From Todiramphus chloris collaris (taxonomy: Eukaryota; Chordata; Aves; Coraciiformes; Alcedinidae), in assembly GCA_025345505.1 (NCBI GenBank), contig JANVCC010000183.1, forward strand, positions 727,698-791,697: a DNA stretch of 64,000 nt. Direction: 5' to 3'. The translations under genes were made by a program, and so were the position numbers. The notes beneath the pieces were generated by a model. It ran no database searches. It was not told where the DNA came from and was given only the letters and a program-made list of their open reading frames with translations. Below, piece after piece: positions 1-64,000 of this stretch. Within the stretch, counting starts at the first letter, position 1. Each line of letters starts with the position of its first letter.

Positions 1-299
1 AGAGCCCCACGGGGTTCATCTCCCCTCCCGGCACGGCCTGTCCCTCGTCTGCTGCTCTGACCACCCTAAAAATACCACCAAACCCCCTGCTGCTCGCTGC
101 CTCGCCTGATGGGTGCTGTGTTTTCCTGCCTTTGTTGGTGCCTTAGCATCCGCGGGTTGTCACCTCTTTGGACGTACACGGGCCGCTCGGCTGGATCCGA
201 CCCTTCCCCGAAGGGCAGGGCCGGGAGGTTGGAAGCTGAGGAGAGCAGTGCTGCCCTGCAGGTTGATTTTCTTTCTCTGCTTTGGAGAGCTCCGTCTTC

Positions 300-660
300 T
301 CTCGAGCTCATCTCCCTGATACGACGGCGGCCGCTGAGGCCGGGTGAGCGTGCGCTGAATTTCGGCAGCTCCGCCTTGCGCGGGACTCGGCCGTTTGAGT
401 TTCGCCGGAGCCGAGCAGAGCATCGTCCCGGTCGTCAAACTATAAATAGCCAACGGAGCCCGTGCCCTCGTTGAACTGACTTTGGAAATTTCCCAGCCTG
501 GCCTCGGGGGGAGGAATGGGTGCCAAGGCCCAGCAGCCCTCGGCAGAGCGGGGCCGGAGGCGGCGATGGCGCGGCGCGATGCAGAAGCAGCCGTGAGCGA
601 GTCGATGAGGTGGCGGAGCTGGTGCGAGCGCCGCGTGCCCGGTTGGGCAACATCTGAGGA
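300..660 (+). promoter_or_regulatory. TATA-containing CpG-island promoter candidate
   Basis: CpG-dense block with a perfect TATAAATA at 441-448 reading on the + strand, predicting a start near 470. Downstream at 566 an ATG in strong context (gcggcgATGG) opens a 35-codon frame. A donor-like GTGAGC lies at 593. It is on the HDAC7 strand, 28.7 kb upstream of its first recognised exon, so it could be a distal HDAC7 promoter or serve an unknown transcript. Confidence 0.45.
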
Positions 661-841
661 TGCTGAGCCTTGAGTCAGTGCTGCGCTCTCAGCAGGGAGG
701 GAATGGCCTAGAGAGGATCTCCATGGAGGTCCTCACCCCGATGGCTCTGCTCATCTTCCCTCATCTTATGAGTTTAGCCCGCCCGTGTTGGAGGTTGAGT
801 GTGGTGGGTGGTGTACCTTCTGCTGTCCGTGCAAGAGCTAT

Positions 842-1000
842 GGAATTCTGGAACAGTTCTGGCTGGAAAAGACCTTTAAGAGTCCAAGTGTTGTCCCAGC
901 ACTGCCAGGGCACCGCTGACCCGCATCCCTCAGCACCACAGCTCCACCCTTTGAAATCCCTCCGGGGCTGGGGACTCCACCGCGAGCTCCCTGGGGCTGC
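842..1000 (-). mobile_element. CR1 LINE fragment
   Basis: Reverse complement of the CR1 3' region: ggctggaaaagacctttaag, then the cagcaccaca block. Diverged. Confidence 0.7.
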
Positions 1001-1033
1001 GAGGAGGAGTGGAGATGTTCCCGAGCCTTCGCG

Positions 1034-1067
1034 GAAGGAGGATCTCTTACGAAGGAGGATCTCTTAC
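1034..1067. repeat. 17-bp direct duplication
   Basis: Two perfect tandem copies of gaaggaggatctcttac just after a CR1 fragment. Confidence 0.9.
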
Positions 1068-1559
1068 GCAAGGCTGGGGGGAAAACGGTGCTGATGCTGA
1101 GGCTGCTCTTTCAAAAGCCGCCGTTGCGTAAGAGCGAAGCCTTGGGCGGCACGGAAAACGTGGAGCGCGTCACTTCCCAGCGATGGTGGCTCCAGAGCGG
1201 GCGAGGGGCGAGGAGCGCTCTCTGCATTTCCTCCTTTCTGCATCTCCTAAACTTCAAGGCTTATGTAAATTCCCCAGGTTTGCTGCTGGCTGGAGGATCT
1301 GTTTCCATCCGTAGCCTGGGGGTGCAACTATGAGTGAAAAGTCTCTCCTCTTCCTGCCAGAGCCGCTCTTCTTCATCTGGCTGCCTTCAGCGACGCTTAA
1401 GAGGCCCGTGGAAGCTCCTGCTCCCCAGCGTTATCTTCCGGAGGCTGGAGGGTGGGAATATTCAGGGCTGAGGTGTGAGCGTGTCCCTGCTCCCCGAGTC
1501 CTTCCTGCTGTCCCCGTGGGCTCGTCCTTGTCCCAGAGCCGAGGGAGGGTCTGGAGCTT

Positions 1560-1661
1560 GAGGATATGGTGTAGTGGTTGAGAAATGCTAGGACAAAGGT
1601 TGGACTTGATGACCCTGGAGGTCCTTTCCAACCATTATGATTCTATGATTGATTCTATGAG
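1560..1661 (+). mobile_element. CR1 LINE 3' end
   Basis: Sense CR1 tail: ggttggacttgatgaccctg, then ttccaaccattatgattcta and ATTCTATG-type terminal repeats. Confidence 0.9.
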
Positions 1662-3039
1662 ATACCCGTGTGGCTCCGGCTGTCCCAGGGGTGTTGAGGA
1701 CGGAGGGGTGGCCAGTTCTGCAGAGCACCTGGATACGGGCACCTTTGCTGCTCTTGGGGCTCATCTCCTGGCTTCTGCTGAGCTCAGGATCGGGCCTGCC
1801 TCCTGCTTTTCCTTCTTCTGAGAGTCCACCAACCCCTTGCTAACGGTGGAGGGGTCCCCAGTTGAAGTTGTGGAGGTGCTGGGGGGACCATTTGCAGGAT
1901 GGGCAGTTTGCCTGGAGAATTGCTTCCACTAGGAGCAAGCCCAGGGTGGGCACGGTTCTCCTGGGCTCGGGGTGGCATCAAAGCCTGAGGAACCTCCTGG
2001 GTGCTCCTCGTATGCTCCCCTCCGACATCCTCCTTGTCCTTGCTTGGTGCCACCAGCCAGAGGTGGCAGCATCCCAGCAGAGGGGTTCCCTCCGAGGGGA
2101 CAGTCCCTGCCACCGTGCCCGGGCGGGCGGCTGGGCTCTGTCTGGGGCTCTGCAGCCCTGGGGCCATCACCTGCTTGGCACGGGGCGGGCAGAGGGGACG
2201 GCAGCGCTGGCTCCCGCCGCTGCCATAATGGAAGCGCAGCGTTCAGCAGATCTGCGGCTTGGGATCTTTTATTCAGGGGGCTCAGCCTCTTTGGAACCGC
2301 GGTTTAACGCGGGCCCTTTGGCGGGTGCCTTCATAAGCAGCCGCTGTCTGGGTGACGACGGAGGTGCCGCGTCCCCGCGGGTGCCCCCGGGGTAAGCTCG
2401 GTGGGATTTTTGTGGCAGCCTAAAGCCGGTGGCTTTAGGAATTAGAAACCTGAATTTAGGGAATTCAGGTTTTTTAGCTCTGTAGACTCTGTCGATTGCT
2501 GCTCACGACTCGACCCACAGAAAATGGGTTTCTTGGTTGGCTGGCAGAGGATGCTGCTGTCACGAGCGTCCAAGCGGACGTGCTGACGAGGCGGACACGC
2601 GGCGAACTCGCTGCCGCCGGGGACCGGTTTCAGGTGGGGAGTTTGATTTCCAGAAACCGGAGCTCGTGTGTTTGTTTTCCCAGTAGCTAAGGGGTTGAAA
2701 TCAAACACGCTCCGAGTATCGCCAGTTAAAATTTCCTGACGTTAATCTTAATGTTGGTTGCTAACCAAGACCAGACCTTTCCTAAGCACATCTGGGCACT
2801 GGGCACCGTCGCAGCCTTTTCTCCTAAGGCTCTGCTGCGCTGAAGGGGCTGCTCGAGGTCAGAAGAGACATGGTTTGGGGGTTGTGGGAGCTCTGTCTGG
2901 TTGCTTCGGTCGTGTGAGGTCCCTCTGAGGCTCAGCCTCCTGCGAGCGCTTGGTCGCGGTGGGATCCGGCAGCGAAGGTGCCCGGGTCGGCTGGGCCTGT
3001 GGCAACGCGCTCTGCTCGACGTGGGCAGAGGTTTGCTGG

Positions 3040-3515
3040 GGTTTTACTGGATCCCAAGCTGGGAATATCTCATATGAGGAGCGTTTGAAGGAGCTGGGGC
3101 TGTTGAGTTTGAGGAAGAGGAGGCTGAGGGGAGCCCTCCTCACTCTCTCCAGCTCCCTGAGAAAGGACATTGCAGAGAGGCTGGGGCTGGGCTCTGCTCT
3201 CAGGTCATTAGGGACAGAACCAGAGGGAACGGCCTCGAGCTGAAACAAGGGAGGGTTAGACTGGACACTAGGGAAAAATTCTCCATGGAAAGGGTGGGGA
3301 GATCTTGGAATGGGCTGCCCAGGGAGGTGGGGGAGATCTCGGAATGGGCTGCCCAGGGAGGTGGGTGAGTCTCCATCCCTGGATGTGTTTCAGCATCGCT
3401 TGGATGTGGTGTTGGGGTACATGGTCTAGGGGTGAACTTGTCGAGAAGGGTTCATGGTTGGACACGATGACCCCAAGGGGCTTTTCCAACCTGAGTGATT
3501 CTGATTCTGAACAGC
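3040..3515 (+). mobile_element. CR1 LINE fragment with internal duplication
   Basis: Sense CR1 3' portion ending in ttttccaacctgagtgattc and a GATTCT tail. It carries an internal 34-bp duplication (3297-3330 and 3331-3364). Confidence 0.9.
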
Positions 3516-3769
3516 AATGGCTGCACTGGGCTGGCACCCGCTGGGCTCTGGCTGTGCCATTCTCGGTGGGCTCAGCCTGTGGGGATGCTCAGGGCAGCGC
3601 GGGGCTGGTGCTGTGCCCAGGGACAACCTCCTTGGTATCACAAAACACGTCTTGGGCTTTGAGGCCTGGGCTTGGTGAGGAGGTGGCCTCGGGGGCTCAT
3701 CCCAGCATCCACTTTGCCTCCAAACGATGCGTGCCAGCCCTGCCTTCCGTACCCAAACCTTCCTCGGTG

Positions 3770-4307
3770 AGGTGAGAGTTGTTGTGCAGAGCTTCCTCTT
3801 TATATCCTCTTATGTCACGCTGCCCCGCCGGCCCAGCGCGCCCAAAATAGCTGCCAATCCCAGCGGGTTTCACTTCGAGGTCTCTATTCTTAGCTTGCTG
3901 CTTAGCTGAGCAAGTCGCCTTCCTCAGTAGTCATGAGTTCACGGACCGGAGGGTGAAGACCGGCGGACCCATCCCGCGCGGGAGCCGTCAAGCGCCGGCG
4001 CCTTCCAAGGGACGGTCCGGGCAAGAGCCCCGCGGCTCCGAGGACGGAACAAGAATCTCCAGAGCCGGTACAAAGCTCTGGAGGAGGCAGGCGACTCGGG
4101 AGACGGGATGAGTCAGTACATGAGAGGCTGTTGCGTCTGAGCCGCCTCGCCGGCCCGCGGCCGGATCCGTGCGCGGCGGGAGCGAAGCAGAAGCGGAGGT
4201 GGGATGCGGAGCGGTGGCTTCCCGGGAGCGGAACTAGCTGGATGTTCTCAGCGGGTTGCGCCGAGGCTGGAGGTCTCTACCCACGCTGGTGATGTTCAGC
4301 CCGTCCT
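3770..4307 (+). promoter_or_regulatory. CpG island with AP-1 site and splice donor
   Basis: A CpG-rich block with CCAAT (about 3854), a perfect AP-1 site TGAGTCA (4109-4115) and no CR1. It ends in a strong donor CCT|GTAAGTG at 4307. It behaves like a promoter with a first non-coding exon; HDAC7 itself or a separate RNA could use it. Confidence 0.4.
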
Positions 4308-5292
4308 GTAAGTGCCCCTCCCCATCTCCGGGGGGACTCTTTCCCTTCCTTGGGTGGGATGCTTGAAGGTGCACTCGGGAGCATCCTTCTGTCCGGCGCA
4401 CGGAGAACGGCTCCTGCGTGGCCCCGAGCGAAGCTCTGGGGCAGGCGAAGGGCTTGGTGGTTTCGGTGGGCTGGACGCCGGGTCCCAGCTCGGCACCTAC
4501 ACGGGAGCTTCCCGCAGGAGGAGCAGACAGCATCGGGCCCAGCAAGCCCAGGACAGGCTCCTCCGTTGCCTGCTCCACCTTTTCAGGCTGTTCTGCTGGG
4601 GATGTGCCGTCCCCCAGCAGCTCTGGTGCAGAGGATGGATGCGGAGGGACCCCTCACTAGTCCTTCAGCAGGACTTAGCTGTTGTCCAGAGCATGTTTTG
4701 GGAGAGATCTTGTTTTCCTGACCCCATTTAACTTTTTCAAGCGATCGTGGAAGGCGTCCGGTGGCAGCCCTGCTGGGTTTAGGTGGATTTCCACCCAGGA
4801 GTGGACCAGGCACAACCCCCTGGGGTCAAGCCACATGCTGCATCCTACACCGGAGGGGTTTCTGGCACGGGGGGCCACGAGCCCATCCTGGGTGGGGGGC
4901 AAAAGGTGCTGGCCGGGGGCTTTTGCTGCGAGCTGGGAGGTGGTTGAGGCTCCTCCGTACGTGGGGTTGCTGGGGAGCGAGAGTTGTGTACCCGGTCCGC
5001 ATCCTGCCTCCGCTGCGGGTAACGGTCACGTGCAGCCGAGGCCTTTGTCCTGCGCCCGACTGCTTGTTTTAAAATGTATTTTTAGGTGCACTCTGGCTTC
5101 CTCTTCCTCCTGCGCTGCTCTGCCTCTAGCTCCCTCTTCTAGGATTGCTTTATGAACAATCAGTTCCTCCTTAAACCCGTTTTTTTTTGCAGGCTTTTGT
5201 CTGGGCTTGGGAGCCAGCCCAGCTGAGCATTAGCAGCTGCTGGCTCCTTCTGGGTAAGCAAGAGCAAATAAAGGTTTACACTGAATGAATCA
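4000..5292 (+). ncRNA. Possible two-exon short RNA gene
   Basis: The CpG-island donor at 4307 is followed by a textbook acceptor (T9GCAG, AG at 5191-5192). A 100-base terminal exon then ends in AATAAA at 5267-5272. No conserved protein is encoded. The terminal exon holds a strong hairpin (5210-5247). Predicted from signals only; it could also be the last exon of a gene starting before the window. Confidence 0.3.
5210..5247 (+). other. Hairpin in possible terminal exon
   Basis: GGAGCCAGC pairs with GCTGGCTCC and AGCTG with CAGCT, with a two-base bulge and an 8-base loop (agcattag). That gives 14 pairs. It is too short for a usual miRNA precursor. Confidence 0.5.
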
Positions 5293-5483
5293 TTTGAGCC
5301 TTATCTGTCTTTCCAAGTCGGGACAGCTGGACAACTCCTGGCAGAGCCTGCCCGGAGGGCGCCGAGGCTTCTCGCCGAAAAACTTCTCCTGCCAGAGCCT
5401 GGGGCTTTAATGGGCTTGCGCTGCTGGTCCCTGCGCTGCCTCGCTGCGTTCTGCTGCCTCTCGGAGCTTGATCCTGCGCCTGG

Positions 5484-5768
5484 TTCTGGAATCCCAGCGT
5501 GGTAGGGGTTGGAGGGACCCCTGGGGGTCATCTGGTGCCACCCCCTGCCCCAGCAGGGGCACCCAGAGCAGGGGCCCAGCAGCGCAGGGTCCAGCCGGGC
5601 TGGGAATCTCTCCAGACAAGGAGACTCCACAGCCTCTCTGGGCAGCCCGGGCCAGGCTCTGCCACCCTCACACCAAAGAACTTTCTCCTCCTGGGTCCCA
5701 GTTGGTGCCCGGTGCCCCTGGTCCTGGCGCAGAGTCTGGCCCCAGCCTCTTGCTCCCCTGCCTTTAGA
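5484..5768 (-). mobile_element. CR1 LINE fragment
   Basis: Antisense CR1: gttggagggacccctggggg, then the ctctccagacaaggagactc block shared by several copies here. Confidence 0.9.
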
Positions 5769-5769
5769 C

Positions 5770-8239
5770 ACCGAGAAAGCCCAGCTCTGGAATTACTGCC
5801 TTTCCTTGGAGACCTGCCCCGTGCTGGCTTGGCCACGGGCTCCCGTGGAAACTGGGGATGCTCTGGGCGGTTTGGTCCCCGTGTGAAAACGCAGCTCCTG
5901 GCAGCTGAGGGTCACGGCAGAAACTGTATCATGGAGGAACCTGGTTGTGGAGGAACGTGGTCGTGGAGCAGCTCTGAAGGCAAACTGCCCGCGGGCCGCG
6001 GGGCCTGGCGTGGCCCTGCCAGGTTAAGAGGCAGGATCTGCAGATAAGCCGCGTTACTTGGGTTAATAGCAGAACTGTGGGAGAAGGGAGGGGAGCAGCA
6101 GATAAGGCCTTGGGCTCGTGCCTGAGAAGTTTTAATCTCAGCCCGAGGTGTGGGGAGTTGCAGCAGAGCTAATGTTCTGCCGAGGCGAGCGGAACGGTTT
6201 CTTCCTCCCCTCCTCCTGCTCTCCTGCTGCTCCCTGTTAGCCTTGGCCCATCCTCGGGGACGCCCCGCCGAACGGTACCGGAGCTCTCACCGGCAGAGCC
6301 GGCAGCGTTCAGTGGTTCCCAGGACCAGGTGGCCTTTGCCCACCCTCCTGCAGCCTCGTCCTTCTCCCAGCTCCCGTCCTCCGGTCACCGGAGCTCCTCA
6401 GAAGCAGCAGCAGCCTTAGACACATGATGGTGGCAAAGTCCTTGGAGCTTCTTGCAGTTTCCCCTCTTTTTTTTGTTTTCTTGGTCATTTGCTTCTTAAA
6501 TTCATCGGCGAATATGATGAACACGATGCCCGGCTCTCTGCACCTTCCACCGATGCTCTCGGAGGGCTTGATGGAGCTTCCTTGGTGCGTCCCAAACCTG
6601 CCCTCCCCGGCGTCTCATCCCACGGCCAAGGCTGAGCGTAGACACCAAGAAAGGGATGTGGTAGCCCTTAAGTCCGTTATCTCTGGTGGTCTGGGTGGAG
6701 GTGGCTCTGTCCTTTGCCCTGGTAGCAGGGACCGACCTCACTGGTGACTCGAGAAGATGAATTAGGGGACCTTGGCTCCTGTGTGAGGGCTCTTGGCGCT
6801 TTGACTCCTCTGTAGAAGGTCCATGGGCTGTCCTGGCTGCTCAGATTCCAGTTGGATCCCAGATTGCTGCTGGGATTCCAGTTCCTGTGGTGTGTCTTGA
6901 GGTGTATGATGGGTTGTCCGCAAGGTCTTCTCCTGCCCTGTCAGTGACTTCCCCAGGGCTGCTTGGAGCTGGGCTTGCTCTGAAGCAGCGATGACCAAGG
7001 TTCTTGGGATGCTTGGAAGGTGATTTTAGGACTAAGGTGAAGAGGCAAACAGGTTCTCATAGTAGTGGTGGCAGAATAAGGTCGTGTCATGGCAGGAGCT
7101 GTTTCCTTAGTTCCACATGAGCTCTTTCCTGCAAACCCTGATGGATAAACTACAGTTTCCTCTCCAGAGCTTGGAGGCACCTGGCTGTGCTTGTGGCCTG
7201 GCCCGGGAGCTGCAGTAGAGCAGGGAGATGCCAGGGTGTGCATCTTGGGTTGGGAAGAATAACCCACAGACCCTTTCCACCTTGAACAGGGAATTTTTAG
7301 GGCTCTGTAGGATGCTGAGATGGGACAGCTCGGCGTGGTGAGCTTGGCTATTGCCTGTATCTTCATCTGGAGTGGAGGTGGCACGTCGAGCTCGGTCATC
7401 GCCGGGAGGTTTTTCTCTTGTGTTTCAGTTTCCAGCACAGGATGGGTGGACTTGGTGGGAGAGGAGTCTTAAGAGCCGGGTAGGGAGGCAAACCTCTCTG
7501 GTGGGAGCACAAAGTCTGGCTCCTGAGATCTTGCTCTGAGCCTCAAGAGCTGAGGAGCAGAGCACGAAGGTGGCACCGAGCAACTTCTTGTGGTCTTCCT
7601 GCCCACGCCGGCCAGACTCAGAGTTGCCTGGTGCAGGGGAGTTCGTACAACCTTCCCAGGCTGGGCTGGAACCTGATTTTCTAGTAGGACCAAGCAGGGC
7701 CTGGCCTCTGTAAATGGAGCACGCTCAGAAGAGCTTTGGCTTTTTCACCCATAACTCATTTTTTAGCCGTTATGTAGACGGGGCAAAGTCGCTGCTGGAG
7801 GCTGATTGATTTTGCGGCTCCTGGCCTCCCACGGCCAAGCCATCCCTGGTCCTGCCCCAGCTGGGACGGGTGCTGGTGGGTGCTGAACATCCCCCCCGTG
7901 TCTGGATGCTCGGCAAAGGGAGCAGGAACCGTTCACCGGGATGAATTCTCCGCTCTGCTCTCGCTCCTGCCGTCCTCGAGGCTCCGCCGTCGTCAACAGC
8001 GCTGGCTGGAGGGGCTGAGCGGAGGCAGCGCCGGTCCCTGCCAAGCCCTCGTGTCCACAAATGACTAAATCCTGCCTGAAAAGTCCAAGTATGAAAACAT
8101 TATTTTTTGGTTTTGGCTGAGCCTGGCGGCTCGCTGGGCTCGGGCCACCTCAGCCGGCAGAGCCGCCCCTCGCGACGCTGCCCGGGGCTCTGCCCACCTC
8201 GCAGCTGGGGAGGAAGGCTGGTGAGGACGTGTCAGGGGG
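5770..8239. other. Non-coding DNA
   Basis: No gene or clear repeat. GC-rich with short spurious ORFs only. Confidence 0.5.
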
Positions 8240-8390
8240 TGGGGAGGGGGTTGAGGTTCCCACCCCGGCTGGACCCTGCGCTGCTGGGACCCTGCTCTGG
8301 GTGACCCCGCTGGATGGAGCAGGGGGGTGGCACCGGAGCATCTCCAGAGGTCCCTCCAACCCCCACCATACCGGGATTCCGTGATCCCCC
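8240..8390 (+). mobile_element. CR1 LINE 3' fragment
   Basis: Sense fragment of the same subfamily: ccggctggaccctgcgctgc to tccctccaacccccaccata. Confidence 0.85.
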
Positions 8391-9179
8391 GTCCCCTGAC
8401 TTGCACCCGGGGAGATGCCAGTGGCACGGGGACATCCGAGCTCCACCTCCCCGTGAAGAGGTGGGCGCTGTGGTGGGTGCTGTGATAACAGCTGCCCTGC
8501 TCGTAGCGTGGTCTGATGTGACACGTCGCTCGAGGCATTTTTTTTCCAAACCCCTTAAACTCGGCCAAATTTATACTCAAACTTTGCAGCTGAAGAGGTT
8601 GGGAGCCGTGCTCTGGGTTGTCCCTTTGGAGCTGGAGAAGACAAACGTGCCCCTGCGTCCGAAGGGCAGGCGTGAAGCTGGTCTGAGATAAATGGTGGGA
8701 ATGGACCATCCCTTTGCGTCTCCTCTCCCTTGCTTCTCTGTGGGCATGGCTTGCAGGGGCTCGGGCATCAGGCTGGGCTTGCTGCTGGTGGAGATGGAGG
8801 TGGAACTTGGCTTCCAAGGCCATATCTGCTCGGTCTGGGTCACGCAGAGCAGCAGCAGCCCTGCGATGGGATGTGGGATGCTCCTCTGCTCTGGTGGCTC
8901 TTGGTGGCTGTTCCCGGTCTCCACAGAATCCGTTCTCCAGAGAGCAACCTCCACCACTGCTTGCAGGACCTCACTCTTCTGAAGGACCCTGGAGGGAGAT
9001 AAGGGTGGGGTTTAAGGGCAAGAATTAGGAGAATTTCCTGCTGCTAGGCTAGGATGGAGCCTGGACAGTGCTGATTTAGGGCTTCCACTCCCATCAGGGC
9101 AGCCAGCCTGGCTCCCAGCTTGCTGGGCTCTCCCAGCTTGCACCCACTGGGCAGGATGGGTGCCTGGCTGGATCTGTTG

Positions 9180-9450
9180 GGGGGGTTTGCGCTCACGGAT
9201 TCCCGGTGCGCTCTCTCCGGCAGCGCGATCCCCGGGTCGGCGGAACCGGAGCCTGGCAGCCGGGGCGCCCCAATCCCGTGCGGCCGGGCTGGGCGGTGAG
9301 ACGCTGGTATGCGAGATGTAAACTCAATACCAAAGTTTAGATTACAGCCCTGTGAAAAACATCAGCTCCCCTAAATGGAGCCCAGATGGTGGCGGAAGCT
9401 GCGCAACGCGCCGAAGCCGAGGGCCAGGAATTGCAGGAACCGGGTGAGCG
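9180..9450 (+). promoter_or_regulatory. CpG-rich block with possible short exon
   Basis: GC-rich, CpG-dense DNA. An acceptor-like ctctctccggcag (9223) and donor gcg|gtgagac (9295) frame 72 bases. A second donor-like GGTGAGCGG lies at 9443 after an open frame from 9375. Candidate 5' exon of an HDAC7 isoform; no homology is visible. Confidence 0.2.
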
Positions 9451-10499
9451 GAGGGACCGGGACCGAGGGGGGAGGAAGCCGGGGGGGAGGTCACGGCCGG
9501 GGTGGCCGCTGGTGGCTCCATCAGGGGTCAGTTCCTAACCCAGTCGGGTTAATCCACCTCACCCCCCGGCTTCAAACCAACCTGGGATGGCAGATGTCTC
9601 CCCGGTTGCATCACTGGAAACGCAGCATTTCCAAAGCTGAGGTTTCCCACAGCCCGTGACAGCTGAACTCGGGGGCCGAGGGCTCTCGGCCAAGCTAGAG
9701 GAGCCCGGGCAGATCTGAGGCAACGAACACGACGAGCCGCGTTCGCCCGGGAGCTCTGCCAGGAGGGGAGGTTCCCAAGCTCCCTGCTTTCGGCAGGTTG
9801 CGAGCCGCCGAGCGCGGGGAGAGGGTCGGGGCAGCCTGGAGACAGAGCCGCCTCTTGGGTAAGAGCTGCTCGGGCCGATGGATTGTGACTCAATATCCTG
9901 GTGGTGTGAAGAAAGCCAACGGCCCGGGGCACGGCCGACAGCTCCGGCCGGGAGAATCGGAACCGTCCTTCATCCTTCCCTCCCCTGGGAGCCTCCACCG
10001 CGGCTGCTTCGGGGTGGTTCGGGAAGGCCTGGAGGGATGGAGGAGTGTTGAGGGGACCAGGGAGCACGGCTGGTGGGGCTGGACCCTGTGAAGCCGAGCA
10101 GGAGACTCGGGTGGAGGTGTCCAGATGATGCTGTGGCCCATCCCGGGAGAGGAGATGTCCTTGGCCGGGACCAGGACAGGTCCAGGGGTGAGGATGAGCT
10201 GGGAGGTTTCTCTGGAGGGTTTGGCCACGTTAGGAATGGCTGAGTTAATTGTCCCCTCTGGTAAGCAGAGCACTGGGGGCAGATGGAGATGAGGTCTTCA
10301 CATAGAGCCTGGGGCTCTTCTGTCAAGAGAAGTTGTGGGGAGACCCCAAACACCTCCGGACGGGATCAGCGCTCCTCCCTCGGGACCCCACCATCCCTCC
10401 TTCCTCCCTGCTCTGCCCTTCCCACATCTCCCTCTCTTCCCCTCCTTGTAAAACCTGCTGAGTTTCCCAGTGCCACCAGTTTGGGTGGTAAAAAGGGGA

Positions 10500-10757
10500 C
10501 TGGGGAATGGAGTGAGAGGAGCAGGAGAGGCAGAGCAGGAGGGATGGAGAAGGAGCAGGAGGGATGGAGAGGAGCAGGAGAGTGGGAGAGGAGCAGGAGG
10601 GCCGGAGAGGAGCCAGGAGAGGACAGGAGGGCTGGAGAGGAACCAGGAGAGGAGCAGGAGAGGCAGAGCAGAGCAGGAGGGATGGAGAGGAGCAGGGAGA
10701 GGAGCAGGAGGGACGGAGATCCGGAGAGGAGCCAGGAGAGGCAGAGCAGAGCAGCAG
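10500..10757. repeat. GA-rich minisatellite
   Basis: Imperfect repeats of ggagaggagcaggagg-type units over about 250 bases. They create long charged spurious ORFs on both strands. Confidence 0.9.
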
Positions 10758-12449
10758 GGCTCCTGTGGGTCCCAGCACCACTTCCAGCAGCCGAGGAGCC
10801 AGGGCCGGCACAGGTACCGAGCTCGGGGCCCCCGGGAAGGGCCGGATCCCTGGAGACAGCCACCTGTGCAGCACCACACAGCCCTCAGCCCGGAGAGGGG
10901 TCCGTGAGCGCACGGGTCCCGCACATCAACACCCGGGCGGGCAAACGTCCTGGTCGTTCACCCGCAGGGACACGGGGCACCCGCAAACACCCGCTGTGCG
11001 GCTGTGCCCATCCTCCCGGGGTGGCACAACCGCCCGGCGCTCGCCGGACCTGGATTTGCGCTCGAAAAAGCCCAGGAAGGGCCATGAGGTGCCCCAAGAG
11101 CTGGGGGTTCTCCTCGGGGAGGGGACAGGGTCCGCGGGTCGAGCCGGCTGCGGCTTCGGGAGACGTTGAGCCGGCGTCGCCGGGGCGGGCGAGTGGCACC
11201 GGTTTCGCACATCCAGGCTTGGGATTGTTGCTGGAATGGGCTCAGACATCTGCGCCGAAGCGTCGGCTCGGGGAGATGAATCCCAGCTGGAGCTGCTGGG
11301 TTGGGATCGAGTGGGACTCCAGAGTTTCTGTTTTTCAAGGGTGGCTGGGAAATAGCCGGGGCAGCGTCACGGAGCTCCCAGATGGGATAAGGGGGGCTGG
11401 GAAGCTCTGGAGATGGTTGGCCCCACGTCTGCTGGCACCTCCCAGCACGTCCTGGGAGAGGAACGTTCCTGCAATACTTCTGAGTGTCCAGATGGAAGTT
11501 TAGTCTCAGGGTGACCACCGGGACCACGGAACGCTGCGGTTTTGGGGCAAGTTGTGCTGTTTGAGGAGCAGGCAACCAGCAGCTGCTACAAGCGCGGGAC
11601 TTGGAGCGCAGCGGCGCGAGGGGAGGCTCTCCAGAGGGGTCTGGGGTCGAGGCCGATCCGAGATTCCCTGGGTCCTGCCCCGTGAAACGCTCCAGGCTGG
11701 AAACTGGGAAGGCCCTGCGGGGGTTGGTCAGAAGAGGACCTTGGTGGGGAATCTTCTCCTCCCCTGGCCAAAGATCCCCGGGTCTCGTTTGCGGTTTCCG
11801 TCAGCTTTATTGGCCGCCTCTGGTTGTTTGTGTTTGGAGGTGTGGGTTTGTAGCAGCGGCGATGACGAACCCTTGAAAGATGTGTTGAGATCAAGGAACT
11901 GGGAGGATTTTTTTTTACGTTGCTTCGTTTGGTGTTTTTTTTTTTCCCTTGGTGGGACCTGTCTCGCAAGGGTTGGACGTCTCGCCGGGTCTGGCTTACT
12001 CATGAGTAACTGCGCTGGGTGGAGAAGCTCCGTCTTCTGCAAGGAGCCCGGGCTGGATGGTGGCCTCTGACGGGGCTGGGAGCACTGGAGAGGTCGTTCC
12101 CCGCCATGGGGACACGTCTGGGACGATGCCCGAGCGAGCGAAGAAGGTGGAGGGTGTGTCTGAGGAGAAGCCTGGGAGGGGTGCAGGGTGTAGGATGGGG
12201 TGCTGGCACATCTGGAGGTGGGGACAGAGAAACTTGCAGAAGGATTTGTGGGCTAGGCTGGGCTGGAGCTTGGGTGTGTGCCGGTGGATCTGCACGAATC
12301 TGCAGGTCCTCCCTTTCTGCTGTCGTAGCTTCTCGGGGAGGCTTCCCAGCGGTGCTGGAGGAAGGTCTCACTGGGACTCGTGGCTTTCATGAGTCAAGAA
12401 AGGGTTCCATGAGGCAAAGAGTAAGAAAGGAATTGGATTTGAGGCTGGG

Positions 12450-12725
12450 ATCATCATGGAATCCTAGAATGCTTTGGGTTGGAAGGGACCTTAAAGCTCA
12501 TTGAGTCCCTGCCGTGAACAGGGACATCTCCCACTAGCCCGGGTTGCTCCAGACTGGTCTTGAACACACCCAGTGATGGAGCATCCGTGGCTTCCCTGGA
12601 GCATCTCACCACCCTCAGAGTGAAGAGCTTCTTCCTAACTTCTGCCCTAACTCTCCCCTCTGCCAGCTGGAAGCCATCACCCCTCGTCCTGTCGCTCCAG
12701 GCCCTCCTGGTGTGGCTTGGAGGGT
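12450..12725 (-). mobile_element. CR1 LINE fragment
   Basis: Antisense CR1: tttgggttggaagggacctt, then the agtgaagagcttcttcctaa block. Confidence 0.9.
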
Positions 12726-12910
12726 TTAAGGCTGGTGGGGCTTTACCGAAGGGAGAGGCCACGAGAGGAGGTGAAGCTGGTTGATGTGAGGCCTCCAGGA
12801 GCTGGTTTATCTGGGGAGATTAAAATACTTCTTTATCTAGATGAGGTCCTGGCCGTTAGCTCCAGGTCCCAGCCACTCGCTGCGGGAGAGGCTCCTGCTG
12901 CTCCTCTGCC

Positions 12911-13002
12911 AGCCCAGGAACCGACCCAGGAACCGACCCAGGAACCAGCCCAGGAACCAGCCCAGGAACTGACCCAGGAACCGACCCAGGAACCAACCCA
13001 GG
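12911..13002. repeat. 12-bp minisatellite (CCCAGGAACCGA)n
   Basis: About seven near-perfect 12-base units. They translate as a Pro-Gln-Glu repeat in one frame but lie in no supported gene. Confidence 0.9.
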
Positions 13003-13959
13003 GCTGCAGCAGAGCCAGCGATGGGGAGAAGCAGCCTCAGCACCTCCGGAGCCGGTCCCTCCTTCCTTTCGGGTGCTGACCGGAGCCAAACGTGCCGCCT
13101 GCTCCCCGAGCCCTGCCCGGAGCTCCTGGCTCGCTGGGTTTTTGTGTCTCCAGCAGCAGCCACTTGCCCTTTCCACAGCCCCCATGGTTCTTCCTGGGCT
13201 GCGGGAGCCTTGGCAGCAGGATATCGGAGCAGCCTGCCCTGCCAGGGCTCCGAGGGTGGACAGACCGGCTTTTCTCCTTTCCCTTATCACCTTCGGCTTC
13301 GGCAGCGGGGAAGAAGCCACAGAAGAGGCTTCTTGGGGTTGGCAGCGATGGGAGAGCGTCGAGAGTCGTGGTGGCTGCGGAGGGACCACCGAAGAGAGCG
13401 GGACGGGGAGTTGGCAGCGAACGTGGCGGAGCGAGGAGATGGCCAGCGGGTGTTGAAGCTCCTGGAGAAGGAAGAGTTGTTGGTGGGAGGGGGTCGGGAA
13501 TGATTCGGAAGCACGGGAATGATGGAGCGAAGGGGCTTGTGGGGATTTATCTCCGTGAGCTTTGCTGCGGGAGTTGGTCCTTTCTCCTGGGCTTGGCTTT
13601 GGGGAGCTGGGTTGAGCTGGTCGTCGGCGTCTCCTCCAGCGCTGCTGAGGTGGGTGAGATGTGGTGGTCCAGGCTCTGCGACACGGAGCAGAAGAGTTGC
13701 CTCCAGGTTTTGTGGGCACAGAAATGGAACCCTTGAGCTCTTGAAGCCCACTCCCTTCAGTGGAAGCAGAGTTTGGGACTCCTCCGGGTGAGAGTTTCCA
13801 TGTTGTAAGCATGGAAGACGCGAGAGTCACGCAGTGAAGGGACATCTTTTGACGCCTCGATGGAGGAATTGGGAATCCACCCTTGGGAGAGCTGGAAACG
13901 TCGTCCTCCTGACGCACGCAGAGTTGCAGCAGGACCTCGTGGAAGATCCCACCGCTCTA

Positions 13960-14600
13960 GAGCCGCGGTGCTGACCTGCACCAAGACCCTCCCATCCCCT
14001 CCCGGTCTCCAAACTCCTGCCGCCATCAGAGGATCCTCCGGACCCCGTCGGGACCTCCGTGATGCCACGGAGGGCGACGGACGTAGGAGAAGCTCAGGCC
14101 ATCCCTCGCGGGTGCCGGCTGGGAGCGGGAGGAATCCCTGCAGCTCCCCGGTGACGCAAGCGCGCGGCGAAGCGGCGGCACCCTTCCCACCGCCCGCGCG
14201 CCCGGGGAGGGGTGAGCTACGGCAGCAAAAATGCGCTCTTCCACTTGGGTGACTGCTCCCAGGGAAGAGACGAAAACATTTGTTCCTGAAATTGGAGTCG
14301 TTCCTGGGATTGCAACACCCGAAGGCTGTGTTTCCAATTAATCCGCCGAAGCCGTCGGGCGGTTCCAAAAGAGCCTTGGCTCCGGCGGGGAGAGAAATTT
14401 GGCATCGCCCGCGCGCGGGGTGCCGGCGGAGATGCGCGCGGGAGTAAACGAGGAGAGGACAACCCCGACGGGCTCGACCACCGGGACCGGGCGCGGGATG
14501 GAGCGGGGGCAGCCGGCGGCTCCGGTACGGAGGAGGTTGGGGAGGGGGTTGGGATGCGGTCGAGGGCAGAGCGACCGCCTCCTGGGGATGAAAAAACACT
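13960..14600. promoter_or_regulatory. CpG-rich island
   Basis: CpG-dense stretch including CGCGCGC runs near 14160-14200 and 14410-14440. No recognisable ORF. Possible promoter or enhancer CpG island. Confidence 0.3.
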
Positions 14601-14617
14601 TGAAATAGTTGTTGAAT

Positions 14618-14705
14618 TACTGTTGGGGTTTGTTGGGGTTTGGTTTTGTCGTGTTGGGGTTTGGGGTTTTTTTTTGGTGTTTTGTTGTTGGGTTTTTTTT
14701 CCTGA
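14618..14705. repeat. G/T-rich low-complexity tract
   Basis: Repeated TTGGGGTTTG-like units and T runs. It resembles degenerate telomere-like sequence and can form G-quadruplexes. Confidence 0.7.
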
Positions 14706-15669
14706 CCGGTTTCCTTCTTTCTGGGGGTGTGTTTTGTTTTGGGGAGAAGGGGAGGGGGGGGTGAAGTGATTTGTGCTTGGTCTGTTCGCTGCGTCCGCGT
14801 CTTCACGGCCTCGGCGGTGACGGGCGGGAGGTTGATGATGGTTTGTGACCACTCGACCCCAGGCTCCCCAGGGATGCTCCTGCCCCTGGCCAGGCTGGAA
14901 GCTGGAGGCTTGTTTATTCTGGAGCTGAGTGATCCCTCCAGAGGTGCCCGCGGTGCTGAGCGCACGGCAGTGTCCGGTGACCCGCGGGGCTCCTGCCTGC
15001 CCGGTCCGGCCCCGTGTTGGATGGTGGCTCCTGGTGATTCATCTCCACGTCAGGCACCTCTCCGGGGAGCTGCTGGAAGGACAGACATCCCCTCGCCGAT
15101 GGGTTCTTCTCTCCTAGGGCTGCTTTTGCAGGACGCGGGGTTCCTGCCTGGAGCTGGAAGGGACCCGCCAGATTCCTCCCATCTCCCGTGTGATTTTCTG
15201 AGAAATGAAATTGGATCTGGAGCCCGGTCCCAGCTGGGTGGGATCAGCCCAGTGCCTTCACACAAACACTCATGGAAAGGCCGAGCTTGCGTAGAAACCT
15301 TCTTCCCCTTCCAAGAATTCCGTCGGGGCTGAGTCCCCCTCCCTCCTGAGTCAGCAGGGGGGACAGAGCGGGGATGGGGAAGCTCAGTGGGTCTCCTGCC
15401 ACCGAGGTCACCGGTGGCCTTTTTCCTTCAGGGGAAGCAAAGTAAAGAGGAGCAGGAAAAGTGCTTTTAGCTGGTGGGAAGTGGAGCTGGGATGGGGTGT
15501 CCAGCTGCCGTCAGCTCCCTGCCCTCTGCAGCCCCGATCCCTGTGCCGTGGGGAGCCCATCGCCTGCCTTCCTGCAGCACTGCTGAAGGACCTGGGGGGT
15601 TGGTCTGCAGTGCGTTGGAGATGAGCCAGGATGTGCCAAGAAGGCCGCCAGCATCCTGGATGGTGTTGG

Positions 15670-16235
15670 CACTGGGGTGGCCAGCAGGACCAGAGCAGAA
15701 TTGGGGGCACTGGGGAGGCCACCCCTGGAACCCTGGGCTCAGTTTGGGCCCCTTGCTCCCAGCAGGACACGGAGGGGCTGGAGCGTGGCCAGGGAAGGGC
15801 AACGGAGCTGGGGAAGGGGCTGGAGAACAAGGGTGCTGAGGAGTGGCTGAGGGCCCTGGGCTGGTTCAGCCTGGAGAGAAGGAGGCTCAGGGGAGCCCTT
15901 CTGGCTCTGCCAGCTCCTGGCAGGAGGGGGGGGCACAGGGGGTGAGATCTCTTGTCCCTAAGCCATGGGACAAGAGGAACCGGCCTCAAGTTGCCCGAGG
16001 ACAGGTAGAGGTTGGAGCAGAGGAGAAATGTCTTCTCCAAAGGGGTTGTCCAGGGCTGTGCCAGGCTGCCCAGGGCAGGGGGGGAGTCCCCGTGACCCCT
16101 GGAGGGGTTTCCAAGCCCTGTTGGAGCTGTGGTGCTGAGGGACAAGGGTCAGGGGTGCCCTGGCAGCTCTGGGGCAACGCTTGGACTCCAGGAGCTCCAA
16201 GATCTCTCCCCAAGCAGAAGGATTCCAGGATTCTC
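15670..16235 (+). mobile_element. CR1 LINE copy (young subfamily)
   Basis: Sense copy almost identical to those at 26.3 and 36.7 kb: gacacggaggggctggagcg through caacgcttggactccaggag. Confidence 0.93.
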
Positions 16236-16319
16236 TGCTTTAGAGCTGGAAAGCGTTAAGCGAGGACGGTGACAAGACCACTCCCAACTTGGATCCCTCT
16301 TCCCCATCTGCGAGGGCAG

Positions 16320-16700
16320 CCCCGGGGCAGCGCGTTCTCCTCTCCGGGTGGGAGTGGGAGCATCGTGCGACGCCTCTGCACCCAAACCAAGCTCCCCGGG
16401 GAAGAGGGGAGAGGAGGGGGAGGCGAGCTCCCGTCTAACGCCGCAGCGCGTCCGTGTAACCCATATTCCTCGGGATTTCACCCGAAATTCCCGGGTTATC
16501 TGCCGCAGAGTCGGCCCCGCACCGATTTTTAGCGGCGAGGACGTAGTTTCTCTGGTTGCTCGGAGGACAAGAATACCCACGCTTTCTATTTTTAACTCGG
16601 CAGCCGGGGAGGGGGGAAAAAAAACCGCGCCTGGGAATCTTCAGGGAGCGGAGCTGTGCTCGGAGCGACGGCGGCAGCTCGGGCTTCGGGAGGGTCTGGC
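16320..16700. promoter_or_regulatory. CpG-rich block with MEF2 consensus
   Basis: CpG-rich and CR1-free, directly after a CR1 copy. CTATTTTTAA at 16586-16595 is a perfect match to the MEF2 consensus YTAWWWWTAR. No coding potential is recognised. Confidence 0.3.
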
Positions 16701-19324
16701 CCCCGTTTTCAGCAGGTAAAGAGGCCCAGGGCTCGTCCCCCGGCTCCAGCGAGCTGAGGGGCTGGGGCTGGGTCGTGCTGGGACGTGCGGCATCGTCCTG
16801 TTTGTGACCCATCCAGGCTGGGCAGCGCTGGAGGGTCTGGCCGGGTTGCTGACTGGGCAGCTCTTTTGGGCAGTGCCAAGGTTGAGATCCCAGCTCGGGT
16901 CCTAAAAACATCTCGAGCTTTTAATATATTCATGTTTCAGATTTATTTCTTAGAAGAAGACCGGTTTCTGTCCCCACCTCGGTCAGGAAGCGATGACCTG
17001 CAAAGCGAGCGGGAGGCGAGTGGCCGATGCGGGGTCACCATCCTAAGTCTGGGGGCTGATTCAGAACTTTGTGGGGCTCTGGCCTGGCCGGGTCCCTTCT
17101 GCCCCCCTGGCTCTGCCCAGACGAGCTCGCCTTGCTCCTCCTGGAGCCCGGACACGTGCACCTCCCATTTGGAGGAGAAAAGAGGAATTTAGGGTGGAAC
17201 TTGCTCCCTGGGGCCTTTGTTTCACCCTCCGGCCTGGGTCCAGAGAAAGTCTCTTCTTCTCCTGGGTTGGGTGGGTTTTTGTTATCCCTGCAGTGGAAAA
17301 TCCCCCCCGGTCTCGGGAGAGGGTTTGTTGGCTCCTGCTGCAGGGACTCGGGTTTGCAGCCCCTGGGCCAGACCAGGCGCAGCCATCGCCACTTCCCCGG
17401 CAGCAGCAGGGGGATTTCGGGTTCAATCCCAGCCCCGTGTGCCCGGGGGAAGGTGAAGCTCCTGGATGGGGCGACAGGTTTGCGTTTCAGGGCTGGTTTA
17501 TTGGGGGGAGAAGGGGAGCAAAGAGGCGATTTTGGTTTCACGGTGGTGGGCCTGGGCCCGGTCGGACAATGGCCGGAAGCCGGGAGCCGTGCTCAGCTCC
17601 TCGCCGAGCCGGGGCTGGGGCCGCCTCCGCTTCTCCCTGGCTGTTTCCACTGCATTGTCTGGAGGAGAGGAAGGATGTTTCCAACCTTCTTCCTCTTTGC
17701 CTCAGAGGGACGCAGGGAGGGGACGGGAGAGGATTTTTTTTCCTCGCCGGTGGTTGTGCGAGAGGCACAGTTCCTGCCGATGGAAGCAGCGTCCCGCTCC
17801 GCCCAGGTCAAGGGGGTGATGGCCGAGACATCCCCGAGGTCTCTGCTCCCCTGCATCCCCGAGGTCTCTCCTCCCCTGCACGGTCTTGGCAATGGAGACG
17901 CAGCTCTCCCCGTGCCCTCGTCCCACGGGGCTCTGCCGGAGGAGATGCTCCTGTGCCGTGGCTCGTGGTGAACACGCGGAGGTGGCCGGGCTGGCGCTGC
18001 CCAGCGGTGCCGGGGGAGACGCTGCCAACCTCCGCCTCCCCGCTTCCCAGCGGTGGGCTGAGGCTGTCCTGAGGTTCCCGGTGCTCAGCGTCAGGTATTT
18101 TGGGAAGGTCAAGCGGGTTCCCAGCGTCCTGAACACCGTGGCACGGAGGGGCTGCTGGGGTGGGAGGGTTTCGGGTGCCGCTGAAAGCCTGCGGTGGGGA
18201 CAGGGAGCGGGGAAGGTCACCCCCTGCTTCCTGGTGGAGAGACGTGGCCATCGAGGCGGGGGTCCTGGCTCCTCTCGGGATGTTTTTAGTTCTTCTCTGG
18301 ACTCTGATGATGACAGGAACGCTGTGGCCATGCAGAGCTCCTCGCTGCACCCGCAGGGGGCCGGGCTGCCACGTGCCAGGAAGTGAAAGCAGAATTCATT
18401 GCAATGGGGCCGTGGTGGTGATTTGGCTCCGGCGCAATCCCTTCTGCACCAGCAGACCCCAGGGGCTGGAAGGAAAGCTGTTGGTCGGGGCGCAGCCGCA
18501 CCCCTCGTGTCGTTCAGAGGCGGGCAGGTCTCCCGTGACACATCTCTGGAGGGAAAGTTTTACCGGTTTCACTGGGGAGATTGTCCCTTCCTGGTAGCAG
18601 CCAAACTGGGAAGAACCATTCTGTTACTGAACTGGATCCCAGCTCAGCTGAGACCACCCTGGGACAGCCAGAGGAGTCCAAGTTGAAGCTGGGGTTGTGT
18701 CCATCCTGGGACAGCCCCCAGGCTGTTTTTCCAGAGGGGAGCAGAACATCTGCAGAACATCCCTTTTTTTGGCTTCATCTCTTTGCCGGTGCCGAAGGGG
18801 AGCGGGAGGCAGCGCGGCCGTTCCGTCCCCCTCGACGTGCCCGGCACGTGCCCTTCTCGGGCACCGTTTCTTGCTTGGGAGCCACCGAGCTTCTGACAAA
18901 GCCCAAGGTCAGGGCCAACTGGTGTAACGTGCCAGGGATACTGGGAGCTCCCGGATTCCGCTGCTGATGGGAGGTGTCCGGCGGTGCCAGGCCGGTGGAG
19001 CAATGACTTGGCAGCCGTCGGAGCCAGCTCGTTGCGTTGGCAGAAAAACCCCCAGATAATCTTCAGGCTTCTGAAAGTACCGTTCACCCCCGGGGGGGTG
19101 TTGGGGTAATGACCATGCCGCGTGTCCTCGGCGGGTGATGCTTTGGCCACGTCCCATCGCTTGCGTTCGGCATCGGCCACGCGGAAGCAGGAGGAGATGC
19201 GCGGGTCGGGCGTCTCCGTCGGCCGCCCTGGTTTGGAGGCTCCAGAGCCCGGAGAAGACAGCGGAGTAGCTTCTGTACCCCAGCTTGGGAACGGCGCTGA
19301 TGCAATGCAATATCCCTTCAGGCT
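16701..19324. other. Non-coding GC-rich DNA
   Basis: No CR1 recognised and no ORF with known homology. Long open frames (up to about 330 codons near 17.1-18.1 kb) reflect high GC and few stop codons rather than a gene; composition is low-complexity Gly/Pro/Arg. Confidence 0.5.
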
Positions 19325-19337
19325 GGGGGGGGGGGGG
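19325..19337 (+). repeat. Run of 13 G
   Basis: Uninterrupted G homopolymer, prone to sequencing error and quadruplex formation. Confidence 0.9.
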
Positions 19338-19844
19338 AAGTTATTCCCTTAATTTTTCAAGGGTCAGCTTCCCGATGCTCTGTCTCGTTGCACGTTCCCC
19401 TTTGCAAAGCAGGGAGGGTCTCGGGACCACCTCCGGCAACCGCCGCGGCCGTGGGGGTGGGAGTGGGAGCAGGGGGAGCACCGAGCACTGCACATCGGCC
19501 CCGGCGGGGACCCCGGTGCTTCCACCTGCCCGAGCCCACGCGAAGCCTCCCCGCTTGTTTTGTCTCAGAGCGAAGGGGCACGGGGAGCAGGGCCAGGAAC
19601 ACCCGCTCCGGCTTAATGACGTTAACGAGCCCGCCGGCTGCCAGCGAGCCCGGGGCTCCTGCCAAGGCTCGTCCTCGCCCGTGAGAACGGCGAGGGTGCG
19701 GTGCGAGGCCGCGCCTGGCTTGGCAGCGGCGGGGAGAGGAGATCTGAGAGCTCCCGCCGGCCTCCGCCGCGGCCCTTGTGCCGCTCGCCCGCTGCCCTGG
19801 GCCCTGCCAACGTCACCGAGGCCCCGGGAGGATGCGATGATGTC

Positions 19845-20013
19845 GGGAGGTGAGCGTGAAGTCTGGAGGTGAGCGTGGAGTCTGGAGGTGAGCGTGGAGT
19901 CTGGAGNNNNNNNNNNGAGCGTGGAGTCTGGAGGGGAGCGCGGGGTCTGGAGGTGAGCGCGGTGTCTGGAGGTGAGCGTGGTGTGTGGAGGTGAGCGTGG
20001 TTTGGAGGTGAGC
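19845..20013. repeat. 19-bp minisatellite with assembly gap
   Basis: Imperfect copies of aggtgagcgtggagtctgg on both sides of 10 unresolved bases (19907-19916). The true array length is unknown. Confidence 0.92.
19907..19916. other. Assembly gap (10 N)
   Basis: Ten N inside a minisatellite, probably a scaffold join of arbitrary length. Confidence 0.99.
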
Positions 20014-20554
20014 ATGCCAGGCTGACGGGAGGGTGCAAAAGTTCCTCCCAGACACGATGGTGGGTTTGCGTTCCATGAGCATCCTTCCCTCCAGAGCTGG
20101 GGCCGGTTCCTGCGCCCGGCCCAGCACCAGCGTTGCGTTGTCGCGTGAGTTTGAGGGACCTGGACGGGGATGTGGGTTTGCTGAGCTGGTGCCAGCTCTG
20201 GGTCTTGAGACATGCCAAGGGCTCCGGCCCCAACCCAGGGGGGATTCCCGGGGGTCCGTGCCAGGCTCATGGGGGGCTGGTGTTTGCTCCTTTCCCTCTC
20301 TCCCCACGCCGTGCTTGGCAGCAGGATTAACCCCGCTTTCTGGGTTAAACCCCATGGGTGGTGTTGCTCCATCGGCCCACACCCCACCGCACCCTCCGTC
20401 CTCCTTTGGCTGCCTCGGGGCACCCGCGTTCTGCAGCCTCAGCTGGGACCTGCCGCGTCCTCCGCCAAGGTTCCTGCTCTTCCCCGGCCAGGCTGTCGGG
20501 TCCTCCTTGGTGTCCTTCAGCCCCAGCTCTTGCAGAGACCTAGAAAGTGAGGGG

Positions 20555-20800
20555 GGGGATCCTGCCCCTCTGCTCTGCTCTGGGGAGACCCCCCTGCAGT
20601 GCTGGGGCAGCTCGGGAGTGCTCAGCACAGCAGAGACAGGGACCTGGGGCAGTGGGGCCAGAGCAGCCCCAGCGATGCTGGGAGGGCTGGAACCCCTCTG
20701 CTGGGAGCCAGGCTGGGAGAGCTGGGGGGGTTCAGCCTGGGGAGGAGAAGGCTCCCCAAGGGGAGACTTTCTGGGGGCCTGGCAGGACTTCTCAGATGTG
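20555..20800 (+). mobile_element. Diverged CR1 LINE fragment
   Basis: Sense CR1-like: ggggttcagcctggggagga and nearby blocks. More diverged than its neighbours. Confidence 0.6.
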
Positions 20801-21184
20801 TTATTGGACCTGAGTTTGGAGTTGTTCTTTTTCCCTTTCATGACCAAATCTGGTTTCCAGCCCAGCCTTGGACCTCAGCCAGCGTTTGCCAAAGGGATTT
20901 CCTCCTCTGCAGCAGGCGGAGAGCCTCCAATTAATGGGCAGGTCCCCTTGAGTAGTGACTTGCTGTGGGAGCCCAGGCTTTTTTGTCTCAGCACTTCCAG
21001 ATCAAGCAAGACACCGCTTGGGAGCCCTGAGCTGGTCCCCGGGGGGTAGTGAGTCAGGCCTGGCTCTTGCACACTTGCACAAGGCAATTAAAAGGTAGAA
21101 ATCCATGGGCTGAGCCCGCAGCGCTGGTGGCAGCAGCCCCCGTGCAGAGGGGACCCTTGGCAGGCAGCACCAGGAGAAGTTGGT

Positions 21185-21612
21185 TTGAGCCAAGTGGATG
21201 GAGGGTGGAACCCCCCTCTGCTGGGAGAACTGGGGGGGTTTCAGCCTGGAGAGGAGGAGGTCCGGGGGGACCTTCTGACAGCCATTCAAGGCTTCAAGGG
21301 GCCTGGCAGAAAGATGGGGACAGAGCTTTGAGCAAGGTCTGTTTGACAGGACAAGGGGGGATGGTTTAAACTCAAAGAGGGAGATTCAGACCGAGAGGAG
21401 AGAGAGGTTTTTGATGGCGAGGGTAGGGAGAGCCTGTGCCAGGCTGCCCAGAGAGGTGGTGGCTGCCCCATCCCTGGCACCATCCCCTGAGGTTGGACAA
21501 GCTCTGAGCACCCTGCTCTAGCTGCAGATGGCCCTGCTCCCCTCAGGGGGGGTTGGACCAGATGACCTTGCAAGGTCCCTTCCCACCCACACCAGCCTGG
21601 GATTCCCTGACT
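21185..21612 (+). mobile_element. CR1 LINE 3' fragment
   Basis: Sense CR1 with ttcagcctggagaggaggag, gttggaccagatgaccttgc and a ttcccacccacacc 3' end. Confidence 0.9.
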
Positions 21613-23934
21613 GCTCTGTGCCACGGTGGGATGCCCCGAGCAGCCGCTTCGTCGCGTGGGGGTGGCAGCAGCCAGGGCCCCTCTGCAGCGACAAGCCCAT
21701 GGGTGCCCTGTCCCAACCGGTTGGGAACTCTCTCCTGGGCTTATGCAAAGGGCTGGTAATTGAGGAGAGGTTGGTCTGTAATCGTTTGATCTCTCCTCTG
21801 CTTCCCTTGGCACGGAGGCCGCATCCTCTCGCGCTGATGTAATCGAAGCTGGCGCGGGAAGACGAGGCGCCCTGCGCCGAGAGGGTGCTTGGCCATGGGG
21901 CTCTGGCACCTACCTGCTTGGGGAACAGAGACCCGCAGGAGCTTCTCTGGCCAGGACCAGAGCCAAAGCCTCTCTCCAAAGAGGATCTGCGTTGGCCGCG
22001 GGCAGGGAGGTGATGCTGAGGTTCCAGACTGGACTGGTGCCACTTGACCAAAGCCTGGTGGAAGGAGATGGGGCTGGTGGAAGACACTGGGCCGGGCTGT
22101 TGCAGCTCGAGTGGAGCTGGGGTACTTTGCTTACCTGGAAACGCCGCCTGCCACCCTCATCCCTCCTCTCCTGAGGCCTTGGCAGCAGTTGAGGTTTCGG
22201 GAGCACACCACAAACCCTCCTCCCTCTCTTGGGGAGCAGCCGCAGGCGCTCAAGATCCGCTGGGGCAGGAGGAGCCGTGGAGCTCTCACCAAGGAGAAGG
22301 GATCTGGGGGAGGACCGGGAGGAACGGTCCAGGTCCATCGTGGGACTTGGGATGTGCTGCTGGTGGCTCTCGAGCGGGGAGTAGAACGTGTCTGGGGTGT
22401 GATGAGGTGAGGGTGGCCTGAGGGGACAGGATCCAGGGTGATGGGCTACACTCTGGGGGATGTTTCCTTTCAGACTTTTCCTGAATCTCAGGAGTTTCCA
22501 CGAGCAGGAGCTGCCTACGCTGCTCCGGGGAGCACGAGGTGCCACCAGGCAACCTTGGCTTCCCTTCAACAGAGCCCTTTGGTGATGAATTTCCCTCCGT
22601 TTCGGCGGAAACGGCGGTTGTCGGGAGGCTTCCTGGGGATACCTCGCACTCCTCCGCACAGCATCCTCCCCCCCGGGATGGGGTTTGTGACCCGTGCGGG
22701 TGGGAGGATGCAACTGCTGTCAGGAAATGACTGCCAGAGGTTTCCAGCCCTGCCAGAGACGAGGTGGGGATGGAGCCCGCTTGCTCTCCCTTCAATCCCA
22801 CCGAGGTCACAGGAGATGAGCTCCGGTCCCACTTCGCGCCGCCCGCGCTCGATCCGTTTGGCGCAGGGACCCGATCCTCCCGCAGAGAATCCAGTGAAGA
22901 TGCTGTTCAGTGACTGGCTTCAGACACCCGCGAGCACACGGACATTCCCGGGACGCAACCGAGGAGCCGCTCCCCGGGTGAACCCTCTCAAGCTGAGGAT
23001 CCAAACTCAGCACCGGGTTCTGCCTCCCCGCATCCGGGATCGGCTGAAAAGCTGATCCCTGGGAGAGGAGCAGCATCCCAGGTCGCTCCAGCCAGCTCCT
23101 TTGGGAGCTCGAGGGAAGGGGTTTGGTGAAGCTGGGGGGTCGTATGAATGTCTTGGGCTCCGGGGGGGGTTGGATCACAGCAGCAGATCCAGGTAGGGCC
23201 GTTTCCCCGCCGTGCCCCCGCAGCTCCGGCCGGCTCCGCGGGTTGCATCCCGGAGTCATGAGTTTCAAATCGTCCCGGGGAGAAAATTCCAGGGAGGGCT
23301 ATTAAATGTCTGACTCAAAGGTCACGAGCCGCAAATAAACCAGCGAGAGGGAGCGGGGGGGAAGCATCTCGCCCCGATCCGCTTCCCGAGGCCCCGGGAT
23401 GGGGATCTGGCGGAGAGGCTGGAGCGCGGTGTTCCCCGAGGCACCGCTCACGGCTTCGGTTGCAGGAAGGCTCTCGAGCCGCACGTGCGACGCTGCCCGA
23501 CTTTTCATCAGCATTTGGCTCAAATGTTGGGTTGGGTTGGGTTGGTTCTTTTATTCTGGAAACTCCGCAGAAGAAAAGTTTGCGAAAAGCAGGGGTGAAA
23601 AATAAGGTTTTACCCACGTGGAAAAAGTCTCGGGGGGCTTTTTCTGGAGAGAAGCATCAGGCTCGTCGTGTTTTGGAGCTGGAATGTGGTGTCTGGTTGG
23701 GAGGAGAGGGATCCACCCGCAGCTGCCTGCTTCATAAACCCCTTGAAACTCCCCGGGAACGTGCTCCAGAAAAGACTTAGCCAGAACTTGGCACCCGGCC
23801 GCTCCAAACGCGACATCCCCGCCGAGCATCGGGGCTTTCCCTGGAGCCAAGGTTGGCGAGGAGGAAAATGCCCCAAACGCTCCGATCCCACGGGGTCCTG
23901 CGAGGAGGATGTAGGGGGAGGTAGGGAGCAGGAT
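21613..23934. other. Non-coding GC-rich DNA
   Basis: No supported gene. CpG frequency rises at 22.8-23.5 kb, which may be another weak CpG island. A gggttgggttgggttgg run lies at 23.53 kb. Confidence 0.5.
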
Positions 23935-24740
23935 CACAGAAGGGTGTGGGGTGGGAGGGACCTCTGGAGATGGAGTCCAACCCCCCCCACCCCAGCAGGG
24001 GCACCCGGAGCAGGGGCCCAGCAGCGCAGGGTCCAGCCAGGGTGGGAATCTCTCCAGACAAGGAGACTCCACAGCCTCTCTGGGCAGCCCAGGCCAGGCT
24101 CTGCCACCCTCACACCAAAGAACTTTCTCCTCCTGGGTCCCAGTTGGTGCCCGGTGCCCCTGGTCCTGGCAGAGTCTGGCCCCTTCTACTTGACCCCCAC
24201 CCTTCAGGTATTTGTGAACGTTAAGAAGATCCCCTCTCAGCCTTCTCCAGTCTCACCAGCCCCAGGGCTCTCAGCCTTTCCTCATAAGAGAAGTTCCAGT
24301 CCCTTCATCATCCTCGCAGCCTCCACTGGATTCTCTCCAGTATTTCCCTGTCTTGAACTGGGGAGCCCAGAACTGGACCCAGTACTCCAGAGGTGGCCTC
24401 ACTAGGGCAGAGTAGAGGGGGAGGAGAACCTCCCTCGACCTGCTGGGCACACTCTTCTTTATGCCCCCCAGGAGACCGTTGGCCTTCTTGGGCACGAGGG
24501 CCCCTTGCTGTGCCACGGACAAATTGTCCCCCAGCACTCCCAGCTCCTTCTCCATGGAGCTGCTTCTGGCTTACTGGTGCAGAGGGTTCTTCCCAGGTGG
24601 AGAACTCTGCACTTGACCTTGTTGAACTTCATGAGGTTCCCCTTTGCCCAGCTCTCCAGATCTGTCTGGATGGCAGCACAGCCATTTCTCCCAGTTTGGT
24701 ACCATCACCAAACTGGCTGAGGGGCCACCCTGTCCCTAGA
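23935..24740 (-). mobile_element. Longest CR1 LINE fragment in the window
   Basis: About 800 bases antisense. It extends further 5' within the element than other copies: aactggacccagtactccag and tgcacttgaccttgttgaac. No intact reverse-transcriptase ORF is present. Confidence 0.92.
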
Positions 24741-25539
24741 GTGTCCCAGCAGAAGGACGCGTGGAGCATCTTGGGTTCCTCCCCAAGAGCCACAAGACCT
24801 GCTGGCAGTGCCTGCGTCCCCACTCCCGCTGTAGCTGGGCAGAGGTACTGGGCTGATGCTGGTTTGGGCATTTTTTGGGGCTTGTCTTGAAGTTTGGACC
24901 CATAATTAGTAATAATTTTGGTGCCTGTAGCCCCAGGGGCCAGGGAGGGGTTAGCCAAGGTACCCCCGGCTCTGGGATTTCCTAGCGCTCCGGTTCTGCC
25001 TTTGTGATCTCCAAGCTCTTTCAACAGAGCCCTTTTCGTGTGGTTTCTCCTTTTAAGTGTTTTTAATTTGAACAAATTCCCTCCAGCTAATTCTCCTTAC
25101 ATCGTGCGCGCGCGGCTCCGGAGAAGACCTTTTCCTTGTATTAAAGAGGAATGTTTTTAATCACGCGCATTCTTCAACCCCCGCTGAACTCTGAACCTTT
25201 CGCAGCTAATCAACAGAAGATGGGGAAACAGGGGGGGCTTTTTGGGCTTGGTTTTGTTGGGTTTTTTCCTTCTTTTTCTTTAACTCAGCCCCAGACAAAG
25301 CTCTTCGCCGTCGTGTGCCATCGGGCAGCGCTGGGGATGCCACCGGTTCGCTCCTCGCTGAGCCGCCCGCCCTGGTTTGTTTGCTTCTTTTGCTTGAATT
25401 CCCTCTTCTATAAGCACAGCTCGGGGCTCACGGCTGATGTCACCTCTTGAAAAAGAATCAGGAAATGCCAAAGCGAAGTTTTCTGAGCTGCTTTTTTTCT
25501 TAGGGGGGGTGTGGGGGTGGCTGGCTGAGCAGCAGCCCG

Positions 25540-25880
25540 AGCAGCGAGTTCCCCGCTGGGGAGCTGAGCAATGCTGAGCAAGAGCCCCAGGGGGCAAGGG
25601 GATGGGGCCAGACTCTGCTCAGTGGTGCCCAGCGCCAGGAGCAGGGGCACCAGGCACCAAGTGGGACCCAGGAGGAGAAAGTTCTTTGGTGTGAGGGTGG
25701 CAGAGCCTGGCCCGGGCTGCCCAGAGAGGCTGTGGAGTCTCCTTGTCTGGAGAGATTCCCACCCTGGCTGGACCCTGTGCTGCTGGGCCCCTGCTCTGGG
25801 TGCCCCTGCTGGGGCAGGGGGTGGCACCAGGTGACCCCCAGGGGTCCCTTCCATCCCCCACCACGCTGGGATTTGCTGAG
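25540..25880 (+). mobile_element. CR1 LINE fragment
   Basis: Sense copy containing gagaaagttctttggtgtga and the ccctgctggggcagggggtg 3' block. Confidence 0.92.
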
Positions 25881-26299
25881 TGAGTGGCACAAGCACCACG
25901 TTGCCACCTCCATCCTAGGAGACTCTGCCACCCGATCTGGCCCTGGCCAAAAGCTCTGTGGGATCCGAGGGGTGCTTGCCTGCCCAGTGGGGTGCCCCTC
26001 ACCAGCCCCATGCTTGCCATGGGGCTCTCCCCACCTCGCCACGGGTCCTTGGAGCATTTTGGCCCCTCTCCCTGCGCCGGAAAGAGCCGGGAACCCCACG
26101 CTGGGCAGCTGGGCACAGTGCTGCTGCTCGGGCCAGTGGCACCGAAGGCTTTCCCGGGGCAGGCTGGGGAGCAGCTCCGCTCTCCACGGTGCAGCATCCT
26201 CATCCCGGGGAGGAAGGGGGGAGATGGAGCTGCGCCAGCTGTGCCTGCCCCGGGTGTTACGGTGCTTTGGGCTGCGGGCTCAGCAAGCAGGGCAGGAAT

Positions 26300-26835
26300 C
26301 ATCCCCCTGCACTGGGGGTACTGGGGAGGCCACCCCTGGAACCCTGGGCTCAGTTTGGGCCCCTCACTCCCAGCAGGACACGGAGGGGCTGGAGCGTGGC
26401 CAGGGAAGGGCAACGGAGCTGGGGAAGGGGCTGGAGAACAAGGGTGCTGAGGAGCGGCTGAGGGCCCTGGGCTGGTTCAGCCTGGAGAGAAGGAGGCTCA
26501 GGGGAGCCCTTCTGGCTCTGCCAGCTCCTGGCAGGAGGGGGGGCACAGGGGGTGAGATCTCTTGTCCCCAAGCCATGGGACAAGAGGAACCGGCCTCAAG
26601 TTGCCCCAGGGGAGGTTGAGGTTGGAGCAGAGGAGAAATGTCTTCTCCAAAGGGGTTGTCCAGGGCTGTCCCAGGCTGCCCAGGGCAGGGGGGGGAGTCC
26701 CTGTGACCCCTGGAGGGGTTTCCAAGCCCCCCATGGAGCTGTGGTGCTGAGGGACAGGGGTCAGTGGTGCCCTGGCAGTGCCAGGGCCACTCTTGGACAC
26801 CGTGAGCTCCAAGATCTCTGCCAAGCAGAACAATT
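26300..26835 (+). mobile_element. CR1 LINE copy (young subfamily)
   Basis: Near-identical to the copies at 15.7 and 36.7 kb along its length. Confidence 0.93.
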
Positions 26836-27039
26836 GTACAAGAAGACATCGTGCCTTTGCAAAGAGGCCAAGGTCTACTGTGCTTTAATGGTCCTTTGCC
26901 AAGGCACTGGTCCTGTGAGCGCTGCCCCTGTCCCTGCTGCTGGTGACCCGGCGGGTGCCCAGCCCCTGCCAGCAGCAGCACCCGTGCGGAGACGAGCCCG
27001 CCACGGGCACCGGCCTTCCCGTGCGAACGTCCTCGCAGC

Positions 27040-27049
27040 CTAAAAATAA
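27040..27049 (+). promoter_or_regulatory. MEF2 consensus upstream of HDAC7
   Basis: CTAAAAATAA matches YTAWWWWTAR exactly, about 2.1 kb before the first recognised HDAC7 exon. MEF2 is HDAC7's main partner. A few such sites are expected by chance in 64 kb. Confidence 0.25.
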
Positions 27050-27162
27050 TTCACAAAAATGTTGGCAACGAGAGGAGCCCGTCCCAGAAGCCTTCTGCCT
27101 CGTCCCTCGTGGGTGCTCCCAGCTCCCTTCTCCCTGTCCCAGCTCTTGGCTCCCGGCCCTGC

Positions 27163-27192
27163 GGGGGAGGAGGAGGAGGAGGAGGAGGAGGA
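27163..27192 (+). repeat. (GGA)n microsatellite
   Basis: About nine GGA triplets. Confidence 0.9.
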
Positions 27193-28002
27193 TGGATTTG
27201 ACCCTCTGAGGCTGCACGTGGCCACGAGGCATCCCAGTCCCAGCCCCTCCGTGACCGCATCTCCCGGTGCTCGTGGCTTACAAGGGTCTGATGGTGACCA
27301 GCAGGACCTGGGGGGTGTTGGGGAAGGGGATGGGCTCCCCAGGAGAACATGGGGCTGTTCCCTTGGTCTTCTCTGGGTGATGGGAAGAGGAGGAGCTGCA
27401 GGGTTGGCCCGTCCCAAATCCTGCCAGTGCCAGGAGCCCTTCACTGTAATGCTTGGCCAAGTCCCCACCGTGAAACCCCCCCTGGGAACTCAGGCTGCAC
27501 GGGGAGGTCACGGCTGGGCAAACAGCTCCCAGGGCAGGAAGGGCTTCGTGAAGGGCTCCAGAGCTGATGGATCCCGGGAGGGATGCAGAGCATCTCCAGG
27601 GAGCCACCACCTGCAGATGCCACACGGCCGAGGCTCCTGCTCCCAGTGCCAGCGGTGCCCTCGCCGCCCCGCACCCGCTGTGTGCATCACTGTGTTTCTA
27701 AGCTCTGGAAAAACCAGTCGGGGCTCCCACGGGGCCTGGTTTTCATCCCGTCTTCCCCCCTCTCCTGAGAACCCTGCCGTGGATGGGAGAAGGGTTCCGT
27801 GGGCTCGGCCGGCGGCTCTCCCCTGGCTCCGGTGCCTCTTGGCCATGGGGATGCTCGACAGGCTTTTTCCTGGCTCTGGGCGAGCCATGAGGAGTTGTTT
27901 TTCTGGCCGCCAGCCTACCCGGCCTCCCTCTCCCCCAGCTCACGCCTTCCCTCCCCCGTCTCCTCCTCCAGCGCTTCGCAGTTTGTTTTTGAAAGGACTA
28001 AA

Positions 28003-28042
28003 CCCAGTGAGGTGAAGAGATTCCCAGTGAGGTGAAGAGATT
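28003..28042. repeat. 20-bp perfect direct duplication
   Basis: Two adjacent copies of cccagtgaggtgaagagatt immediately before a CR1 3' end. Confidence 0.92.
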
Positions 28043-28044
28043 CC

Positions 28045-28135
28045 CAGAGCGGTGCCCGAGCAGCGCTGGGGGGACGGTTGGGCTCGATATAAAGATCTTT
28101 TCCAACCCAAACTCTTAGATGATTCTCTAACTTCT
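28045..28135 (+). mobile_element. CR1 LINE 3' end
   Basis: Sense tail: ggttgggctcgatataaaga, ttttccaacccaaactctta, gatgattct. Confidence 0.85.
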
Positions 28136-28174
28136 CCGGGTGCCGTCGGCTCTGAGGATGGAGCTTGTGGCTTG

Positions 28175-28278
28175 GTGGTCCCATCCCTCCCTCCCTGGTC
28201 CTCGGGTGCTGCTGGTCCCATCCCTCCCTTCTTGGTCCTCATGTGCTGCTGGTCCCATCCCTCCATCCCTGGACCTTG
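28175..28278. repeat. About 36-bp minisatellite, 3 copies
   Basis: Three imperfect copies of ctggtcccatccctccct plus a variable tggtcctc...gtgctg part. Confidence 0.85.
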
Positions 28279-29122
28279 GGTACCACTCCACACGCTGGGC
28301 GCTGCCTCCCTCTAGCCCAGCATCCCCGAGGGGCTCAGCCAGCACCCTGCTCCTCCTCCTCTTCCTCCTGCTCCTCCTCCTCCTCGCTGGGAGGTGGGAA
28401 CGCAGGTGAGCCGAGAAGCTGGAGGTGACAGCTCAGCTTATCGCTTCATCCTTCAAAATCGCTGATGTTTGGCAAGACCTGAGGCCCTTTTGGGGATAGC
28501 TGGAGCTGGGAGGATTCTGGAGCACTGGTGCTCAGCGAGGTGGGACTGAGCTTCTCAGGATGACTTGTTTGTCAGCCCTGGGGAGGACATCAGCATTGTC
28601 AACCCCCCCTGCTGGCTTCTGGCAGGGGTTGAAGGGCACGTGGCAGGTGAAAAAAGGGCTGAGAGAAGACCTGGGGTCTTCTTGCTTGGGGTAACCACCC
28701 TCGTACTCGTGTTTGCTCCTACAGATGAAGCTGAGATGGGCTCGTTTCTGCCGTGCCCGACCCCGGCGGGGGCTGCGGGACTCATCCTGCCCTGGCCAGC
28801 CCCGAGGCCTTAGTGACACCAGGGCAGAGCAGCTCAGCGGCTTTCTCCTCTCCCTCCGCCTCCCTATGGTGCTGGCAATTAGAGCCAATTAGCCAGAGAC
28901 AAATTAAATCCCAGGTGGTTATCAGCAAAATAAACCTCTGGGTGATCTGCAGAGGTCCCTTCCAGCCCCGCACCGTGCTGCCCTTCTCCCAGGGCACGTT
29001 CCTTGGGTCGCCCTCCCGTGCAGTGGGATGGTACCCAGGCCCCATCCTGCTTCTTTCCCTGCCTCGTGGCAGGGTCTGAGCGGGGCCGGGGCTGAGCTGA
29101 GCCCCTCTTTGTGCCTCCACAG

Positions 29123-29319
29123 CTGCCGTGACACCGTGCACCTCTCCACGGGTGCCCCAGACCGTCCCCATGGACCTGCGGATCGGGCAGCGCGTCGTCA
29201 AGCCCGGCTCGGACACCACGTTGCTGGCCCTGAAGCACACGCAGCAACTGCAGCACCAGCTCTTCCTCGCCAGTCTGCACCAGCAGCAAGTGGAGCAGCT
29301 CGCCCACCAGCACGTGAGG
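29123..29319 (+). CDS. HDAC7: HDAC7 coding exon 1 (CtBP motif)
   Basis: The acceptor is tgcctccacag. The ATG at 29170 opens PMDLRIGQR, which contains a CtBP-type PxDL[SR] motif, followed by a Gln/Leu-rich segment. Two in-phase donors compete: after CAC at 29313 (GTGAGG) and after AGG at 29319 (GTACGG). The later one is preferred because the Arg before the junction then aligns with human HDAC7. Upstream, 15 codons are open to the acceptor, so an earlier exon could add residues, as in long class IIa isoforms. Confidence 0.93.
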
Positions 29320-32300
29320 GTACGGGCACCCCAGGGGACACCCGTGCCCGCTTTTGGGAGCCACTTAGTGAGGGCTGGGCCACTTGGGAGAGGTTGTTTT
29401 GCCCCCAGAAGATGTAGCTCGTGGCAGCGTCCGTCTTGGGGCTGCTTGGCCCCAGGTCCCATCTCTGGCAGGGAGATGAGTCCTCGGTCCTCAGCTCCAG
29501 AGGTAGGGCAGGTTGTAGATGGCCACTGCCACGTGAGCTGTGGCCACCTCCAAGCTCAGAGATCACCCCCAGCCTGGCCCAGCCATGGGGCTGCTCCGTG
29601 CTCCCGGCAGGAATCCTGGCACCCAGCTGGGATGTCCCTTGCGTCCCATCGCTGCTCATCCCTTTGCCGTGCTCCTCAGAGGACCCCGACTCCATCTCCC
29701 CTCTCCGGGTGCTGGAAGGTGCAGTTGTGCCCCAGCTCTGGACTGAACAAGCCCAACCTCATCCATGTCTCACGTGCCACGTGCTCTGCCCTCGAGCACT
29801 GGTCCCAGTAACCTCGTCTGGCAGCTCTGGGGGCACATACTGGGGCTTTCTGGGAGAACATCAGCTTGGTCCACAGCAGGAGACTTTGAGATGCTGCCGC
29901 TGCTGCAACTGTCGGGTGCTTGGCGTGGGCTGAGATCAGGTCCTCCCCGAAAACCTCAGCTCTGGAAAATGCCAAGATCCAAACTTTTAAGACAAATATA
30001 AGATTTTATTTCTGTTCTCCTCTTCGGTCAACGCTGCTGTTTATTTTTGGTGGTGTTACAACGTGCCCTGGCTGCAGAGATGCCCACACACCATGAAAGG
30101 CAGCGAGTTGAAACCACCTAGTTTGGGTTTTACGATGTCCCCGGGGGAGAGGGTCCCCGGAGACGACGATGCGTCCGGTTGGCTCTGATGAAACAACTTC
30201 AACGGGTTCTTCTCAGCCAGGGCTGCCCATGGTGCTTCCAGAAATGACACGATGGGTCGTTTTGGACGTGCTCCGTCACCACGTCGTCCCCTCGGGGGGC
30301 TCGGGGAGGAGCTGGGGCTGTGGGTCCATGCTGGGTGAAGCCTGGGGAGCTCCTGGTGCTGATGTCCCTCTCCTCTCGCAGGTGACCATGGAGTCCCCGC
30401 ACCACGAGGCCGAGCCCGGGCACCAGGAGCAGGAGCTGCGCCAGATCCTCAACAAGGACAAGAGCAAGAGAAGTAAGGACTTCGGTGGTGGCACCGGGTG
30501 ACGCATCCCTGCCCGAGGAGCCGTGTCCCCAAACCCCCAGCATGCCTCTCATGGTGGGAACAAGGTTGTAGTGGCCTTTAGAAGGGGGTTCTGCCCTTAG
30601 CTAGACCTTCCCCTGGTCTACAGGCGTGTGATGGCATCCGTGTCACTGAGCAGCTCTGTGCCAGGCTCTGTGCCAGCCCGGGAGGCCACGCTGATGTTGC
30701 CTCCTGCCCTTTGGCCACCGCACTGGAGCTGCTGGTGGCCGCACTGGGCAGGGTGTGGGTGCACCCCTGGAACCTGCCAGCCCTGGGCTGAGCACCCAAG
30801 GAGAGCATCCCTGGGCTGAGCATCCCTGAGGAGAGCTCGGGGGGTCCCCAGTGGGGTTACGCTGGGCAGGGTTTGCAAAGCCCGCCCGGCTGCGATCTCC
30901 CTGCGCCATCTAGTGCCAGGCCCTGCGGGGAGCTCGCGGGGAGCTCGCAGGGAGCTCGCAGGGAGCTCGCTCACAGCTTTTCACCGAATCCCAGCATGGT
31001 GGGGGATGGAAGGGACCCCTGGGGGTCACCTGGTGGCACCCCCCTGCCCCAGCAGGGGCACCCAGAGCAGGGGCCCAGCAGCGCAGGGTCCAGCCGGGCT
31101 GGGAATCTCTCCAGACAAGGAGACTCCACAGCCTCTCTGGGCAGCCCGGGCCTTGACAACCCTCGTGGGGAAGAAACCTCAGCTCCAACCTAAACCTCAA
31201 AAGAGTCAGGCTCCTGAGATGACCTGGGAGGGCCGAAGGTGGGTCAGGGAAATTTCCATCACCGTCTGGGAAACTCCAGTTGCCCCAGTTGGCCTTTATC
31301 TCCCTGAACCAGCCTTGACTGAGAGCTGCACCGAGCATCTCCACAGGGTCCATGTGCTTGTAGGGGTTCTCCAGCCATCCTGGCATGACCTGTGGGGCTC
31401 TGGGACCATGTTCACGTCTGCAGGGATCCTGTCGAGTGCTCTGTGTTGGCTCTCAGCCCCGTGTGGTCACTGCTGGTCTTCCTGCAGGTGCTGTGGCCAG
31501 CACAGTGGTGAAGCAGAAGCTGGCTGAGGTCATCCTGAAGAAGCAGCAGGCAGCTTTGGAGAGGACCAGCAACCCCAACCCTTCAGCCATGCCATACAGG
31601 TAAAGCAAGGGTATCCTCTGGCCTGTCCTGAGCAGGACATCTGCTCAGAGTCTGGGAAAGGTGGCTTTTTATCTTGGGCAAGGTCTTGCCATTATCTTCC
31701 ACCTCCTGGTCCTCGGAGATACTGTTTCTCTCTCGGCTGCTGGGGTGAGGTACCTTGGTTCTGGGTGAAGCTCTTGCAGGAGGTGGAGGAAGTTCCCACG
31801 TTGTTTTCCCTAAGCCTTGTTGGAGGTTGGTGGCTTGTCCCACTCTTGACCCCACAAGTACTGTCAGGCTTCTTGGCTTTTGTCCCGAGACAAGGCAAAA
31901 ACCAGCAGCTGGCCCCTCCTGCAGGTGCTGGTGGACAGGACCAGCCGTGGTGGAGGCCGTAGCCTGGGTGCTCCGTAGCTGCCAACCGGGAAGGGTCGCT
32001 AACAAGGTGGCTTCTCCCTGTAGGTCCCTGGAGCCTCTGGATCCTGAAGGCCCTTCCCCTCCTGTGCTCAGCACCTTCCTGCCCCCCATCCCCAGCACTT
32101 CCCTCGACCCCCCGGAGCACTTTCCGCTGCGGAAGACAGGTACGGCCGCGGCCCTCCTGCCATCACACCCTGGCTGGCCCCACAGAGCCCGTCCAGCTTC
32201 TCCTCCACGGGCAGCTGGGACCAGGACAAACCACCTCATCTCCTCCCCGCAGCCTCTGAGCCCAACCTGAAGGTGCGGTGCAAGCCCAGGAAGTGCCTCG

Positions 32301-35300
32301 ACCGCCGCAAGAACCCCCTGACGCGGAAGGAGAGCGCTCCCCCCTCGCTGAAGAGGCGGCCGCCCGAGGCCATCGGTGAGGGCTTCACCTGGATGGTGCC
32401 ACCTCGGGGGGGTTGGAGGGACCTTGGGGCCAGGCTGGAGCAGCTACAGTCTGCCCAGATTCCTGCACCACGTCTGCCTGGGGCTCGTGTCTCAGGCTTG
32501 GCACGTTAGCGGTGCCCGACTCGAGGTGCAGCCCAGGGAGGGAGGGCTCTGGGTGGAGGGAGCTGGAGAGATGAACCAGGAGAGGATGTGGCAGCAGTTG
32601 GGCCCAGGATGGATCTACAAGGCTGGAAGGGTCCAAGGCCATGAGCAAACATGGCTGGGAAATGGCCTCAGGTTGCCCCAGGGGAGGTTGAGGTTGGGGC
32701 TGAGGAACAATTTCTTCAAGCCACACAAGGGTTGTCCAGGGCTGTGCCAGGCTGCCCAGGGCAGGGGGGGGAGTCCCCATGACCCCTGGAGGGGTTTCCA
32801 AGCCCTCTGTGGAGCTGTGGTGCTGAGGGACAGGGGTCAGGGGTGCTGAGGGACAGGGGTCAGTGGTGCCCTGGCAGTGCTGGGGCAACGCTTGGACTCC
32901 AGGAGCTCCAAGGTCTCTGCCAACCCAAGTGACTCCACGAGCCAGTGGTCAGGGTCATCACCCTGGTGTGGTCCCCGCCACGCTGGCAGAGCATCTCCAT
33001 CTCCACCGTGCCGGGAGGAGCTCTGGCCCTAGGAGAGCAGTGGGTGGCTGTTGGAGGGCAGGCTCTGAAGGGCTGGGGCTGGGCACCCTTCCTGCGGGTG
33101 CCCGTGCCCATCACCCCGGTTTCTGACCCCGCGCAGACTCGTCCCCGAGCAGCAGCAGCACCCCCGTGTCCGGCTGCAGCTCTCCCAACGACAGCCTCCC
33201 CGCCGAGCACGGGGCCCTCCCCGCCGCCTCCGCCATGGCCCACGAGGTGAGTTCCCGGGGTCCCTGATGCCAGGGTTGTGTGGGTGCCCCCCCCAGGGAC
33301 CCCCCCGAACCCCCGCCAGGAGCTGCCCCCAGCCCAGCCCAGCACAGAGGGTTCCTTCGCAGGGCACCCATCGCATCCCCTGCTGCCCCCGCGGGGCCCG
33401 AGATGCTCGCCCCGGCCCCCGATGTCCCCTCCGGGCAGCCAGGGGGGCTCAGCCTCCTTGTTGGGTGGCTCATCCCGGGCCAAGCCCCTCTGCCCGGCGC
33501 TGGGCACCGACGGCTCTCGCCTTCGCCGCAGGCACCCCTGGCCCAGCGCCTGATGCTGCAGGAGAGCTCCCTGGCCCAGTTTGCCCTGCAGAGCGCGGCC
33601 TCCCTTCCCGCCATCACGCTGGGACTGCCGGCTACCGCCAGCGCCAGGGTAGGTAGCCAGGCTGCAGGGAGCCCCAGGGCTGGGCAGAGGGGCCCCGCGG
33701 GGCAGGGGAAGCCCCATCCCCTGGGGTGCTGCTGGGTGTGTGCCCGCACTACCCGCGGGCACGGCGAGACTGTGCCACGAGCCCCCTCCTCGTGCCCTGT
33801 CGTGGTGGGTCCCTAACCCATCCTCCTCCTCCTCCTCCTCTTCCTCTTCTCTGCAGGGAGAGGCAGATCGGCGCCCTCTCTCCAGCCTGGCCCACCGGGT
33901 GCCCGTCCTCAACGGGCCCGTCCTGGCGGGCACACACTCGCCCATGTTCATCCCGGCCGGCTTGGAGCAGCACGAGGCTGGGAGCCCCTTGTCCCCTCGG
34001 CTCCAGCCCGTCATCATCCTCGAGCCCTCGGTCACCCACGCTCCGTTGGTGGCGGGTAAGTGGCGAGCTCGGTGACAGGAGCTGAGGCACCACAGCTCCA
34101 GGGCTCTGGAGCCCCTCCAGGGGTCACGGGGACTCCCTTCCTGCCCTGGGCAGCCTGGCACAGCCCTGGACAACCCCTCTGGAGAAGACATTTCCCCTCT
34201 GCTCCAACCTCAACCTCCCCTGGGGCAACTTGAGGCAGGTTCCTCTTGTCCCATGGCTTGGGGACAAGAGATCTCACCCCCTGTGACCCCCCCTCCTGCC
34301 AGGAGCTGGCAGAGCCAGAAGGGCTCCCCTGAGCCTCCTTCTCTCCAGGCTGAACCAGCCCAGGGCCCTCAGCCGCTCCTCAGCACCCTTGTTCCCCAGC
34401 CCCTTCCCCAGCTCCGTTGCCCTTCTCTGGCCACGCTCCAGCCCCTCCGTGTCCTGCTGGGAGTGAGGGGCAGGTTTTTTAGGTGCCAGGGAAGCCCAGT
34501 GGCCTTTTTTCCGTGCCTTTCCCCTGAGGTGGGGCTGAGGGAATGGAAGATGTTGGTCCAGGGCTGGGTCACCATCATTCTTAGGGCTGTGTGGAGACAG
34601 TGTGGGCACAGCCCACGCCTGCCATGGACTGAGCTCTGCAGGGCGTCCCGTCTGCCCGGTGGCCAATGCCAGCCCTCACCTCTCCTTCCTCTCCCCTCCA
34701 GTGCCAGGTCTGGGAACAGTCCCCTTCTCCTTCGCCCCCTCGCTCATCTCCACGGAGCGCCTGTCTCTCCCAGGGCACCATAAACCGCTGGGCAGGACCC
34801 GCTCGGAGCCCCTGCCCCAGAACCCGAAGGCCATCCAGCAGCAACTGGTGTACCAGCAGCACCACTCCCAGTTCCTGGAGAGGCTCAAGCAGCAGACGCA
34901 TCTGGGCAAGGTAAGGCAAGGAGGCCCAGCCCGGGCGCGCGGGTCACAGAGCGCTAGGGGTTGGAAGGGACCCCTGGAGGTCCTCAAATCCCACCCTGCC
35001 ACCCGAGAGATGCGGAGACGGGTGCTGGAAGCGGGCAGGGTGGGCACTGCCAGGAGCCAGCCGGGGGACCTGCCCAGCTTCCCCGGCGTGCTCCTCGCCC
35101 CGAGATGCTCCCTCCAACCCCCCCATCCCCGTGTCCTCCTGGGCCCGTCCGTGTCCCGCGTGCCGACTCGCGTTCCCCCGCAGCGCATGGCCAAGTCCAG
35201 CGAGAAGCCGCGCCTGCGGCAGATCCCCTCCTCCGAGGACATGGAGGCCGAGGGGACGCTGCCGGAGGCCGGGGCCGAGGGGGGTGACCCGGCCAGGACG

Positions 35301-38300
35301 CGCGTGGAGCCCCCGCGGCCGGGGAGTGCTGTGAAGGAGCCCGAGAGGACGCAGAAGATGATGCAGCCTCAAGAGGAGCTGGTCCTCCAGCAGGTAGCCC
35401 AGGGCGAGTGGGTGAGGGAGCCCATCCAACTGCCAACCCCAAGCTGCCTTTTCCCTGCTAGGCACAGGGAGCCCCTGGGCAAAGGGGATGATGACTTCTC
35501 TGGTCATCCCAAGCTGCCTCAAGTCCTTGGGGCAGTCTGAAGGCTCCAAAGGAGGTTCAGGAGTGGGCTGGAAGAGGTGGAGTTCCCAGCCTCGTCCCTC
35601 TCCCTGCCCTGCAATTTTGAGTGGTGTTTTTTTTTCCGCCCCGTGGTTTCTCCCATCTGGGGCTGTGCCCAAACCCACCAAAGCTGGTAGAACCCCGAGC
35701 CCGGGAAGATTCAGAGCAGACCCCAGGAGCCACCTCCATAAAGTGGGGCTGGGGATGTGGGCACCACATCTGGGGCAGGACAGGGACAAGAGCTGCAGCC
35801 ACCCCTGGTGTCAGCAGAGCTGGGCATCATCCCCAGATCAACGGGCATCATCACCCCAAGGTTACTGGGTCCCATCCCTCCCCAGACCGCCGCTCCTCGC
35901 AGCACAGCCCAGCAGAGAGCAGCAGATGCTGCCGAGATGCCTCCCAGCTCCTGCAAACCTTCTCCCAGCAGGGATGGGGCTGCCTCATCCAGACCCCTCG
36001 GCGCAGGGCTCCTTTGCCAGGGTCACCCTGGCTCCGGGTGCCACCTCCTCACGGCCACCTCCCCCGGCAGGCTTACCTCTGGGATTCCTACCAACGCGCC
36101 CAGCAGCAGCAGCTCCTCAAGCGACAGCCCTCGGCCGACTGCCCCGTGGTCCCCACCGCCCACGGCGGGCACAGGCCCCTCTCCAGGGCTCAGTCATCTC
36201 CTGCCACCGCCACCGTTTCCCTCCCAGCCCAGGACACGGCCTCCAAAGCTCTCTCCCTGCCCGTGCAGGAGCAGCCGGCCAAGCCCCACTTCACGACAGG
36301 TAGGACGCGGGGTCGGAGCGGCCGGGACCCCTGGGAAGGACCCCTGGGAAGGACCCCTGGGAAGGAGCCCATGGAGGCTGGGATGTCCCAGCCGGCCCGG
36401 GGACAGCGGCTCTCCCTGCGCTCGCAGGGCTGGTGTACGACTCGGTGATGCTGAAGCACCAGTGCTCCTGCGGGGACAACAGCAACCACCCCGAGCACGC
36501 GGGCAGGATCCAGAGCATCTGGTCCCGTCTGCAGGAGAGGGGCCTGCGCAGCCAGTGCGAGGTGAGCGGGGGGATACTGGTGCCAGCAGATCTCCTGCTA
36601 ATGGTGTGATGGGTGCTCCTGCTCCCACCACCGTCCCTCTTGCAGGACCAGGGCAGGGATTGTCACCCTGAGCTGGGCACTGGGGAGGCTGCCCCTCAAA
36701 TCCTGGGGTCAGTTTGGGGCCTCTCACTCCCAGCAGGACACGGAGGGGCTGGAGCGTGGCCAGAGAAGGGCAACGGAGCTGGGGAAGGGGCTGGAGAACA
36801 AGGGTGCTGAGGAGCGGCTGAGGGCCCTGGGCTGGTTCAGCCTGGAGAGAAGGAGGCTCAGGGGAGCCCTTCTGGCTCTGCCAGCTCCTGGCAGGAGGGG
36901 GGGCACAGGGGGTGAGATCTCTTGTCCCCAAGCCATGGGACAAGAGGAACCGGCCTCAAGGTCCCCTAGGGGAGGTTGAGGTTGAAGCAGAGGAGAAATG
37001 TCTTCTCCAAAGGGGTTGTCCAGGGCTGTGCCAGGCTGCCCAGGGCAGGGGGGAGTCCCTGTGACCCCTGGAGGGGTTTCCAAGCCTCCGTGGAGCTGTG
37101 GTGCTGAGGGACAGGGGTCAGGGGTGCTGAGGGACAGGGGGCAGGGGTGCCCTGGCAGCTCTGGGACAACGCTTGGACTCCAGGAGCTCCAAGGTGTCTC
37201 CCAGCCAGACCCAGTCTGCACTCCCAGCTCTTCTCAGCCTGTTTGCAGAGGGCTGGGACGTGTCTGCTGCTGGCAGTGCCCAGTTGGACCACGCTGCTGG
37301 GACCACCTCCAGCTTCGTCTGACCCTGGGAGCCAACTCTGCTGGAAGCTGGGTGGGGGGGAGAGGCACGATCCCTTCAGGGATTTTTCCCCAGCTTGGGG
37401 CACATCGGTGTCAATTCCAGCCCATTATAAACTTTATGCTGGTCTGGCTGGGCTGACTGGTCTGCAGAGGGCTCTGCGGTGGTCGGAAGGTGGTGCTGGT
37501 GGTGGCATTTCCTACCTGGGGGTTCAAATCCAGTTCCAATCCAATGGAAGAAGCACCACGCTTGGCCTCACCCAGTCGGGTGACACGAAGGGCGGCCGGT
37601 GTGGGCATCTGGGTGAGCCCGTCTGTCCCAGTGGGACCAGTCTGGTCACAGTTCTGGTCTGCCACAGTGCCTGCGGGGACGCAAGGCCACCCTGGAAGAG
37701 CTGCAGTGCGTCCACACGGAGCGGCACGTCTTCCTCTACGGCACCAACCCCCTCAACCGCCTGAAACTGGACAACGGGAAGCTGGCAGGTGAGGCCACGG
37801 CCACCCCCATCCTTGGGCAGCTGGCACCTTGTTTCTGGCCGTGCCAGCTCCCGGAGCACCCGCAGCCACGGGGACCTCCCCGAGAGGGGTCTGGTTCCCC
37901 AGCCCGACGTCCTCGCCGTGCCCTCTCTCTGCAGGGATCCTGTCGCAGCGGATGTTCGTCATGCTGCCCTGCGGAGGGGTGGGGGTAAGTGCTCGGGATG
38001 CTCGGGATGCTTTAGCACAGGGTTGGTCCTCTCCTGTCCCCAGCGAGGGCCTCCTCATGGGCTTGAGTGCAGAGGGAGCTCCCGAAGCCTTTGGGCTACC
38101 AAGGTTGGGCAGCCTGAGGTGGGAACGCTCCATCTGTGGGCAAGGTGTTGTGTCGGAGCTTCTCCTTGTCCTTGGGATGCTCCTGAGCATCCCACCCTTG
38201 AAGAGAGATCCTTGACGCTTCCTTCCTCCAAGGGATCGAGCAACCCAAAGCCCCTGGGAGATCTTTGGAGGAGGTTGGGGTGTTGGCAGGGAGCGAGGTG

Positions 38301-41300
38301 GTGGGACAGTGGGGGGAAGCCCCCAGCCATGGTCTCCGCTGCGGGCCAGCAGCTCACTGCTTCCCTCCAGACCCTTCTGTGGCCTCTCCTTCCATGCCTT
38401 GCCACCCTGGTTTCTCTTCATTCACAGCGTTCTCCTCTCTTCCTCTCTTCCCCCTCCCTCCCCGCCTCTGTCCTCCTCTCTCTCTTTCAGGAAGGGTCTC
38501 ACTCCGTGCCTTCCTGCTGCCTCTTCTGGTTCTGGTTCTTCTCCTCTCCTTGCCCCCGCTGCTGGGCACCAGCTCCTCTCCGCCCCGTCCGCCTCCACTT
38601 TCCCCGCTCTGCCTCCCCCTGCCCACCTCCTCTGGCCCCTGCCCCGAAGGCTGGGGGTGGGGGGGGGCTGGAGCTGCCCCTCTCGGGGGGCAGAGGGGAC
38701 CCTTTGACTCGCACACATGGCGTTGATCAGAAGAGACTTTTGAGTTTTCCGGCTCTGGCTCGGCCCTTGACGTGATCCTGATCAAACCAAGATGTTTGGT
38801 TAAACAATAAAATGAGATAACGAAGGTAACGAGCGTTTTCTCCGTCCCTCCTTCCAGCCCCCCCCCCCGGGTGCAGGGTGAGGTCCTCGCTGCAGAGCTT
38901 GGCTGGGGGCTGGAGGCACTGGAGGAGCCTCCATCCTGGCACCAGGGAGCTTCTGAGGAGCTCGTCCCACGGTGTGCGAGGTGGCACCGGCACCACGTTG
39001 CCCGGCCCTTTGGCCTGTAGGGGACTTGGTGCCCTGTCCCCGAGCAGGGAGCATGGGTCCCACAGCTGAGATCTCCTCCCTGGTGCCTTGGCCCTGGCTG
39101 AGCCATCCCCTGGTTCCTAGGTGGACAGTGACACCATCTGGAACGAGCTGCATTCCTCCAACGCTGCCCGGTGGGCCGCGGGCAGCGTCACCGAGCTGGC
39201 CTTCAAGGTGGCCACCAGGGAGCTGAAGGTAAAAGAGGCTTCACGTGGAGGTGCCCGAGCTGGGCATCGCCCCACGGCCGGGCAGGAGCGGGGCTGTGGG
39301 GTCCCACTGGTCAGCACTGGGTGCTGCCAGCCCTGTGCCACTGCGGGCCCCATGTCCCCAGCTGGCCCCGTGTGGCAGGAGAGGGGGGTGATGCTGGGGC
39401 AGCATCTCTGACCACCTCACCTCTGTGTTGTCCCCAGAACGGCTTCGCCGTGGTGCGGCCACCTGGACATCACGCGGATCCTTCCACTGCCATGTAAGCT
39501 CTCTGCCCTCTGCCATGGGGCTCAGGGGGGAGCCCCAAAAACCCAGCTCCAGGGCCCAAAATCACTCCGGGGTGGCCCATCCATATCCATGTTGGGGGGA
39601 GAGGGGTGGGTTGAGCCCACCCTTCGAGGAGCCAGGAGAGAAGGGTGATCAGGAAGGACCCCAGGGCACGTAACCAGCTCTGACTTGCTCTTTGCAGGGG
39701 ATTCTGCTTCTTCAACTCGGTGGCCATCGCTGCCCGGCAGCTGCAGCAGAAAGGGAAGCTCAGCAAGATCCTCATTGTGGACTGGGTAGGTCCCCTCTGG
39801 CCCCCAGCGCGTCCCCACCGGCAGGTTCCTGCACCTCCTCCCAGCTCTGGCTTGGAGCTGGGCTGCAGAGCAGCAAAACCTCCTCCTTGGGGGGCCCAGC
39901 TACCAGGAGTGGGGCTGGGGACCCCCCAGCACGTTGGGCTGGGGGACCAGATCCTGGGGATGGAGGGCCCAGCCCTGGAGCAGGGTGGAGATCCAGTTGC
40001 TTGTAGCCCAGTTAGGCTACTGGGCCACCTTGAAGGCTGAAAACAAGGAGCCTTCTCCTGGTTTCTCCCTCTAGGATGTTCACCACGGCAACGGGACCCA
40101 GCAGATCTTCTACAGAGACCCCGAGATTCTCTACATCTCTTTGCATCGTCACGACGACGGGAATTTCTTCCCCGGTAGCGGGGCCGCCGACGAGGTAAAA
40201 AGCACCAGGATGGTGACTGGGGGGGCTTCAGAGCCCCAGGAAACCACAGGGCAATGGCACTGGTTCTGCTGCTCTTCAGGAAGCTTTGCCAGCCTAGGCA
40301 GCTCCTGTAGGTCCAGGACACTCAGTCCTGCCTCCCCGAGCTGCCCCAGCATCCCCACCCAGGCCTTCACTGCTGCCCTTCCTCTCGCACAGGTCGGCGC
40401 TGGCCCCGGCGAGGGATTTAACGTCAACATAGCCTGGACTGGGGGGCTCGACCCCCCCATGGGTGACCCGGAGTATCTGGCTGCTTTCAGGTGCTGGTCT
40501 TGTGTCTCTTCTCTTCTCTCTGTGTCAGGCTGAGCCAGAGCTCAACAGAGTCCCAGCGTGGTGGGGTTGGAGGGACCCCCCTGGTGGCACCCCCCTGCCC
40601 CAGCAGGGGCACCCAGAGCAGGGGCACCCAGAGCAGGGTCCAGCCGGGCTGGGAATCTCTCCAGACAAGGAGACTCCACAGCCTCTCTGGGCAGCCCGGG
40701 CCAGGCTCTGCCACCCTCACACCAAAGAACTTTCTCCTTCTGGGTCCCAGTTGGTGCCCGGTGCCCCTGCTCCTGGCGCTGGGCACCACTGAGCAGAGTC
40801 TGGCCCCAGGCTCTCCCCCCTGGGGCCCTTTAGCTCTTGCTCAGCATCGCTCAGCTCCCCTCTCCGGCTGCTCTTCTCCCGTTGCACAGCCCCAGGTCCC
40901 TGGGCCTGTCCTGGGCACAGAGATGCCCCAGCCCCTCAGCGTTTGGTTTTTGTGTTTCCCCCACGCAGGACGGTGGTGATGCCCATCGCCCACCAGTTCT
41001 CCCCCGACGTGGTGCTGGTGTCGGCCGGCTTTGACGCAGCCGATGGCCACCCACCCCCCCTGGGTGGCTACAAAGTCTCTGCTAAATGTAAGGAGGTGGG
41101 AGCCGCTGCCAGCTCGGGGAGGGTCGGTCCCCCTGCCCACCCGGGCTGGGACCACGACGCGGGGGTGGCAGCTCTGCAGGGAGCCAGGGAAGACCTCTGG
41201 GGTTGTGCCAGCCCCGGCGGTTGGCACAGGGAGGTTGGTAACCCCCCTCCTTGGGTCTCTCCAGGCTTTGGCTACATGACGAAGCAGCTGATGAGCCTGG

Positions 41301-42500
41301 CCGGTGGAGCCGTCGTCCTCGCTCTAGAAGGTGGCCACGACCTCACCGCCATCTGCGATGCGTCCGAGGCCTGCGTCTCAGCCTTGCTGGGCAACGAGGT
41401 GAGAGCTGGGGCTGAGCGGGTCCTGGCCACGGGGCTGACGCTCCCGGCCGAGCCCTGGGCACAGCTCCCTCCTGCTGACCTCCTCGTGTCTCCCCCGGGC
41501 AGCTGGAGCCTCTCCCGGAAGAAAGCGTGAGGCAGAAACCCAACCCCAACGCTGTGCGCTCCTTGGAAGCGGTGCTCCAGGTCCAGAGTGAGTGTCCCAG
41601 GGCCGGGGCTCGCTCAGCTCCGAGAGTCCCAGACTGGCTTGGGTGGGAAGGGACCTTTCGAGGTCATCTGGTCCAACCCCCCTGCAGGGAGCAGGGACAT
41701 CTCCAACTAGAGCAGGTCGCTCAGAGCTTGTCCAACCTCCCCTGGAGTTAACTAAGGTGGAAGGGCCCAGAGTGAGCATTTCCTCCCCTCTCCAGCAAAC
41801 CCCATCGCCTCCAAGGCCACACTTGGCACAAAAGACCCCCATGGAGCTCTCCATCCTCCACCTCCTCATGGGAAGGTGGTGCCCCATGTGTGTGTTCACT
41901 GAGAGGGAAGCCTGGAGGCCTGGGGCACCCCCATCCAGGTACCCCCTGATCTTTGCTTCTCCTGCAGGTAAATACTGGGTGGCCGTGCAGCGCTTCGCCT
42001 CCAAGCTGGGCTGCTCCTTCCTGGAGGCTCAGCACCACGAGGCCGAAGAGGTGGAGACGGTCACAGCCTTGGCCTCCCTCTCGGTGGCCGTGATGGTGGA
42101 GAAGAGGTGATGCTCTTAATCCCTCCTGGGAGACAGGGGTGGCAGCAGAGAAAGGCCTCGCAGCCAGGGGAGCTGCGGGGAGGTCAGGACAGTGTTGGCT
42201 CTGAACACCTCTCGAGGTGTGGGAGAAATTACAGCCCCTTCCAAGCAGGGTCCTTCACCTGCTCCACCACCTTCTCTCATCCTCCCCAGGACTCAGCCAG
42301 AGGCTCCGTGGGTCTCGGTGGAGCACCCACAAGTTGAGAGGCTTGTTGGGTAGCTCCAGAAGCTGGACTTGCCCGAAGGCCCCTTGGTGCTGCGGGTCGC
42401 GTTGTGCCGCCGAGGTCTCCTCCTCATCCCCTGTGTCCTCTTTCCCCGTCTCAGGCCACAGGACGAGCCCATGGAGGAGGAGGAGCCCATGAACCAGTGA
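29123..42500 (+). CDS. HDAC7: HDAC7, class IIa histone deacetylase (24 coding exons)
   Basis: This is a nuclear-cytoplasmic corepressor that binds MEF2 and recruits NCoR/SMRT-HDAC3. Joining 24 GT-AG exons from the ATG at 29170 gives 987 residues (human HDAC7 is about 950). Seen in order: CtBP motif PMDLR at the N-terminus; MEF2-binding helix about 88-105; a basic NLS about 165-191; predicted 14-3-3 serines S158, S184, S374 and S521; deacetylase domain from about 556. Catalytic zinc ligands are D742, H744 and D836; the His dyad is H704/H705. H878 replaces the catalytic Tyr of class I enzymes, as in all vertebrate class IIa HDACs, so intrinsic deacetylase activity should be weak. Structural zinc ligands are C568, C570, H576 and C653. 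A CRM1-type export signal lies at about 955-966. The N-terminus starting MDLRIGQR and the C-terminus EEEEPMNQ identify HDAC7 rather than HDAC4, 5 or 9. The frame is open upstream of the ATG to the exon start, so a longer N-terminus is possible. Confidence 0.97.
30382..30472 (+). CDS. HDAC7: HDAC7 coding exon 2
   Basis: Encodes residues about 51-80, ending in the class IIa segment [16 protein letters not shown]. The acceptor is tctcgcag and the donor GTAAGG. It ends one base into the Ser codon completed by the next exon. Confidence 0.96.
30927..30970. repeat. 12-bp minisatellite in HDAC7 intron 2
   Basis: About 3.5 copies of gggagctcgcag. Confidence 0.9.
30988..31210 (-). mobile_element. CR1 LINE fragment in HDAC7 intron 2
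   Basis: Antisense: ggggatggaagggacccctg, then ctctccagacaaggagactc. Confidence 0.9.
31488..31599 (+). CDS. HDAC7: HDAC7 coding exon 3 (MEF2-binding helix)
   Basis: Encodes the amphipathic MEF2-docking helix of class IIa HDACs, with core [19 protein letters not shown]. The acceptor is cttcctgcag and the donor GTAAAG. Confidence 0.97.
32024..32139 (+). CDS. HDAC7: HDAC7 coding exon 4
   Basis: Encodes a Pro/Ser-rich stretch ending [11 protein letters not shown]. The last residues, with the start of exon 5, form the first 14-3-3 motif (RKTASEP). The donor is GTACGG. Confidence 0.97.
32253..32375 (+). CDS. HDAC7: HDAC7 coding exon 5 (14-3-3 sites, NLS)
   Basis: Carries S158 of RKTASEPNL and S184 of RKESAPP, kinase and 14-3-3 sites known in HDAC7. 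Between and after them is the basic nuclear localisation region (KPRK, RRK, LKRR). The acceptor is ctccccgcag and the donor GTGAGG. Confidence 0.97.
32655..32935 (+). mobile_element. CR1 LINE fragment in HDAC7 intron 5
   Basis: Sense 3' part of the young subfamily: ggttgtccagggctgtgcca, ggggtttccaagccctctgt. Confidence 0.92.
33137..33246 (+). CDS. HDAC7: HDAC7 coding exon 6
   Basis: Serine-rich linker [19 protein letters not shown], almost unchanged from human HDAC7. The acceptor is gcgcag and the donor GTGAGT. Confidence 0.96.
33532..33648 (+). CDS. HDAC7: HDAC7 coding exon 7
   Basis: Encodes the [10 protein letters not shown] block shared by class IIa HDACs. Phase 0 at both ends; acceptor cttcgccgcag, donor GTAGGT. 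Confidence 0.96.
33857..34055 (+). CDS. HDAC7: HDAC7 coding exon 8
   Basis: Encodes a Pro/Leu-rich adapter segment ending [18 protein letters not shown], matching the LQPILLL...HAPLL block of human HDAC7. The acceptor follows a CTC-rich tract; the donor is GTAAGT. Confidence 0.96.
34085..34475 (-). mobile_element. CR1 LINE fragment in HDAC7 intron 8
   Basis: Antisense copy of the young subfamily. Close reverse complement of the intron 12 copy over most of its length. Confidence 0.93.
34702..34910 (+). CDS. HDAC7: HDAC7 coding exon 9 (third 14-3-3 site, Q-rich helix)
   Basis: Contains S374 in RTRSEPLP, the third 14-3-3 site. It then has a Gln/His-rich helix (residues about 379-404, core [17 protein letters not shown]) that resembles HDAC4/5/9 more than human HDAC7. 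The donor is GTAAGG. Confidence 0.95.
34942..35000 (-). mobile_element. Short CR1 3' end in HDAC7 intron 9
   Basis: ggggttggaagggacccctg, directly downstream of exon 9. Confidence 0.7.
35184..35393 (+). CDS. HDAC7: HDAC7 coding exon 10
   Basis: Begins with [17 protein letters not shown], near-identical to human HDAC7, then an acidic/proline linker of low conservation ending in EELVLQQ. Phase 0 at both ends. Confidence 0.93.
36071..36299 (+). CDS. HDAC7: HDAC7 coding exon 11 (fourth 14-3-3 site)
   Basis: Encodes [14 protein letters not shown], then [14 protein letters not shown] with S521, the fourth 14-3-3 serine. It ends in the linker to the deacetylase domain (HFTTG). The acceptor is cccccggcag and the donor GTAGGA. 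Confidence 0.96.
36324..36368. repeat. 15-bp repeat in HDAC7 intron 11
   Basis: Three copies of gggacccctgggaag. They fill about a third of this 128-base intron. Confidence 0.9.
36428..36561 (+). CDS. HDAC7: HDAC7 coding exon 12 (deacetylase start, structural zinc)
   Basis: Starts the catalytic domain ([15 protein letters not shown]). C568, C570 and H576 are structural zinc ligands of class IIa enzymes, within the [17 protein letters not shown] block. Confidence 0.97.
36655..37205 (+). mobile_element. CR1 LINE copy in HDAC7 intron 12
   Basis: Sense copy of the young subfamily. A short gggtgctgagggacaggg block is duplicated near its 3' end. Confidence 0.93.
37668..37788 (+). CDS. HDAC7: HDAC7 coding exon 13
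   Basis: Encodes [16 protein letters not shown] through [17 protein letters not shown] of the class IIa deacetylase domain. The donor is GTGAGG. Confidence 0.97.
37935..37984 (+). CDS. HDAC7: HDAC7 coding exon 14 (short, 50 nt)
   Basis: Encodes [16 protein letters not shown], including C653, the fourth structural zinc ligand. The donor is a strong GTAAGT. Intron 14 also contains a second possible acceptor. Confidence 0.96.
38350..38650 (+). repeat. Polypyrimidine-rich tract in HDAC7 intron 14
   Basis: About 300 bases dominated by C and T on the + strand, with CTCTCTCT and TTCCTCTCTTCC blocks. Such strand asymmetry can form triplex structures and can create strong splice acceptors. Confidence 0.7.
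38491..38830 (+). other. HDAC7: Possible HDAC7 intronic terminal exon (truncated isoform)
   Basis: Inside intron 14 a long pyrimidine tract ends in tctctttcag at 38490. Spliced to exon 14 (phase 0), the frame stays open for 94 codons to a stop at 38773-38775. AATAAA follows at 38806-38811. The product would keep the regulatory half and lose the catalytic domain after CGGVG, like the catalytic-dead MITR form of HDAC9. The tail has low-complexity Pro/Gly composition and no known domain, so this rests on splice and poly(A) signals only. Confidence 0.3.
39121..39228 (+). CDS. HDAC7: HDAC7 coding exon 15
   Basis: Encodes [20 protein letters not shown] and a helix to TRELK. This segment is HDAC7-like ([13 protein letters not shown]) rather than HDAC4-like. 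Confidence 0.97.
39438..39493 (+). CDS. HDAC7: HDAC7 coding exon 16 (catalytic His dyad)
   Basis: Encodes [19 protein letters not shown], with the charge-relay histidines H704 and H705. It ends two bases into the Met codon, at donor AT|GTAAGC. Confidence 0.96.
39698..39785 (+). CDS. HDAC7: HDAC7 coding exon 17
   Basis: Encodes [17 protein letters not shown] through KILIVDW, leading into the zinc-binding strand. Acceptor tttgcag, donor GTAGGT. Confidence 0.97.
40075..40194 (+). CDS. HDAC7: HDAC7 coding exon 18 (zinc ligands)
   Basis: Encodes [10 protein letters not shown] with catalytic zinc ligands D742 and H744, then [17 protein letters not shown]. Phase 0 at both ends. Confidence 0.97.
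40393..40490 (+). CDS. HDAC7: HDAC7 coding exon 19
   Basis: Encodes [20 protein letters not shown] and YLAAF. It ends two bases into the Arg codon completed by exon 20. Confidence 0.97.
40545..40865 (-). mobile_element. CR1 LINE fragment in HDAC7 intron 19
   Basis: Antisense copy related to those at 25.5 and 53.0 kb. A gggcacccagagcagg unit is duplicated. Confidence 0.92.
40969..41087 (+). CDS. HDAC7: HDAC7 coding exon 20 (third zinc ligand)
   Basis: Encodes [20 protein letters not shown] and [14 protein letters not shown], with zinc ligand D836. The donor splits the Cys codon (AAAT|GTAAGG). Confidence 0.97.
41265..41398 (+). CDS. HDAC7: HDAC7 coding exon 21 (class IIa histidine)
   Basis: Encodes [20 protein letters not shown] then [17 protein letters not shown]878 of GGHDL is the residue that is Tyr in class I enzymes; its presence marks class IIa. 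Confidence 0.97.
41503..41587 (+). CDS. HDAC7: HDAC7 coding exon 22
   Basis: Encodes [20 protein letters not shown] and LEAVLQVQ, the end of the deacetylase fold. It ends one base into a Ser codon (A|GTGAGT). Confidence 0.96.
41620..41750 (-). mobile_element. CR1 LINE 3' fragment in HDAC7 intron 22
   Basis: Antisense: gggtgggaagggacctttcg, aggtcatctggtccaacccc. Confidence 0.85.
41968..42106 (+). CDS. HDAC7: HDAC7 coding exon 23 (nuclear export signal)
   Basis: Encodes [13 protein letters not shown] and then the C-terminal hydrophobic export signal [12 protein letters not shown], which matches the class IIa CRM1 signal. Confidence 0.95.
42455..42500 (+). CDS. HDAC7: HDAC7 last coding exon 24
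   Basis: Encodes [14 protein letters not shown] and stop TGA at 42498-42500. The EEEEPMN terminus matches human HDAC7. The acceptor is cccgtctcag. Confidence 0.96.
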
Positions 42501-43419
42501 TGAGCGGCGACGTTCTCCGCTCCCCTGCTTCCAGGAAGTTGTCGGACTCTCCCGAGCCCAGCGCTCGCTCTTCACTCCTGGCTTCCCGTTTGCCACGTCC
42601 TCCTCGCTCCCCGAGCCACGGTCCTGAAACTGCCCGGACCTTTGGCCGCCTCCGTGGCTCTCCCAGGAAGGAGCCTCCTGGAAGATGTCCCCCTGCTCGG
42701 GACTGATGGAGAAACCACGACCTCCCTCTGCAGGGCCTGGCGAGCCCAGCGTTGGCCACCAGTCCCCGGCCGTTGGCACCCGGCGCCCCGGGGGGTTGCA
42801 CGTGAGAGGCCCCCGGGGCAGCCGGGCACAGCCCCTGCCTCCATCTGGGACCTTCCTCACCCGGGGGCAGCTGAGGTGGGCACGGGGCTGGGTGCGGTGG
42901 CCGTGCCATGGGGGGGTTAGAGCCACCCCGGGCCCTGCACCCCAAGATGCTCTCGGGCCGGACGGCGATGCCTCGGGGGAGCAGCCTCAAGTTCTGCTCG
43001 GGAGGGACGGACGGACTCTGTGTCTTCTCCTGAAGCCTTCCCCGCTGCCCTTCCTCAGCACAGGGGGCACAAAGGGGGCAGCCAGGGTCCCCGTGCTGTC
43101 GGGGGAGGGAAGCTGCAGGGGACCCACCACTGCCCCACGCCCGGGGATGAGCCCTCGGCTCCCCTTTGCACTATGTCCCCGGGCCGGGTGCTGATGGAAA
43201 CTCCCCCGACTCCTTCCCAGGAGGCTGCCCCTTCCTCGGGACGTCACCGCGGTGCCTTGAGCCCTGAGCTGAGGGTCCGTGGCGCTGTGGACACGAGGTC
43301 CCCAAAGCAGGGGGTCTTCCAGCCACCCTCCCTGCAGCCCCCGGCACCCCAACCAGCTCCTCTTCTCCTGAGCTCAACTCCAGTCCTGTCACTCGGTGCT
43401 CGGCTCCCCCGGGGGCTCA

Positions 43420-43545
43420 CGGAACCAACGAATGGTTTGGGGGGGAAGGACCTTTCAAGGTCCTCGTGTCCCACCCCCCTCCAGGGAGCAGGGACTTCTG
43501 CAACCCGAGCAGGATGCTCAGAGCAGGGCTGGGCTGCCCCAACCC
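43420..43545 (-). mobile_element. CR1 LINE fragment within HDAC7 3'UTR
   Basis: Antisense: ggggaaggacctttcaaggt, then cccctccagggagcagggac. It lies between the stop codon and the poly(A) signal, so it is probably part of the mRNA. Confidence 0.8.
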
Positions 43546-43821
43546 CCAGCACCACAGTGCCTTGGGGTGGCAGGGTCAGGACCCCCCCCCAGAATGAGGT
43601 GTCCATCTGGGTTTACCTTCTACCCATCTCCTCCTGGGACAGGGCCTGGGGTGGCTCCACCCCGAGAACCTTCCCCCTGGGTGCCAAGGGGGTGCCCCGC
43701 CAGGACTGGTGCCCGCTCGGGTGTCACGGCACTGGGGATGTGGGGACAGTGGGGCACTGGGACCTCGTGGAGCTTGGGAGGTGACCCAGCTCCATCGCCA
43801 AGGCTGAGGGAGGACATTTTG

Positions 43822-43885
43822 TAAAAAAGAAAACAAACAAAAAATAACAAAGAAGGAGAAAAAAAAAAAAAAAAAAAAAACCAAA
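43822..43885 (+). repeat. A-rich tract before HDAC7 poly(A) signal
   Basis: AAAAC/AAAG runs ending in about 22 uninterrupted A. Likely to cause oligo-dT internal priming. Confidence 0.9.
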
Positions 43886-43907
43886 ACCACAACGAAACCT
43901 TTGGAAG

Positions 43908-43913
43908 AATAAA
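43908..43913 (+). terminator. HDAC7: HDAC7 poly(A) signal AATAAA
   Basis: The AATAAA hexamer is followed within 10-25 bases by a T/G-rich element (attttgtgtctctg), the usual arrangement for cleavage. It is about 1.4 kb after the HDAC7 stop with no better signal between. Confidence 0.75.
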
Positions 43914-44611
43914 ACATTTTGTGTCTCTGAGCTGGGGCCCAGCAGCAGTGGCCGGTGGCATGGAGACCGGAGCGGGGGCGATGGCCCTGAGGTGACCTCG
44001 GGGGTGGTGGGAAGGACCTTGGACACACGTCGGTGTCTGGGGGAGGTGGTGAGGGCCCAGGGGTGGTCCTGCCATGGTGATGCTGGAGCCCAGGTCTGGG
44101 TGGCTCAGGTCCTGGGCGCTCCCACCGCTTCGGGTGCGATCAAGGGAGGGACTTTGTGGAAGGGACCTCGTGGGAGGGACCTCACTGAGCTCCCAGCTGC
44201 CTGACTGTACCAGCTCAACATCAGGCAAAGGAGTCCCCACCACAGAGCTGATGGTGGACATCTCCTCTGCAGCCATCCCCGCGTGTCCTGGACCAGGAAG
44301 GTGAGACCCTCAGAGCGGGCACCAGGTCCCTCAGAAGTCACTTGTGCTTTCCATCCAGTGGGAAGGTTCCTTGGAGTGGTGATAGCACAGCCACCTACCC
44401 CAAGGATGCCGTGGGATCACCCAGCATCCTGCTGGGATCACCATCAGCCAGAAAATCCACGGATGGGGTTTACTGGGGCTTTGCCCCCCAAGATGTGATG
44501 ATGCTAAAGGCTGGAACATCCCCAGCTCCATCCCTCCTTGCCCCACACCTTTTTCTCCCCCCACCTTTCACATCTTTGGTCCCAGTGACGACCACGAGCC
44601 ACCCAGAGCCC

Positions 44612-44887
44612 GGCTTTAAATGGCATTTTTATTTCTTCTGACGCACATCCAGATCCTTTTAAAGGCCGCGATCGGCTCCCCGAGCAGGGAACCCACTCCG
44701 AATGTACATTAAAAAGTCAAGAATGATCCAGAAAAAAAGAGAGCCCGGGCCCCGCTGCCGCTTCTCCAGGACTCTCTGGTGGGCAATAAAACAGCAGCGC
44801 GCGTTGAAACGCTGCTCTTGAGGCTGGCCAAGGATTCCTCTCCCGCAGCCTCTTCAACAGGGACTTTTTTCCTCCCCCTTTTCTCTG
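44612..44887 (-). other. Possible 3'UTR exon of TWIST3 (or other minus-strand transcript)
   Basis: Read on the - strand, a T-rich tract ending ctccttgtag at 44888 is followed by about 270 AT-richer bases and AATAAA (44628-44633 on +). There is no coding potential. It lies on the right strand and at a plausible distance to be the second, untranslated TWIST3 exon (about 6.2-kb intron; TWIST2 has a far longer one). An unrelated antisense RNA is also possible. Confidence 0.3.
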
Positions 44888-45074
44888 CTACAAGGAGCAA
44901 AAAATACCTGATTTTTCCGTTGCCCGCTGTGAATAAAGCTGGCCCAGCACCAGCACTGAGGGAGGGGGGCGGCCTCGTGATGCCACCAGCACCATTTCCT
45001 TGGGGAAACAAAGGGATTGAACCCTGGAAAATTCTCCCTGGACTTCATTGGCATCGCCTGGAAACGCTGATGCC

Positions 45075-45300
45075 CCTCCATGATCCACCCCCCCCATCTC
45101 CATGTCCCCCACCCAGCATCTCCATCCCCCCCCATCTCCGTATTCCCCCCCCCTCCCAGCATCTCTATTGCCCCCCACCATCTCCACCTCCCCCTCACCA
45201 TCTCCACCACCCTCGGCATCTTCATCACCCTCCTGCCATCTCCACCCACCCCCCCAACCTCTCCACATCCCCCCCCCAAACCTCATCTCGCCTCCATCTC
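45075..45300. repeat. C-rich low-complexity tract
   Basis: Degenerate ccatctccaccccc-type units over about 220 bases. Confidence 0.85.
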
Positions 45301-46386
45301 ATCCCTGAACCTCCCCCCAGAGCAGAACCACTCCTGAGATGCCAGGAGGGAAGAGGGAGGGTCCGTGGGTAACGTCTCCATCCCGATTTTCCAGTCATTC
45401 CAAAGAAATCGCCTTGTTCCACCTGGGAGGCTGATTTGGAGACAGGTCCACAGGGTAGGAGCCAGCAGAGGACGTCGGGAGCCTTGGGGTTTGTTGAGGG
45501 GTTCATCAAACCCACCCCCCAAAATCCACTTCAGGTGCCCAGCAGCAGCTCCAGCCAGGGCATCGCTGCGATGCAACCCCCAAGAGCAGGGGGAAAGTGG
45601 GGGGACACCCCCCCCCTCCCCAAGCTCTGCTCGCTCCTTGGCCAAACCCTCAGCCGTTGCCTTCTCCCATCCCTGGAAGGGGTCGCGGGAAGTGGCGAGC
45701 GCTGAGAATTGTCCTGCTTGGTCCTGGATGCCCCCACCGAGCTGGGGACAGCGGCTTTCCTGGAGGCTCGGGAAGCCCGCGGAGAAGAAAACTCGCCCAT
45801 CTCTTACCTGCGAGTCAAAAATAAATTACACCCTGGAAAGGTTCATGTGCAGCAGCTCGTCCCCAGAAAAACCACCCGGGTCCTGGTCCTTCTGCCCCAG
45901 CCCCGGGGTCTGGAGGGGGCCTGGTGGGGTGGGCAGGGGTCTCTCCCGCTCCCTGGGGTATCTCAGGTGCCGGAGGAGAGCGGGGTGGCTGAGTCAGGGC
46001 GGCTGGGCACTGGGGAGCTGCTGGTTGTTCCCATCGAGGTGGAGAGCTGAGACCTGCGGGAGATGAACGGGGTCAGCCCGAGGGGCAGGGGTTGGGAATC
46101 CAGAGCCCGGCTGGGAAGCTGAGAGGGGGAAAAGCCACGTTTGGTGCCCGGTTCCTCAGCCGTCGTGCTTTGCACTCACACATTTGCCCAGAGCCACAAG
46201 AGTTCGCCTGGAAAACGTCCCGGCACCCAAGTCTGTGAACCTTCAAAAAATAAACTCGCCACGTTTAGCCCAAATAGGCTTCTCCGGGAGGATGGAGAAG
46301 GGAAGCAGCTGAACCACCCATCCCTCCTCCCTTCCCCTTCCTTATCCCGGGATGGACCGGTCCTTCTGGAGGGTGACAGGCTGTCT

Positions 46387-46430
46387 CCAGGGTTGTCCCC
46401 AGGGCTGTCCCCAGGGCTGTCCCCAGGGTG
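46387..46430. repeat. 12-bp minisatellite
   Basis: About 3.5 copies of gtccccagggct. Confidence 0.9.
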
Positions 46431-47659
46431 GGCGATGCCAGAGGGACCCCCCCTGGGTGTCTCCAGCCGCTGCCGGGCGCCAGCCTGGTGCCAGGGGCCG
46501 GGGTACCGGTGAACCCAGCAGACCAGGCTGGTGGCCTCAGTCAGACCTTGGGCAGGGGCAACCGGCTCCTGCGAGGGCTGGAGATCAGAAGTGGCTCCAG
46601 TGGGTCTTGAGGGACCCACGGGGCTTCATTTTGCTGTCCCTGGTGCTGTCTGAGCTTCCTCCTCATCACCCGCAGGGCTCTGGTTTTATTTCATCTCCCG
46701 CCCCGCCGCCTCTGCTGCTTTGCCTTCTGCTTTTCTAATCCCTCCTTGTGCAATAGCGGAGACCTTTAACTCCCTGGAGAGAAGCCTGGAGAGGAATAAA
46801 TCAAACCTTCCAGTAATTCACTGCTGAGGTAATGCAGACGGGACCAACGAGCTGCTGGGGGCAGCCCCTGCCCACCCTCGGCTGGCAGACGGGGCAGAGC
46901 CTGCCCGGGAGGGATAAAGAACCCAAAGCTCCACGTGTCCCGTTGTTGAGCCCTTGGGACCGTGGCCAGAAAGGTCTGGGATGGGTACCACGAGCATCCC
47001 CCGTGCTCCAGGGCAACCGAACAGGCTGGTGTCCAGCTGGCCCAGCAAGGGATGTCCTGGGGTGTGGGAAGCACTGAAATGAACAGCTCGACCCAGCTCG
47101 TGTCAAAAAAAATCAGCTCCCTTGCCTCATGGCATGGGGTTCTAGCCAAGCACCCACGGTGTGATTCCGAGGGCTGCGGGACCCTCCAGCCCCGTTCCCA
47201 GGGTGTCTGGTGGGGACTGGTGGGGACTGGTGCAAGGAGCCGGGTCTCAGCTGCACGAACACCCTCGGCTCTGCCCAGATACAGCCCCGAGAAAAGGAAA
47301 TCAAATGCAAAGCCTCTCCCGCTCCGATCCCAGGTGCCTCCCGGTGACAGTCGCCGATGAAATAGGGGCTGGATTCAAAGGTTTCCTCCGGGCCAGCCCC
47401 AGCAAGCCCAGCTCCTCGCGGGGATCGTAACCCCGCAGGCAGTTGAACGCTCCGAGGGGCTGGGGCTGCCTCTGGCACTTTCCCCCACTCTTAATTTTAA
47501 CTAATCCCAAGCAGCGGGGAGAAGCTGCTTTCCCGTGATGGAGAGGAGCCTGGATCCCCCAGCGCGGGTTCGGTCTTAAGTCTTTTATAAAAAAGTGGAT
47601 GATTTTGCTGGAAAAAAAGGTTTTTCTGACAGAGAAAGAAAGAAAGAGTTCTCCCAAGG

Positions 47660-47845
47660 AACAAGCACCAGGAACCAGCCTCAAGTTGCCCCAGGGGAGG
47701 TTCAGGTTGGAGCTGAGGAACAATTTCTTCCCCTCCAGGGTTGTCCAGGGCTGTGCCAGGCTGCCCAGGGCAGGGGGGGAGTCCCTGTGATCCCTGGAGG
47801 GGTTTCCAAGCCCCCCGTGGAGCTGTGGTGCTGAGGGGAAGGTGA
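47660..47845 (+). mobile_element. CR1 LINE fragment
   Basis: Sense 3' part of the young subfamily: ctcaagttgccccaggggag to the tggagctgtggtgctgaggg block. Confidence 0.9.
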
Positions 47846-48014
47846 TGCCACCTCTTGCTCCTGCACAGCAGTCAGGGTGTCCCCTGGCAACCCTGGCACG
47901 GTGTGGGGGGGTGGTGGGTGAATTTGGCATCCCCAGTCCCTTCTGGTCCTGCAGCTTCACCCAGAGCTGGTGCGTGAGACCAGCCCTTGGGGCTGGGGGG
48001 CTGTCCTGCATCCC

Positions 48015-48122
48015 CCATCTAGGGGGATATAGATCCCCATCTAGGGATCCCCATCTAGACCCCCATCTAGATCCCCATCTAGATCCCCATCTAGGGATCC
48101 CCATCTAGATCCCCATCTAGGG
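48015..48122. repeat. Minisatellite (CCCCATCTAGAT)n
   Basis: Seven to eight copies of 12-15-base units mixing ccccatctagat and ccccatctaggg. Confidence 0.92.
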
Positions 48123-48129
48123 TGGCTCC

Positions 48130-50820
48130 TCCTGCCCCACAGCACCAAAGCTGGAGCTTTCGAGGCACCGAACACCTCATCTTCTACGTGTCCACCCTGC
48201 AGACGCCCTGGCAAAGGCTCTGCCCTCCTGGGGGATGTCAGCAGACTTTGGAGGACACTTTGGACCTCTAAACCTGCTCGTCCACACCAGGGCAAGGAGC
48301 AAATCCTGGGAGGATGGGAACACAGAGCACACAGGGAACAGAAAACTCTCCCTGGCACAGGCTGCCCAGGATTTGGGCAACTCCCCATCTCTCCCGGGAG
48401 CTCAAACCAAAAGAGAAAGCAAGGTGGTTCCTGCCAGGACTTCTCACCAGGCTTGCTCTGACCCAACCCGGGGCTCCTGGGCCACCTCGGCCAGTTTAAC
48501 CAGCACTGAGTGAACACCTCCACTTCTAGCTGCTCATAAAAGACGGGCCCAGGAAGCTCAGCCGGATGGGACCTCAGCTTCTTGGGGCAGATGCTGCTTT
48601 AAAACCATTTTCCAGGTGGATCCGAAGAGCTCCAGGCGTTCTCCCCAAGCTCCTTCAACACCCCACTGCTTCAACACCGCCCAACGAGACCTCCTTAGAA
48701 CTGAAGAGAAAGCGAAACAGCCGCCTGGCAAAGCAGGCTCCGAGCAAGAGCAGCAAGCCCCAAAGGGAAGATTTATCCAAGGTCTTTCAGGAGACACAAT
48801 TAAGTGAAGGCAACGGCGAGGAAGACAATAAATCCAGGGAGACGAATGAAGGGCGAGGAGCATCACCCCTCGGCGCTGCCCCAGCCTCCCCCCCACCAGC
48901 TCCGCATCCGAGTCTCATTTTCTCCTCCGTTTTCACGCGCTCAGGTCTGTGCCGAAAAACCCTGAGCTCGGGCGACTTCAAACGTTCTCTTTTTTCTCAC
49001 CTGGGGGCTCAGTCCCCTCTTTCTTTCCCCAGATGATGTCTCCTGGTTCCCAAGGGCACAGCCACCTCCAGCCCTTCCAGCTCCTTTTGCTATTTAACAG
49101 GACGAGCTCCAGCGGAGCCCAGTACGGCTGCGCTCCCAGCACCATCGGCTGCTTCATGGGGGACAATTACAGCCCCCATCGTCGCGAGCACTGGGATCAA
49201 TCCCTCAGCGGGGGGAGAGATGAGGCTTCCCCCTCGGGGCTCTTCCCTCCTCCTGTTCCTTCCCTGCCTGACTGGGAGCTGCTCGACTGGGACGCGAGGC
49301 CGACTGGTTGGCACGATGCTGGCGACCGCCCGGTAGCGGTGGGAAGAGCGCCGGAGCGCGCCAGGCTGGCGGGACGGGTGGGGTTTGGCATGGAGGCTCT
49401 TGCGTTTAGCAGCGAGGGTCTTAAAGCTCAGCGAGGGTCTTCAGTTCCTCTGTGTGCCATGGGAACGTGATCCCCGCCCAGCACTTGGCTTAAATGAACT
49501 GGTTCCCCAACGGCCTGGGAGCTGCACATCACCCGCACGCCAAAAAACCTCTCCGGCAAACCCAGGAGCAGCCCCTGCCTCTTGGCCGTGTCTGCAGAGC
49601 CCCCGCCCAGGGTAACCCAGCTGAGAACCAGAACTCCCAGCTCTGCCAACCTGCGATGCCCAGAGAAGGGCGAGGGAGGCTCAGGGAGGGGCTTCCTCTG
49701 CCTGGGGAAGGGGCTCAGCATCCCCCCCCACCCTGGCCCTGGCAGCCTTTTTGGCTTCTCAAAGGGAGAAGAGATAACCACTGGTCTGGTTCTGGTTGTC
49801 CCAGATTGGGAAGGTGTCCCTGGCAGCACCCACCACGGCTCAGGGCACCAATCCTGCTCCCAGAGAGAGTGCCTTTCAGTCTTGAACCAGCCGGGTCTGC
49901 CCCAAAGCATGGCGATCTGAGAAAAGGGGCAGTTTCAGGTCGGTTAGAAGAGATGGCAGCCAGGTTTGAAGGAAAACAAGTTTAAATGTGGCACAAGCTT
50001 AAATGAAATTCCCCCCAGCCCGAGGCAAAGCCAAGGGCAGGAGGGGCAGCGGTGCTGGGGACGCACACCCCCAGCCTCGGCACATCACTTGGGTCAGCAG
50101 GGATTGGATTGGGGTCTTTCAAGGGTGGGTGCGAGGAAAATAAAATGTGTCCTCTTGCAGTTGGCTTCACCGGGGGACTCTGGGGGCTCTCGCCCCCTGT
50201 GCCAGGGCTGGGTCAGAGCCCGAGGAACAGCAGCAGCCCTGATCCTGCTTAGGGGAGGATGAGGACTCTCTGGAGCTGGGCCGGACTCCCGTGATGTGTT
50301 CCTGAAGTCCAGAGCTCATGGCTCCAGAGCTTTCCACAGGAACCATCACGTAGCTGACCCTTCTCCCCCGCCCGTTCCCCCTTTTCTCCCAGCCCAACGA
50401 GACCTAAAGCTCAGAAAATGGGATTATTTCCCTCACCAGCAGCTTTGCCGGTGAGGGAAAGGGTGCTCATGGTGCTGAGTCCATCACACCGGGGTGCTGC
50501 GCACACCCCACTGCCCTGGCATCCTCCTCAGCACTTCATCCCCAAAGCGATCGCCGAGCCCGTCGTCTCCACAGAGCTTTGGGAGATGGGTGGGAGAAAA
50601 CCCACCGGGCTGGAAGCCCCAGGGCCACCCAAGGCCCCAGGGCCACCCGAGGCTCCGGGGAAGGGCTGAGTTTCACCCGGGTGGCCGGGCTGAGGCTGGC
50701 ACCAAGAGCTGGGCTGCGGGGTCGCCGCTGGGCTCGCTCGCGTGACTTTGACACCTCGGTCGCCCGGGCACCTTCGGGAGGGTGTCGCTGATTTACGCGC
50801 CGTCCCGGGAGAGGGTAAAT
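48130..50820. other. Convergent intergenic space, right part
   Basis: CR1-free, mixed-composition DNA downstream of TWIST3. No ORF with recognisable homology; it would be intronic if TWIST3 splices to the exon at 44.6-44.9 kb. Confidence 0.6.
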
Positions 50821-50828
50821 CGGATATT

Positions 50829-50834
50829 TTTATT
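50829..50834 (-). terminator. Possible proximal poly(A) signal for unspliced TWIST3
   Basis: AATAAA on the - strand about 320 bases after the TWIST3 stop, in a local A/T-rich patch. It would end an mRNA that does not splice the 3'UTR. Confidence 0.35.
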
Positions 50835-51139
50835 TTTTAAGCCCTCGTTTTCAACCTTTCGTTAACTGCCCCCGCTAAGCGAGCTCAGGCGCTTTAGGGC
50901 TCCGCCGCTCGACCTCCCGCAACGTCCCCCCGGCCCCGGTGGGCTCGGGACCGGCCACCTCCTCCTCCTGCCCGCCCGCCCGCCGGCCTCGGCGTCTGGG
51001 GTTCGTTAGAGCAAATCATTTGCACGTGGAGAGCGAGGAGGGGGCGGCCGCTGAACCTTCCCCCCCTCTTCCCCGCAGCGGCACCGAGCCGGGGCGGCGG
51101 GCGGAGGGCACGGGAGGTGTCGCTGGGGGGCTGGCGATA

Positions 51140-51146
51140 CCTACCC
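51140..51146 (-). promoter_or_regulatory. TWIST3: Possible splice donor just after the TWIST3 stop
   Basis: On the - strand the TGA is followed within a few bases by GGG|GTAGGTAT, a good donor. TWIST1 and TWIST2 both have an intron in the 3'UTR, so a 3'UTR intron here would be the conserved structure. Confidence 0.4.
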
Positions 51147-51150
51147 CGGC

Positions 51151-51636
51151 TCAGTGGGACGCGGACATGGACCAAGCCCCTTCCATCCTCCAGACGGAGA
51201 AGGCGTAGCTGAGCCTCTCGTGGGCCAGGTAGTTGCAGCTGGTGATCTTATGGTCCAGCTCATCGCTCTGCAGGACCTGGTACAAGAAGTCTATGTAGCG
51301 GGCGGCCAGCTTGAGGGTCTGGATCTTGCTGAGCTTGTCGGAGGGCAGCGTGGGGATGATCTTCCGCAGCTCGGCGAAGGCGTCGTTGAGCGACTGGGTC
51401 CGCTGGCGCTCCCGCACGTTGGCGATGACGCGCTGCGTGTGCGCGTCCTCGAAGGACTGCGGGACCGGGCTGCGCTTGCTCCGCTTGCCCTGCGGCGACG
51501 GGGCCCCGCGCTCCTCGGCCGCCTTGACCCCCTGCCCGCGCTTCCGCAGGCATTTCTTGTGCAGCCGCTCGCCTTCCTCCTCGCTGGTGACCAGGCTGCC
51601 TTCGGGGGACTCCGGGCACATGTTTTCTTCTTTCAT
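51151..51636 (-). CDS. TWIST3: TWIST-family bHLH transcription factor, probably TWIST3
   Basis: A single-exon gene of 161 residues, the usual TWIST2/TWIST3 size. TWIST proteins bind CANNTG E-boxes as dimers with E-proteins and control mesoderm, neural crest and skeletal development. Residues 1-60 hold an acidic SEEE patch (18-21) and basic NLS-like KKCLRKR and KRSKRS. The bHLH spans about 68-119: basic region [10 protein letters not shown], with Glu76 as the E-box contact, and helix 2 [20 protein letters not shown]. The C-terminal WR/Twist box [20 protein letters not shown] is unchanged. NDAFAEL in helix 1 and [10 protein letters not shown] before the WR box differ from mammalian TWIST1 and TWIST2 (NEAFAAL; SYV), favouring the third paralogue. 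The neighbour HDAC7 supports this. Met6 is an alternative start; Met1 has A at -3. Confidence 0.94.
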
Positions 51637-51960
51637 CTTCTCGGCACCCGGCGGGTGAAGGGCTCCGGGCGCTCACCGGCCACGGCGCATCGGCGAAGCG
51701 GCCCGGAGAGCCGGAGGAGCAGCCCGGAGCACCCACCCTCCAGCCTCCCCAGATGTCCCGAGCCTTGCGGAGCCCTCCAAGGAGCTCGGTTGGTTTTTCC
51801 TTTGGGCTACGGAGAGGAGGGCGTTCGAATAACTCCGGGGAACGGCTCTTGCTGATAGGACGAGGAGGACCGTGGGCGGACCAGGCACAGACCAATGCAG
51901 CCCTGCGAGGTAACGCAAACATCAGTGGAGCTTATGGGTTCCAGATTTCCTCCCTCCCTC
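51637..51960 (-). promoter_or_regulatory. TWIST3: TWIST3 5'UTR and proximal promoter region
   Basis: GC-rich DNA directly upstream of the TWIST3 ATG. An inverted CCAAT box (CCAAT on +, 51892-51896) lies about 256 bases before the start codon, next to a GC-rich gggcgga element. No clear TATA box is seen. The transcription start is not determined. Confidence 0.5.
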
Positions 51961-52337
51961 CTCCACCGACGCCCCCAAGCCCTCCGGCACAGATGCTCCT
52001 GCCTGCTGCCCGGATGTCAGGGGACACTGCCTATGCTAATGGGAGCTCCAGCCATGGAGGTCAGGGAAGGCTTTTTTGAGCTTTAGTCTTTTTTTTTTGG
52101 TTGTTGTCCTCTTTTTCTGTTTGTTTGTTTCCATTTTTTTTTAAGCCCAGTTGACCCTGCAAAAGCCACCCAGAAGTATTCGCTTCTTTGATTCGGAAAA
52201 GGAGACTTTATCTTGGAAATATGGAGGAATGGGTGTTTCCATGAGCTACACAGGTGCTCTCTGAACCCAAAGGAAGAACCAACGGCGACAGGCATCCACA
52301 CTGCTCTTCAGAAGCTGAATACTTCAAAACGAACTTG

Positions 52338-52604
52338 AGTTTGCATCCATCCATCCATCCACACATCCATCCACACATCCATCCATCCATCCATCCATCC
52401 ATCCACACATGCATCCATCCATCCATCCATCCATCCATCCATCCACCCATCCATCCACCCATCCATCCACCCATCCATCCACACATCCATCCATCCATCC
52501 ATCCATGCATCCATCCATCCATCCACACATCCATCCATCCATCCATCCATCCATCCACCCACACATCCATCCATCCATCCATCCATCCATCCATCCATCC
52601 ATCC
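52338..52604. repeat. (ATCC)n microsatellite, about 267 bp
   Basis: Over 60 tetranucleotide units with ACAC and CCACCC interruptions. It sits about 700 bases upstream of the TWIST3 start. Confidence 0.97.
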
Positions 52605-52847
52605 CTCTGGCATTCTACAGATGGAAGCCAACGCTTCTCCGTTACCATGTTCCTCTCAAATAAATATGGCAGCTACTGCAGATAAGGAGGGTGGAGAACG
52701 TCCTTTAAAAGGCAACGACCTTTTTTTTGTGTGTCTTGTGGCATACAACAAATTAATGTTCTTGTCTTCTCAGTGTCAGCTTCATCCTGAGTCACCTGTT
52801 CTGTTGTTCTGCAGCATCCTCTTGAACCTCTCTTCAGAAAATTCTGA

Positions 52848-52915
52848 CTCGAGGAGGAGGAGGAAGAGGAGAAGAAGAAGGAGGAGGAGGAGAAGAAGAA
52901 GAAGGAGAAGAAGGA
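52848..52915 (+). repeat. (GGA/GAA)n microsatellite
   Basis: About 68 purine-only bases on the + strand. Confidence 0.93.
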
Positions 52916-52984
52916 TGTCCTCTGCCCTCTTTGATGTCCTTATTAAGACCCACAAGTGACTTGGCCACCATCTGAGAGCCCTGT

Positions 52985-53340
52985 GCAGCTGGAGAAGAAC
53001 AGCCGGAGAAGGGAGCTGAGCGATGCTGAGCAAGAGCTAAAGGGCCCCGGGGGAGAGAGGCTGGGGCCAGACTCTGCTCAGTGGTGCCCAGTGCCAGGAC
53101 CAGGGGCACCGGGCACCAACTGGGACCCAGGAGGAGAAAGTTCTTTGGTGTGAGGGTGGCAGAGCCTGGCCCGGGCTGCCCAGAGAGGCTGTGGAGTCTC
53201 CTTGTCTGGAGAGATTCCCACCCTGGCTGGACCCTGCGCTGCTGGGCCCCCGCTCTGGGTGCCCCTGCTGGGGCAGGGGGTGGCACCGGGTAACCCCCAG
53301 GGGTCCCTTCCATCCCCCACCACGCTGGGATTCGGTGAAC
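52985..53340 (+). mobile_element. CR1 LINE fragment
   Basis: Sense copy very similar to the one at 25.5 kb: gctgagcgatgctgagcaag, gagaaagttctttggtgtga. Confidence 0.92.
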
Positions 53341-53599
53341 TTCTCTCCTTCTCCTCCCCAGAGCCCACGGTGATGGGTGGGCACCAGCTCCAGACGTTTC
53401 TCACAGACTGGGCTGCTGGGGACGCGGGAGGAGAACGGCTCGGGGCGGGTGGGGAAGCCAAGAAAACAAAGGGCACGGAAAAAAAAATACCCCAGGGAGG
53501 GCAGGACCCGGGGCCCTCCGATTCCTGGAGCCAGCCGAGGGCTGGGCAGATGCCAAGGGACACCAGCTGGGCCAGGGGCTTGTGCCCGGCATTTATTCT

Positions 53600-55680
53600 G
53601 CCATTAACTTTTGGTGGGTCTTTTTTTTGTGGTTTTATTTTTTTTTTAGTGGTTTTTAATTTATTTATTTATTTTATTATTGTTTTCTTATTTTTTAAAC
53701 CCCCAAAAAAAAAGTGTAATTGAATTTGACTGGAGAATGGGGTTGGTTCTGGCCAAAGGAAGTGAAGTTTGGTATTGTCGCTGATCTCCTTGAGCCAAAG
53801 GAGGAAGACAATGAGCTTTGATCTGCTGGGGGATCAGCTGAGCGCCCGAAAGCTGCTCGAGTGGCTTTTTATACCCAGATTTGGCTGCTCTGTGGCGAGA
53901 GGACTTTTTTTTTCTTTTCCCCCTGAAACATCTCAGTTTTTAATTCAGTGAGTGGGGCTCTTTTAGGAACAATATTCAGATGAACAGCCGACGGAAAGGT
54001 CACAAGTCACCAAGCTGTTCTCGATGACTTGGCTTTTCCAACTCACTGGTGGTTTTTTTTCTAGAGCTCATTTTGACAGATCAGTGAGAACTTCAGACCT
54101 TAAATATGTGGAGAATAAACCAAACCAACCAGCCCGATCCCAGACCCAGTGAGAAGCCACCAGATGGAAGATTTGAAGTCCCATCTCCCAGCCCCTCTAC
54201 CCGCCTCCTGTCCTGGGTCTTCTCCACCCTCTCACCCCTCACATCCATCTCTCCTCAGCAGCTTCTACTTTTAGGTAGGAAATGTCCCCGGTGCTGGAGC
54301 ATCCTCAGGAGATCAGGAGCCTGGAAGATGGTTTGCAGGGCTTCTGTGGGGACCTGTCACCTCAAGACCACAGCCTTTGGAGGGGTGAAAGTCCCTCTTG
54401 GTCAGGCTGAGCCTATTTGTGTCTCTGCCTGTAGATGTTCCTCACCAGCCTTCAGTCCTGGATGTGTCTGACCCTCCTCAGCCACCTGCCCGGTTGCAAA
54501 ACAAGCCAAGCCCTTTCAGTCTCCTGCCCATAAGTAGGTCTCCAACCTCCCTGGTGATCCCAGCTCCACTCCATGCTGTCCCTGCAGGGGACCAGGCTCA
54601 CCTCTCAGAGGTGAGCTCCATCCACCAACCTCCTTCCAGCACAACTCAGCAGCTCACACAAACCTCAGACTGGGACATCCTGGCCTTTCTCCATCTGCCC
54701 CAAGTCTGCAGGGATGGTCCAGAAGAGCAAAAAGTGGTCTGAAGGACCATGTGGCACTGCCATGCCTCCAGGTCCAGCTCCATCCCACTCAGGACACCTC
54801 ATGGGAGAGCAGTGGAATCAACAGCACAGATTTATTACAGCAGTTGGCTTCTTATTCCCTGGTGGTAGATGTTGCATCTTTGGGCTTTTCTGAGTTGGAT
54901 CTGGAGCATGGAGGTCTCTCCTGGCCTCGTCGGATGTGCTGAGCCGGGCTGGTTGTGACGGGAGGAGGTCTCAGGAGGTAGATGGGGTCTTTGGGTCAAT
55001 GCAGGCTGGAGACGAGCTCGGAACGGAGCTGGTGCTCCCTCACCATGGGCGTAAGGAAGGTGGACACAAGCTTTCTCCACCCTTGGGTTTTAGGAAGGGG
55101 TTGAACCCCTCATTTTTCTTGTGTTGTGGGGTCTTCCTCTCCTCTAACAGCGTAAAGAGCGACCGGGCGAGCTGCGTTCAACCCAAACCACCTCCCAGGG
55201 ACGCAACGACTCGCTCTCGGTGGGGCTGGGACGGGACGAACCTCACCCTGCGTGCAAACGCCCTACGGGGTCAGGGAAGCCGAGGAGGTGCCACCTCCAG
55301 CTCCACCCTCGCTCCGCTCATCGGTAAAACGGGGCCGCGGAGCTGCCCTTGGCCACGGCGAAGAGGTCCCAGTGCCACCAAGGGCGATGCTTTCGACGGC
55401 CGAGGACTCGGTTACGCCGCCGGTAATTCCGGGCACAAAAGAAAAGAACCAGAGGCTGTAAAATGGATGAAGAACAGCGGTGTGGTTTGGGGGTTTGGGG
55501 TTTTTTTTTTTGCCTTTATTCGTTGTTGGAAAGGACAAAAATAATCTCGATTTTTCTCCTGCGTGAAAAAAAGGAGGATAACGCTAATAAATCGAGAAGA
55601 TGAAAGGGAGCCCGGAATAGCCGCTGCCCCCGGGGGCTGGGGAAGCAGCTCGGCTTCGGCAGGTTTTTCTCGTTACAGCA
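53600..55680. other. CR1-free non-coding DNA upstream of TWIST3
   Basis: It begins with a T-rich stretch (53610-53700), then mixed DNA with CTTTGATCT (TCF/LEF-like) and CAGCTG near 53.82-53.84 kb. No supported ORF. Possible regulatory DNA. Confidence 0.4.
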
Positions 55681-55689
55681 GCGCTGGAG

Positions 55690-55960
55690 TGGAAACATCT
55701 GCGTGTGGCGCGAATAAAAATGCGAAGCATCCGCCCCGTAGCGTGCGGTTACCGTGGCAACCGGGGGGGGGGGGGGGGTGTAGGGGGTGTGCGCGGGGAC
55801 GACGCACGCCGAGGATGGGGCGAGGGGCTCCGGGTGGAACAGGCGGCGCGGGGGCCCTTTGATCGGCGCGCCCGCGGCGTTGATTGATGGCCCCGCGCTT
55901 CATCTCCTTGTCAACGTGACCGAGCGTTCCTGGAACGCGCCGAACTTGTTAAGAACTAAA
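55690..55960. promoter_or_regulatory. CpG island with RFX X-box, TCF/LEF and PBX-type motifs
   Basis: A compact CpG-rich element about 4 kb upstream of TWIST3. It has a perfect X-box GTTACCGTGGCAAC (55748-55761), CCTTTGATC (TCF/LEF, 55856-55864) and TGATTGATGG (PBX-HOX type, 55881-55890), next to a run of 16 G. No ORF. Enhancer or promoter; the target is unknown. Confidence 0.45.
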
Positions 55961-56544
55961 AGACGGGGTTTCCACCGCCACCCCTCCCCACCCTGACAAT
56001 GCAACTGGAGTCACTGGCGGTCCGGCCAGTGGTGTTACTGGTCAGACTGGGGGTAAGTCGTGGTGCTTTTCTGCGACGGGGTGGTGGGATGAGCTGCGGC
56101 GCCGGGGGGTTGAGGGATGGATGGACATCCCAAGAGCCGCCCGCTGATGCCAACCCCCGCCCAGCGTGGCCGACCAGCCCCTTCCAGTTCATTTTCACAT
56201 GTGAAAGTTGGGTTCCCTCCCCTCCCCCCCGATTTCTACCCCATCTGTTTCCATCTGGCCATGTTCTGGGTCCTGCTGCCAAGAGCCTCTTCGCTCTCCT
56301 CACACCTCCCAGCAAAGCAGCCCCTGGCCCAGGGCTCGAGGGGATGCAGAGTGCGATGAGCTCACACATGGGGCACGGCGGCCGAGCCGAGCCCTTCTCT
56401 GCCCACCGCTGCCAACGGAGCCAGTGCCGCCCGCGACATCGCTCCACCCTTGAATATGCATCAGTCCCAGGCAGGGCTGGGATGGATCAACGCCCCCAGG
56501 ATCTGCTTTCCTGCTGGTCACCATGCACAGTGGATCTTCTGCTT

Positions 56545-56600
56545 TACAATTACAGAAGCGTTCGGGTTGGGAAAGACCTTTAAGGTCTTGAATTTCCACC
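56545..56600 (-). mobile_element. Short CR1 3' fragment
   Basis: cgggttgggaaagaccttta matches the CR1 terminal region. Confidence 0.7.
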
Positions 56601-56609
56601 TCCCTACAT

Positions 56610-58840
56610 TGAATCTTTTTACTTTCTCCTTGGACCCTTCCTACCTGGAGCCTTCTTACCTTCTACCTTCCACTTCCCTACCTTGGTTCTTCCTATCTTC
56701 CACCTTCCTACTTTTCACCTTGAGCTACACCTTCCCAGTGCTCAGCTGGGTCCGAGTTAGCACCAGTAACCCAAGGACGGCCGGTCAGTGACTCACTGTC
56801 ACATGGAGCAAGGATCCCGACGGCTGTGGCTGGGTTAGCAGGAAGCGTCTTCCCATCCCGCTGCGCATCAGCTCAGCTACGCCTGCGGTGAGTCACTTCC
56901 AGCCATGAGATCCCACAGGCCTGTGGGAAGGGAAACCAAAGGGTTGTCTTCTGCTCCTGGGGAGTTTCAGGGTTTAATCCCCTCTGGGTGTGCAAATGGC
57001 ACCTCACCCCCTCCCTGCAAAGACATCGAAGCCCCAGAAGGGTGGGAGCTCAGCAGGTCGTTCCTGCCTAAGCCACCTTTGCTGTCCCCGTGGCACAGGC
57101 TTGGGCATCCCCACCGAGGCCAAAGCCCCTCCCAGGGCCAAGGTGACATCTCTGCCTCCAGACCAAACAGCTCCAAAACCTTTTCAGATGCCCGGGGAAG
57201 AGACTTTGCAGAAGTTCAAAACCACCCGTGGGACAGCACGTGCCCCAGTCCCCCAAGCCCATGGCTCTTCACGACCATCCGGGGTGAAGAGGGTTTGCAA
57301 GACCCCCTCCAGTTGCCCCATTGGGGCATCTCCCAAAGCCAAGAACACTTCTCCCGTGCTGCTTTCCACCCTCTCCTCCCTCCTGGTCCCAGAGCTGACA
57401 CCACTCCCAGCCCCAGCAGCACATGTGGGAGGACCCTGCGAGGAGGCTTCAAAGCCCTGTCTGGGGAGAGACGAAAGGCCGGTTAAAGTCCTGGCTGGAG
57501 ATGAAAGGAAACTCTCCCTCCGCGGCTGGAACGAGTTGCTGGTGCTTTGGAGTCGGGTTTGAGGCCCATTTCCTGAGCACCAGTGGCAGGAGCTCTCGTT
57601 CGCGGGGGGACTTTGCCACGGGAGCAGATGTCCCCATCACCCCCGGACCTCCCCGTCACCGAGGACACCGGGAGGGGTGGCCGGGATGCTCCAGCAGCCC
57701 AGGATGGTGCTCCCATCCTCTCCAGCTCTCCAGCCTCCCAGCACCGCTCAGTGGGACCTCGGGGGTGACGCAGCCACGGGCGAGGATGGGTTTGTCCAGG
57801 AGGACAGGCTGTCCAGGAGGACGGGGTGAGGAGAAAGGGGAGAAGTCGGCTCTGGTCGGCGCAGATACGGAGCCCGGGGCTGAGGAGCGGTTCCCCGGGC
57901 GGATGCGAGCGACAGATTTTACTCATTTTGTCAAAGGAAATTCTATTCCGATTAAACCCCCGTTTGATCTCGATGGAGAAGGGAGGGGGTGGGGTGGGAT
58001 TGGGTTTCTCTCCGGTTGTTGGGCTTTATTGGGCTGATCTATCAGCTAAAACGCTTCCAAGGAAGATCTGAAGGAGGGAAAGGCGAGGGCAGGGGCTGTG
58101 AAAGCTGGAGGTGACTTCAGGGGGAGGAGGGATGGAGGAGGACGGGATCAAACCGCTCATCCAGGGCCACGCGGGCTGCAGAGCCAGGTGCTCTGGTAGA
58201 CACCCACACCCCGGGGCTGGTCCCTCTGCTCCCACCCTGTGTGGGGATGGGGTTACCCAGTGTCCAACCCAGCTGATCCCATCCCACCGAGCAAACCTGG
58301 TGGGAAAGCAAGCAAAAAAAACCCCCCCGTGTTTGGAAAGGAGGAGCACGAGTTGGTCTGGTGGGACTCAGGGTGCCCATCCCACATCCCAAACCAACCT
58401 CACCTTCCATGCAGCAGGGAGACAGGGGAGAAATGTCTAATTTTTGGAAGGTTGATCTCCAGCTTTGGATCCCTCGGCTTCAGGACGGAGCCACCAACTC
58501 GCCAGATTCTTCAATCTAATTCTTCCCAGAATCATTTCTCCCCCACAAGGCTTTTAAACCACTGAGCTGTGTCGAGGAGCTGCGGGCCAAGAGACATGTC
58601 CTGGCACGGCACTGCCTCAACACGATGTTTCCAGCCACATCAACACGGCGTAAACAGGCTCTGGTGGAAGATCTCACAGCCCGAGCGCTGGCAGGAGGAG
58701 GGGACAGGCGCCCGTTTCCCCGTCCTCTGATTATTTGGGTTCATTCGTGGCTTTTTAGCCTTTTTCCTCACTTCTTTCCTCTTTCACTGCTGGTTTAGGA
58801 GGAGGATAAGCAATGACCCCGCTGTGAAAAGCTGCTGCAG
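56610..58840. other. Non-coding DNA, no repeat recognised
   Basis: It starts with a C/T-rich block of degenerate ttctacctt units (56610-56730). The rest is unique sequence without a supportable ORF. Confidence 0.5.
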
Positions 58841-58857
58841 GCCCAGGTCAGCTCTAC

Positions 58858-58950
58858 GCTCAACCTCCAGCCAGCTCCAAGCTCAACCTCCAGCCAGCTC
58901 CAAGCTCAACCTCCAGCCAGCTCCAAGCTCAACCTCCAGCCAGCTCCGAG
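58858..58950. repeat. 23-bp minisatellite, 4 copies
   Basis: Near-perfect copies of gctcaacctccagccagctc plus caa. Confidence 0.93.
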
Positions 58951-59177
58951 CTCCAGCTCCCGCGGTGGTGCTGGGACCAGGAGATAACCTCTTTGTGAAG
59001 CTGTGGTTTGGCTCCTCTCAGCCGCCAGATCGTTGCTCTCCATCAATATTGTCTCAAAGGCTCTTCCTAGATCTTCCCAGCTTTTCAACCCGGCAATTTG
59101 CAGCCTCCTCGTTAACTATTGGAACCATCTTGAACCATTTTACTCACTTGGTTGATCTCCAAACTGAAAAAGATGTC

Positions 59178-59187
59178 CTAAAAATAA
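59178..59187 (+). promoter_or_regulatory. MEF2 consensus
   Basis: CTAAAAATAA, a perfect YTAWWWWTAR, in an AT-richer 300-base patch 7.5 kb upstream of TWIST3. Confidence 0.2.
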
Positions 59188-60327
59188 CTATTCCCAGTTC
59201 TGTGTGTGCTACTCAACCCCCCCCCATCCTTCAAACCACGGCTCCCTCCCAGCTCCGGCTGCACTTCAGTTGGCTTCTCCCAACCCTAACTCAGCACACT
59301 TGGGGGCTTTGAATCCCACTGCTCGTTTTCACCAAACCCCACCTCTTTCTGCTGGTTTGGGAGCAGCATGAGGCAGGACCACGAATTCCCTTTGGGAAGA
59401 GCATCAGCCTGGCAGGACAGCGCTGAAGATGATGACCAGGAGGATCTGGTCTGGGCTCACCCACCCAGCTTGAGATGTGGCATCTGGGAGCAAGGAGAAA
59501 TCTCTGGAGTTACTTGCTGTGGCAAAGAGGTCCCATCCTGTGCTCCCCTTGAGCAGGTTGTCCTGTCCTCTCCATCCCATGGCGCTGGACACGGGGACTT
59601 GTCCCTGCCACGAGGAGGTTTCCAGCCCAAAGGCCACCAGCAGGTCCCTTCCAGCCTCATTTTAGGCTTTTCACCCATACTGGCCGTGCCAAACGTCCAA
59701 GGTCACCCCACCTCACCACGTCCACCGCTACCCTCTCCCCATCACGCCCAGCACCATTCTGTGCCCAGGGCTACCCCACACCAGCCACATCCAAGCTCTA
59801 CTGACCCCAGCCCCTCCTTGGTGGCCAAAGCCACCCCACACCTCGCTCCAGCCACCCCGTGACAGGGCAAAGCTGTGGGCAGGACATGGGACGTCGCGTG
59901 CAAGGGCTGCGCTTATCCAAGCGCTCTCTGGGGGGGTTCTTCCCTTTTTTTGCTTCTTTCTTTTATATATATATTTTTTTTATTATTATTTTTTCTTTTT
60001 ACGAGCAACAGCCAGTAAACAAAGAGCAAATATGTGCTGAGTCGGCTCCTTCCTGGCTCTGCACCAAGGGCTGGAGCAGCACATGGAGCATCTGGGCAGA
60101 TCTTCACAGCAGGGCTCTTCTCAGCGCCCACCCCACCAGGGGCTGGGTCCTGCAAGCAGGGCTTTGGCCGAGTGGCAGGATGAGACCCACCGTGGCACCG
60201 TCAGGATGGGTGGGTGGGTATCCCCAAGGGAACAGGGACCTACTGCCCGGGCAGACCTTGCACCCTCCTGTCTGGAGGAGATCAACCCTACATGGCCGGT
60301 CCACTCGGCACCATCCGTGGCCACCTC

Positions 60328-60470
60328 AAGAATCATGGAAGCATTTTGGTTGGGAAGAGACCTTGAAGCTCATCGAGTCCAAATGTTGCCCCAGCTCCAC
60401 CGGGGCACCACTAAACCATGTCCCTCAGCACCACATCTCCACTTTGACCTGGCTGCACAGAGCCCCGTGT
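60328..60470 (-). mobile_element. CR1 LINE fragment (older)
   Basis: Antisense: ttttggttgggaagagacct, then the accactaaaccatgtccctc block. Confidence 0.9.
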
Positions 60471-60479
60471 CTCCGAGCA

Positions 60480-62080
60480 GCTGGGCACCCTTTGCACATC
60501 CCCAGAGGACACGCAACCAAGATTCCCGGACCCAACACGCCGAGGACAGCGTCACCTCGGCCGGCAGGCACCGAGCAGCCTTCTCCACCCAAACCCACCT
60601 TAGAAGGTCCACGTTGAGCAGCTCCGGCGAGGCTCAACCGTTTGAGGCCTCCCCGTCTGGCCGGGGCCGCGGCGCTCGAAGCCTTTGAAAAGCCGCTTCC
60701 GCCCTCCCCACATCTTGACAGCAGATTGCAGAAATGCAAAAAACCTGTTGTTTTTCTTAACGTCGCTTTGAAGGGCTTCAAGAGCTGCTCGAGGCAGGAA
60801 GGTGGGATCAGGGCCACCGAGGCGGGCACGCAACAGCCCCGGACAGCAGGGCCCAGCGAGCTGTCGGAGCCCGGCATCGGTGGGGGTGACGACGGGGGTG
60901 GAGGTGGAGCTGAGCTTCACGGCGGGTTCCTTCCAGCGCTGAAGGTCTTCGGCAAGCCCCGACGCGTGCCAAATCCTGCAGATGCTGCCCGGTTTCTGAG
61001 GAGTTCCTTATGCGGCCAAGCGCCGGGTGATGCGAACGCTGCTGCTGCTCTTCCAGCTGAGTGAGAAGTGGGCAACTCCAGGAGAAGGGTCCCTTTGAGT
61101 GGGAAAACCTGGCCTAGCCTGAGAACACCATGACTTTGGGGAGCTTGCGGGTGGAGAAGGGCTCTCATGAGGAAAGGGTGGACTCCAGGCTGCTCAGGGG
61201 GTTGATCTGGGTCTTTAGAGCCACACGGACCCTCTGCTCCTCTGGTGTCCCAGCACTAGAGGCAGGAGAACATAGTGTGGGCTGGGGTGCCACCAAGGGC
61301 TGGAAACCTTTCCCCGGGGGAGGAGAAGGCTTTTCTCCTCCTGACCAGGGCAGTCAAGGGCTCCTCCACCCTTCCTCTGGACAGTGTCTGGATCCACCAA
61401 GCTGCAGAACCCACCTCGTAGCACGGGACACTGGAACTGCACCTGAGCTCAGCCCCTGGACCTGACACGGGGAACGGGGCTGGTGGGACAAGTCCCTTCC
61501 ACGCTTGCCCTGGGCAGGGCTCACGTGGTGTCCCTGGGCACATGTGCCACGGCGTTGTCACCTCCCCGTCGCCAGCAGAGACTTGGTGGCTCCTCAGCAG
61601 AACGAAACCAGCTGGGATTTCAGCAAGAAGGAGCTGGGAGCGGTGCCAGGAGCGACCTCCCGGTACAGGAGGAGCTCCCAGAGCTCTCTGCCAGAGCTCA
61701 GTGAGGGAAGGAGAGCCCCAAAATGTCCCGTGGTGGTTGCCAGCCGCAGAGCATCGCCCCACCAGACCCTCCCGCCACCCTGGGATGTAGCTGTGAAACT
61801 AGGACCTCTGCAGACCTCAGCCTGTCAGGAAACAGGGGGTATCGGCCAGGTTGGTGGGGTCCTCCCATGGGAGCTGGTGGTCCCCAGAGGGGTCCAGCCT
61901 TGTCCCCCCCACTGCAACACCAAGGAGACCTTCAAGTGGACACACGTCCTCGTGATGCGGGTGTCACGGGGATGAAGAACTTGCTGCTGTGGGGTGGGGG
62001 GGCCAAGCTCGCCCCCAGCCACGGCCAGGCCACTGCTGCCCTCCGCTGGCCACTGCCCACCCTGCACCCATGGGTGCTCC
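60480..62080. other. Non-coding DNA
   Basis: No recognisable gene or repeat. GC-rich with many spurious short ORFs. Confidence 0.5.
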
Positions 62081-62084
62081 CAGC

Positions 62085-62250
62085 CCCATCCCAGGCTGCC
62101 CAGGGCAGGGGGGGAGTCCCCGTGATCCCTGGAGGGGTTTCCAAGCCCCCCGTGGAGCTGTGGTGCTGAGGGACAGGGGTCAGTGGTGCCCTGGCAGTGC
62201 TGGGGCAACGCTTGGACTCCACGAGCTCCAAGGTCTCTGCCACCCAGACC
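62085..62250 (+). mobile_element. CR1 LINE fragment
   Basis: Sense 3' part of the young subfamily: ggggtttccaagccccccgt, gcaacgcttggactccacga. Confidence 0.9.
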
Positions 62251-62699
62251 CAGTCCATGATCTCCCACATCCCTCCTTCCCACACCAAAAGCTGCTGACT
62301 CTGGGGTGGGGGGTCCCCTCCTGCCTCCTTCCTGGAGAAGACCTCTCACTCTCACCTCTGGCCCCAGAAGCCCTCAGCAAAGCCACTCCCAGTCCCTTTG
62401 GGCTGGGGCCAGCAGCGGTGGTGGGACCGGTGCCACCAAGGCAGAGGCGGGAGGAGACCCGCTGCGAGGTGAGCTTTGGAGAGGAGGCATCTCCAGCAGC
62501 CCCAGCCCAGGACGGGTCGGGGCCTCGCAGCCACCCCTGTGCCGGGTGCTCGGTGGGAAGAGCGGGGCAGAGGTTCTCACCAAACTTCCAGGTGACCTCC
62601 AGCACCGACACCTCGCACATCCCCTCCCTGCTCAGCGTCCAAAACCCCCCTCCTCCTGCCCAAACCCCTGCAAGAAAGAGGAGGGGCAGGATGCCCATC

Positions 62700-62815
62700 T
62701 CGTGGCATCCCAGACTGGCTTGGGTGGGAAGGGACCTTCCGAGGCCACCCGGTCCCTGCAGGGAGCAGGGACATCTCCACCGGAGCAGGTTCCTCAGAGC
62801 CTCACCTGGGGTGGT
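62700..62815 (-). mobile_element. CR1 LINE 3' fragment
   Basis: Antisense: cttgggtgggaagggacctt, then gcagggagcagggacatctc. Confidence 0.85.
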
Positions 62816-63039
62816 CCCCACCTTGGGCAACATCATCTCTGGCTCCAGACGCAGAGGGCGGTGGGAAGGGACAGAGCACGACGGGCTGGGGCTCCGCATC
62901 ACCCCGAAAAGCCGCGTTGTCCGTGCAATCCCCACCCCATCCCTTACCCCAGCGCGTGACGCTCCTGCCCGTCGTCACCTCGGGAGGCAGGAGGGTGGAA
63001 TTCCCCAAGGAGACAGGGCAAGAACCACCCGAGACGCTG

Positions 63040-63700
63040 GTCTGGTGAGAAAGGCGAGTGTATTTCTGCTCTCGCCGTGGGGAGTTACGGCGCGGCCCGT
63101 ACGCTGGGGGGGGGGGACACCGGGGAACACACAGAGGGGACCCCACCGGCAGCCAACGGGGCCTGCCATGGGGGCCCAACCTCACACCGAGCGTGCAAAC
63201 GAAGCGTAAACGAGGTAAAAATAGATAAATTCTCTATTTACAGACTTGCCTTTTGAAAAGCTGAGGCGGGAGTAGAAATTCCAGCGTTAAAACGTGGCAG
63301 GGAAAAGGTTGGGGGGGGGGACACACACGCTCCGTGAGGTGCTCGTGGGGAACTTGACAGAGACTAAAATCAACCTTAAAATACCCCGGGAGAAGCTGAC
63401 GGGGCGTTGGGCCAAGAGAAGAGCCCCCGTGTGATGCCAGGGGGTCGGGACAGGAAGGGATGGGCATTTGGTGCCACAGAAGGACAACGTTTTGCTGCCA
63501 GGCAATGTTTTTTCGGCCGGCCCGTGTGGCATCGGGACTCCCGGTTCTAACTTCGCTGTAGCATCAACCCCAAGATGTTTCTCCATCTGCCTGAGGGTGT
63601 TCCTGCCCAAAAAAACCCAGGGATACTGCCACCAGGAGCTGCCCACGTCCCCCGGTGAGTCAACGCCCGCCCGGACCGCTCGCCGCTGGCGCAGACGGAG
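63040..63700 (-). other. Repeat-free stretch, possible 3'UTR of a minus-strand gene
   Basis: CR1-free, with a variant poly(A)-like AATACA on the - strand near 63060 and AT-rich patches, but no ORF. If mammalian gene order holds, the next gene convergent with HDAC7 would be SLC48A1. This is a guess from synteny; no coding evidence is in the window. Confidence 0.15.
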
Positions 63701-63844
63701 CCTGGGAGCGTGGAGAGGGATTCAGGCACCACCGGGATGAGACACGGAAAGGGCCGTTCCCAGAGGGTCCCCAAAGCAAAAGCAAAGTGGGAGCTGGCAG
63801 CAGAGACCTCAGGAAGCTGCCTGTAGAGACATCTCTGAGATTGT

Positions 63845-64000
63845 CTTCTTCTCCTCAATCCCACCCTGTCTCCTCAATCCCACCCCATCTCCTCAATCCC
63901 ACCCAGTCTTCTCCTCAATCCCACCCCATCTCCTCAATCCCACCCTGTTTTCTCCTCAATCCCACTCCGTCTTCTCCTCAATCCCACTCCGTCTTCTCCT
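63845..64000. repeat. Minisatellite (CTCCTCAATCCCACCC)n at window end
   Basis: About eight copies of 17-23-base units (tctcctcaatcccacyc plus a spacer), running off the window edge. Confidence 0.93.

Follow-up and report, generated by a model that had tools for sequence, protein, structure and literature searches.

The HDAC9-TWIST1 block is a well-studied case of disease-gene enhancers hidden in and around a neighbouring gene. Twelve candidate enhancers have been described at this locus, of which eight are active and three contact the Twist1 promoter, and human enhancers are stated in the same source to function in fish even without alignable sequence (PMC6233932). Other class IIa HDAC genes have been found close to TWIST genes. 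Zebrafish hdac4 adjoins twist2, as in human, and a pseudogene related to hdac7a adjoins twist3 on LG23 (PMC3426487). In chicken, LARP4, COX14, ACCN2, HDAC7, TWIST3, SLC48A1 and NEUROD4 are listed within 0.51 Mb of LGE22, in a passage that enumerates the genes of a QTL interval and gives neither orientation nor gap (PMC4592986). Three ancestral Twist genes are mentioned in PMC4996418, citing Gitelman 2007. TWIST3 is stated to be absent from mammals (PMC3210159); zebrafish twist3 is instead called a homolog of mammalian twist2 in a passage of PMC7176127. Two further studies name chicken TWIST3, one on leg-muscle expression, in its discussion (PMC8461557), and one on the chick limb, in a gene list (PMC13061413).

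The window analysed here is a stretch of 64,000 nucleotides from Todiramphus chloris collaris, located on contig C121 (878 kb) of an assembly of 1.17 Gb in 889 contigs. It hosts an HDAC7 gene on the plus strand and, on the minus strand, a TWIST gene denominated TWIST3 in the following, its most likely identity. The original prediction of a class IIa HDAC and a TWIST gene arranged tail to tail about 8.7 kb apart was confirmed, the two being separated by 8.65 kb; its starting point, 29123, lies 47 bases ahead of the first coding ATG of HDAC7. The features identified are listed in Table 1. As in chicken LGE22, HDAC7 and TWIST3 share one short region, and a NeuroD-type gene, found 77 kb beyond TWIST3, matches the chicken gene list (PMC4592986); unlike in that list, SLC48A1 was not found in the window, where the human protein gave no convincing match (best E 0.29). 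The Pfam HRG family matched neither the own genome nor prokaryote controls, and this search is uninformative because the controls also failed to match. In zebrafish, too, an HDAC7 relative lies beside twist3 and hdac4 beside twist2, but the zebrafish HDAC7 copy is termed a pseudogene (PMC3426487), while the HDAC7 gene of the window is open wherever it has been spliced. A class IIa HDAC likewise adjoins a TWIST gene in the HDAC9-TWIST1 block with its described enhancers (PMC6233932); the HDAC7-TWIST3 pair is far more compact. The linkage of HDAC7 to TWIST3 is thus already in print for chicken and zebrafish, and is less new than had been supposed. A three-fold convergent pair including TWIST3 was not met in the literature searched, a scope that leaves out most subscription journals. 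A tRNA-Leu called by ARAGORN in the gap (45001-45094) was taken as spurious: it sits at a C-rich tandem repeat, and Rfam had no match in the window.

Table 1. Coordinates of the features of the HDAC7-TWIST3 locus (positions in the window)
Feature	Position	Strand	Evidence and remarks
HDAC7 first coding exon region (MDLRIGQR...)	29170..29349	+	tblastn E 1.7e-7; match coordinates, exon ends inexact
HDAC7 exon region	30379..30474	+	tblastn E 4e-6
HDAC7 exon region with putative MEF2-binding helix	31490..31600	+	tblastn 81% identity, E 2e-11
HDAC7 exon regions, two overlapping matches	32001..32380	+	tblastn E 5e-13, 2e-15; ends approximate
HDAC7 catalytic region and C-terminus, 12 exons	37665..42500	+	in-frame AG/GT joins, class IIa GGHDL motif
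HDAC7-TWIST3 intergenic gap	42501..51150	.	8650 bases, about 3% repeat-like
CpG-rich stretch covering TWIST3	50500..51999	.	GC 0.66-0.68, CpG obs/exp 0.77-0.90
TWIST3 (most likely assignment), 161-aa bHLH transcription factor, single open frame	51151..51636	-	own-genome search, alignment, tree

The HDAC7 gene appears intact. When a human HDAC7 query was compared with the window by tblastn, it mapped on the plus strand from residue 1 through the C-terminus; the match coordinates approximate the exon regions. The helix encoded by the third region in Table 1 is presumably the MEF2-binding helix. Exons between 32.4 and 37.6 kb are known as translated, unspliced stretches. Downstream, the spliced exons form a single open protein ending in ...EEEEPMNQ, with the stop codon at 42498-42500, and eight variants differ in small splice choices. 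Among solved structures, the catalytic exons are closest to human HDAC7 (3c0y, 572 bits), followed by HDAC4 (2vqq, 533 bits), and no HDAC5 or HDAC9 chain was present among the 60 of 136 matches listed. The spliced frame features the histidine that in class IIa enzymes replaces the catalytic tyrosine, a substitution described in PMC7912504. From what is known of the family, the protein is predicted to be a class IIa co-repressor.

The TWIST gene is similarly intact. Its best match among solved structures is TWIST1 (8osb, E 1.9e-32), and the bHLH domain is recognised by Pfam HLH PF00010 with 64.8 bits (cut-off 20.7). The last 24 residues, which we take to be the TWIST box (WR motif), are identical in all five TWIST proteins aligned, two of which are human sequences. 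For the bHLH domain and C-terminus, dN/dS was 0.09 versus TWIST1 and 0.03 versus TWIST2, and for the N-terminus 0.60 versus TWIST1, values to be read keeping in mind that synonymous change is saturated in several comparisons. Family knowledge predicts a bHLH factor that would dimerise with E proteins at E-boxes. A threonine at position 17 (51586-51588) precedes the SEEE motif. Such a residue is treated as a mark of TWIST2 in PMC4996418 and in this respect speaks against the TWIST3 assignment; if the assignment holds, the SEEE rule would mislabel TWIST3 as TWIST2. Some 0.7 kb ahead of the TWIST3 start, on its upstream side, lies a tandem repeat made of 65 copies of CATC (52344-52604).

Three HDAC-TWIST pairs are found in this genome. 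A genome search with the window TWIST protein yielded 23 matches (E<=1e-6). Three are TWIST genes (the gene itself at 100%, one at 71% over its full length, one at 83% over residues 50-161); the remaining 20, with 34-60% identity, belong to bHLH genes, and no fourth TWIST was present among the 23. TWIST2 (C11:8232008-8232487, minus strand) is intact, 160 aa long and 96% identical to human TWIST2; TWIST1 (C8:1055698-1056033, minus strand, match coordinates) is intact, 186 aa long and 95% identical to human TWIST1. A search with the HDAC7 catalytic exons returned 28 matches, nine on C121, eight on C11, six on C8 and five on other contigs. Those on C11 (8101089-8145813) and C8 (876517-979580) belong to class IIa HDAC genes, named HDAC4 and HDAC9, respectively, from their TWIST2 and TWIST1 neighbours and not from a tree. 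On all three contigs the HDAC exons are on the plus strand, ahead of a minus-strand TWIST, so that each of the three TWIST genes has a convergent class IIa HDAC. HDAC9 and TWIST1 are separated by about 76 kb at most, the last HDAC9 exons being unplaced, and HDAC4 and TWIST2 by about 86 kb, a figure that depends on placing the last exon by a weak collinear hit (8146337-8146408, E 0.10). Chance adjacency was rejected: under a crude model with uniform placement, the probability that three TWIST genes all lie as near to one of three class IIa HDACs as observed is about 8e-12, before orientation is considered. HDAC5, the fourth class IIa gene, had no match among the 28, for which gaps in the assembly or limits of the search may be responsible. 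An HDAC domain in a single frame, 285 aa long and with 43% identity to the catalytic region of HDAC7, was also observed at C618:2581377-2582231 (plus strand), and is possibly a retrogene or a foreign sequence.

The TWIST protein of the window is 73% identical to TWIST2 and 71% to TWIST1, which share 82% with each other. In the best of five trees (AU 0.95) it has a long branch of its own, attached to the branch that joins the TWIST1 and TWIST2 clades; the alignment comprises 159 gap-free sites in five proteins, three from this genome and two human. The nearly equal distance from TWIST1 and TWIST2 and the position outside both clades in the best tree make TWIST3 the most likely assignment. The first eight residues, MKEENMCP, are also closer to MREEQTCG, the start of zebrafish twist3 as translated from an oligonucleotide printed in PMC3210159, than to the TWIST2 start MEESSSS. 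By the AU test, grouping with bird TWIST2 is rejected (0.005); the other three of the four alternatives, which join the window gene to TWIST1 of bird (0.072) or human (0.072) or to TWIST2 of human (0.14), are not. The proposal that the locus is a third copy of an ancient pair is accordingly favoured by the three convergent arrangements and by the best tree, and is left less secure by a short alignment on which most alternative placements survive. The contrary outcomes named in the original prediction, a position inside the TWIST1 or TWIST2 clade or a recent retrocopy coexisting with intact TWIST1 and TWIST2, did not appear, within the same limits of alignment and placement.

The three pairs would derive from one class IIa HDAC and one TWIST gene that were already convergent neighbours when the vertebrate genome duplications took place, with HDAC9-TWIST1, HDAC4-TWIST2 and HDAC7-TWIST3 as surviving copies and TWIST3 later lost in mammals. 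The window very probably hosts the HDAC7-TWIST3 member of this set of ohnologous pairs, and the evolutionary part of the original prediction is right in outline; the pre-duplication date is inferred, given a tree of bird and human proteins. It could be argued that the window TWIST was instead copied from TWIST1 or TWIST2 recently, by retroposition or duplication, and landed beside HDAC7. The gene is an intronless single open frame, though TWIST1 and TWIST2 are each single-frame as well, and the grouping with bird TWIST1 survives the AU test. Such an origin is nonetheless extremely improbable and has been set aside on identity, synteny and tree: a recent copy would hardly be only 71-73% identical to its source, have a long separate branch with the bird TWIST2 grouping rejected, lie under a CpG-rich stretch, and take up the same tail-to-tail position as the other two genes; moreover, counterparts bearing its name adjoin an HDAC7 relative in chicken and zebrafish (PMC4592986, PMC3426487).

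A common origin of the pairs could also reflect separate segmental duplications rather than two whole-genome duplications. Human class IIa HDAC genes are located on the four HOX-bearing regions. In this genome a Hox9 search gave two matches, one on C8, 3.3 Mb from TWIST1, and one on C46, and none on C11 or C121, so that the link to the HOX paralogon is just partly seen; as with HDAC5, further genes may have been missed through the assembly or the search. With HDAC5 not found as well, the paralogon appears incomplete, which speaks for separate duplications. The Hox9 gene sharing C8 with HDAC9-TWIST1 points the other way, as does the placement of the human HDAC genes, and class IIa HDACs are stated to have arisen in the two vertebrate rounds (PMC3426487). 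Separate duplications are thus considered improbable, and the vertebrate genome duplications remain the preferred source of the three pairs.

The resemblance between the TWIST1 and TWIST2 loci extends to a further gene. A gene which we take to be FERD3L (C8:1073551-1073730, minus strand) lies about 17 kb beyond TWIST1, on the TWIST strand. About 41 kb beyond TWIST2, again on the TWIST strand, an intact bHLH gene encoding 179 aa has been identified (L002, C11:8273926-8274078, minus strand). Over the 62 residues of its domain it matches FERD3L at 40 and a comparison gene, presumably PTF1A, at 38, and it groups with FERD3L with 92% ultrafast bootstrap in a seven-sequence domain tree. The occurrence of a Fer-type bHLH gene after both TWIST1 and TWIST2 on the same strand is apparently new, and suggests that an HDAC-TWIST-Fer trio, seen in one genome, was the ancestral unit. 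No Fer-type gene was found on C121, where TWIST3 and the NeuroD-type gene were the only ones among the 77 bHLH matches of the genome search. A broader and rather unlikely scheme may be drawn from these data. A three-gene block, HDAC-TWIST-Fer (FERD3L-type), would have been copied by the vertebrate duplications; HDAC9-TWIST1-FERD3L and HDAC4-TWIST2-FERD3L-like would have kept order and strands, and HDAC7-TWIST3 would have lost the Fer gene, shrunk about tenfold and retained TWIST3 enhancers within about 22 kb. If so, HDAC7-TWIST3 would be a naturally very small regulatory block for TWIST, well suited to studying why the two genes remain linked.

The leading idea for the persistence of the linkage is that the pair was at first a regulatory block in which enhancers for TWIST lay within and next to the HDAC gene, by analogy with the HDAC9-TWIST1 enhancers shown by others. 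To look for elements of this sort, the repeat-masked window (13% masked) was compared with the masked 200 kb of the HDAC4-TWIST2 locus (C11:8080001-8280000, 17% masked); some of the TWIST coding sequence was lost to the mask, since the background set included bHLH loci. This comparison gave 36 matches at E<=1. The strongest nine (E<=7.1e-10) correspond to eight exons of the HDAC gene and to TWIST coding sequence. The weaker 27 comprise 16 A/T runs (ten at an A run near 43.8 kb, five near 53.6 kb, one at 52.1 kb), three weak HDAC exon matches and eight isolated matches. Three of the latter are T runs, one resembles what we take to be a CR1 repeat tail, and four, at 28813, 57675, 35776 and 16396, are neither; these are short (E 0.04-0.76, best 0.039) and differ in order from C11. 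Reversed controls gave six rows for C11 and eight for the window, all at the 43.8- and 52.1-kb A/T runs. The residual matches slightly exceed the control (four versus none), which is not quite nothing, and are taken as chance. No convincing non-coding element common to the window and the 200 kb locus was therefore recovered in this masked comparison, which would miss diverged elements. Exonic enhancers like those of HDAC9 might leave excess constraint at synonymous sites, and none was seen in the shared HDAC exons. Four-fold sites summed over exons are identical in 55/160 cases versus HDAC4 and 34/103 versus HDAC9, with low and uneven identity per exon (highest 9/15 and 5/9); this is weak evidence, as HDAC9 gave seven of the 11 exons tried.

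These results bear on whether the linkage persists passively, as a legacy of the duplications left unbroken on a small, slowly rearranging chromosome, with HDAC7 hosting no TWIST3 enhancer. Such an account stands at about an even chance. It fits a comparison able to recover exons and TWIST coding sequence yet no convincing paralogous element, the poor likeness at four-fold sites, and the little room offered by HDAC7, whose catalytic region spans 4.8 kb, while that of HDAC4 takes up about 45 kb and that of HDAC9 at least 103 kb. Elements diverged since the vertebrate duplications, however, would often escape detection, and human enhancers without alignable counterparts can function in fish (PMC6233932). 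In addition, eight active enhancers are known at TWIST1-HDAC9 (PMC6233932), and an HDAC7 relative is still found beside TWIST3 in chicken (PMC4592986) and, as a pseudogene, in zebrafish (PMC3426487). Enhancers for TWIST3 in the HDAC7 introns, as originally proposed, are a reasonable hypothesis by analogy with HDAC9, one to which the sequence comparisons lend no support; that an enhancer of the ancestral block persists in the compact HDAC7-TWIST3 locus seems possible, if somewhat doubtful. With three copies of the arrangement present in a single genome, and with one being compact, it would become possible to ask directly whether enhancers or mere history account for the linkage, and why mammals could lose TWIST3 yet keep HDAC7.

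As a minor observation, the 3' sides of TWIST3 and TWIST1 share a 95-base match (64.6% identity, E 0.002).
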